Assembly (NCBI RefSeq): GCF_001275135.1
Contig: NZ_LFQU01000029.1
Coordinates: 1-36,449 of the forward strand
Reading direction: 5' to 3'
DNA length: 36,449 bases
DNA from: Xylanibacter rarus
GTDB taxonomy: Bacteria; Bacteroidota; Bacteroidia; Bacteroidales; Bacteroidaceae
Position 1 is the first letter of the stretch. Each line of letters starts with the position of its first letter. The notes under the pieces were generated by a model. It saw nothing but the letters and a program-made list of their open reading frames with translations. It was not told where the DNA came from and did not search any database. Shown here in pieces: positions 1 to 36,449 of this stretch. A program made the translations under genes and the position numbers.

Positions 1-605
1 AGTTTGTGGCCGGATAATATTGGCACTGAAAATTTTTCCGGGTCACACTTTTAAAGTTATATTGGTTGCCGGCAGTAAAAAATCCGTTGCTCTGAAATTA
101 CCATTAAATATTTACAGTCTCAGTTTCTGTTCAGACTCGCAGGAGATATGAATGTCTAAGCAAAATTTATTGCTGCTTGCTGAAAATATCTATTTTATGT
201 TTCCGGTGTCAGTTCTTCACTTTTTTGTTTCTCGGCAACATTGGCATGGTATGCTCGCTTTGACTTCCATGCTTAATGGGGTTAATTAGTGTAAATATCA
301 AGCTGTAGCGAGGTGTTCTATTTGTCTTGTGTTTATTGATATTTTACGGCTGGCATGTATAAATGATATAAAATAGCCTCTATTTATAATAATGTGTAAT
401 TATTTGTTTTGAATTTTATTAATTAACTTTTATAAGCATGTCATAAATTTAAGTTTTTTAGACATATTTTTATGTAGTCCTATGCAAGGCTTTGCTATTT
501 TTGCAACAAGCTTTAAATCTATATGAAAAATCCGTTTTAACGGATAAACTGCTTGAATAATCTTTATTATAAATAAATTATTAACCTTAAGAAACAATAA
601 CTGCA
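1..605. other. Intergenic leader upstream of the SusC gene, no gene seen
   Basis: This AT-rich stretch holds no coding region I can support on either strand. No tail of an upstream gene is recognisable at the left edge. The last 110 bases probably form the promoter and untranslated leader of the SusC gene. A sensor or sigma/anti-sigma regulator of the locus, if there is one, must lie to the left of the window. Confidence 0.5.
496..503 (+). promoter_or_regulatory. Candidate Bacteroidetes -7 element for the SusC/SusD operon
   Basis: TATTTTTG fits the Bacteroidetes -7 consensus TAnnTTTG. It would start transcription near 510 and leave a leader of about 95 nt before the SusC start. The region 19-20 bp upstream has no clear TTTG, so the -33 part is weak and the call rests on one element. 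Confidence 0.4.
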
Positions 606-3600
606 ATGAAAAAAACAATTCAAAAAGATGCTTTTTTCAAAAGGCATGAATGGTGGCGTAGCAGTAACCGCATGCTGCTGGTCTCTGGGTTGTCTGTTCT
701 TATGCTTAGTGGAGCCGTTGTATCTCCGCCTATGGCAAATGCCGGTAATTCTGTCATTGAGCAGACCAAAAACTCGGTTAACAAGAAAAAAATTAGCGGA
801 ACAGTGATTGATGAGATGGGCATGCCGATGATCGGAGTGACGGTTCGTGTGCAAGGCACGTCGTCAGGTTATGCTACTGATCTTGAAGGCCGCTTTACAC
901 TTGACGTGCCGGAGAATGCCACTCTCGTTTTCTCTTATATAGGTTATGAAGACTACATGTTGAAGGTTGATTCGCGCAATGCCTACACCGTGAAGATGCA
1001 GACCGAGAACGAGGCACTCGATGAAGTGGTGGTGATAGGTTACCAGACCATCAAGCGCAGAGACCTCACAGGTTCTGTAGCTTCTGTAACAGGCGACGCC
1101 ATCGCTTCTATGCCGGTTTCTAACATTGCACAGGCCATGCAGGGCAAACTGCCGGGCGTAAATATTACTTCACAGGACGGACGTCCTGATGCTTCGGTGT
1201 CTATTCGTGTGCGTGGTGGCGGTTCTATATCTCAAAGCAACGATCCGCTTATTCTTGTAGACGGTATTACTGTAAAGTCGCTCGACGACATTCCGTCAGA
1301 TCAGGTTGAGAGCATTGACGTGTTGAAGGATGCCTCTTCTACCGCCATCTATGGTGCGCGCGGAGCTAACGGCGTTATCCTTGTGACCACAAAAGGTGCA
1401 AAGGAGGGTAAGGTGTCTGTGTCTTACAACGGATATGTAAAGTTTAATACTCCTACAAAATATCTTGAAACGCTTAATCCTTACGACTATCTGTCGTTCG
1501 TATGGGCAAATGCTGCCGCAAGCGGTGATGCCTACAGAGTTCCGTTCGAGAAACTTTATGGCATAGGCGAATATGCCGGAAACAATGCCGGAGGAATAGA
1601 GAGCTATCGCAATGTCTCTCATTATGACATACAGAAAGACGTATATAACAGCTCGTTCTCTCACAACCATGACCTTACGCTGACTGGAGGAACAGACAAA
1701 ACCAAGGTGCTGTTCTCTGCAAGCTATATGGATGAGGAAGGAATGAAGATAAACTCTTTCGCACGCCGTGCAAGTTTCTCATTTAAGGTAAATCAGAAAC
1801 TTGGTAAGAACGTAGACATCAATCTCGATGCAAGATACTCGGATAAGCGTACCATGGGAGACGAGAAGACCACTAACGGTTCTGGCTCGCTTCTGTCATC
1901 ATCTTACCGCTTCCGTCCTATCGCCACAGGCAATATCCTTGGTGACCTGAACGCCTTGCGCGAGGGCAACATGGAGATGTATGGCCGAAACTCACAGTGG
2001 GATACTTACAGCCCTGTTGCACGCATCGGCGACTATGAGCCTCTGTATATAAAGCAGCGTCTTCGCGGAACATTGTCTCTTAACTGGCGTATCATAGAAG
2101 GTCTTACTTATCACACAGACCTTTCTTATAATAAGAAATGGGAAGAAGACAAAATATGGGGTGGTGCAATATTCAACAACTACCTGAACGATGCTACCGG
2201 CGAGAAACTTTATGCCGGTAATGTGGAATGGAGAAAAGGCAGCAGCTGGGGACTCCGTTGGACAAACACTATGAGCTACGATTTCAAGTTCTTGCCGCAG
2301 GAACATAAACTTAACATCCTGCTCGGTCATGAGGTTACTGATTCAGGAGGCGATGAAATAGAAATCGACGCAAGTCACTTCCCGTCAAACTTCAGCAAGG
2401 ACAATGCTTTTGCCATGATAAACCAATATGACAAGGCTGCCGGAACAAGCAAGTTCTTCTCAAGTGTAGAAGTGCCTGAGCGCATACTGTCTTTCTTCGG
2501 CCGTGCAAACTATACGCTTTTGGACCGTTATCTGTTCACGCTGACATTCCGTGCCGACGGCTCTTCTAAGTTCTCTCCCGATCACCGTTGGGGCTACTTC
2601 CCGGCAGCAGCTATCGGCTGGCGTCTGTCAGAAGAGCCTTTCATGAGAGGCACACGCGAGTGGCTCGACAATCTTAAGCTGCGTTTCTCTTACGGTAGTG
2701 TTGGTAACGACGGCATCAACTCTGATTTGTGGCTGCAGACATGGACTTCAGAAACCGACCTGAGATGGCAGTATAATCTTGGAAAGAAATATTTCTCTTC
2801 TTATGACCTGTCGTCTACTGAGATGGCCAACAAAGACCTGAAGTGGGAAACAACGATAACACGCAACATCGGTATCGACTTCGGTTTCTTCAACAGCCGT
2901 CTGTGGGGTTCTCTCGATCTGTACTGGAATACGACAAAAGACCTCCTTATGCTGACATCACTGCCGGGAATAACAGGATTTACGGCTACATACGACAACA
3001 TCGGTCAGACCAGCAACAAGGGTATAGAATTGTCTCTCTCAGGAGTTGTCTATAAGGATAAAGACTGGAACATCACTGCTGGTATGAACATCAACTTCAA
3101 CAAGGGCAATGTCGACAAACTTGCTGAGAACGTAACAGGACTTTACAGTTCGCAGTGGTGCGGAAGCAGCACATTCCCTGGCAACGATTATATCCTGCAG
3201 GAAGGCAGTCCGGTTGGTCTTGTCAGAGGATACATCTATGAAGGCTTCTACACACCCGAAGACTTCAACTATGTCAACGGTCAGTATGTTCTTAAAGAGG
3301 GTGTTGCCGACCTCGGCTCGTTTATCAACCCTGTACACGGCATCGACCGTCCGGCAGGACAGAACGCTTATCCAGGTCTGCCTAAATACCGCGACATAGA
3401 CAACAGCGGCGTTATTGATGAGGCCGACGTTGTTGTAATCGGCGACATGAATCCTGTTCATACTGGTGGTTTCAACATCAACGCCACATATAAGAATTTC
3501 GACTTTGGAATGTACTTCAACTGGAGTTACGGAAACGACATATACAATGTAAACAAAGTGGCTTCAATGTACTGTGCAAAAGAAGGCGGTGCTTATGAGA

Positions 3601-4022
3601 ACAAGCTCTCGTTCGTAAACGGATGCTATAAAATATATGATATTGTAGACGGACAGCTGGTACATCTTACAACTCCCGAGCAGCTTAATGCTGCCAACGC
3701 AAACTCAACGTTGCCTCTGTGCTACAGCGAAAACGGAACTACATCAACGCTTGCTATCGAAGACGGTTCTTATCTGCGCCTCAACACTCTGACCTTAGGC
3801 TATTCTCTTCCGCAGAATCTGTTGCGCAAGGTTGGCATCAGCAAGCTCCGCTTCTATGGAACAGTATATAACCTGTTCACCCTCACCGGCTATTCAGGTC
3901 TTGACCCGGAGGTGAGCGCAGACACAGCTCATAATAACGCAAAATATCCTACTACGGGACTTGACTGGGGAACATATCCTCGTGCACGCTCGTTTGTAGT
4001 TGGTTTAAATCTTACATTCTGA
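606..4022 (+). CDS. SusC/RagA-family TonB-dependent outer-membrane transporter
   Basis: This is an outer-membrane beta-barrel that imports oligosaccharides with its SusD partner, driven by TonB. The 1138-residue product has an N-terminal signal (hydrophobic core about residues 23-38, cleavage likely after Ala46). A carboxypeptidase-regulatory-like beta-sandwich follows at about 62-131. A TonB-box-like stretch (EALDEVVVIGY, about 136-146) comes next, then the plug domain (LPGVNI, VRGGGSI and LVDG are typical SusC strings, about 150-260). The remainder is the barrel, which ends in the aromatic beta-signal VGLNLTF. Length and domain order are normal for SusC without an N-terminal STN domain, so no direct anti-sigma signalling domain is present. 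The ATG at 606 is chosen because it gives the complete signal peptide. The SusD gene starts 19 bp downstream, which implies co-transcription. The transported glycan cannot be read from the sequence. Confidence 0.95.
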   Translation: MKKTIQKDAFFKRHEWWRSSNRMLLVSGLSVLMLSGAVVSPPMANAGNSVIEQTKNSVNKKKISGTVIDEMGMPMIGVTVRVQGTSSGYATDLEGRFTLDVPENATLVFSYIGYEDYMLKVDSRNAYTVKMQTENEALDEVVVIGYQTIKRRDLTGSVASVTGDAIASMPVSNIAQAMQGKLPGVNITSQDGRPDASVSIRVRGGGSISQSNDPLILVDGITVKSLDDIPSDQVESIDVLKDASSTAIYGARGANGVILVTTKGAKEGKVSVSYNGYVKFNTPTKYLETLNPYDYLSFVWANAAASGDAYRVPFEKLYGIGEYAGNNAGGIESYRNVSHYDIQKDVYNSSFSHNHDLTLTGGTDKTKVLFSASYMDEEGMKINSFARRASFSFKVNQKLGKNVDINLDARYSDKRTMGDEKTTNGSGSLLSSSYRFRPIATGNILGDLNALREGNMEMYGRNSQWDTYSPVARIGDYEPLYIKQRLRGTLSLNWRIIEGLTYHTDLSYNKKWEEDKIWGGAIFNNYLNDATGEKLYAGNVEWRKGSSWGLRWTNTMSYDFKFLPQEHKLNILLGHEVTDSGGDEIEIDASHFPSNFSKDNAFAMINQYDKAAGTSKFFSSVEVPERILSFFGRANYTLLDRYLFTLTFRADGSSKFSPDHRWGYFPAAAIGWRLSEEPFMRGTREWLDNLKLRFSYGSVGNDGINSDLWLQTWTSETDLRWQYNLGKKYFSSYDLSSTEMANKDLKWETTITRNIGIDFGFFNSRLWGSLDLYWNTTKDLLMLTSLPGITGFTATYDNIGQTSNKGIELSLSGVVYKDKDWNITAGMNINFNKGNVDKLAENVTGLYSSQWCGSSTFPGNDYILQEGSPVGLVRGYIYEGFYTPEDFNYVNGQYVLKEGVADLGSFINPVHGIDRPAGQNAYPGLPKYRDIDNSGVIDEADVVVIGDMNPVHTGGFNINATYKNFDFGMYFNWSYGNDIYNVNKVASMYCAKEGGAYENKLSFVNGCYKIYDIVDGQLVHLTTPEQLNAANANSTLPLCYSENGTTSTLAIEDGSYLRLNTLTLGYSLPQNLLRKVGISKLRFYGTVYNLFTLTGYSGLDPEVSADTAHNNAKYPTTGLDWGTYPRARSFVVGLNLTF

Positions 4023-4041
4023 TAAAATAAAAACAATAATC

Positions 4042-6085
4042 ATGAAAAAAACTAGCTATATATATATCAGCTTTGGCGCTGAGCCTTTCGTTTGTGCAGT
4101 GCAGTGATTATCTTGACACTTCATCGCCAGAGAATGCTGACGGCGGATTTGTGACATCTTCTACAACGGAGACATTTAAGGTATTGTCGTGGTGCTATGC
4201 CGAATATCGCCAGAACTGTATTATGGGAGCTTATCGCTGGAACGACCCGATAGGTTCTGACTCTGAGACATATCCCGAGAGCGGATCTCTCAACAACTCT
4301 AACGCAAGGCTTCAGCCGGAGCAGTTGAGCATCGGTGCCGGCAACAGCGGATTTAACGGTCTGTACACAATCATTGCCCGCACTTCAGAACTGCTCTCTC
4401 TTCTCGACACAAAGCAGGCATTTATAGATGCACGTGAGAAGGGGCAGGTAAACGACTGGACACATCTCTACGGTGAAGCTCTTACGATGAAGGCATTCTG
4501 CTATTTTGAACTTGTAAAGCATTATGGAGATGTGCCTTACGGATATGAGAATACAGCCGCCACTGATTATGAGCTTAATTCCCGTTTTGATATTTACGAT
4601 AACGTGATAAGCATGCTAAAGGAAGCAGCTCCGCTGATGTATAAGCTGGGTGAAGGCAGCATAACAGCAGAGCGCTTCTCTCGCGGATTTGCTGAGGCTC
4701 TTTGCGGTATGGCAGCCCTTTATTCTGCAGGTTGGCAGACCGTGCGCACGGATGTTCCCGGACTCTATGGCGATGTTCAGCTCGAAACCAAGGGCAAGGA
4801 GGAGTATAAGAGTATTTATGCACGCCGCACCGATTATCTCGACTATTACAAAATTGCCGAGTATTATCTTGATGAAGCTGTAAAGAACCGTGGAACGGCA
4901 ACTCTTGTAACTGTTGACGACCGCGGATATGCCAACAATCCGTTCCAGCGTCATTTCCAGTATGCTCACGACCTGCAGATAAGTCCTGAATCAATATTTG
5001 AGGTAGGCAACATTCAAGGCGGACAGAGCGGCCAGACCACTTCGAGCGAATATCCTTATGCTTTCGGCCGTCCGTCTAACGGCGGTTCTAACCAGGCAGC
5101 TCCGTGTAAGTCGTTTGCAGCTCTGCGAGTTATCCCAACATTCTATTACGGTGAGTTTGAAGAAGGCGACAAGCGCCGTGACGCAAGCGTTACTGTTACC
5201 GGCAGCAATGGCGACGGCAACGAGGCCATGTTGCGCTTCACTCCAGGAAACAAGCTCGACGGCGGTATCGCCATCAACAAGTGGGACGAAAACAGAATGA
5301 ATCCTCCGTACACCACATCACAGCGTATGTCGGGCATCAACTGGCCTGTGCTCCGCTTGGCCGACCTGCTGCTTATGCAGGCTGAGGTTAAGGCAGAACT
5401 TGGCAAGGACGGTGAGGCCCTGGCTATTGTCAACGACATACGCCGCCGTGCGTTCGGCGACGACAGTCATGCCATATCTGCTTCGGGCGAGGCTCTCAAA
5501 GAGGCCATCATGCAGGAGCGCAAGCTCGAGCTGCTCGGCGAAGGCACACGCCGCTGGGACCTTATACGCTCAGGAAAATTTGTCGAGAGAGCTCTTGCCG
5601 TGCGTGCCGAAATGACTGAAATGGTGAACGACCTTCAGACAAAGGGATATCATGAGTTCAGCAACGGCAACGTTATATCAAACTATATTTGGGTGAAGAA
5701 GGTGCATCTGGATTCGCCTCTGACATACGATGCCGACAAGTCAAATCCTGCTTTGTATCCCGGATGGCGCGGACAGTTTGATTACAGAACAACCGACGTG
5801 GCCGACAAGGTGGTCGGCACAGACAACAACCTTGCTATAAAGGGACTCTTCGAATACATCGATCCGAACGGCGCTGAAGCCAAGGCACTCGAGGCCGACG
5901 GATATACGAAGACCGACTGGGGAGCAACAATTGTGAAGTATGCTGATCATTATTGCAACAGCAACCTTCTGCCCGGAGTGGCTGCCGGGAACGTTCCTCC
6001 ACGTTACTATTGGCCTATGCCTTTCGAGGTGCTCAGCAAGTCGAAGGGTAAGATAACCAACGGTTATGGTCTTGCTCAGGAATAA
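4042..6085 (+). CDS. SusD/RagB-family glycan-binding lipoprotein, frameshifted in the signal peptide
   Basis: This surface lipoprotein caps the SusC barrel and binds its glycan. The body has normal SusD features: an N-terminal CSDYLDT start, helical repeats, the C-terminal block WPVLRLADLLLMQAEV, then RRWDLIRSGKF, and a YYWPMPFEVL terminus. The start is broken. The ATG at 4042, 19 bp after the SusC stop, opens a frame that ends in TGA at 4105-4107. The main reading frame is open only from about 4073. Removing one base from the A7 run at 4045-4051 restores a lipoprotein signal, MKKLAIYISALALSLSFVQC, with FVQC as lipobox. Adding one TA to the (TA)5 tract at 4057-4066 also restores a signal peptide. 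The corrected protein is about 680 residues. Sequencing error, phase variation or a true null allele cannot be told apart here. Confidence 0.9.
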
Positions 6086-6108
6086 TATGAATAGTTGATG
6101 TGTTTTGT

Positions 6109-6143
6109 GGGCCGGCGGAGAGATTATGTCTGCCGGCCCTTTT
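6109..6143 (+). terminator. Rho-independent terminator after the SusD gene
   Basis: GGGCCGGC at 6109-6116 pairs perfectly with GCCGGCCC at 6132-6139 and is followed by TTTT at 6140-6143. A few inner pairs can extend the stem. It lies 24 bp after the SusD stop and would separate much of the SusC/SusD transcript from the downstream glycosidase genes, giving more transporter than enzyme mRNA. Confidence 0.75.
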
Positions 6144-6243
6144 CTTGGCAGACAACCGGTTTAAGCCAGGTATTTACGATCTTGGCTTTGCAAGGTTTAT
6201 TTCTGATGAACTGTCAGGACATTTAAAATGCAATAGAATGATT

Positions 6244-7743
6244 ATGAAAAAGAATATGATGGCTTGTGTGCTGCTTGCTCTTGCCGGCGTGCTTATGCCT
6301 GTCGGCAGCAGTGCGTCAGACGGCTTTGCCGACGAGAGCCGTAACACGGTAAGGATACTTGAGGGCGACAACTCTGACCCTTCGATTGTGAGACACGGCG
6401 ATGCCTATTATCTCGTTCACTCCTCATTTGTGTACACTCCCGGACTTGTGGTGTATAAATCGTACGACCTGGTCAACTGGACTTACTGTTCGACGGCACT
6501 CAACCATTTTGCCGGAGATGTGTGGGCACCCGACATCGTTGTGCACAACGGGCGGTTCTATATCTACTTTCCGACGCTGAGCAGCCATGGAAAGACAAGT
6601 ATGGTTACATGGGCCGACAGTCCTGAAGGACCATGGAGCGAGCCTGTTGACCTGAATGTGGGCGGTATTGACCCGGAGCATGTTGTTGACGGCGACGGCA
6701 GGCGATGGCTGCTTATGAGTTCGGGCGACATGTATCCGCTGACGGCCGACGGATGTAAGATAAGCGGAAAGCCTGTCAGCGTGTATAAGGGCTGGCCTAT
6801 ACCAGAAGACTGGGATATAGAAAGTTTCTCGATGGAGGGACTCAACGTAAAAAAGGTGGGCGACTATTACTATATGTTTGCCGCAGAAGGCGGCACGGCA
6901 GGACCGCCTACCAGCCACATGGTTGTGGAGGCACGCAGCAAGAGCGTGTTTGGTCCATGGGAGAATGCGCCGTTTAACCCGTTGCTGCGCACGCTGTCGA
7001 GAGATGAGCGGTGGTGGAGCAAGGGGCATGGTTCTGTAGTAGACACCCCCGACGGCAGACTCTTCATGATATTCCATGCCTACGAGAACGGATTTCAGAC
7101 GCTCGGGCGTCAGACCCTGCTGCGCGAACTGGAGCTGAAGGACGGGTGGCTGAGGCTGAAGGACGGCGACATATCCTTGCCTTCGCCTGCTGTGAAAAAG
7201 GTGTGGGGCATTGGCGACTTTGTATGGCAGACATGCCGTGAGAACGACATAAGAGAACGTTTTGACATAAAGCCTGGCAAGATTGTCATGAAGTCTAAGG
7301 GCAAGTCGCCGGCAGAAGGCTCACCGCTATTGGCCCGCACAAGTGCCCATAAATATGAGATAGAGGCATGCCTGACGCTGAAGGGCGATGGGGCATCGGC
7401 CGGATTGGTGGCTTATTATGACGAACGCTTCCATTTTGGCTACGGATTTAGCCGTGACGGCCTGCTGCGCTATCGCCGCGGACAAGTAAGCAGGGCTGTC
7501 TCCAAGTGTAGCGAGGCATGCCGGACCGGACGGCTATGGCTGCGCATGCGCAGCGACCATGACGTGCTCTCTGCATGGTATAGCGCCGATGGCAAGACAT
7601 GGCATAAGTTTCCGTGGGGATTTGAGGTGTCGGGCGTGCATCATAATACGGTTTACGGATTTCTGTCTCTTCGCCCGGGACTATATGCCGGTGGCGACGG
7701 AGAGGTTGAGGTTACTGATTTTAAGCTGACCGTGACTGACTGA
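6244..7743 (+). CDS. Secreted glycoside hydrolase family 43 enzyme with a C-terminal beta-sandwich
   Basis: This is a five-bladed beta-propeller glycosidase of the kind that removes arabinose or xylose from plant polysaccharides. Of 499 residues, 1-25 form a signal peptide. GH43 catalytic positions are visible: Asp45 in SDPSIV (general base), Asp97 in WAPDIV (pKa modulator) and Glu198 in SMEGLN (general acid). His262 in KGHGSV is the conserved GH43 histidine near the active site. The C-terminal part, from about residue 330, resembles the GH43-associated concanavalin-like domain (GLVAYYDE, LRMRSD, WYSADGKTW). The ATG at 6244 is chosen because it starts the signal peptide; an in-frame ATG at 6238 is possible. 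It follows the SusC/SusD pair on the same strand and precedes a second glycosidase. Arabinofuranosidase or xylosidase activity is plausible, but the exact substrate is not decidable. Confidence 0.88.
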   Translation: MKKNMMACVLLALAGVLMPVGSSASDGFADESRNTVRILEGDNSDPSIVRHGDAYYLVHSSFVYTPGLVVYKSYDLVNWTYCSTALNHFAGDVWAPDIVVHNGRFYIYFPTLSSHGKTSMVTWADSPEGPWSEPVDLNVGGIDPEHVVDGDGRRWLLMSSGDMYPLTADGCKISGKPVSVYKGWPIPEDWDIESFSMEGLNVKKVGDYYYMFAAEGGTAGPPTSHMVVEARSKSVFGPWENAPFNPLLRTLSRDERWWSKGHGSVVDTPDGRLFMIFHAYENGFQTLGRQTLLRELELKDGWLRLKDGDISLPSPAVKKVWGIGDFVWQTCRENDIRERFDIKPGKIVMKSKGKSPAEGSPLLARTSAHKYEIEACLTLKGDGASAGLVAYYDERFHFGYGFSRDGLLRYRRGQVSRAVSKCSEACRTGRLWLRMRSDHDVLSAWYSADGKTWHKFPWGFEVSGVHHNTVYGFLSLRPGLYAGGDGEVEVTDFKLTVTD

Positions 7744-7790
7744 AAGGCGTGTGTGTTTAATGATTTTAATTACTGAATAATATCTTTTTT

Positions 7791-9395
7791 ATGAAGCGTT
7801 TTTGTTTAATCTTATTGTTGATTGCAGCCGTGGCATGCTCTGTGTCGGCCGCTGCAGTTGAGCGCTGGGGCAGATTTGAACTGGCGATGAAGGCCAAGAC
7901 ATCTGCCAATCCCTTTGACGTGGAGCTTACGGCAACATTCAGCGGACCTGACACAACGATGACCGTGAGCGGATTTTATGCCGGCAACGGTGTGTTCAAG
8001 GTGCGCTTTATGCCGAAGACTGTCGGCAAGTGGACTTATGTAACGCATAGCAGTCTGGAGGCTCTCGACTCTCAGCAGGGCAGCTTCGAGTGTGTAAGTC
8101 CTTCTGCCGACAATCATGGTCCTGTCGTGGTGGACGGCCGGTATGCCTTTAAGTATGCCGACGGCACCCGCTATTACCCCATCGGCACCACGGCATACGA
8201 CTGGATGCATGTGTCTGCCGATATGCAGAAGCTCACCGTGAAGTCGCTCTGCGAGGCTCGGTTCAACAAAATAAGGATGCTGCTCTTTGTGCAGAACTTT
8301 GATCCAGGCTATCCCGAGCCCGAACTTTTCCCCTTTGAGATAAAGAGTATAAAGAAGGACAAGTCTGGTAGGCCCATATATGAGTGGGACTACACACGCT
8401 TTAATCCTGCTTATTTTGACAATGTGGAGAAGTGTATCGACATGCTTGCTGAAATAGGTGTTGAGGCCGACCTGATATTGTTTCATCCTTACGACGACGG
8501 CCGCTGGAACTTCGACCGTATGCCGCAGGATGTCAATCTTCGCTATCTTCGCTATGTGGCTGCACGTGTCAGCTCTTTCCGCAATGTATGGTGGTCGCTG
8601 GCCAATGAGTATGATTTCTTCAGGCACTGGCAGCCGGAGGTGTGGGACGAGCTTACGCGCGAGATAGTGAAGCACGACCCTTATTCGCATCTCTGCTCTA
8701 TACACAGCCACACGGCAAAATACTATAAGTATTGGGAACCGGAGTACACCCATGCCAGCGTGCAGGACCAGGCACCGGTGGAGGGCTTCGGCCGTGCTGC
8801 CACGGTAAGGAATATATATAAGAAGCCCGTGATATTCGATGAGGTGTGCTATGAGGGCAATATGGACAACCGCTGGGGCAGCCTGAGCGGGCAGGAGATG
8901 CTCTACCGCATGTGGCAGGGCACTGTGGCCGGCACTTATGTTGGTCATGGCGAGTGCTATATGGATAGTCCTACTGACTATTCGCGCGACTTCCTTGCCA
9001 TTGGCGGAACGTTCCAGGGCGAGGCATGGAAGCGTATAAGCTTTATGCGCGACATCCTTGACGCCATGCCTAATCCGCTGATGCTGAGTGACAGCAGCTG
9101 GGACCCATATACTTCTACGGCCGGCGAAAACTATTACATAATATATCTCGGCAAGGAGATTAAGCCTCGCTGGACTTTCGAACTGCCTGTTAAGAACGGT
9201 GTGTATCCGCGTCTTAAGGAGGGCGTAAGAATGAAGGTTGAGATTATTGACACATGGAATATGACCGTAACCGAATGTCCGCAGGTGTTTGAAACAACTG
9301 CTCCCGTTGGCGACCGTGTCTACGACAAGAAACACGGCAGCGTGCGTCTTCCCGATGCTCCGTATCTTATGCTGCGCATAACGGCTGCAGAATAG
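7791..9395 (+). CDS. Secreted clan GH-A glycosidase with DUF5060 and DUF4038-type domains
   Basis: The 534-residue product begins with a signal peptide (about residues 1-20). A Cys at 16 in AVAC could be a weak lipobox, so secreted versus lipoprotein is open. An immunoglobulin-like DUF5060-type domain (about 24-110; VSGFYAGNGVFKVRFMP, GKWTY) precedes a TIM barrel of the DUF4038 / GH140-like kind. Two glutamates sit where clan GH-A catalytic residues fall: Glu273 in SLANEYDFF (acid/base) and Glu351 in IFDEVCYEG (nucleophile). A small C-terminal beta domain finishes the protein. It starts 47 bp after the GH43 gene on the same strand, so the two are probably co-transcribed and act on the same glycan. 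The family includes apiosidase-like and other enzymes, so no specific activity is assigned. Confidence 0.82.
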   Translation: MKRFCLILLLIAAVACSVSAAAVERWGRFELAMKAKTSANPFDVELTATFSGPDTTMTVSGFYAGNGVFKVRFMPKTVGKWTYVTHSSLEALDSQQGSFECVSPSADNHGPVVVDGRYAFKYADGTRYYPIGTTAYDWMHVSADMQKLTVKSLCEARFNKIRMLLFVQNFDPGYPEPELFPFEIKSIKKDKSGRPIYEWDYTRFNPAYFDNVEKCIDMLAEIGVEADLILFHPYDDGRWNFDRMPQDVNLRYLRYVAARVSSFRNVWWSLANEYDFFRHWQPEVWDELTREIVKHDPYSHLCSIHSHTAKYYKYWEPEYTHASVQDQAPVEGFGRAATVRNIYKKPVIFDEVCYEGNMDNRWGSLSGQEMLYRMWQGTVAGTYVGHGECYMDSPTDYSRDFLAIGGTFQGEAWKRISFMRDILDAMPNPLMLSDSSWDPYTSTAGENYYIIYLGKEIKPRWTFELPVKNGVYPRLKEGVRMKVEIIDTWNMTVTECPQVFETTAPVGDRVYDKKHGSVRLPDAPYLMLRITAAE

Positions 9396-9452
9396 TGCCG
9401 GTTGCGTGATTTGCTGTTGGTGTACAGTATATATCTTGTGTCTGTAGAATTG

Positions 9453-9657
9453 TTATAACCCAAATCTGTTATTATGATTCGGTCTGTATTTTTGCTTTAT
9501 ATTGAGTGGATTTTTGTTAGCTTTTATCGTAGACATAGCGGGCTATGTCAAGAAAAAGCTAACAAAAAGACGACAATAGAAACAAAAAGACGGGCTGAAA
9601 GCATGAATGCACAAAATAGATAAGGCTATGTGCGGTCTAATGGTAGATTTGGGTTTA
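9453..9657 (-). repeat. Dispersed ~200-bp element with terminal inverted repeats, copy R1
   Basis: Read on the minus strand, this element starts TTAAACCCAAATCT and ends with the inverted form AGATTTGGGTT. It carries the core CTCAATATAAAGCAAAAATA, and then GACCGAAT. It aligns along its whole length with 25626-25830 and more loosely with 15109-15302 and 28665-28803. It has no coding capacity. This copy contains a strong inner hairpin listed separately. The layout fits a small non-autonomous mobile element or an RNA-forming repeat. No target-site duplication was identified. Confidence 0.75.
9511..9568. repeat. Long imperfect hairpin inside repeat copy R1
   Basis: TTTTTGTTAGCTTTT at 9511-9525 is the perfect inverse complement of 9554-9568 (15 bp). 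Inside it GACATAGC at 9532-9539 pairs with GCTATGTC at 9542-9549. It lies about 115 bp after the last glycosidase gene and could also act as a transcript end for that operon. The other copies of the family do not keep this stem well, so it is specific to this copy. Confidence 0.7.
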
Positions 9658-9663
9658 ACAAAA

Positions 9664-9850
9664 ACTCATCACTCGTCACATTCGTGCGTATGTGGCTGAT
9701 TTTCAGAAGAATACCGCGTGATGAGTTGCAGTCTGAACTCATCACGCGCAGGAATCGGTCATGAGGGCGTGACGAGTTGGAAAATCAACTCGTCACCGCG
9801 TAATTGCCTGATATTCAGTTTTCTACATTGTGATGTGACGAGTGATGAGT
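9664..9850. repeat. Multi-hairpin palindromic element, copy E1
   Basis: Perfect 17-bp terminal inverted repeats (ACTCATCACTCGTCACA at 9664-9680, its complement at 9834-9850) enclose two further hairpins. The first pairs 9715-9727 with 9736-9748 (13 bp, loop of 8). The second pairs 9769-9779 with 9786-9796 (11 bp, loop of 6). Both inner stems use the same GTGAYGAGTT / AACTCRTCAC motif as the termini. A second copy with the same plan lies at 28258-28480. There is no open reading frame of note. It starts just after repeat R1 and ends 27 bp before a 22-bp-unit array. Confidence 0.85.
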
Positions 9851-9877
9851 TACTGTAAAAAACTTTTTAGTTGTGTG

Positions 9878-9965
9878 TGTTGTAAAAGGCGGCATATTAT
9901 AGCGTAAAAGACCGCCTTTCGCATCTCAATATGTGGTCTTTCGGCGTGCAGAATGATGCCTTTTG
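9878..9965. repeat. Four-unit 22-bp quasi-palindrome array, copy P1
   Basis: The four units start at 9878, 9900, 9922 and 9944. Each fits the pattern TGYAAAAGGYGNCCTTTTG to varying degrees, with the conserved CTTTYG block at an exact 22-bp step (9916, 9938, 9960); unit 1 is the most degenerate. Neighbouring units can also cross-pair, for example AAAGGCGG of unit 1 with CCGCCTTT of unit 2. It sits in the gap between the convergent glycosidase and nucleotidyltransferase-like genes. Confidence 0.85.
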
Positions 9966-10050
9966 CATCATGTTACATTTACTTCGAAGATTTGTTCTTA
10001 ACGTGTTGGCGTGCCGTGCAGCTGGTGGTGCATATCCGCGGCGGCGTTGT

Positions 10051-11130
10051 CTAATATCTGGCAGCCATTCTCCAAAAGAAATGATAGAGCCTGAAGACGG
10101 GCTCCCATAGGCTCTCGCCGGGGAAGATGAGCATGAAGCGTGCGTCGCGCACAAGTCTCTGTATGTTCTTTTTCAGTTGACTTCCGCGGTATTTGTCTAT
10201 GCGTTTGTCGTAGAAGCCGAAGTTGCCCGAGAGCATAATCTCATTGAGCAGAAATCTGCCGAGCCGCTCGTCTGCCTTGACTATGAGATATTTGTCGTCG
10301 AGACAGAACACCTTCTGCATCACATACATCACCGCTGTGGCCATCTTATAAAGTCCGCAGCGCTTCAGCGTGCGTGTGTCTGCCTCCTGTTCTGATGCCG
10401 TGAATCCCTGGCGCAGCACGTAGTAATAGTCTAAGAGCTGCTTTAGACCTATGCCCTCATGAAAAAAGTGGTTTGAGATGTGTGCCATCTGATATATGCG
10501 GTTGAATGCTGCAGTGGGCACGGCTATGCTACCGGCTCCGTCGGGCAGCTGCACAATGTTTGCAAACTGCTTGCCGGCGTTCTTGCTGAAATAGTCCTGC
10601 AGTCTGGCGTTGCTTATCAGATTGTTCATAAACTGAGGGCGGTAGTGCAGCTCAACGGTGGTTCCGCCATAGTCGGGAAAGTCAGTGTGGTGATAGCATC
10701 GCTTGCATCCCGGAGCCATATAGCCTACGGTCTTCATCACCTTCTTGTATCCTCCCTCTGCCCATATGTCTATGTCGCCCGGCGTGCGCATGTGCGGGTC
10801 GGGGTAGAGCAGGGCGTTTCCCTGTCCTTTAAGCAGGCAGGTGCGGAGTCCTTTGCGTCTGAATGTTTCAGAAACTTTAGCTGCGTTGACGTTTACCTTT
10901 GTGTTGAGTTTGGCTATCTGGCGGCTTAGGGCAAACCATCTCATGGTCATCTCCTTTTCGGGCAGACATTCTTTGGGCAGGCGGTTAATGCCATGGAAGA
11001 TAACGCCTTGAAGGTTTTGTTCCTTGGCCATGCGGAACAGTATCGGCCAGTCGGCGGCAGTTATGCCTTCGGGAGCCGGCTGTGATTCGTCAATAGAAAA
11101 CCGCAGAAGCTGAAAAAACTTTGATGTCAT
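10051..11130 (-). CDS. Nucleotidyltransferase-like protein (NTP_transf_5 type)
   Basis: The 359-residue product resembles the Pfam NTP_transf_5 family, uncharacterised nucleotidyltransferase-fold proteins often found near surface-polysaccharide genes. The best mark is the central stretch KGQGNALLYPDP followed by RTPGDIDIWA. There a Gly-rich strand and a D-x-D pair (GDIDIW) stand where the metal-binding residues of the fold would be. No signal peptide or membrane segment is seen, so it should be cytoplasmic. It is the last gene of a minus-strand group, 18 bp after the TPR protein gene, which suggests co-transcription. No polysaccharide genes adjoin it here, so its substrate is unknown. The ATG at 11130 gives a start typical of the family. 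Confidence 0.75.
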   Translation of the reverse strand: MTSKFFQLLRFSIDESQPAPEGITAADWPILFRMAKEQNLQGVIFHGINRLPKECLPEKEMTMRWFALSRQIAKLNTKVNVNAAKVSETFRRKGLRTCLLKGQGNALLYPDPHMRTPGDIDIWAEGGYKKVMKTVGYMAPGCKRCYHHTDFPDYGGTTVELHYRPQFMNNLISNARLQDYFSKNAGKQFANIVQLPDGAGSIAVPTAAFNRIYQMAHISNHFFHEGIGLKQLLDYYYVLRQGFTASEQEADTRTLKRCGLYKMATAVMYVMQKVFCLDDKYLIVKADERLGRFLLNEIMLSGNFGFYDKRIDKYRGSQLKKNIQRLVRDARFMLIFPGESLWEPVFRLYHFFWRMAARY

Positions 11131-11148
11131 TGTGCTGCAATAAACGGG

Positions 11149-11823
11149 TTATTTGCATTTAGCGTACAGATCCTTCAGCGCTCCGCGTGCAACTCCGCTT
11201 CTTACGAGCTGGTCGAGCAGGGCTTTTGCCTCTCTCTTCCTGTCCATACTGATGAGCACTTCTGCCTTTGAAATGATGTAGTCTTGGTTGTCGGGCTCGC
11301 GTTTAAGCGCCTCGTTGTAGTCATACAGTGCCGTTTCGTATGAGCGCATCTCTTTCTCGAGTTCTGCTCTTGCGGCATAGACGATGCTGCTGTCTGGGAA
11401 CATTTCAACAAGATTGTTGAACTCGTCCATGGCCTGTGCGTTGCGCTTCAGCTGTATGTATGTGTATGCCAGTCCGAGTCGTGCCTGCATGTTGCGAGGT
11501 GACATTCTCAGAAAGTCCTCATAGTCGTTTCTTGCCAGTTCATACCTGCGCATGTTGTTGTTGGCGTAAGCTCTGAAGTAAAGTGCCGAAAGGTTCACCG
11601 TATCCTTTTTCAGAATAGCGTTGCATGTCTCTGCTGCGTCTTCCCATTCAAGCAGCTGAAGGTTGACGGCAGCTTTCTGCAGCAACAGGTCCGTAGAGTC
11701 GGGATGAAGATAAAGCTGGCTGTTTATTACAGATAAAGAATCACGCCATTGCTTTTGCGTCTGCGCCTTTAGGGCGGTGACGCCAAGCAATAGCGTGAGT
11801 ATGCAGATAATTTTAATTTTCAA
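11149..11823 (-). CDS. Secreted tetratricopeptide-repeat protein
   Basis: The 224-residue product has a signal peptide (about residues 1-20, cleavage likely before Gln21 in LKAQ), so it is probably periplasmic. The rest is made of TPR-like helical hairpins of about 34 residues; the clearest are ALYFRAYANNNMRRYELA, ARLGLAYTYIQLKRNAQA and the last containing ALYDYNEALKREPDN. TPR domains bind other proteins; no enzymatic motif is present and no partner can be named. It lies 42 bp after the DUF349 gene and 18 bp before the nucleotidyltransferase-like gene, so the three probably form one transcript. Confidence 0.8.
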   Translation of the reverse strand: MKIKIICILTLLLGVTALKAQTQKQWRDSLSVINSQLYLHPDSTDLLLQKAAVNLQLLEWEDAAETCNAILKKDTVNLSALYFRAYANNNMRRYELARNDYEDFLRMSPRNMQARLGLAYTYIQLKRNAQAMDEFNNLVEMFPDSSIVYAARAELEKEMRSYETALYDYNEALKREPDNQDYIISKAEVLISMDRKREAKALLDQLVRSGVARGALKDLYAKCK

Positions 11824-11865
11824 TTTACTTATCTATGTTTATTGTTCTGACCGTCTTGCCGAAAA

Positions 11866-13757
11866 TCAGTCTTCGTCTTTGTTCTCGGCGTCGATGGCCT
11901 TAATCTTTTCGCGTACAAGGTTCATGTCGTCCTTAAGCTTCTGAACCTTTCTGTTCATTTCGTCGATGAGGCTGTTGCCCTTCTTGCTCGAAGCGTTAAG
12001 GAATCCGAGGTTGTTCTCGTAGGTCTGAACTTCCTGCTTGATTGCCTCATAGCGGCGCATCAGGCGTGCGCGTTCGTTGTCGAGAGCGTCAGCGCCCTTC
12101 TCTGCAACGTTCTTCAGGTTGTTCTTGAACTTGTCGAGACGGCGGCGTGCTGTTGATATGTTAAGCTCTTTGTAAAGCTTGTCCAGTATGTCGTGATACT
12201 CTTTGTAGAGCTTGTCTTTCTCCTTAAACGGAACGTGGCCTACAGCGTTGTATTCGTCGATAAGCTCGCGCACTTTGTCCTGTATGTTGTCTCCGGCATT
12301 CTCAGCCAGTGCTTTCAGCTGTTCTATTATGCCGCGTTTCTTCTCGAGGTTGGTGCGCTCCTCGTTGCGTGTGCCGGCGTTGGCGCTGTTGCGTGCCTCA
12401 AAGAAGTGGTTGCATGCAGTGAGGAACTCGTTCCACAGCTTGTCGCCAAGTTTCTTAGGCACCATTCCTATGGTCTTCCATTCCTTCTGCAGGGCTATCA
12501 GCTTGTCGCTTGTCGACTTCCATTCGGTGCTGTCCTGCAGGGCCTTTGCCTGCTCGATGAGTGCTCTCTTCTTGTCGGCATTCTCAGCAAACTGCTGTTT
12601 CATGTTCTTGAAGAATTCAGCTTTCTTGCTGAAGAAGTCGTCGCAGGCAGCGCGGAAACGCTCAAAGATCTTTACGTTCATCTTCTGCGGAGCGAAGCCT
12701 ATGGTCTTCCATTCAGCCTGTATGGCGATGATGTCCTTGGTCTTCTTCTCCCATTCGCCTGCGGTCTTTATTTCTTCCTTGGCTATTTCTTCAATTTTCT
12801 CGCACAGCGCTGTCTTCTTTGTGAGGTTGTCTTCCTCTTTTGCGCGCAGCGATTCGAAGTGCTGCTGATGGCGCTTGTTAATTATAGTAGATGCTGCCTT
12901 GAAGCGTGCCCACACTTCCTCGCGCAGTTCCTTTGCAACAGGGCCGGTCTCACGGAACTCCTGATGCAGTTTCTGCAGCTGGTGGAATGCGCTTATCACG
13001 TCTTCCTCTGTGCCGAGTTTTTCGGCAGCCTCGCATATCTTTGTCTTTATTTCAAGATTCTTCTTGAAGTCGTATTCGCGTGCCTCGCTGTTTAGTTTCA
13101 GCAGGTCGTAATACTGCTCAACGTAGAGCTGATAGTTGCGCCACAGCTCATTCGCCTTTTCTGCCGGCACGAGCTTGATTTCTTTCCACTCCTGCTGCAG
13201 CTTCTTGAAGTCCTGATATGATTTGTTGGCTTCTTCGGGCGAAGTAACCATAGCTTTAATCTTCTCGATGATGTCGAGCTTTTTCTTCAGGTTTTCCTGC
13301 TTTTCTTTTCCTGCTCAAGGAACAGTTTGGCGCGTTTTTCCTTTATTACGCCCATCTCAGCCTTAAACACCTCTTCGTCTTCGTCAGGAAGCACTTTGTA
13401 GTTTGCCGGGTCGCCGCCTCCCTCAAGATATGCTTTCATGTCAGCTTCTCTTTCGGCAAAGTGAAGTTTGTAAAAGATTGTTTTGAGGTAATCTATTTCG
13501 CCTTTCTGAGGATGCTCGTCGCTGTGTGCGATTTCTTTCACCCTTTCTATTATTTCGCTTTTGCTTTTATATACTTTTTTCAGTGCGGCAGCTTCAGAAC
13601 TTTCTGAGACAAATTCTCCTGTTTCGGTGGTGTCGGTTGTCACTTCTGCGTTGTTTTCATTGGCAGCGCAGTTTTCTTGCATGTTGTTATCGGTTAGTTC
13701 AACATTCATTTTCTCAGTGTTCTCTTGGCTGAGTGTCTTTTCTTGAGAGTCCATCAT
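11866..13757 (-). CDS. DUF349 repeat protein, interrupted by a frameshift
   Basis: DUF349 proteins are long, charged, helical cytoplasmic proteins of unknown function, common in Bacteroidota. The 3' part (11866-13251) carries five DUF349-like repeats, marked by EWKEIKLVP, EFRETGPVA, EWKTIGFAP, EWKTIGMVP and EYNAVGHVP. The 5' part (13287-13757) encodes an acidic low-complexity N-terminus and a helical region that ends prematurely after LFLEQEKKSRKT. Adding one base near 13305, where the coding strand reads GAAAAGAAAAGC, joins the two parts as LEQEKEKQENLKKKLDIIEK. This is a smooth helix and gives about 630 residues, a usual length. So one base is missing, by error or by mutation. A candidate promoter lies about 50 bp upstream of the start. 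Confidence 0.88.
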
Positions 13758-13808
13758 ATAACTTTTTATTCGTTCATGAATTGATTTTCAGGTAAAACCT
13801 TAGGTGTG

Positions 13809-13816
13809 CAAACTTA
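13809..13816 (-). promoter_or_regulatory. Candidate -7 element for the DUF349 operon
   Basis: The minus strand reads TAAGTTTG, a match to TAnnTTTG, followed by C as is common. The start point would be near 13802, about 45 nt before the ATG at 13757. The -33 region is AT-rich without a clear TTTG. Confidence 0.5.
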
Positions 13817-13869
13817 ATTAAAAATATTGTAAATACCTAATAAATTTGGAAAAAAACGTTTTTCTTGGG

Positions 13870-14796
13870 TTAAATGAGCCTTTTGTGGCGGAAAATCCAC
13901 CATGATATGCCTGAAATGAGCACGGATACTATTATGGCTATCACGAAGCCGTATTTCCATTGTTCCATGCCGTTTATGAGGTTCATTCCGAGCAGGCTGG
14001 CTATGAGCGTGGGGAACATCAGGATAATCGACACTGATGTGAGCGTACGTATCACGGTGTTCATGTTGTTGTTGATGATACTCGAATATGTGTCCATGGT
14101 AGATTCGAGAATGTCAGAGTATATGTTTGTGGTTTCGCGCGCCTGGCTCATCTCGATGTTTACGTCCTCAATCAGGTCGGCGTCGAGTTCGTCCACCTGC
14201 AGCTTGAACTTCAGCTTTGCCAGAAGGTTCTCGTTGCCGCGGATGGATGTGATGAAGTAGGTCAGCGAGTCTTGCAGTCTTGACAGGCCTATGAGCGACT
14301 CGTTGTTCACTTCCTTGTCAAGGTTGCGCTTTGATTTTTCTATCAGGCTGTTTATCTGCTTCAGCCGTTTCAGATACCATACGGCCGAAGAGAGGAACAG
14401 GCGGAAAATCATGTCGACGTAGTCGGTGAAGCCCTCGCCGCGCTTCTGCTGATAGCTCACGAAGTCTATCATCATGTTTGTTTCGTGAAAGCACACCGTG
14501 ATGGTTACGTCTCGCTTGTGTATTATGCCGAGCGGCACGGTGGTGTAGGGCGTTCTCGATCTGATTTCCTTTACAAAAGGTATACGCAGGATTATGAGCA
14601 TCCAGCCGTCATCGTATTCATAACGGGCACGCTCATCATTATCGCTGATGTCAGAAAGGAAATAATCGGGAATCTTAAATTCATTTTCAAGAAGACGCTG
14701 GTCTTCTTCCGTCGGGCATGTCACTTGTATCCAGCAGTTAGGCTCCCACTCGCCAATCTGCCTAAGGCCTTTGGTTGTGTTCCAATATGTTCTCAT
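13870..14796 (-). CDS. corA: CorA-family divalent cation transporter
   Basis: CorA proteins are pentameric inner-membrane channels for Mg2+ (some for Co2+, Ni2+ or Zn2+). The 308-residue product has the usual plan: a long soluble N-terminal domain with extended helices, then two C-terminal membrane segments (about 246-268 and 281-301). The signature Gly-Met-Asn (LLGMNLING) sits at about 270-272, at the end of the first segment. The final residues (FRHKRLI) are basic, as expected for the cytoplasmic end. Length is typical. It lies 112 bp upstream of the DUF349 gene on the same strand but has its own strong promoter. Which metal it carries cannot be told. Confidence 0.92.
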   Translation of the reverse strand: MRTYWNTTKGLRQIGEWEPNCWIQVTCPTEEDQRLLENEFKIPDYFLSDISDNDERARYEYDDGWMLIILRIPFVKEIRSRTPYTTVPLGIIHKRDVTITVCFHETNMMIDFVSYQQKRGEGFTDYVDMIFRLFLSSAVWYLKRLKQINSLIEKSKRNLDKEVNNESLIGLSRLQDSLTYFITSIRGNENLLAKLKFKLQVDELDADLIEDVNIEMSQARETTNIYSDILESTMDTYSSIINNNMNTVIRTLTSVSIILMFPTLIASLLGMNLINGMEQWKYGFVIAIIVSVLISGISWWIFRHKRLI

Positions 14797-14925
14797 TTGC
14801 TAATCCTCCGAAACGGTTATGACTGCACGGCGGTCAGCATCAATGAGCAAACCTCCGCGCCTACAAGTTCATATTTTCCGCGTAATAATCGTCCATGAAT
14901 AAATTAAAATTTCTGTTTTGCGGTG

Positions 14926-14956
14926 CAAAGATACTGCAAGTTGGGCTAATCTCAAA
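14926..14956 (-). promoter_or_regulatory. Bacteroidetes-type promoter for corA
   Basis: On the minus strand TTTG (14956-14953) is followed after 19 bp by TATCTTTG (14933-14926), matching both parts of the Bacteroidetes consensus at the usual spacing. The start would be near 14919, giving a leader of about 120 nt. Confidence 0.8.
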
Positions 14957-15067
14957 ATAAAAATGAATGAAATGAATTTTAATTTTGTATTTAAATTGTG
15001 TTACAATGGCTTGTTGCGTTTCTTTGTTCGGTTTTTGTCGTGTTAGTTGTGCTTATGTAAATTAAAG

Positions 15068-15106
15068 CAAGGCTCTATAGCCTTTTTGTCGGCGTATAGA
15101 GCCTTG
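15068..15106 (-). terminator. Possible terminator hairpin between the lipoprotein gene and corA
   Basis: CAAGGCTCTATA at 15068-15079 is the perfect inverse complement of 15095-15106, with a 15-base loop. Read on the minus strand it is followed by CTTTAATTT, a weak T-rich tail. It lies 237 bp after the stop of the minus-strand lipoprotein gene and directly next to repeat copy R2. Confidence 0.5.
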
Positions 15107-15108
15107 AG

Positions 15109-15302
15109 GCCACAATCGGTCATTCCGCAGCATGTGTATTAATCCTATTAGCAGTCTGATGCTTTCTCTGTCTTGTTCTTTTATATTGTCGTCCTGCCGT
15201 CTGATGTTTTGTTTGTTTGGCCGTCATTTCAGCTAAAATTCAGACGATAATAGGCTCAATAGATAACATTGATTCTGCCGAATACTTATGACCAATTGGG
15301 GC
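15109..15302 (+). repeat. Dispersed ~200-bp element with terminal inverted repeats, copy R2 (diverged)
   Basis: GCCACAATCGGTCAT at 15109-15123 and the inverse of GCCCCAATTGGTCAT at 15288-15302 form 15-bp termini that match at 13 positions. Internal landmarks of the family are kept in order: ATGCTTTC, then ATTGTCGTC, then CTCAATA, then CCGAAT, then ATGACC. The rest has diverged strongly from copies R1 and R3. It lies just downstream of the minus-strand lipoprotein gene. Confidence 0.6.
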
Positions 15303-15342
15303 TGAGCTGTCATTTTGTGTTGACTGTATGTGTAGTGCCGGT

Positions 15343-16878
15343 CTATTCGGGCAATATCGAGACGGATATCGGCGCATAGTCGGATGGCGAGAAGCGGTTC
15401 AGTTGCTTCGATGCGGTGTACGTGCCGCGGAAGTTGGTCAGTCCGCCAAAGTTATACAATACTCCGTTTACACATTCCGTTTCGCCTGTCCAGCTGAATG
15501 TGCCGAGCATCTTCAGCGGTTGCGGGTTGCTGCTGCCTGCCTCGTAGCGCACTACTGAGCCGTCGCTCAAGGCATAGATATAGCCGCCGGCAACGCCGAT
15601 GAAACTGAAGTCGGAGGCGAGCGAGTCGGCTGGGGCACAGCGTTGCGCCGTCAGTTTGTTGCCGTCTATCATGTATGCCGTGTGCCGGCTGTCGTCCAGC
15701 AGCCATGTGTTGCCCCTGCCGTCAGATGTGGCGCGTGTGTTTTCGCCGAATGTCGTGCCGTGTGCTGTTTTGCCGTCTGCCGTGGCTATTATGTTGCCGT
15801 TGCTGTCTTTGTCAAGTCTGTATGCGCAGATGTGGGTGTCGGTTACGGCATAGACGATGTTGGCACTTATGTTGACGGCCTTTACTTCTCCGTTATGCGT
15901 GGCGGCAAGGTTCCATTTTCCTGATGCGAGATAATATATTCCGCCGTCGCCTATGATAACGGGTGTGCCGTTCCAGCATGCGCCCTGACCGCTGACGGGC
16001 ATGTCGGCGTATGTTTCTTCGGCGCCTGTCGCCGTGTCGTATGAGCGCAGTTCGTTGGTTGTCACGGTCTGTTCATATCCCAGGTTGGTCTTTTCCACTA
16101 TGCCTCCGCCCATGTATATAGTGGTGCCGTCGGTGAAGTGAGTGGTGGCAGAGCCGCTGTTGCTCAGCTCGCCAAGTTCTTTGTAGACGGTGTTCTGCTT
16201 TACGCGCAGTGTATTTACAGATGCCTCGCCTGCAATAGAGAATTTGCCTTTGGCCTCGCCGTCGGCATTCAGGATGACATAAGGGCATGCCTCATATTCC
16301 TGACCTTTCTTTATATACACGATAGGTTCCTTTTCGGGATAGGTGGCGTCGGGATCAGTGAAGCTGAAGCTGCTGCCGCTCACTATCCCCAGCTGCTGCA
16401 TGCTGCTTTCAGACGAGCGTCCGTTGTATATCTTTACATACACTTTGCCGTCGCGGTAGCAGGCAGATGTCAGCACCACTCCCGTAGTTTCGCTCTCTGC
16501 TGCCGGCTGTTTCACCACAATCTGCATAGAGTCTGCCGCGGCGCGTGTGCCGGCCGCGTTGCTCAGGCGTATGTAGCCAATGCGCTCTTGTCGGGTGATG
16601 TTGCGTGCAGCTATAATCTTTACGCTCTCGCCGCCTTTGCCTCCCATCTGCGACAACTGCAGCCAGTCGGCCGACGATTCTGCCTCCCATGGCTGTGCCG
16701 TGGGTATGGTTATGTCGGCTTGTTGGCCTTCTGCCGACAGACTGACAATGCCTTTGTCGGGAATAATTGGGTCGGGGTCAGGGCCGGGTGACAATTCTTC
16801 GTCGCTGCTGCATGATAATGTCAGTGGAAGAGTGCATGCCATGATGCACCATAGTGATAGTTGATAAAAGTTTTTCAT
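15343..16878 (-). CDS. Lipoprotein with a BACON-like domain and a C-terminal propeller-like region
   Basis: The 511-residue product has a lipoprotein signal ending in LTLSC (acylated Cys23) followed by acidic residues, typical of Bacteroidota lipoproteins destined for the surface. Residues about 42-125 look like a BACON domain (WEAESSADWLQL, then GYIRLSN and IVVKQ), a beta-sandwich often linked to glycan or mucin binding. From about 230 to the end come repeated short beta strands with Gly-Gly and Trp/Tyr ends (TTIYMGGG, GACWNGTPVIIGDGG, GGYIYALSDG, GVLYNFGGL), which suggest a Kelch-like beta-propeller. No catalytic motif is seen. It stands alone, without SusC/SusD or enzymes beside it, so a link to glycan use is an inference from the domain only. 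Confidence 0.72.
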   Translation of the reverse strand: MKNFYQLSLWCIMACTLPLTLSCSSDEELSPGPDPDPIIPDKGIVSLSAEGQQADITIPTAQPWEAESSADWLQLSQMGGKGGESVKIIAARNITRQERIGYIRLSNAAGTRAAADSMQIVVKQPAAESETTGVVLTSACYRDGKVYVKIYNGRSSESSMQQLGIVSGSSFSFTDPDATYPEKEPIVYIKKGQEYEACPYVILNADGEAKGKFSIAGEASVNTLRVKQNTVYKELGELSNSGSATTHFTDGTTIYMGGGIVEKTNLGYEQTVTTNELRSYDTATGAEETYADMPVSGQGACWNGTPVIIGDGGIYYLASGKWNLAATHNGEVKAVNISANIVYAVTDTHICAYRLDKDSNGNIIATADGKTAHGTTFGENTRATSDGRGNTWLLDDSRHTAYMIDGNKLTAQRCAPADSLASDFSFIGVAGGYIYALSDGSVVRYEAGSSNPQPLKMLGTFSWTGETECVNGVLYNFGGLTNFRGTYTASKQLNRFSPSDYAPISVSILPE

Positions 16879-17108
16879 TGCTTTATATTTTTTATTAACG
16901 ATTGCATGTCGCGAAAATATAAAGTCTTTGTGTCCTGCATTTCACGGCTTTCCGTGATTTTTTATTTACAGGTGCAATAGGTGTTGTGGCTCTTTTTATA
17001 TCTTGTGGCACATCAGTTTATGGCGTGTTGTCGTCGTTTCAGGTTGATGTATGCCGTATAAATTTTAGACATTGTGTATCGTCTTGAAAATCAGTCGGTT
17101 ACGGATGT

Positions 17109-17196
17109 ACTTGCAAAAGGTGTCCTTTTGTCTTCCGAAAGACGGCCTTTTAGCCTCTGAAAGATGCCCTTTTGCAGTGCGTTTTGTGGCCTTTTG
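17109..17196. repeat. Four-unit 22-bp quasi-palindrome array, copy P2
   Basis: This is the most regular array. The units start at 17109, 17131, 17153 and 17175, with the CTTTTR block at 17125, 17147, 17169 and 17191 (exact 22-bp steps). Unit 1 contains the perfect hairpin CAAAAGG-tgt-CCTTTTG. The outer ends TTGCAAAAGG (17111-17120) and CCTTTTGCAA (17190-17199) are also inverse complements, so the whole array can close on itself. It sits between pepD and the lipoprotein gene, both on the minus strand. Confidence 0.9.
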
Positions 17197-17302
17197 CAAA
17201 TCGGCTGTGTGCATCGTCATTAATTTGACGTGCCGGCATGATTTTCCGCTTCTTGTCGTGTGGCGTGTTTATGGCGTTCTTATGCCAGGTGCTGCAACGG
17301 AA

Positions 17303-17347
17303 AAGGCGGAAGGTTCGGGGCTCATTTTGCCCTTTGCCTTCCGCCTT
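17303..17347 (-). terminator. Terminator after pepD
   Basis: AAGGCGGAAGG at 17303-17313 pairs perfectly with CCTTCCGCCTT at 17337-17347 (11 bp), with further GC pairing in the loop. On the minus strand it is followed by a short TTTT. It begins 45 bp after the pepD stop. Confidence 0.65.
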
Positions 17348-17391
17348 CAGCATGTATTAGGTTTGTGTAATTTTTATCGTTTCAGCTAAAA

Positions 17392-18855
17392 TTATTTAGC
17401 CGGAATCTCTTCGAGAGTCTTTACGAGCAGATCCCAGAACTTGGTTGTTGACGGCCAGTGAGCACGCTCTGTCGGAGTGTGGGGCGACAGCAGTGTCGGA
17501 CCGAACGAGCAGATGTCGAGACCCGGATATTTAGACAGGATGATGCTGCACTCCAGTCCGGCATGAACCACCTGAACAGTCGGCTCCTCGTTGAACAGGT
17601 TCTTGTAGATGTTGCGCATAACCTTGATCAGTTCGCTGTCGGTGTTGGGGTCCCATCCGCCGTAAGCGCCGCTGAACTCAACCTTCATTCCGGCCATGTT
17701 GAAGCAGCTCTCGAGCGATGTTGACAGATCCTCTTTCATTGTCTCGCTTGAACTGCGGGCAAGAATCTTGATGGCAGCCTTGCCGCCGTCGATGTCAACT
17801 ATTGCAAGGTTAGATGATGTCTCTACAATTTCGGGCATTGTGGGGATGTAGCGCCATACGCCGTTGTGTGCTGCGTAGATGGCGTCAACCAGGTTGTCCT
17901 GAATTTCCTGCGGCACGATCATTTCGGGCAGTGCTACGTCCTCGGCTACAACCTCGATGTCGCTCTCTATGCCTTTGTATTCGTTGTTGAATGTCTCCTT
18001 ATATTCGGCAACGATAGCCTTCAGGTCTTCAACGTTCTCTTTCGGCAGAGTGAGCACTACTTCAGCTTCGCGCGGAATGGCGTTGCGCATGTTTCCGCCG
18101 TGCCAGCTTGCCAGGCAAGCCTCGTCTTCTGCTATAGCCTCGCGTACTATTCTTACCATCATCTTGTTGGCATTGCCGCGGCCTTCGCATATTTCCAGAC
18201 CAGAGTGTCCTCCCTTCAGGCCCTTTATTGTTATTTTAACGGCTGCGTCTGTCTTGTCGCTTTCAGCCTCCTGATAGTCGAGAGTGGCTGTAATGTCAAC
18301 GCCGCCGGCGCTTCCTATGATGAGCTCGCCTTCCTGTTCGGTGTCGAGGTTGAGCAGAATCTCGCCCTCAAGTTCGCCTCCGGGCAGTCCGTTTGCTCCG
18401 TACATGCCTGTTTCCTCGTCGGCTGTTATCAGTGCCTCGATAGGTCCGTGCTTCAGGTCTTTAGCCTCCATGACAGCCATGATGGCAGCCACGCCCAGAC
18501 CGTCGTCGGCTCCGAGAGTTGTGCCTTTAGCCCTTACCCATTCGCCGTCGATGTAAGTTTGTATCGGGTCAGTCTCAAAGTTATGAGTACTTGTCTTTTC
18601 TTTTTGTGGAACCATGTCCATGTGTGCCTGCAGAATCACCGTCTTGCGGTTTTCCATGCCGGGTGTGGCGGGCTTGCGCATAACGATGTTGCCTGCCTCG
18701 TCTTTAAATGCTTCAACGCCTGTGTTTTTTGCGAAGTCGAGCAAGAACTGCTGAACTTTCTCCAGATGTCCTGACGGACGTGGAACCTGTGTCAGTGCAT
18801 CAAAGTTTCTCCAGATGCACTCCGGTTTGAGATTTTTAATTTCGCTCATAGTCAT
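17392..18855 (-). CDS. pepD: Aminoacyl-histidine dipeptidase (M20 family, PepD)
   Basis: PepD is a cytoplasmic zinc peptidase that splits dipeptides such as Xaa-His. The 487-residue product has the usual length and the M20 metal-site motifs in order: His78 and Asp80 in QAHMDMV, Asp117 in TLGADDGLG, Glu147-Glu148 in ADEETGM, and a late VHAGLECSI with a metal-ligand His. A lid/dimerisation domain lies between (about 210-390; KGGHSG). No signal peptide is seen. Two start codons, at 18855 and 18849, are possible and differ by two residues. It follows the flippase-like gene by 72 bp on the same strand and has its own downstream terminator. Confidence 0.93.
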   Translation of the reverse strand: MTMSEIKNLKPECIWRNFDALTQVPRPSGHLEKVQQFLLDFAKNTGVEAFKDEAGNIVMRKPATPGMENRKTVILQAHMDMVPQKEKTSTHNFETDPIQTYIDGEWVRAKGTTLGADDGLGVAAIMAVMEAKDLKHGPIEALITADEETGMYGANGLPGGELEGEILLNLDTEQEGELIIGSAGGVDITATLDYQEAESDKTDAAVKITIKGLKGGHSGLEICEGRGNANKMMVRIVREAIAEDEACLASWHGGNMRNAIPREAEVVLTLPKENVEDLKAIVAEYKETFNNEYKGIESDIEVVAEDVALPEMIVPQEIQDNLVDAIYAAHNGVWRYIPTMPEIVETSSNLAIVDIDGGKAAIKILARSSSETMKEDLSTSLESCFNMAGMKVEFSGAYGGWDPNTDSELIKVMRNIYKNLFNEEPTVQVVHAGLECSIILSKYPGLDICSFGPTLLSPHTPTERAHWPSTTKFWDLLVKTLEEIPAK

Positions 18856-18927
18856 TATAGATTAAATTGTTATCAGGTCAGTCCCTCCGCGCCGTATGCC
18901 GGCACTTCGGTATGTCCATATTTATTG

Positions 18928-19965
18928 TTATATGTTTGCTGAAATCTGTGTTTCCGCCGTATGTGCGGCGTGTCTCTTCTTGGTGAATGCCAGCGCTGCC
19001 CATCCGTATATGCCGAGCAGTATGACCAGCATGGTCTGCACCGTGTGTACTATCAGCACAAAGTAGAGGGCGTTAGTGTCGCTCACGCCGTAGAGGATGA
19101 GCATGGTCTTCACGGCAAAATGCCACGGACCGGCTCCGTTAGGCGTTGGGACAATCACTGCAATGCTGCCCACCACAAACGTTACAAGGGCGCACTGGAA
19201 GCCCAGCGACGACGTGAAGTCGAAGCAGAAGAACGTCAGGTAGTAATGCAGAAAATAGCTTACCCATATCCCAAGAGTGTAAAATATGAACAAGGGAACG
19301 TTCTTTACGCTTTTCAGCGATATCACTCCCTGCCATATTCCGCCCATGGTGGCTTTCACCTTATTATATATTGAGAGCTTTTTTAGCAGTATGTGAATCA
19401 AGAAAATTGCGGCTATGGCGCATGCTGCGGTTACGATATAGCCTGTGGTTGAGAACCGGTTGATGATAGAATCCATGCTTGTGCCGGTCTTTGAGAAGAA
19501 TGTCGTGAACACTCTCATCTGCATCAGCAGTGTCAGCATGGTGACAAACAGCATGAGCAGTGTGTCGATGGCTCTTTCGGTAACAACGGTTCCGAGAGCT
19601 TTCGGAAACGACACGCCGTCGTATCTCTTGAGCACTCCGCAGCGCGTGAACTCTCCGATGCGGGGTATTACGAGGCTTGCTGCATAAGAAAGGAATATCG
19701 AGTTGACCGACGTTGAACTTCTGGGATATTCGCCGACAGGCTCAAGCGTCTGTCGCCATCTCCATCCGCGGAACATCTGGGCAAGTATGCCGAACGGGAA
19801 CGACAGCAGCATCCATGTCCAGCTCATCTCGTTGATGAGTATGTTCTCGATGCTTCTGAAGTCGAAGTCGCGGTACATCCAATAGAGTATCGCCCCGCCG
19901 AACAGCAGCGGAAATGCTATTTTGAGTATGTTGTTTACTGTTTTTCTTGTATTCACGCTTGCCAA
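18928..19965 (-). CDS. Lysylphosphatidylglycerol synthase TM-like / flippase-like membrane protein
   Basis: The 345-residue product is an integral inner-membrane protein of the UPF0104 / LPG_synthase_TM type, with about eight hydrophobic segments. Family marks are RGWRWRQTLEP after the second segment, the SYAASLVIPRIGEFTRCGVLKR block, TERAIDTLL, and a late VPTPNGAGPWHF. Members include the lipid-flipping half of MprF and several uncharacterised proteins; this one lacks the soluble transferase domain, so no lipid lysylation is expected from it. A lipid or isoprenoid-linked substrate is an inference. It is the first gene of a likely two-gene unit with pepD. Confidence 0.85.
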   Translation of the reverse strand: MASVNTRKTVNNILKIAFPLLFGGAILYWMYRDFDFRSIENILINEMSWTWMLLSFPFGILAQMFRGWRWRQTLEPVGEYPRSSTSVNSIFLSYAASLVIPRIGEFTRCGVLKRYDGVSFPKALGTVVTERAIDTLLMLFVTMLTLLMQMRVFTTFFSKTGTSMDSIINRFSTTGYIVTAACAIAAIFLIHILLKKLSIYNKVKATMGGIWQGVISLKSVKNVPLFIFYTLGIWVSYFLHYYLTFFCFDFTSSLGFQCALVTFVVGSIAVIVPTPNGAGPWHFAVKTMLILYGVSDTNALYFVLIVHTVQTMLVILLGIYGWAALAFTKKRHAAHTAETQISANI

Positions 19966-20062
19966 ATGTTTTCTTTCCAGACCGCGCAGAGCCTTGCTTA
20001 AGCCTTGTGGCTTGCTGTCGACCCATGCCTCATTCGGTCTGCCGCATGCATTATTGTCTATG

Positions 20063-20070
20063 CAAACTTA
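20063..20070 (-). promoter_or_regulatory. Candidate -7 element for the flippase-like gene
   Basis: The minus strand reads TAAGTTTG followed by C, matching TAnnTTTG. The start would be near 20056 with a leader of about 90 nt. A TTTG lies upstream but at only 12 bp, shorter than the usual 19-20, so the -33 part is not supported. Confidence 0.42.
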
Positions 20071-20868
20071 CAATTTTTTTTTCAAAATACGCGTCTTGAC
20101 ACTAAAGAATTATATTTTCTTTAGAGCTTTTTTGCCGTTGTGTGCGGTATGTGTGTACGCTTGTTGCCGTAAGGTGTATGGTTTATTGCCCTGATGCACA
20201 CGTTTTTATGTATAATGGGGGCTTGGTCTTGGACGCAGATGTTCAGCTAGAATACATGGTCGTTCATCACAAATATGCCGCCGAAGTCTGTCGTCCGGCT
20301 CCTTCTGTTTTCGTATCTTTTCTTGAGATATGCCGCAATGGTCCTGTCGTTATGCTTGTCCGCACTGGACTATATTCGGCTAAAGCTATTGTTGCAGCAT
20401 GGCAGCTTGCCGTATCATGAGTTTGTTTTGCTTGATGATTTTGTGCAGTTCCAGGTGGCAACGGTATTGCAGCGGCTGTCATATTGGCCTTCATGGTGGA
20501 GGGTGTACAGATGTATGCCTTTTGTAAAGATAACAGGAAAATGCATGGACGGAAAGTTTCTATGTTTTGTTTGGTCTTGTCTGGTGATGATATCTTTTGC
20601 CCGGTACATGCCATAAACTTGGCAGGCATATCGCAGACATGCAGATAAATTGTTGCAGGAAAACGCCTTTGTAACGATATTTTATTATCATTTTAATATG
20701 TAATACAGCGGCAATGTTGGATAATAGTTATATTTTTGCAAAATAAATTAATATAAGTGTTATTGCTGTTGCAGCGCCGGCCGTATGCCGTATTTGCCGC
20801 AGTGCCGGCCATGATGCATGCAACAGGGACATGAAAACGGACAAACAATAATCAAAGAAGTAGGAGTT
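20071..20868. other. Long divergent intergenic region with no supported gene
   Basis: About 800 bases separate the flippase-like gene (minus) from ppk (plus). Overlapping open frames of 113 codons (plus, 20275-20616) and 120 codons (minus, 20267-20629) exist, but neither has a recognisable domain or a convincing start, and they are mutual shadows. None of the repeat families found elsewhere in the window occurs here. The last 140 bases hold the probable ppk promoter and leader. Confidence 0.5.
20731..20738 (+). promoter_or_regulatory. Candidate -7 element for ppk
   Basis: TATTTTTG followed by C matches TAnnTTTG. The start would be near 20745, giving a leader of about 124 nt before the ATG at 20869. 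No clear TTTG is present 19-20 bp upstream. Confidence 0.42.
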
Positions 20869-22950
20869 ATGGCCAAGAACAAAAAGGAGAAACGTTATGT
20901 TGAGCGTGATGTAAGCTGGATGTATTTTAACCATCGCATACTTCAGGAGGCTCAGAAGGAAAACATACCATTGCTTGAAAGACTCTCATTTTTGGGTATT
21001 TATTCTAACAACCTCGACGAGTTTTTCCGTGTACGTATGGCTTCGCTCAGCCGTCTGCTTGAGTCTGACAATAAGGAAGTGCGCAGACAGCACGACACGA
21101 TATGCAAGACCATGGCGAAGATAAACAAGCTCAACTCTGCCTACAGCCAGGAGTACACCTTGGCTATAGACCATGTGTTCGACTGCCTGGAGAAGCATAA
21201 CATAAGAATGCTTGACGAGACGCAGCTGAACGATGAGCAGAAAAGATTTCTGACAAACTTCTTTCACGAGCGCCTTAACGGCTACACAAACCCTATATGG
21301 TATTCGGAGATAGGCGAGATAGGGCAGCTTGAGGACAACCGTATTTATCTTCTTGTCAGAAAGACCGACATAACGAGCGGTTCGTCGCGCCCGAAGAGCA
21401 GTCTGGCCATAATAAAGGTGCCCGACAGGGAGAACGGACGCTTTATCAAGTTGCCGTCGTCGGACGGCTTCGACAATATAATGTATCTCGACGATGTAGT
21501 TAGATACTGCCTTCCGCTGATATTCATCGGCTTCAAGCCGGCCGTATTTGAGTCATATTCGTTTAAGTTTACAAAGGATGCCGAGATGGAGATGGACAAC
21601 GACTCCGACTACGGCGTGCTTGAGAAAATTGCCAAGGGCGTGAGCAGCCGCAGGCACGGCGAGCCCGTGAGACTTATCTATGACAAGAGCATGCCCAAGG
21701 AGATGAAGAAGAAACTGATGAGCAAGCTCAACGTGAGCAAGCTCGATGTGTCTTTGGGCAGCAGCCGTTATCAGAACCACAAAGATCTGATGGGATTCCC
21801 CGACTGCGGCCACGACGAACTGAAATATCCGAAGTGGGCTCACGTGATGAAGCCTGAATTCCTTGCTCAGGAGAGCATTCTTGACCAGATACGCCGCAAG
21901 GACCTCTTCATCCATGTGCCGTATCACTCGTTCGACGGGTATATCCGTCTGCTGCGTGAGGCTGCGCTGAAGCCGGAGGTTAAGACGATAAAGACCACAT
22001 TGTACCGACTGGCCAAAGACTCAAAGGTGGTTAAGGCACTGATATGCGCCGCACGCAATGGCAAGAAGGTTACGGCCGTGGTTGAGCTTCTTGCCCGTTT
22101 CGACGAGGAGAGCAACATACGCTGGAGCAAGCGCATGCAGGAAGAAGGCATAAACGTGATATATGGCGTGGAGGGACTTAAGGTTCACTCTAAACTGCTC
22201 TATATAGAGTCGACCAAAGGCAGCATTGCCTGTGTGGGTACGGGCAACTTCCATGAAGGCAACGCCAAGGTGTACACCGACTATCTGATGATGACGGCGC
22301 GCAAGAGTATTGTGGCTGAGGTTAAGAAGGTGTTCGACTTTATCGACCGCCCGTTCTCGCAGTTCAGGTTCAGAGAGCTTATGGTGTCGCCAAACTCGAT
22401 GAAGACAAGGATAATAAGTCTTATCGACAAGGAGATAAAGAATGCACGCTCGGGCCGCGAGGCATGGATAAAGATGAAGATAAACCATATAACCGAGCCG
22501 GACGTTGTAGAGAAACTTTATGCCGCCTCGAAGGCCGGCGTGAAGATAGACATCGTGCTCAGGGGCAACTGCTCGCTCGTAACAAGCCGTCAGGGACTTT
22601 GCGGCAACATACATGCCGTTGGTATAATAGACCGCTATCTGGAGCATTCGCGCATACTGATATTCGGCAATGCCGGCAATCCGAAGTTCTTTATCGGCAG
22701 TGCCGACTGGATGCCGCGCAACCTGCTCAACCGCATCGAGGTGATGGCTCCGGTTTATGACGAGGACATGAAGAAAGACCTTATGCGCACAGTTGACTAC
22801 GGACTGCGCGACACCACCAACGGACGCATCGTGGACGGCAGCGGAGCCAACGTGATACAGGAGGTTGAAGACGGTCGTCCGTTCCGCTCGCAGGAGGAGC
22901 TTTACAACGCATATATGGCTGAAGCCAGGGCTGCCGGTCAGGACGAATGA
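20869..22950 (+). CDS. ppk: Polyphosphate kinase 1
   Basis: PPK1 makes inorganic polyphosphate from ATP, reversibly. The 693-residue product has the N-terminal helical domain (RDVSWMYFNHRIL, NLDEFFRVRM) and two phospholipase-D-like catalytic domains. The two active-site histidines fall at His440 in LKVHSKLLYI (phosphorylated in the family) and His593 in YLEHSRILIF, close to their positions in the E. coli enzyme. TGNFHEGNAKVYTDY is the typical loop after the first. The ATG at 20869 is chosen because GTAGGAG lies just upstream and the protein then begins AKNKKEKRYVERDVSW; an upstream in-frame ATG at 20818 is less likely. It forms a unit with the Ppx/GppA gene, split by a 22-bp-unit array that begins 10 bp after the stop. 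Confidence 0.96.
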   Translation: MAKNKKEKRYVERDVSWMYFNHRILQEAQKENIPLLERLSFLGIYSNNLDEFFRVRMASLSRLLESDNKEVRRQHDTICKTMAKINKLNSAYSQEYTLAIDHVFDCLEKHNIRMLDETQLNDEQKRFLTNFFHERLNGYTNPIWYSEIGEIGQLEDNRIYLLVRKTDITSGSSRPKSSLAIIKVPDRENGRFIKLPSSDGFDNIMYLDDVVRYCLPLIFIGFKPAVFESYSFKFTKDAEMEMDNDSDYGVLEKIAKGVSSRRHGEPVRLIYDKSMPKEMKKKLMSKLNVSKLDVSLGSSRYQNHKDLMGFPDCGHDELKYPKWAHVMKPEFLAQESILDQIRRKDLFIHVPYHSFDGYIRLLREAALKPEVKTIKTTLYRLAKDSKVVKALICAARNGKKVTAVVELLARFDEESNIRWSKRMQEEGINVIYGVEGLKVHSKLLYIESTKGSIACVGTGNFHEGNAKVYTDYLMMTARKSIVAEVKKVFDFIDRPFSQFRFRELMVSPNSMKTRIISLIDKEIKNARSGREAWIKMKINHITEPDVVEKLYAASKAGVKIDIVLRGNCSLVTSRQGLCGNIHAVGIIDRYLEHSRILIFGNAGNPKFFIGSADWMPRNLLNRIEVMAPVYDEDMKKDLMRTVDYGLRDTTNGRIVDGSGANVIQEVEDGRPFRSQEELYNAYMAEARAAGQDE

Positions 22951-22959
22951 TTTCGGTCT

Positions 22960-23047
22960 GTTTCCAAAAGGTGGCATTTTGGCCTGTAAAAGGTGCCCTT
23001 TCGTCATGTAAAAGACGGCCTTTTGCAGTCTAAAACATGATCTTTTG
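22960..23047. repeat. Four-unit 22-bp quasi-palindrome array, copy P3
   Basis: The units start at 22960, 22982, 23004 and 23026. The NTTTYG block recurs at 22976, 22998, 23020 and 23042, exactly 22 bp apart. Unit 2 contains AAAGG-tgc-CCTTT. It lies inside the ppk-ppx gap, so it would be part of a read-through mRNA, starting 10 bp after the ppk stop and ending about 100 bp before the ppx start. Confidence 0.9.
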
Positions 23048-23148
23048 TGTTATGACTTATAACGGCCTGTGTGTCAATGTGTTACACGACACATGGCTTG
23101 CCGTGTGAAATGATGATTTGATAAACAGTTTTAAAATTAAAAACAGAT

Positions 23149-24090
23149 ATGAGATTAGCAGCTATTGATATAGGTTCTAACGGAGCGCGACTGCTCATAA
23201 AGAACTTCAGAACAACCGAAGACGGCACGCAGCAGATATCACGCGTGATGTATATGCGTGTGCCCCTGCGCCTGGGTTCAGACGTATTTACGCTCGGCAA
23301 GATTTCTAAGGAGCGTATGCTCATGATGAAGCACATGCTCAAGGCTTTCAAGCAGATAATGAAACTCAACCAGGTTGACGACTACAGGGCATGCGCCACA
23401 TCGGCCATGCGTGACGCCGAGAACGGCAAGAAGGTGCTCAACAAGCTCCGCAAGTCAACAGGCATAGACATAGAGATTATCAACGGCAGGGAAGAGGCGC
23501 GACTGCTGTGCAACAACATCGTTGAGAACATCGGCAGCGCAAAGGGCAACTATGCCTATATCGACGTAGGCGGAGGCAGCACTGAGATTTCTCTGCTTCA
23601 CGACGGTGCGCTCACTCACAGCCAGTCGTACAACATCGGTACGCTGAGAATGTTGGGTGGCATGGTGTCGAAGGAGACCGTCGAGAAGATGAAGGCCGAC
23701 CTGAAAAGATTTGCCAAGGACATGCCCGACATAAGGATAATAGGTTCGGGCGGAAACATAAACAAGCTGTTCAAGCTTACACATGCAAAGCGCGAAAACA
23801 GATATGTTACGGTTGATGAGATAAAAGACCTTTACTCTAAGCTGAAGGTGCTAAGTGTAGAGGAGCGCATAGAGCAGTATGGGCTCAAGGTAGACCGTGC
23901 AGACGTTATCATTCCTGCAGCCGAGATATTCATCACGGCGGCCGAGGCTCTTGGCTGCGACTCAGTGCAGGTGCCTAACATAAGCCTTGCCGACAGCATT
24001 GTAGACGGATTTTACCGCGACAAGTATTCAGCCTGCGACATCAAGCCTGAGCAAAGCGACGCTGATGAGGTAGGCGATGATGAAGACTGA
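23149..24090 (+). CDS. Ppx/GppA phosphatase family protein (probable exopolyphosphatase)
   Basis: The family degrades polyphosphate chains (Ppx) or the pentaphosphate pppGpp (GppA). The 313-residue product is the short form with only the two actin-like ATPase-fold domains: IDIGSNGARLLI at the start (phosphate 1 loop), then ATSAMRDAEN, NGREEARLL and YIDVGGGSTEIS (phosphate 2 loop), and IGSGGNINKL. The C-terminal HD-type domain of long Ppx proteins is absent. Placement 198 bp after ppk on the same strand favours polyphosphate turnover, though GppA activity cannot be excluded. The acidic tail (EQSDADEVGDDED) is not part of the fold. A strong terminator follows. Confidence 0.9.
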   Translation: MRLAAIDIGSNGARLLIKNFRTTEDGTQQISRVMYMRVPLRLGSDVFTLGKISKERMLMMKHMLKAFKQIMKLNQVDDYRACATSAMRDAENGKKVLNKLRKSTGIDIEIINGREEARLLCNNIVENIGSAKGNYAYIDVGGGSTEISLLHDGALTHSQSYNIGTLRMLGGMVSKETVEKMKADLKRFAKDMPDIRIIGSGGNINKLFKLTHAKRENRYVTVDEIKDLYSKLKVLSVEERIEQYGLKVDRADVIIPAAEIFITAAEALGCDSVQVPNISLADSIVDGFYRDKYSACDIKPEQSDADEVGDDED

Positions 24091-24144
24091 TGCTTCTGTG
24101 CAGCATCGTTGATGCGGCTTAAAAGAAGGTACAGAAATATATTC

Positions 24145-24191
24145 AGCATGACATTTTGTCTTGTAATTCAGACAAAATGTCATGCTTTTTT
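24145..24191 (+). terminator. Strong terminator after the Ppx/GppA gene
   Basis: A perfect 16-bp stem (AGCATGACATTTTGTC at 24145-24160, its complement at 24171-24186) with a 10-base loop is followed by a T6 run. It closes the ppk-ppx transcript and isolates the Hsp20 gene. Confidence 0.9.
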
Positions 24192-24298
24192 ATGCTGGTA
24201 CGTAAGTTGTAATATATCTTAGTGAGAGCCGACAACAAGATTTGAAGCTCATCACAGAACAGAAATAAAAAAACAATTAAAAATAGGAGAATATAATT

Positions 24299-24725
24299 AT
24301 GATACCAGTTAATCGCAAGAATTCATGGTTACCCGACGTGTTTAACGATTTCTTTGACACAGACTTCATGCCTAAGGCCAATGCCACTGCTCCGGCAATA
24401 AACGTAAAAGAGAGCGAAATAGATTATGAGGTTGAGGTTGCTGCGCCGGGAATGACGAAGGAAGACTTCAATGTTCATCTTAACCAGGACGGCGATTTGT
24501 CAATAAAGATGGAGAGCAAGAAGAACAATGCTGAGGAGGAGAAAAAAGGCTCACTATCTGCGTCGTGAATTTGCCTACAGCAAGTTTGAGCAGACACTGA
24601 TACTGCCCGACGATGTTGACAAGGAGAAGATATCAGCCAAAGTAAGCGACGGCGTGCTTACGGTTGTGCTTCCTAAGATACGCAAAGAGGAAAAGAATGT
24701 TGTGCGCCAGATTGTTGTAGGATAA
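24299..24725 (+). CDS. Hsp20-family small heat-shock protein, frameshifted
   Basis: Small heat-shock proteins hold unfolding proteins in the cytoplasm. The first part (from ATG 24299) gives MIPVNRKNSWLPDVFNDFF and the start of an alpha-crystallin domain (NVKESEIDYEVEVAAPGM, then NVHLNQDGDLSIKME). The frame then runs GAG AAA AAA GGC and ends in TGA at 24566-24568. The rest of the domain (HYLRREFAYSKFEQTLILP, KISAKVSDGVLTVVLPK) continues in another frame up to 24725. Removing one A from the A6 run at 24542-24547 joins the two as EEEKKAHYLRREF and gives about 141 residues, the normal length. The extra A is either a sequence error or a real loss of function. The gene is flanked by strong terminators, so it is a single-gene unit. 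No CIRCE-like operator was found. Confidence 0.92.
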
Positions 24726-24778
24726 CAGTTCGGCAGTCTGAAAGCAGACGGTAACTTTAATTGATAATATAAATTATA

Positions 24779-24831
24779 CTTTGTTGGTAAGCCGTGGAAC
24801 AGCGTTCCATGGCTTATCAACAAAGTTTTTT
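24779..24831 (+). terminator. Strong terminator after the Hsp20 gene
   Basis: A 22-bp stem (24779-24800 with 24804-24825, only a few G-T pairs) with a three-base loop is followed by a T6 run at 24826-24831. It begins 53 bp after the Hsp20 stop. Confidence 0.9.
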
Positions 24832-25023
24832 ATATCAGATGCTTGTCAGTGCCCTGTGTGGTCCTTGTCTTATGTCGGGCTGATTATTGTCTTTTACCTT
24901 ATTTACGCCCACGCTATATTAGTTGAGGATATGGCGGAAGTTCGCCCGGCGTAAGGTGAATGGCGGGCTTGATGCTGATTACCTATTGATGTTAAAGTCT
25001 GAGACTATAGGGTAAGGCAGGCT

Positions 25024-25560
25024 TTATTCGAACATTTCTTTCCATCGGCAGAACCTTTTCAGGCCTTCTTCGCCGTGTTTCGCAACGCTCTTTTCTGCCT
25101 GCTCGATGGTCTTTTCGCGGTCGAGCCGTGTCTTCGAGAAGAATTTGTCGGCATAGCATATCACCTGTTCTTCGAGCGTCTCGGGCAGCAGGTCGGTATG
25201 CGGCAGCGGAAGGTTGCGGCTTACAATCTCCTGAAGCGACAGTCCTGCGCCTGTATGCCGTTCGCATACGCGTGCATGGCGCGGCATTCCTTCGGCCTTG
25301 AGCATCTCGGCTCCGAGCACTCCGTGGCGTATATAGGGCTCATGGCCGTAGCATTTTATGTCGGGAGCGTCGGTCTTTATCACTCCTATGTCATGCAGCA
25401 TGGCAGCTTCCTCAATGAAGTTGAGGTCAAGATTCAGTTCGGGATGCCTGTCCGCTATGTCGAGAGCCTTGCGGGCTACGGCGCTGCTGTGGCGCAGAAG
25501 GATGTCTTTCAGCTCTGCATTGTCAGAATAATACTTGTCGATAATTTGTCTCCAGTTCAT
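25024..25560 (-). CDS. HD-domain phosphohydrolase-like protein
   Basis: The 178-residue cytoplasmic product is a compact single HD domain. Metal-site residues are in order: His24 in LRHSSAV, His56-Asp57 in MLHDIG, His79 in YIRHG, His102 in CERHTG and Asp138 in CYADKFFSK. HD proteins of this size act on nucleotides or phosphate esters; the substrate is not evident. It stands alone, with intergenic sequence on both sides. The ATG at 25560 is the only reasonable start. Confidence 0.85.
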   Translation of the reverse strand: MNWRQIIDKYYSDNAELKDILLRHSSAVARKALDIADRHPELNLDLNFIEEAAMLHDIGVIKTDAPDIKCYGHEPYIRHGVLGAEMLKAEGMPRHARVCERHTGAGLSLQEIVSRNLPLPHTDLLPETLEEQVICYADKFFSKTRLDREKTIEQAEKSVAKHGEEGLKRFCRWKEMFE

Positions 25561-25625
25561 TTTTTAAGTAGGATTAATTGTTTGGGTGCACGTCCGTTTT
25601 TCTTTATGTATATATTTAATAAAGC

Positions 25626-25830
25626 TTAAACTCGGCTCGGTCGTCAGTCGGCATATGGTTTTATCTGTTTTGTTTATTCATGCTTTCATCCGGCTTTTTG
25701 TTTTCTATGGTTGTCTTTTCGTGTGTCTTTTCTTCGCATAGCCATCCATGCCTGCGATAGATCAAACGAAAATCAGCCCAATATAAAGCAAAAAAACCGG
25801 CTGAATTCTAACGCCCGGTTCGGGCTAAAA
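25626..25830 (+). repeat. Dispersed ~200-bp element with terminal inverted repeats, copy R3
   Basis: It aligns end to end with the minus strand of 9453-9657. Shared blocks in order are ATTCATGCTTTCA, CTTTTTGTTT, GTCTTTT, CATAGCC, CGATA, CAATATAAAGCAAAAA and CTGAATT/CCGAATC. The termini (TTAAACTCGGCTCGG, and the inverse of CCCGGTTCGGGCTAA) still resemble each other but differ from those of R1. It fills most of the gap between the HD gene and the carboxyltransferase gene. Confidence 0.7.
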
Positions 25831-25861
25831 ACGGCCGGCATACAGTGGTTTCATTTATGAT

Positions 25862-25916
25862 ATTGTTGCCATAAGCCGGTTCGTCAATATTGGCAAGCCG
25901 GCCGTATGGCAACAAT
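25862..25916. repeat. Inverted repeat downstream of the carboxyltransferase gene
   Basis: ATTGTTGCCATA (25862-25873) is the perfect inverse complement of 25905-25916. An inner GCCGG/CCGGC pair extends the stem across a small bulge. There is no T-run on either side, so it is not a classic terminator, though it lies 56 bp after the stop of the minus-strand gene. Confidence 0.6.
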
Positions 25917-25927
25917 TAGCTATGGCA

Positions 25928-25960
25928 TCCCGGGCGTAGGGCTGTTCCGTCGGCCCGGGA
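25928..25960 (-). terminator. GC-rich hairpin just after the carboxyltransferase gene
   Basis: TCCCGGGC (25928-25935) pairs with GCCCGGGA (25953-25960). It begins 12 bp after the stop codon of the minus-strand gene. A T-run is lacking, so it could stabilise the 3' end or act in termination together with the neighbouring inverted repeat. Confidence 0.5.
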
Positions 25961-25971
25961 ATATGTTCGGA

Positions 25972-27753
25972 TTAAGAATTGATCCAGTCTCTTTCAATAT
26001 ATGCAATCACATCACCGCGGTTGACTCTTGAACCCTGGCGTGCAGCTATTTCAACCAGCTTGCCTCCGAGTGCAGCCGGTACCGGTTCAAACTGGCCCCA
26101 TGGTGTCTGTATGTAGCAGAATGTTTCGCCTTCCTTGTAGTGCTGTCCGATGTACGGCTCAAGGCAAGGAACACACTCGCTGCTGCCTTCGAAGTCGAAG
26201 AACACCTGTCCCTTGAATGGAGACACGATGGCGTCTGCCTTTGCGTGCTTGAATGCTGACACTTCTTCCGGTGTGAGTTTTGCGCCGAGTTTCGCATCCT
26301 TTGCCTTCTGCAGGTCGGCCAGCATACGCTTCTTTGCCATTCCGCTCTTGTAGTCGCGATACTGTTCGGGGTGCATAGCCAGCTCGAACAGTTCCTCGTC
26401 GTCCTGTCCGAAGTCCCAGTTGTTGTCCTGCATCTCCTTCTTGAAGCCTTCGAGAGCGTCAGGTATAAGTGTGTGCGGGTCAGCATCAGTAAACTGACGT
26501 CCCTGCTTCTCAGCCAGCTCTACGAGTTCCTGGTCTATTGTTCCAGGTATCTTTCCGCTCTTGCCGAGAATCATTCCCCACATAGAGTCGTCCATCATTA
26601 CGAAGCGGCCCTTGCCCTGTGCCATGGTGAGCAGGTTGAGCAGTGCGATGTTCTTGACATATTGTGAGAACGGAGTTACGAGTGGTGGGTAACCTACGCG
26701 CGGCCATACATATGCCACTTCGTCGAACAGTTTCACCAGCATCTCGTCTGTTGTGAGTTCCGGCTGTCCCTTGCTCTTCAGTGTAGAGTTGATTGAACGG
26801 TGTATTCCGGCGAGGTCGGCCATCATACTTCCCATCATACCGCCCGGCAGACCGCATCCGAGGAGCAGTGAGCTCATGTGCTTGTTGCCCGGGTTGATGA
26901 AGTAGCCCAGCCAGTCGTCGATAAACTCCTGTGTGAGGGTGCGGGCGCGCATGTATGCGTTCATGTCGATGTCGGCAACCTCGAAGCCTTCGTTCTTCAG
27001 CATGCTCTGAACAGAGATGATGTCCGGATGAACCTTACCCCATGACAGCGGCTCGATGGCTGTATCGATAACGTCGGCACCATTGTTGCACACTTCGAGG
27101 ATAGAAGCCATTGAGAGGCCCGGTCCTGAGTGGCCGTGATACTGTATGATGACGTCTGGATGCTTGTCCTTAATAGCCTTTGTAAGCTTGCCGAGCATAG
27201 CCGGCTGACCTATACCGGCCATATCCTTAAGACAGATTTCGGTAGCACCGGCAGCTATCACCTGGTCGGCGATGTTGCTGTAATATTCAACTGTATGGAT
27301 TGGTGATGTTGTTATACAAAGAGTAGCCTGAGGAGTCATGCCGGCCTCAAGCGCCCATTTAATGCTGGGGATGATGTTGCGGACATCGTTAAGACCGCAG
27401 AATATGCGGGGGATGTCAACGCCCTGGGCGTGCTTAACCTTATACATGAGTCTGCGAACGTCGTCGGGCACGGGATACATGCGTAGGGCATTGAGTCCTC
27501 TGTCGAGCATGTGTGTCTTAATGCCAACTTCATTAAACGGTTTACAGAATGCCCTCACTGCCTCATTAGGATTCTCGCCGGCGAGCAGGTTAACTTGCTC
27601 GAAGGCTCCTCCGTTGGTTTCAACGCGGGAGAAACATCCCATATCGATGATTGCCGGAGCAACGCGCTCCAACTGGTCCTTACGTGGCTGGAACTTACCT
27701 GAAGACTGCCACATGTCGCGATAAACGAGACTGAATTGGATTTTCTTTTTCAT
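25972..27753 (-). CDS. Carboxyltransferase-domain protein related to oxaloacetate decarboxylase alpha / pyruvate carboxylase B
   Basis: Relatives move CO2 between biotin and a keto acid such as oxaloacetate or pyruvate. The 593-residue product has a TIM-barrel carboxyltransferase domain: YRDMWQSS (Asp13, the usual metal aspartate), NDVRNI, TTSPIHTVEY, CLKDMAGI (the Lys of the active site) and YHGHSGPG with the two metal histidines. A helical domain and a C-terminal biotinyl-like domain follow (about 515-590; GGKLVEIAARQG, RGDVIAYIE). In place of the biotinylation motif AMKM it reads TPWG, with Trp at about 552 where the modified Lys should be. The RDAHQS and HTHDTSG motifs are also altered. 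So it may work without its own biotin, or with another carrier. The ATG at 27753 starts MKKKIQFSLVYRD; upstream in-frame codons look non-coding. Confidence 0.85.
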   Translation of the reverse strand: MKKKIQFSLVYRDMWQSSGKFQPRKDQLERVAPAIIDMGCFSRVETNGGAFEQVNLLAGENPNEAVRAFCKPFNEVGIKTHMLDRGLNALRMYPVPDDVRRLMYKVKHAQGVDIPRIFCGLNDVRNIIPSIKWALEAGMTPQATLCITTSPIHTVEYYSNIADQVIAAGATEICLKDMAGIGQPAMLGKLTKAIKDKHPDVIIQYHGHSGPGLSMASILEVCNNGADVIDTAIEPLSWGKVHPDIISVQSMLKNEGFEVADIDMNAYMRARTLTQEFIDDWLGYFINPGNKHMSSLLLGCGLPGGMMGSMMADLAGIHRSINSTLKSKGQPELTTDEMLVKLFDEVAYVWPRVGYPPLVTPFSQYVKNIALLNLLTMAQGKGRFVMMDDSMWGMILGKSGKIPGTIDQELVELAEKQGRQFTDADPHTLIPDALEGFKKEMQDNNWDFGQDDEELFELAMHPEQYRDYKSGMAKKRMLADLQKAKDAKLGAKLTPEEVSAFKHAKADAIVSPFKGQVFFDFEGSSECVPCLEPYIGQHYKEGETFCYIQTPWGQFEPVPAALGGKLVEIAARQGSRVNRGDVIAYIERDWINS

Positions 27754-27813
27754 TATTATTAGATCTTTTATTGTGTGTGGCCTGATTTTGTCCGGCACAC
27801 ATGTTCATTTATG

Positions 27814-27821
27814 CAAAAATA
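27814..27821 (-). promoter_or_regulatory. Candidate -7 element for the carboxyltransferase gene
   Basis: The minus strand reads TATTTTTG followed by C, fitting TAnnTTTG. The start would be near 27807, leaving a leader of about 54 nt. The upstream sequence is very AT-rich with no clear TTTG at the right distance. Confidence 0.48.
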
Positions 27822-28257
27822 GGTATTTTTTCTAAATCTAAAAGTTTTTATGACAAAATAATATGGTTTGAGACGAATATTTATTTGTTTTTTATAGTCT
27901 TATGAACATTTTATCATATTTTTTGTGCTGATTTGCTAAATACATATAGCAAAATACATGATAAAGTGTCTAAAATTCACTTGTAGGATAGCAAATAGAC
28001 AAGTTTCTATTTGTAACTAACAAACCTTAACGTGCCTGTGGAAATTAATTTTACAAACTGATTCAGCCCGCTTTGCCTGTATTTGTCTTGCTTGGCTTGC
28101 AGTTTTGTAGCTTTAGTCGGGGAGATTGAGGGCGGTGGTGATGTTTAACCATAATTCTGATGACCGTTTTTTGGGGGTAGCCGGAGTCGACTTTAATCTG
28201 GAAAAGGGCTCTTTGAAGTCAACCATATTTAGGAAAGGGCAGGGAGGAGGAATAAGC
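27822..28257. other. AT-rich intergenic region with a small palindrome
   Basis: No gene is supported. The part nearest the carboxyltransferase gene is strongly AT-rich. It holds a hairpin-like operator candidate, CAAATAGA (27992-27999) with TCTATTTG (28006-28013). The 96-codon open frame from 28126 runs into the multi-hairpin element and has no recognisable domain. Confidence 0.45.
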
Positions 28258-28480
28258 AAAAAAGTTTTCTTTAGAAACTCATCACTCGTCACATTGCCAT
28301 GTAAAGTGTTGGCTTACAGAGTGTTGAGGCGTGATGAGTTTACGGACCAACTCATCACATCGTGCCCTGCGGCCTTCGGGCGTGATGAGTTTCGCAGGCA
28401 ACTCGTCACACTGTAACATACTGTCACACAGCGGGTTGTGCCGCTTTGTGATGAGTGATGAGTTTTTAAGAAAAAACTTT
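28258..28480. repeat. Multi-hairpin palindromic element, copy E2
   Basis: It has the same plan as 9664-9850. Termini AAACTCATCACTCGTCACA (28275-28293) and 28447-28465 pair with one G-T; flanking AAAGTTTTCTT and AAGAAAAAACTTT lengthen the stem. Inner hairpin one pairs 28331-28340 with 28349-28358. Inner hairpin two pairs 28382-28391 with 28400-28409, with one G-T. The loops are 8 bases and differ from those of copy E1, while the stem motif is kept. Confidence 0.85.
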
Positions 28481-28570
28481 GTGATTTTATCTTTGTTGTC
28501 CTGTATATGCGAAAGCATGCCTGTTTAATTTCATAATGCAGCGTTTCGGTGTGTAAACTGCCGCGAATTA

Positions 28571-28658
28571 AAATGTGAAAGGCTATCTTTTATCATGCGA
28601 AAGGCCATGTCTTGGCATGCAAAAAGGCATGTTTCATGTTGCAGAAGCATGCCTTTTG
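28571..28658. repeat. Four-unit 22-bp quasi-palindrome array, copy P4
   Basis: The units start at 28571, 28593, 28615 and 28637. The block equivalent to CTTTTG recurs at 28587, 28609, 28631 and 28653, exactly 22 bp apart, with unit 2 the most diverged. AAAAGGCATG of unit 3 pairs perfectly with CATGCCTTTT of unit 4. It lies between element E2 and repeat copy R4, in the gap upstream of the carboxyltransferase gene and downstream of the patatin gene. Confidence 0.85.
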
Positions 28659-28664
28659 TCTTGT

Positions 28665-28803
28665 GTATTTCCGTGTCTTGCGGTGTCTGTTAATTATGAA
28701 TTATTAATTATGAGCTATAAAAATGCCTGCAAAAAACTGACCGAAATCCGCTCAATATAAAGCAAAAATAGCGACCGAATTACAATGACTGATTTTTGTT
28801 AAA
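28665..28803 (+). repeat. Dispersed element, copy R4 (diverged, left end uncertain)
   Basis: The right half is clear: ATGCCTGC, GAAATC, CTCAATATAAAGCAAAAATA, then GACCGAAT and a terminus ending TGATTTTTGTTAAA, matching the minus strand of copy R1. Left of about 28700 the similarity is weak, and the expected start would overlap array P4. The element may be truncated or invaded there. Confidence 0.6.
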
Positions 28804-28830
28804 CCGGTTTTCCCATGCAGTCCCGTTTTG

Positions 28831-31056
28831 TCAGAACTGGAAGCCAAGGTTTACGTAGAAGTAAGGCTCCTCCGTGCGGCTTGAGTATCCGAGCGACGCG
28901 CCTATCGGGCCGAACATGCTGTTGTAGTAATATGCTATCTCGCATCCTGTCATCGGCCCCTTCTCGAAGAGGTTGCGTAGCTTGTCGCCACGCTGTCCGA
29001 ACGACAGGCGGCCTATGATGTAGTTGTTGTCCATGATGCGCTGCTGCGCCATGAGCTGTGCCGTTAGCAGCATGTTGTCAACAAACTCTATGTGGCCGAT
29101 GCCAGCGAAGGGCTGCTGCTGTTCGAGATACATTCCGGGGTGCATGCCGCCTATGGAGTTGCGCATGATTAGCGGAATGTCGTTGCCGATAAGGAAGCGT
29201 CCGCTTACCATGGGCTGCAGCACGAAACGGCTGTTGAGCGGGAACGACATGCGCCACATGAAGTCGGCCACGCTCAGTCCGGGTTCATCTCCGTGGCTTA
29301 TGAAGTTGTCTGTGTAGTAGCCGTATCCGGCATTGAAGCGTGCGCCGCGCGTGGTGAAGAACCAGCGGTCTTCCGAGTTGTAGTTCATCCTGAAGATGTA
29401 GCTGTAGAAGTGGACATTGTCGAGAGTCTCATATTCAGACGACGGACCCGACAGCATGTCGTGAAAGTCGTAGAAGTCCATCTTCACGTTTACGTCTACC
29501 GAGAAGTTGCGTATGTTGAAGCTGAGCAGCTGCAGGTTGACAGAGTGCTGGTTGTAAGTGAAGTTGTAGTCGCGCTTGCCGCCCTCATAGATGTTTGTGT
29601 CGTCGTGCCTGAATACATACGAGAGGCCTATCTTTCCGTAGTGCAGCGGATTGATCTGTGCGTCTAGCCTTGCCATCATTCGCTTGCCCAGGCGGCCCGT
29701 AAGCTCCATTATCACAGGTATGCGGGCCTTTATCTGGTGAGACACATTGGCCTGCAGGGCCACCATCTCCTCTGTGTCGAATCTCACTCCGAGGTTTACC
29801 CTGCTTGTGCGCTTGTCGTCTGCCGATATTCTCAGCACGTATCCTTTGCCGCTCTTGTTGAGCGTATAGCCCGGGTTGGTGTATAGAAAGTTTACGCCGA
29901 GGGCTGTGATAGCCTCTTCGATGCGTTTCACCGAAACGCTGTCGCCTTTGTTGAGCCTGTATTTCGACATGATATAGTTGCGGTCGGAAGCCACAATGCG
30001 GTCGAAGCATACGGAGTCTATCTTGAACGTAAGTTCCGAACTTGTCGGCACAGGGCGCGAGGCACGTGCCGCGTGGATGTAGCCTTCTGAGGCAAGGCGC
30101 TGCTGCAGTGCCACAATCTTTTCCCACTGCTGCATGGCTGCCTCTTCGCCGCGTGCTATCAGCGTGTCGATGGCTGCCCGCGTAAAGCTTGCCGAAGAGT
30201 AGCCCTTTACGTTCACCTTGATAGGAATGTCGGTCATAGCCCAGTTTTCGTCAAACTTGTTCTTGCAGTTGATGTCCACGATCTGCATCAGTATGGCGGG
30301 GCCGCTTTGCAGCTCTGCCGCCGTGCGGTTGTCGCTCTGCACCGACACACCTATTATTATATCCGCCCCCATGCGCTTGGCTATGTCGGCCGGATAGTTG
30401 TTGCGCAGGCCTCCGTCTACGAGCACCATCGAGTCTTTGCGCACCGGGGTGAACACGCCCGGTATGGCCATGCTTGCCCGCATGGCTGTCGAGAGATGCC
30501 CGCCGTACATGTCGTATTCGGTGTTGTCCACGATGTTTGTTGCCACACAGGCAAACGGTATGGGCAGGTCGGCAAAGCTGATTGAGTCGTGATAGCCTAC
30601 GGTGAGCCGTGTGAAGAGCTGCGACAGGTTGGTGCCGCTTATCAGTCCGCCTGCGGCGTTGCGTGCCTTGCGGGCTATGCTCAGCGGGCGCGACAGCAGA
30701 TAGGTGTTCTGCTTCTCTCTTTCGGCCAGGCTCTGGTTGCTCACGTCCACCTTGTCAGACAGCAGTGTCTTCCAGTCCTGCACCTTTACGAGCGAGTCGA
30801 GTGTGGCAGCGTCGTAGCCTATTGAATACAAGCCGCCGATCAGGGCGCCCATCGACGTGCCCGTGATAATGTCTACAGGTATGCCCGCACGCTCCAGCAC
30901 GCGCAGCACGCCTATGTGGGCCATGCCCTTTGCGCCGCCGCCGCTGAGCACCACAGCCACGCGGCTGCGGCACGAGTCTTGCACTTCTTCGGCATTAGCC
31001 GGAACAAAAAGTAATGCCGTCAGTATGACAGCTAGCAGGCGGAGTTTACTTTTCAT
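28831..31056 (-). CDS. Patatin-like phospholipase with C-terminal outer-membrane barrel (PlpD/FplA-like)
   Basis: The 741-residue product has a signal peptide (cleavage likely after Ala22), then a patatin hydrolase domain: oxyanion loop SGGGAKG (38-44), nucleophile Ser68 in GTSMG, and Asp214 in VDGG, the Ser-Asp dyad. A POTRA-like segment (about 345-420; RIEEAITALGVNF, YTLNKSGKGYVL) leads into a beta-barrel of the surface-antigen type that ends in VNLGFQF. This order matches type Vd secretion proteins such as PlpD and FplA, where the barrel anchors or exports a phospholipase. In Bacteroidota the lipase domain may stay periplasmic; which is true here cannot be told. The gene ends 28 bp from repeat R4 and lies 51 bp downstream of queF on the same strand. 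Confidence 0.9.
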   Translation of the reverse strand: MKSKLRLLAVILTALLFVPANAEEVQDSCRSRVAVVLSGGGAKGMAHIGVLRVLERAGIPVDIITGTSMGALIGGLYSIGYDAATLDSLVKVQDWKTLLSDKVDVSNQSLAEREKQNTYLLSRPLSIARKARNAAGGLISGTNLSQLFTRLTVGYHDSISFADLPIPFACVATNIVDNTEYDMYGGHLSTAMRASMAIPGVFTPVRKDSMVLVDGGLRNNYPADIAKRMGADIIIGVSVQSDNRTAAELQSGPAILMQIVDINCKNKFDENWAMTDIPIKVNVKGYSSASFTRAAIDTLIARGEEAAMQQWEKIVALQQRLASEGYIHAARASRPVPTSSELTFKIDSVCFDRIVASDRNYIMSKYRLNKGDSVSVKRIEEAITALGVNFLYTNPGYTLNKSGKGYVLRISADDKRTSRVNLGVRFDTEEMVALQANVSHQIKARIPVIMELTGRLGKRMMARLDAQINPLHYGKIGLSYVFRHDDTNIYEGGKRDYNFTYNQHSVNLQLLSFNIRNFSVDVNVKMDFYDFHDMLSGPSSEYETLDNVHFYSYIFRMNYNSEDRWFFTTRGARFNAGYGYYTDNFISHGDEPGLSVADFMWRMSFPLNSRFVLQPMVSGRFLIGNDIPLIMRNSIGGMHPGMYLEQQQPFAGIGHIEFVDNMLLTAQLMAQQRIMDNNYIIGRLSFGQRGDKLRNLFEKGPMTGCEIAYYYNSMFGPIGASLGYSSRTEEPYFYVNLGFQF

Positions 31057-31107
31057 GATGTTGTCTGGTTTGCAGGGCGGCCTTATGGCATGTGTCGCGG
31101 CTTAAGG

Positions 31108-31584
31108 TCAGCGTCCCATGTTGTGGTTAATGAAGCGGTGCTCGGCCATCTTCTCGTATTTAGTGCCGGGCTGTCCGTAGTTGGCATAGGGATATATGCT
31201 TATGCCTCCGCGCGGAGTGAAGTATCCCGTCACCTCTATATATTTAGGGCTCATCAGCCTGATGAGGTCCTTCATTATTATGTTCACGCAGTCTTCGTGG
31301 AAGTCGCCGTGGTTGCGGAAGCTGAACAGATACAGCTTCAGACTCTTGCTCTCAACCATGCGCTCGCCGGGGATATAGCTTATGCGTATCTCGGCAAAGT
31401 CGGGCTGACCCGTGATGGGGCACAGCGATGTGAACTCAGGGCAGTTGAACTGCACCCAGTAGTCGTTGCCCGGATGCTTGTTCTCAAACGTCTCGAGCAC
31501 TTCAGGTGCATAGTCCATTCTGTAGGCGGTCTTTGCGCCGAGGGCCTTCAGTCCCTCGTCTTTTCTGTTGTCTTCAGTCATCAT
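31108..31584 (-). CDS. queF: NADPH-dependent 7-cyano-7-deazaguanine reductase (preQ0 to preQ1)
   Basis: QueF reduces preQ0 to preQ1 with NADPH, the last step before insertion of the base into tRNA for queuosine. The 158-residue product is the short, unimodular type. Catalytic residues are Cys55 in TSLCPIT, Asp62 in QPDFAE and Glu97 in DFHEDC, and the NADPH-binding motif ESKSLKLY is at 78-85. The start ATG at 31584 overlaps the stop of the upstream transporter gene by four bases (ATGA), so the two are translationally coupled and share the riboswitch at 32275-32308. Confidence 0.96.
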
Positions 31585-32273
31585 TGTAGATTAAATATTT
31601 TCCAAACGTTATAGTTTATTCCGTTGTCATACACGTCGGTGCCCTCATGCTCCTTGGTCTTCTTCACTACACGTATCGTTACGGGCAGCACAATGATTTC
31701 GTAGAGCGTCTTAAGCACCACCTGCGACACTATGAGCGACAGCATCTCGCCGGCAGGCACCACGCCCGACAGCGCAAGCGGGAAGAAGATCAGCGAGTCG
31801 GCACTTTCGCCGAACACTGTGCTCACCACGGCGCGCAGAGAGAAATGCTTGCCGTTGGACGATATCTTCATGCGGCTCATCACGTAGGCGTTGATGAACG
31901 AGCCGGCAAGGAAGGCCACAAACGAGGCGGCGGCAATGCGCGGGGCAAGGCCGAACACGGCATGGAAGCCCTCGTCGTTGTGCCAGTAAGGCGCGCCAGG
32001 AATGGCGTCGGCCAGCGCTCCGAACAGCACGAAGATGAAGTTCATGGCGAAGCCTGTCCATATAAGGAGCCTTGCCTTGCGGAATCCCCACACCTCACAC
32101 ACGCAGTCGTTGATAATGTAAGACACCGGAAACACGAGCAATCCGCCGGTGATGTTCACCGGTCCGATTGAAATCTGCTTTGTCTCTAACACGTTTGCCG
32201 TTATCAGGCAGACGCAGAAAAGTATGCTGAAAAGCATGAACAGCACACTTACTTGTTGCTTATCTGTTTTCAT
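31581..32273 (-). CDS. yhhQ: Queuosine precursor transporter (YhhQ/QPTR family)
   Basis: YhhQ proteins import queuosine precursors such as preQ0 or preQ1. The 230-residue product has about six membrane segments and the family block [17 protein letters not shown] near residue 50-65 (compare FPI-YI-xD-xxE-V-G in the family), followed by RKARLLIW. The ATG at 32273 is chosen because an upstream in-frame TTG at 32300 lies inside the riboswitch. AAGGA sits directly upstream of the ATG and is part of the riboswitch pseudoknot. Import (YhhQ) and reduction (QueF) of the same precursor in one unit is coherent. Confidence 0.92.
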
Positions 32274-32274
32274 T

Positions 32275-32308
32275 TCCTTGTTTTTTAAGAGGTTTACCAA
32301 GCACTCTG
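32275..32308 (-). promoter_or_regulatory. preQ1-I riboswitch controlling yhhQ-queF
   Basis: Read 5' to 3' on the minus strand the 34 nt show the small preQ1-I fold. Stem P1 is AGAG with CUCU. A U follows the 5' strand, and the unpaired C directly before CUCU is the expected ligand-pairing cytosine. Loop 1 holds CUUG, which pairs with CAAG in the 3' tail to form the pseudoknot. The linker UUAAAAAA is the A-rich loop. The tail CAAGGA includes the ribosome-binding site two bases before the ATG, so ligand binding should block translation. It resembles the short Thermoanaerobacter (Tte) type closely. Confidence 0.85.
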
Positions 32309-32325
32309 TAAATAAATTGCGGCTG

Positions 32326-32333
32326 CAAAATTA
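32326..32333 (-). promoter_or_regulatory. Candidate -7 element for yhhQ-queF
   Basis: The minus strand reads TAATTTTG followed by C, matching TAnnTTTG. A start near 32319 would put the riboswitch about 11 nt into the transcript, as expected for such a short aptamer. The -33 region lacks a good TTTG at the usual distance. Confidence 0.52.
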
Positions 32334-32372
32334 ATAAAAAAACTCAATAAGATAAGATTACACCTGTAATTA

Positions 32373-32403
32373 TTTGCCCGATACCGATTAATTGATAACT
32401 TTG
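32373..32403 (+). promoter_or_regulatory. Bacteroidetes-type promoter for the thioredoxin-like gene
   Basis: TTTG (32373-32376), 19 bp, then TAACTTTG (32396-32403) followed by C: both consensus parts at the standard spacing. The start would be near 32410 with a leader of about 67 nt. It diverges from the yhhQ promoter. Confidence 0.82.
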
Positions 32404-32476
32404 CATTTATGTTATTTATACGGGCCGTAAAAGGCCGGAGATATTTGGAAATAAACAAAGAAAACGTAAAAGGAAT

Positions 32477-33556
32477 ATGAAAAAACTATTGACAACAGCC
32501 CTGACGGTGATGGCAGCCATCTCGATGCAGGCGCAGGAGACTGCTTACAAGATTACGGGAACAGTGCCCGCAAGCGTATCGAAGGTTTATCTTTATGTGA
32601 TGGGGCAGCGCGCAGCTTTAGACAGCGCAACGGTGAGCAACGGAAAGTTTGAGCTGAGCGGAAAGCAGAACCTTAACGAGATATTCATGCTGGACGCAAA
32701 TAATGAGGGCATGGCATTCTTCAACGACGGAACACCTGTGGACATGAACCTGGTGAACTACACCATGGCCGGTTCTGACCTCAACAAAAAACTCTTTGAG
32801 TGCAGCCTGCCGCTGAAAAAGTATGACGCTGCAACAAGCGAGATATATGCCGAGTATGAGAAGGTGGCGAGAGACAACAGCGAAGCCGGCAAGGCAAAGG
32901 CTAAGGCTCTGGCAGAGCGCTTCAACGTGGTGAGAGACTCTATGCTCAACGACATGCTGAACATAATAAAGACAAACAAGGACAACCTTATACCGGCCGT
33001 TTATCTGAGTCAGATTTACACCGCGCTCGACTATAACGAGCTGAAAGACCTGCTAAGTCCGTCGGCTCCTTACTATAACCATCCTGCCTTGGCCCGCGTC
33101 AAGCAGCAGCTTGCTGCCTTCGAGAAGCGCATGCCCGGCAAGATGTTCACAGACCTGACGATGAACGACACCGAAGGCAAGCAGCGCAAGCTGAGCGAGT
33201 GGTGCGGCAAGGGCAACTATGTGCTCGTTGACTTCTGGGCAAGCTGGTGCGGACCGTGCCGTCAGGAGATGCCAAACGTAGTGGCAAACTATGAGAAATA
33301 TCATGCCAAGGGCTTCGAGGTAGTGGGCGTTTCGTTCGACAACAGCGCCGAGGCATGGAAGTCTGCCATTAAGAGCATCGGCATGAAGTGGCCCAACATC
33401 AGCGACCTGAAGGGCTGGAAGTGTGCCGCAGCTCCCCTCTACGGCATCAACGCCATACCGGCCAACGTGCTGCTCGACGGCGAGGGCAAGATTGTTGCCA
33501 CAGACCTAAGGGGCGAGGATCTCGGCGAGAAGCTCAAAGATATTTACGGATTCTAA
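32477..33556 (+). CDS. TlpA-like thioredoxin-fold protein with an N-terminal DUF4369-type domain
   Basis: This envelope thiol-disulfide protein probably reduces or oxidises exported proteins. The 359-residue product has a signal peptide (cleavage likely before Gln20-Glu21 in QAQE, possibly periplasmic). A DUF4369-like beta domain common in Bacteroidota follows (about 22-110; YKITGTVPASVSKVYLY). A helical linker (about 110-215) leads to the thioredoxin/AhpC-TSA domain (about 220-359). The active site WCGPC has Cys258 and Cys261 in FWASWCGPCRQE. The cis-Pro loop is NAIPANVLLDGEGKI. Its own promoter and terminator make it a single-gene unit. The partner protein is unknown. Confidence 0.9.
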   Translation: MKKLLTTALTVMAAISMQAQETAYKITGTVPASVSKVYLYVMGQRAALDSATVSNGKFELSGKQNLNEIFMLDANNEGMAFFNDGTPVDMNLVNYTMAGSDLNKKLFECSLPLKKYDAATSEIYAEYEKVARDNSEAGKAKAKALAERFNVVRDSMLNDMLNIIKTNKDNLIPAVYLSQIYTALDYNELKDLLSPSAPYYNHPALARVKQQLAAFEKRMPGKMFTDLTMNDTEGKQRKLSEWCGKGNYVLVDFWASWCGPCRQEMPNVVANYEKYHAKGFEVVGVSFDNSAEAWKSAIKSIGMKWPNISDLKGWKCAAAPLYGINAIPANVLLDGEGKIVATDLRGEDLGEKLKDIYGF

Positions 33557-33643
33557 ATAGGCATGGCGCCGGCATGGCGCTGCCTGAGAGGCATCTCAGA
33601 TATTATAATGTATATGGTGCTGTGCGCCATATCCGTAAAAAAG

Positions 33644-33703
33644 CTGACGGACAGGCTTATTGCTGATTTACGGCAATGCTGCTGCCCGTCAGTTTTGTTT
33701 TTG
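33644..33703 (+). terminator. Terminator after the thioredoxin-like gene
   Basis: CTGACGG (33644-33650) pairs with CCGTCAG (33686-33692), with inner CAG/CTG and ATTGC/GCAAT pairing. The stem is followed by TTTTGTTTTTG. It begins 87 bp after the stop. Confidence 0.72.
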
Positions 33704-34451
33704 TTGCGTATGCCTTATTGCCTTGTTGCCTGTCGGCAGGCATTTGTATATCTGCCGCAGTGACTTCGTTTGTGTCTGACATGCCTTCACGCATTATTCC
33801 GCAGGCACATCTTTAGGTATAAGGCCGTGCTGCGTGCATACTTCGGCAATAGTCTTGATGACGGTAAAAAGTAATGACAAAATTATTTTCCGTTACAGAA
33901 AAACAAAGTGTAACGTATGTTAATAGAATCTCGTCTAAATCTCGCTTTGTTGGCTTTTATTAACAAAAGACCATCATTGAAGGTCGTAAATCAATGTTTT
34001 TCATCATCTAAAAGCATGCTTTTTGCATGCAGAAAGGCTGTATTTCGGCACATAAAAGGCCGTCTTTCAGGCTGAAATCGGTCATTTTTAGTCTTCTGAT
34101 ACTTTTGATCTTGACTTGAAAAATGTATAACTACTTGATTTGTTGTATGTTATATGTAAGACTTGATTTTGTCCTGTTTTTCTGACGAATGCCGTATTTA
34201 TTTCGGGCATGGCAATTCAGAGAGCGTTAAACGGACGAAAATTGCGAATAATATTTACATTCTGCCGTCGACAGGCATATCAGTGTTCGGTGTGCTTAGG
34301 TTGGCTCCGTGGCGGCATGGTGGCCCACACACGGCTTAGTGGCATGCCGCCTTGTCCGTGCAGCCGCATGATGATGGCCGGCAGAGGGCATATATGCGGC
34401 GTGATATTATTACAAAAATTATAAATGAATGAAAAAACTATTGAAATGTGC
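33704..34451. other. Long intergenic region upstream of tnaA
   Basis: Apart from array P5 nothing here is convincing as a gene. A 71-codon open frame at 34209-34424 has no recognisable domain and an unnatural composition. A short hairpin GACC/GGTC lies near 33969-33985. No leader peptide of the TnaC kind is seen near the tnaA start. Confidence 0.5.
34004..34091. repeat. Four-unit 22-bp quasi-palindrome array, copy P5
   Basis: The units start at 34004, 34026, 34048 and 34070. The NTTTYR block recurs at 34020, 34042, 34064 and about 34085, keeping the 22-bp step. Unit 1 contains the perfect palindrome AAAAGCATGCTTTT. Unit 4 is diverged and resembles the terminus of the ~200-bp repeat family (AAATCGGTCATTTTTAG). 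The array lies about 360 bp before the tnaA promoter. Confidence 0.85.
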
Positions 34452-34482
34452 TTGCTGCATAATTGGTTTTTTATTAAATTTG
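34452..34482 (+). promoter_or_regulatory. Bacteroidetes-type promoter for tnaA
   Basis: TTG (34452-34454), 20 bp, then TAAATTTG (34475-34482). The start would be near 34489, leaving a leader of only about 21 nt, too short for a TnaC-type attenuator. Confidence 0.68.
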
Positions 34483-34509
34483 GAGCTGAAATTATTAAAA
34501 CCTTAAACT

Positions 34510-35883
34510 ATGGAATTACCATTCGCAGAATCTTGGAAAATCAAGATGGTTGAGCCTATACGCAAAAGCACACGCGAAGAACGCGAACAGTGGATTAAAG
34601 AGGCTCACTATAACGTGTTTCAACTGAAAGCCAACCAGGTGTATATCGACCTGCTCACCGACTCAGGCACAGGCGCAATGAGCGACCGCCAGTGGGCCGG
34701 AATAATGATGGGCGACGAGAGCTACGCCGGAGCCGACTCATTCTTCAAGCTGAAAGAGACGATACAGAGGCTCACGGGCTTTGAGTATGTAATACCTACA
34801 CACCAGGGACGTGCCGCAGAGAACGTGCTGTTCTCTTATCTCGTACACGAAGGCGACATCGTGCCCGGCAACTCTCACTTCGACACTACAAAAGGACATA
34901 TCGAGGGACGTAAGGCCATCGCGCTCGACTGCACCGTCGACGAGGCTAAGGACACTCAGCTCGAGGTGCCGTTCAAGGGCAACGTTGACCCCGTGAAGCT
35001 TGAGAACGCTCTCAAGGAGCACGGCGACCGCATACCGTTCATCATCGTAACCATAACCAACAACACAGCAGGAGGACAGCCCGTGTCAATGGAGAATCTG
35101 AGACAGGTGCGCGCCGTTGCCGACAAGTATGGCAAGCCCGTTGTGTTCGACTCTGCACGCTTCGCCGAGAATGCTTACTTCATCAAGACACGCGAGGAAG
35201 GATATGCCGACAAGACCATAAAGGAGATTACACGCGAGATGTTCGCTCTGGCAGACGGCATGACAATGAGCGCCAAGAAGGACGGACTCGTAAACATGGG
35301 CGGATTCATTGCCACACGCAAGCAGGAGTGGTATGAGGGCGCCAAGGGCTATTGTGTGCAATTTGAAGGCTATCTGACATACGGAGGTATGAACGGACGC
35401 GACATGAACGCACTGGCAATAGGTCTCGACGAGAATACAGAGTTTGACAACCTCGACACACGCATCCGTCAGGTGCAGCTGCTCGCACGCCTGCTCGACG
35501 AGTACGGCATTCCTTATCAGCGCCCGGCAGGCGGCCACGCCATCTTCGTTGACGCTCCAAAGGTGCTCACACATGTTCCGAAGGAGGAGTTCCCCGCACA
35601 GACACTTACCATAGAGCTTTATCTCGAGGCAGGTATCCGCGGATGCGAGATTGGTTATCTCTTGGCCGACCGCGACCCGGTTACTCGCGAAAACCGCTTC
35701 ACAGGTCTCGACCTGCTGCGCCTTGCCATTCCGCGCCGCGTCTACACAGACAATCACATCGCTGTTATAGCTGCTGCGTTGAAGAACGTTTATGAGCGCA
35801 GGGCTGAGATTACACGCGGTGTAAGAATTGCGTGGGAAGCACCGCTCATGCGTCACTTCACCGTACAGCTCGAGAGACTGTAA
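34510..35883 (+). CDS. tnaA: Tryptophanase
   Basis: Tryptophanase is a cytoplasmic PLP enzyme that splits tryptophan to indole, pyruvate and ammonia. The 457-residue product has the beta-eliminating lyase fold. The PLP lysine is Lys257 in TMSAKKDGLVNMGG; THQGRAAE binds the phosphate and FDSARFAENAYF is the aspartate motif. Two positions separate it from tyrosine phenol-lyase: Asp125 in HFDTTKGH (Thr in TPL) and His449 in LMRHFTVQL (Phe in TPL). Both point to tryptophanase. Length is normal for the Bacteroides-type enzyme. The ATG at 34510 is well supported. No tnaB transporter is adjacent, and a hairpin follows, so it is a single-gene unit. Confidence 0.94.
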   Translation: MELPFAESWKIKMVEPIRKSTREEREQWIKEAHYNVFQLKANQVYIDLLTDSGTGAMSDRQWAGIMMGDESYAGADSFFKLKETIQRLTGFEYVIPTHQGRAAENVLFSYLVHEGDIVPGNSHFDTTKGHIEGRKAIALDCTVDEAKDTQLEVPFKGNVDPVKLENALKEHGDRIPFIIVTITNNTAGGQPVSMENLRQVRAVADKYGKPVVFDSARFAENAYFIKTREEGYADKTIKEITREMFALADGMTMSAKKDGLVNMGGFIATRKQEWYEGAKGYCVQFEGYLTYGGMNGRDMNALAIGLDENTEFDNLDTRIRQVQLLARLLDEYGIPYQRPAGGHAIFVDAPKVLTHVPKEEFPAQTLTIELYLEAGIRGCEIGYLLADRDPVTRENRFTGLDLLRLAIPRRVYTDNHIAVIAAALKNVYERRAEITRGVRIAWEAPLMRHFTVQLERL

Positions 35884-35937
35884 TATATACTTATAAAGTA
35901 GAAAACATAAAGGCCGTTTCGGCCTGACATACCAATT

Positions 35938-35988
35938 AGCCGACGGACAGATGCTCCGCATCCAGATTATGGCGCATGTCCGTCGGCT
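35938..35988 (+). terminator. Probable terminator after tnaA
   Basis: AGCCGACGGACA (35938-35949) pairs perfectly with TGTCCGTCGGCT (35977-35988), with an inner GATGC/GCATC hairpin. The downstream CTTGTTC is only weakly T-rich. A smaller AGGCCG-ttt-CGGCCT hairpin lies just before it, near 35910-35924. Confidence 0.6.
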
Positions 35989-36181
35989 CTTGTTCTGTGC
36001 TGTTGCCTTCAGGTGCGTGCGTCTTGCCGTGCCGTGGGCTTGTTTCTGTCGCTTCATGTTGCCGCCGCCGTATATGCAAAGGCCATGTGCCGTTGCGGCA
36101 GTAGGTCTATAGTCGGTTATTAACTATTCCTTATTTTCAATAATTTATGTGGCAACAGACGCATAAATCGAAAAAATATAT

Positions 36182-36189
36182 TACCTTTG
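36182..36189 (+). promoter_or_regulatory. Candidate -7 element for the tRNA gene
   Basis: TACCTTTG followed by C, preceded by an AT-rich run, is a good TAnnTTTG element. The start would be near 36196, about 60 nt before the mature tRNA. No clear TTTG is seen at -33. Confidence 0.55.
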
Positions 36190-36255
36190 CACTTGCTTCT
36201 TGCACAGACATGCGCACCTTTGGCGCATGCACAGCGTGTGGAAGCCGACAGCAAT

Positions 36256-36329
36256 GGTCCCGTAGCTTAGCTGAATAGAGCGTCAGATTCCGGTTCTGAA
36301 GGTCTTGGGTTTGAATCCCAACGGGATCA
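36256..36329 (+). tRNA. tRNA-Arg, anticodon CCG
   Basis: A complete 74-nt cloverleaf. Acceptor stem is GGTCCCG with CGGGATC (one G-T) and discriminator A36329. D stem is GCTT with GAGC. Anticodon stem is TCAGA with TCTGA around the loop TTCCGGT, so the anticodon is CCG, reading CGG. T arm is TTGGG-TTTGAAT-CCCAA. The CCA end is not encoded. Confidence 0.96.
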
Positions 36330-36335
36330 CATACG

Positions 36336-36377
36336 GCGGAAATCCTTGTAAGAAAAAGGGTTTCCGCTTATTTTTTA
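36336..36377 (+). terminator. Terminator after tRNA-Arg
   Basis: GCGGAAATCC (36336-36345) pairs with GGGTTTCCGC (36358-36367), with one G-T, followed by TTATTTTTTA. It lies 6 bp after the tRNA, so this is a single-tRNA transcript. Confidence 0.88.
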
Positions 36378-36449
36378 TGACTAGACATTTGACTTTAGTT
36401 CCTCCTGTGGCACAGGAAACAACAAGGCTAATGTTCTGTCGGATATGCT

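Follow-up and report, generated by a model that had tools for sequence, protein, structure and literature searches.

Dispersed palindromic chromosomal sites that are read by a structural protein include those of matS/MatP, SlmA and Noc, which occur singly and are either confined to a part of the chromosome or kept out of it. Operators of Lrp/AsnC regulators comprise several phased palindromes of odd length, and Boccard and Prentki (1993) is a reference on the REP/BIME-1 (RIB) elements. In the passages of PMC2817692 drawn on here, enterobacterial genomes have many REP/BIME-1 palindromic units in their intergenic DNA, an IHF-binding sequence separates the palindromes, and a role in organizing the chromosome is suggested for these elements. 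In the Bacteroidales, the BrickBuilt minisatellite MITE of Porphyromonas gingivalis is built of intergenic 23-nt tandem repeats (1 to 22.8 repeats per element, 19 elements in strain ATCC 33277), has a leader and a tail with IS5-like ends, and occurs in P. gingivalis and P. gulae (PMC4596501, in the portion used here). On the protein side, excerpts of PMC3584215 treat Lrp-type octamers, and excerpts of PMC8481266 treat a RemA-type protein that lacks a common DNA-binding domain, reads poorly conserved repetitive DNA and acts in the control of biofilm genes in Bacillus.

We analyzed a 36,449-nt stretch of Xylanibacter rarus DNA (contig NZ_LFQU01000029.1; hereafter the window) that carries five arrays of phased palindromes. 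Compared with matS/MatP, SlmA and Noc, these are arrays rather than single sites, with a phased second dyad and a minimum spacing. Many intergenic palindromic units per genome is a trait they have in common with REP/BIME-1 as described in the same passages of PMC2817692; however, the arrays, which lie at kept distances, repeat a 22-bp unit in tandem, in helical phase and a near-fixed number of times, they lack the compensatory-change signal of stem-loops (264 units), and they are not tied to the 3' ends of transcription units. The companion Y1 (RAYT) transposase of REP/BIME elements, family PF01797, has no match in array-bearing G000, G336 and G131 and has matches in array-bearing G004 and G010. 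The unit length is near that of BrickBuilt (PMC4596501, same portion), but the array count is near-fixed (four in 66 of 78) and copies are more numerous; beside the arrays we noticed a one-sided dyad and sometimes a longer inverted-repeat block (K block), and in passing no such leader and tail. Phased palindromes with a four-dimer wrapping protein, as in Lrp/AsnC octamer operators (PMC3584215, as excerpted), would give the same geometry, whereas the arrays are placed without regard to gene orientation and have five units in some species, and the protein link is an analogy. A possible likeness to the RemA-type system lies in the poorly conserved repetitive DNA target (PMC8481266, as excerpted). 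The original prediction knew of no description of such arrays, and we likewise found none in the open-access literature on Prevotella repeats, two chromosomes, BrickBuilt, REP/IHF/BIME, regularly spaced repeats (mostly CRISPR), A-tracts and nucleoid proteins, or Lrp octamers; the excerpted part of a REP survey (PMC12306157) contains no Prevotella.

Arrays in the window and its genome

The five four-unit arrays with a 22-bp step claimed for the window all sit at the coordinates first given, and they proved to be part of a large genome family, as a profile search of 1.09 Mb of the same genome (G000) found 78 arrays. Exactly four units were present in 66 of the 78, in 49 of the 53 strongest and in 17 of the 25 scoring 30-60; counts near the threshold are uncertain because the weight matrix was trained partly on the same arrays. 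Every one of the 235 steps between units was 22 bp, with 21 and 23 allowed at a 6-bit penalty, and in the 66 four-unit arrays, which had already been called, no outer position on either side exceeded 8 bits. The original claim of exactly four units held up in this genome-wide test.

Within the window, where no strand is assigned to these features, P1 (9878..9965) and P2 (17109..17196) each have four clean 22-bp palindromic units, and P3 (22960..23047), between ppk and ppx, is also clean and starts 9 bp past the ppk stop. In P4 (28571..28658) four good units are preceded by two marginal ones, at 28527 (score 7) and 28549 (score 4), and P5 (34004..34091) is degenerate, with three good units and a weak fourth; the genome-trained model favours 33982-34069 over 34004-34091. 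When each array was scored with a matrix built from the other four, P1 to P5 reached 62.6, 64.7, 79.2, 50.8 and 41.8 bits, against window backgrounds with means of -74 to -83 bits (s.d. 16-17). Held out in this way, P1, P2 and P3 were each among the six best plus-strand places in the window; P4 and P5 fell outside these six, some of which are the trained arrays shifted by one unit.

Each unit is a 21-bp palindrome, TGCAAAAGG NNN CCTTTTGCA, centred on a base pair, with preferred GG/CC and arms, and an array presents eight A/T tracts ~11 bp apart. A pyrimidine-purine (YR) step lies beside the dyad in 262 of 264 G000 units, again taken from arrays already called, and in five genomes in 309/313, 223/223, 60/60, 45/45 and 135/146 scored units (outside G000, units >8 bits within arrays >45 bits). 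Neighbour dependences within units are strong at columns 13-14, 14-15, 9-11 and 17-19 and, without pairing-type covariation, fit protein or shape readout. Median identity between G000 arrays is 62%; count and step are nonetheless kept. Recent tandem duplication was rejected as the main source of the units, as similarity between neighbouring units barely exceeds that between units from separate arrays: 0.616 vs 0.589 in G000 and 0.586 vs 0.553 in G010, three to four standard errors higher in both, and 0.564 vs 0.565 in G004, where there is no excess.

A second motif beside the arrays

From the array flanks we learned a 29-bp dyad, YAA-N4-YTGA-NNN-TCAR-N4-TTR, which was seeded by eye with any offset within 160 bp allowed. 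Its distance to the end unit was 21-22, 32-34 or 44 bp in 90 of 119 scored dyads, and 34 bp in all nine cases in G131. In the 1.09 Mb of G000, 59 dyads exceeded 20 bits, 36 of them within 60 bp of an array, while reversed sequence gave none. The symmetrized IHF consensus is YAA-N4-YTGA..TCAR-N4-TTR, and the dyad resembles such a symmetric IHF site, a match judged by eye. The dyad is one-sided in the array flanks, and the K block accompanies some arrays only.

The first reading of the window had missed the dyads by P2 and P3 and the K blocks by P1 and P4. The P2 dyad (17075..17103; 26.3 bits) has its centre 33 bp from that of unit 1, and the P3 dyad (23058..23086; 26.5 bits) has its centre 33 bp from that of unit 4. 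Beside P1, the K block (9661..9868) consists of inverted AAAACTCATCACTCGTCACA ... TGTGACGAGTGATGAGTT with inner CTCGTCAC palindromes and two dyads, one weak (9687..9715; 14.7 bits) and one of 19.1 bits (9799..9827) lying 78 bp from the unit 1 centre. The K block beside P4 (28258..28481) also holds two dyads (28300..28328, 20.7 bits; 28412..28440, 24.1 bits). P5 has no convincing dyad, its best scoring 11.0 bits (34126-34154).

Relatives and conservation

Further arrays were looked for in G000 and its relatives and were found in both; a number of gut and oral Prevotella species carry many dispersed arrays, the carriers being bacteria of human guts and mouths. G004 has four units in 59 of 63 arrays and a 22-bp step in 192 of 192, G336 has four units in 15 of 15 (its arrays score 61-95 bits, its reversed control peaks at 33), and G131 has five units in 9 of 9, while G010 has mixed unit counts and steps of 21 or 23 in 8 of 150. 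Across genomes, 104 arrays at array-bearing loci divided into 80 four-unit, 13 three-unit and 11 five-unit arrays; these loci come from 80 of 103 stretches picked by a three-unit pattern, with locus-end arrays and repeats of the same sequence dropped. One of the loci, from the cultured carrier Prevotella histicola, has a single five-unit array next to a dyad-like sequence. Some genome scans covered a fraction of the candidates (150 of 1052 in G000), which makes their genome totals lower bounds, and among the candidates scored 11 of 23 same-genus relatives had no match; G016 had no arrays in the 60 kb searched. Since arrays are absent or unrecognized in many genomes of the genus, their function is not essential there.

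The ppk locus allowed a direct comparison. DNA matches were found in 80 of 398 genomes, and among the best 8 of the 80 loci an array follows ppk in six, with unit number, step, a start 3-11 bp past the stop and a dyad at 33 bp all kept; the other two loci, more distant, lack it. The post-ppk arrays of G000 and G004 are 62% identical, compared with 56% for non-orthologous arrays. The original suggestion of selection on geometry is therefore strongly supported, as six species keep count, step, dyad offset and post-ppk position while the letters have largely turned over. Upstream of ppk, three- or four-unit arrays are present in G583, G377, G366 and G004, and none was found in G000 or G390.

Placement and spacing along the chromosome

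Array placement is neutral to gene orientation and proportional to gap base pairs: G000 arrays occupy 37 tandem, 13 convergent and 11 divergent gaps, and the available gap length is 98.6, 27.0 and 33.5 kb, respectively. The claim that all arrays are intergenic extends to nearly all of those in the genome, but an array outside the window (C4:105203) lies within a real gene, a metH-like reading frame. Reading frames were called mechanically (>=100 aa), and 16 arrays fell inside them; we regard the short frames as artefacts and the metH-like one as genuine. A search of the metH-like gene of G004 gave no array, and its linker is too diverged to present a clean empty site.

On the densest G000 contig, C4, the 21 gaps between arrays have a minimum of 4378 bp and none is below 4 kb, whereas intergenic placements gave an expected 9.0-9.5 gaps below 4 kb and 0 of 2000 simulations had as few. 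In relatives, tested under uniform placement with arrays >33 bits merged within 400 bp, the coefficient of variation (CV) of gaps was 0.30 vs 0.91 expected in G336 and 0.39-0.54 vs 0.87-0.93 in four stretches of G004. Spacing in G131 was not significantly regular, and the minimum gap was not significant in G131 or G010b. With six G000 contigs pooled, the CV was not low (1.35 vs 1.1-1.2), and this genome has long array-free stretches (C1, 44-170 kb; the first 53 kb of C2). Gaps of ~2 kb are present in G000 and G004. By species, the minimum distance is ~4.4 kb on the densest G000 contig, ~8 kb in G336 and ~2 kb in G004.

Possible functions

Since arrays have no preference for gap type, transcription terminators and operators were rejected as general explanations. 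A more particular proposal is that the arrays are operators of an octamer-forming global regulator, most likely Lrp/AsnC (feast-famine), that controls neighbouring genes: four palindromes at 22 bp fit a DNA-wrapped tetramer of dimers, the base-pair-centred units at a step of 22 are phased odd-length palindromes like Lrp/AsnC operators, and PF01037 members occur in 18 of 18 genomes tested. Against this, divergent or promoter-side gaps hold no excess of arrays, one array lies in the metH-like frame, five-unit species are unlike an octamer, and PF01037 presence does not track array presence, leaving us to regard such operators as quite unlikely. The RNA 3' structure of the original prediction, here four hairpins at transcript ends acting as terminators or stability structures, found no backing beyond the self-complementarity of each unit on one strand. 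Among the 264 units mutual information is raised at mirror pairs 13/15, 11/17 and 2-4/24-26, but mirror-pair Watson-Crick pairing is not significantly above shuffles (largest z 1.5; several below); moreover arrays occupy all gap types, Rfam at gathering scores finds only tRNA in the window, and an RNA role is hardly credible. Phased A-tracts selected alone, as intrinsically curved DNA with no dedicated protein, would account for the eight A/T tracts ~11 bp apart, and a wedge model gives arrays a mean bend of 60 degrees, compared with 39 in shuffled sequence and 36 in random 88-mers of the genome, with 35% of 66 arrays above the 95th percentile of the random set. However, the modelled bend was still 54 degrees when half of each unit was moved out of phase, so that the curved DNA first suggested is weakly supported, and curvature leaves the GG/CC, arms, YR centre and fixed number unexplained; we consider it very unlikely as the whole explanation.

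Another possibility is a dispersed repeat, selfish or domesticated, akin to a mosaic intergenic element or MITE, which a transposase moves and target immunity keeps a few kb apart. The units and dyad would then work as transposase or accessory sites in one of its ends, much like the four 22-bp sites in the right end of Tn7. Minimum spacing is what target immunity would give, and arrays have been gained or lost between relatives upstream of ppk. Three near-identical pairs in G000 (92-98%) and one in G004 (89%) have 40-bp flanks only 15-62% alike, and the nine G131 arrays have a median identity of 82% (maximum 90%) with longer flanks in common. Copying between arrays thus plays some part, but in the pair C4:50164/58878 the likeness ends where the array does, with flanks 15% and 25% alike, a pattern expected if one existing array had converted another. 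No second end, cargo or target duplication was noticed in passing, count and step persist in most copies despite high divergence, unlike in an unselected relic, and the post-ppk position is kept in six species. On balance a mobile origin seems unlikely, though with a real chance of being right; if it is, a mobile element with immunity would represent a novel kind of mosaic repeat, one whose end is counted.

We give about an even chance to the arrays being architectural nucleoprotein sites, selected for geometry, in which a phased dimer complex is combined with an HU/IHF-type bend. The architecture, its phasing, near-fixed count and spacing were observed directly, as was a form kept without its letters at one junction; protein binding itself, the identity of the binder, bending and the chromosomal role are what we infer from them. 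The kept layout with changing letters points to an undescribed protein-DNA chromosome structure, and on geometrical grounds palindromes phased at 22 bp are best read as sites for a protein bound on one DNA face, as first proposed. A fixed number of protein dimers would dock on each array, one per 21-bp palindrome, and because the 22-bp step is two helical turns the dimers would all share one face of the DNA. A set of four (five in some species) could then assemble into a single complex of defined size, bending or wrapping ~88 bp, with the YR step beside each dyad as a flexible point, and the 29-bp dyad, whole helical turns from the end unit, would most likely be the target of an HU/IHF-family homodimer, whose bend would return the DNA to the complex. 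Presence or absence did not single out a binder, as AsnC/Lrp (PF01037) and HU (PF00216) both occur in 18 of 18 genomes, with or without arrays.

Such complexes, at kept distances and blind to gene direction, may be architectural nodes, e.g., supercoil-domain or nucleoid anchors. More tentatively, and in our view somewhat improbably, the arrays could form a counted, spaced scaffold, with nucleosome-like dimer particles and HU/IHF clamps at a species-specific minimum distance dividing the chromosome into domains; to our knowledge, domains set by counted, spaced particles are known in no bacterium. If the arrays are architectural sites, how many subunits a complex has and how far apart the complexes lie would both be encoded in DNA and legible from sequence alone. 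Chromosome organization in the Bacteroidota is directly testable here because the arrays are pull-down baits, each species with its own count and spacing. Of the functions originally listed, a chromosome marker is the class we prefer. A marker of origin or terminus was rejected, as dnaA of G000 (C1:264346) lies in a sparse region, yet a G004 array lies ~1 kb from dnaA; in G010, matches run along the 1.98-Mb contig C3.

Census of the arrays

All five arrays of the original prediction, P1 to P5 (9878-9965, 17109-17196, 22960-23047, 28571-28658 and 34004-34091), are present as described, and when held out each scored 42-79 bits against a matrix from the other four (window means -74 to -83). The best description of the unit is a 21-bp palindrome, TGCAAAAGG NNN CCTTTTGCA, with one additional base. 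The predicted four units are clean in P1-P3, but P4 has four good and two marginal units, and in P5 three units are good and the fourth is weak. The window also carries, at 606-9395, a row of TonB-dependent receptor, SusD-like, GH43 and DUF5060/apiosidase-like genes, a polysaccharide utilisation locus.

The window constitutes contig C29 of a draft genome with 85 contigs and 3.79 Mb (G000; other G-numbers denote genomes compared). A two-unit palindrome pattern allowing up to 3 mismatches had 105 matches on one strand of this genome and 102 on the opposite one, against 0 for its backward control. A chained weight-matrix scan of 1,093,207 bases (C1, C2, C4, C13, C20, parts of C24 and C28, and the window) found 78 arrays scoring at least 30; the top score in reversed C1, C2 and C4 was 27.4. 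The expected count of exactly four was found in 66 of the 78, the remainder having three (7), five (2) or six units (3), and the expected 22-bp step in all 235 steps; among arrays scoring at least 60, 49 of 53 were four-unit. In those 66, units inside the array had median scores of 19 to 23, whereas the four positions beyond each end had medians of -25 to -30 and never exceeded 8 bits.

An adjoining 29-bp dyad

When near-identical array pairs were aligned, common sequence lay on one side only, and proved to be a 29-bp dyad, nGTAAC nnn YTGA nnn TCAR nnn GTTACn. Of the 141 arrays in G000 and G004, 119 had a best dyad above 10 bits in the 160 bp searched around them. Measured to the nearest unit centre, the dyad centre was 21-22 bp away in 68 of these, 32-34 bp in 19, 44 bp in 3 and at other distances in 29. 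In 1.09 Mb of G000 there were 59 dyads above 20 bits, 36 of them less than 60 bp from an array, and in the reversed sequence none. The IHF consensus is WATCAA-N4-TTR, and by eye the dyad, written YAA-N4-YTGA..TCAR-N4-TTR, looks like a symmetric form of this consensus, the form that an HU/IHF-family homodimer would require.

Most dyads above 17 bits and more than 60 bp from arrays (30 of 41, as read from sequence context) lie within a longer inverted repeat, the K block, which contains GTGACGAGT palindromes and two 29-bp dyads. K blocks occur at P1 (9661-9868), at P4 (28258-28481) and on contigs C1, C13 and C20; 36 of the 37 matches to the K-block end motif are no more than 730 bp from an array (including a chance-like match in a metH-like gene), and the 37th is 2.5 kb off. 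On C1, GGTTGACTTCAAACAG...CTGATTAAAGTTTACTCCG-like stretches, a further dispersed repeat, recur by several K blocks.

Arrays in other genomes

Further arrays were also found in relatives. In a survey with a model built from the sequences of the five window arrays alone, 13 of 40 genomes matched: G000 and 12 of the 23 other members of its genus, against 0 of 16 from other genera. A broader, stricter search of the family matched 20 of 301 genomes, ten of which belong to six further genera and have one or two matches apiece. A three-unit pattern matched 103 stretches in named contigs, and the 80 listed are from uncultured Prevotella, Leyella stercorea, Xylanibacter caecicola, Marseilla massiliensis, Prevotella histicola and a single Bacillota-labelled MAG that we consider mis-binned.

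In the stretches examined, unit number is species-bound: four in 59 of 63 arrays of G004 and 15 of 15 of G336, and five in 9 of 9 of G131, where one of 36 steps is 21 bp. G010 is mixed (four in 15 and five in 15 of 39 arrays, some of them paired), with 142 of 150 steps at 22 bp, and 60 kb of G016 contained no arrays. In one region of G010 (loci L153-L160, C3:730001-888600) several arrays form pairs around AT-rich palindromic sequence, their starts separated by 131-154 bp, usually an integer multiple of 22. Longer repeats surround the G131 arrays, and some of these repeats have GGTTCTTCCGTT/AACGGAAGAACC-like inverted ends.

Conservation of form at the ppk junction

We compared the best eight ppk loci out of 80 genomes with a match. 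In six (G000, G390, G583, G377, G366 and G004) a four-unit array starts 3-11 bp past the ppk stop, with a dyad centred 33 bp beyond the last unit, although the G583 array has four units only with a G004-trained model and three with a G000-trained one. The next gene is ppx in five of the six, the G366 contig ending before it; the two more distant loci, G538 and G403, have no array after ppk. Identity among these six is 52-92% (mean 65%), and G000 and G004 share 62% here, barely more than the 56% (s.d. 6) for arrays at unrelated places, with agreement of 84% in the inner A/T tracts and 22% in the spacer. Count, step and dyad offset outlast sequence in six genomes, and this one junction is our strongest evidence for the proposed selection on geometry.

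Gain, loss and copying of arrays

Upstream of ppk, G583, G377, G366 and G004 carry an additional array with three or four units; none was found there in G000 or G390. Three G000 pairs (C4:84800/99729, C4:50164/58878 and C4:41054/C13:80436) are 92-98% identical with unlike flanks, as is one G004 pair at 89%, and the G000 pairs may stem from recent copying or from gene conversion among arrays. At C4:50164/58878 the identity does not extend past the array, a pattern suggestive of conversion between arrays. The nine G131 arrays have a median identity of 82% and a maximum of 90% (the minimum, 15%, reflects a register difference in the comparison), and longer flanks are also common to them. From these pairs, the G131 likeness and the patchy arrays upstream of ppk, it follows that arrays are copied, gained and lost; a mobile origin is conceivable.

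Placement and spacing

The G000 arrays lie in tandem (37), convergent (13) and divergent (11) gaps in proportion to the gap DNA available (98.6, 27.0 and 33.5 kb), with 16 inside mechanical ORFs and one at an edge. A metH-like gene contains one four-unit array, C4:105203-105290 (L067:16203-16290), which falls in the linker joining the methyltransferase domain to the B12-binding domain; none was found in the G004 counterpart, whose linker is too diverged for clean comparison. The arrays are thus not tied to a promoter or transcript end.

On C4 the 21 gaps between arrays range from 4378 to 16149 bp, none being below 4 kb versus 9.0-9.5 expected under random intergenic placement (0 of 2000 simulations as low), and their CV is 0.41 versus 0.87-1.02. 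Over six G000 contigs 2 of 70 gaps were below 4 kb (20-23 expected), but the CV was not low (1.35 versus 1.1-1.2) because of long array-free stretches. Against uniform placement, CVs were 0.30 (null 0.91) in G336, 0.37 and 0.39 in two G010 stretches, and 0.39, 0.41, 0.44 and 0.54 in G004; regularity was not significant in G131 (0.61 versus 0.84, P = 0.15), nor was the minimum gap there (P = 0.11) or in G010b (P = 0.16).

RNA structure or bound protein

The suggestion that the palindromes form RNA structure found no support in their mirror columns, where the frequency of Watson-Crick pairs reached a z of at most 1.5 at any position and several pairs fell below the shuffled value. Mutual information was near null at 7/21, 6/22 and 5/23 (z 1.1, 1.2 and -0.3) and raised, without extra pairing, at 13/15, 11/17, 4/24, 3/25 and 2/26. 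Neighbouring columns (13-14, 14-15, 9-11 and 17-19) were strongly dependent, which fits the substitution of half-sites AAAAGG and AATATG for each other. Of 264 units, 262 have a pyrimidine-purine step on one side of the central base; it may lie on either side, and the two directions follow each other in many orders along an array. Among scored units this step is present in 309 of 313 in G000 (all 78 arrays), 223/223 in G004, 60/60 in G336, 45/45 in G131 and 135/146 in G010. This step points to a protein bending DNA at the dyad of the unit rather than to RNA.

Given the array geometry, a fixed number of dimers bound on one DNA face would form a particle, an HU/IHF protein may bend the adjoining dyad, and particles at kept distances could organise the chromosome. 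Candidate binder families were not separable by presence across the genomes tested. We found no description of these arrays in the open-access papers searched. Nearest in kind is BIME-1 of enterobacteria, which joins palindromes to an IHF-binding sequence (PMC2817692); its hairpin and 3'-end placement are not seen in the arrays, and of five array-bearing genomes G000, G336 and G131 gave no match to its Y1 transposase family (PF01797), while G004 and G010 did. BrickBuilt (PMC4596501) differs in its variable repeat number and probably in its ends. HU-family (PF00216) matches numbered 39 in G131 versus 4-16 in the other 17 genomes tested.
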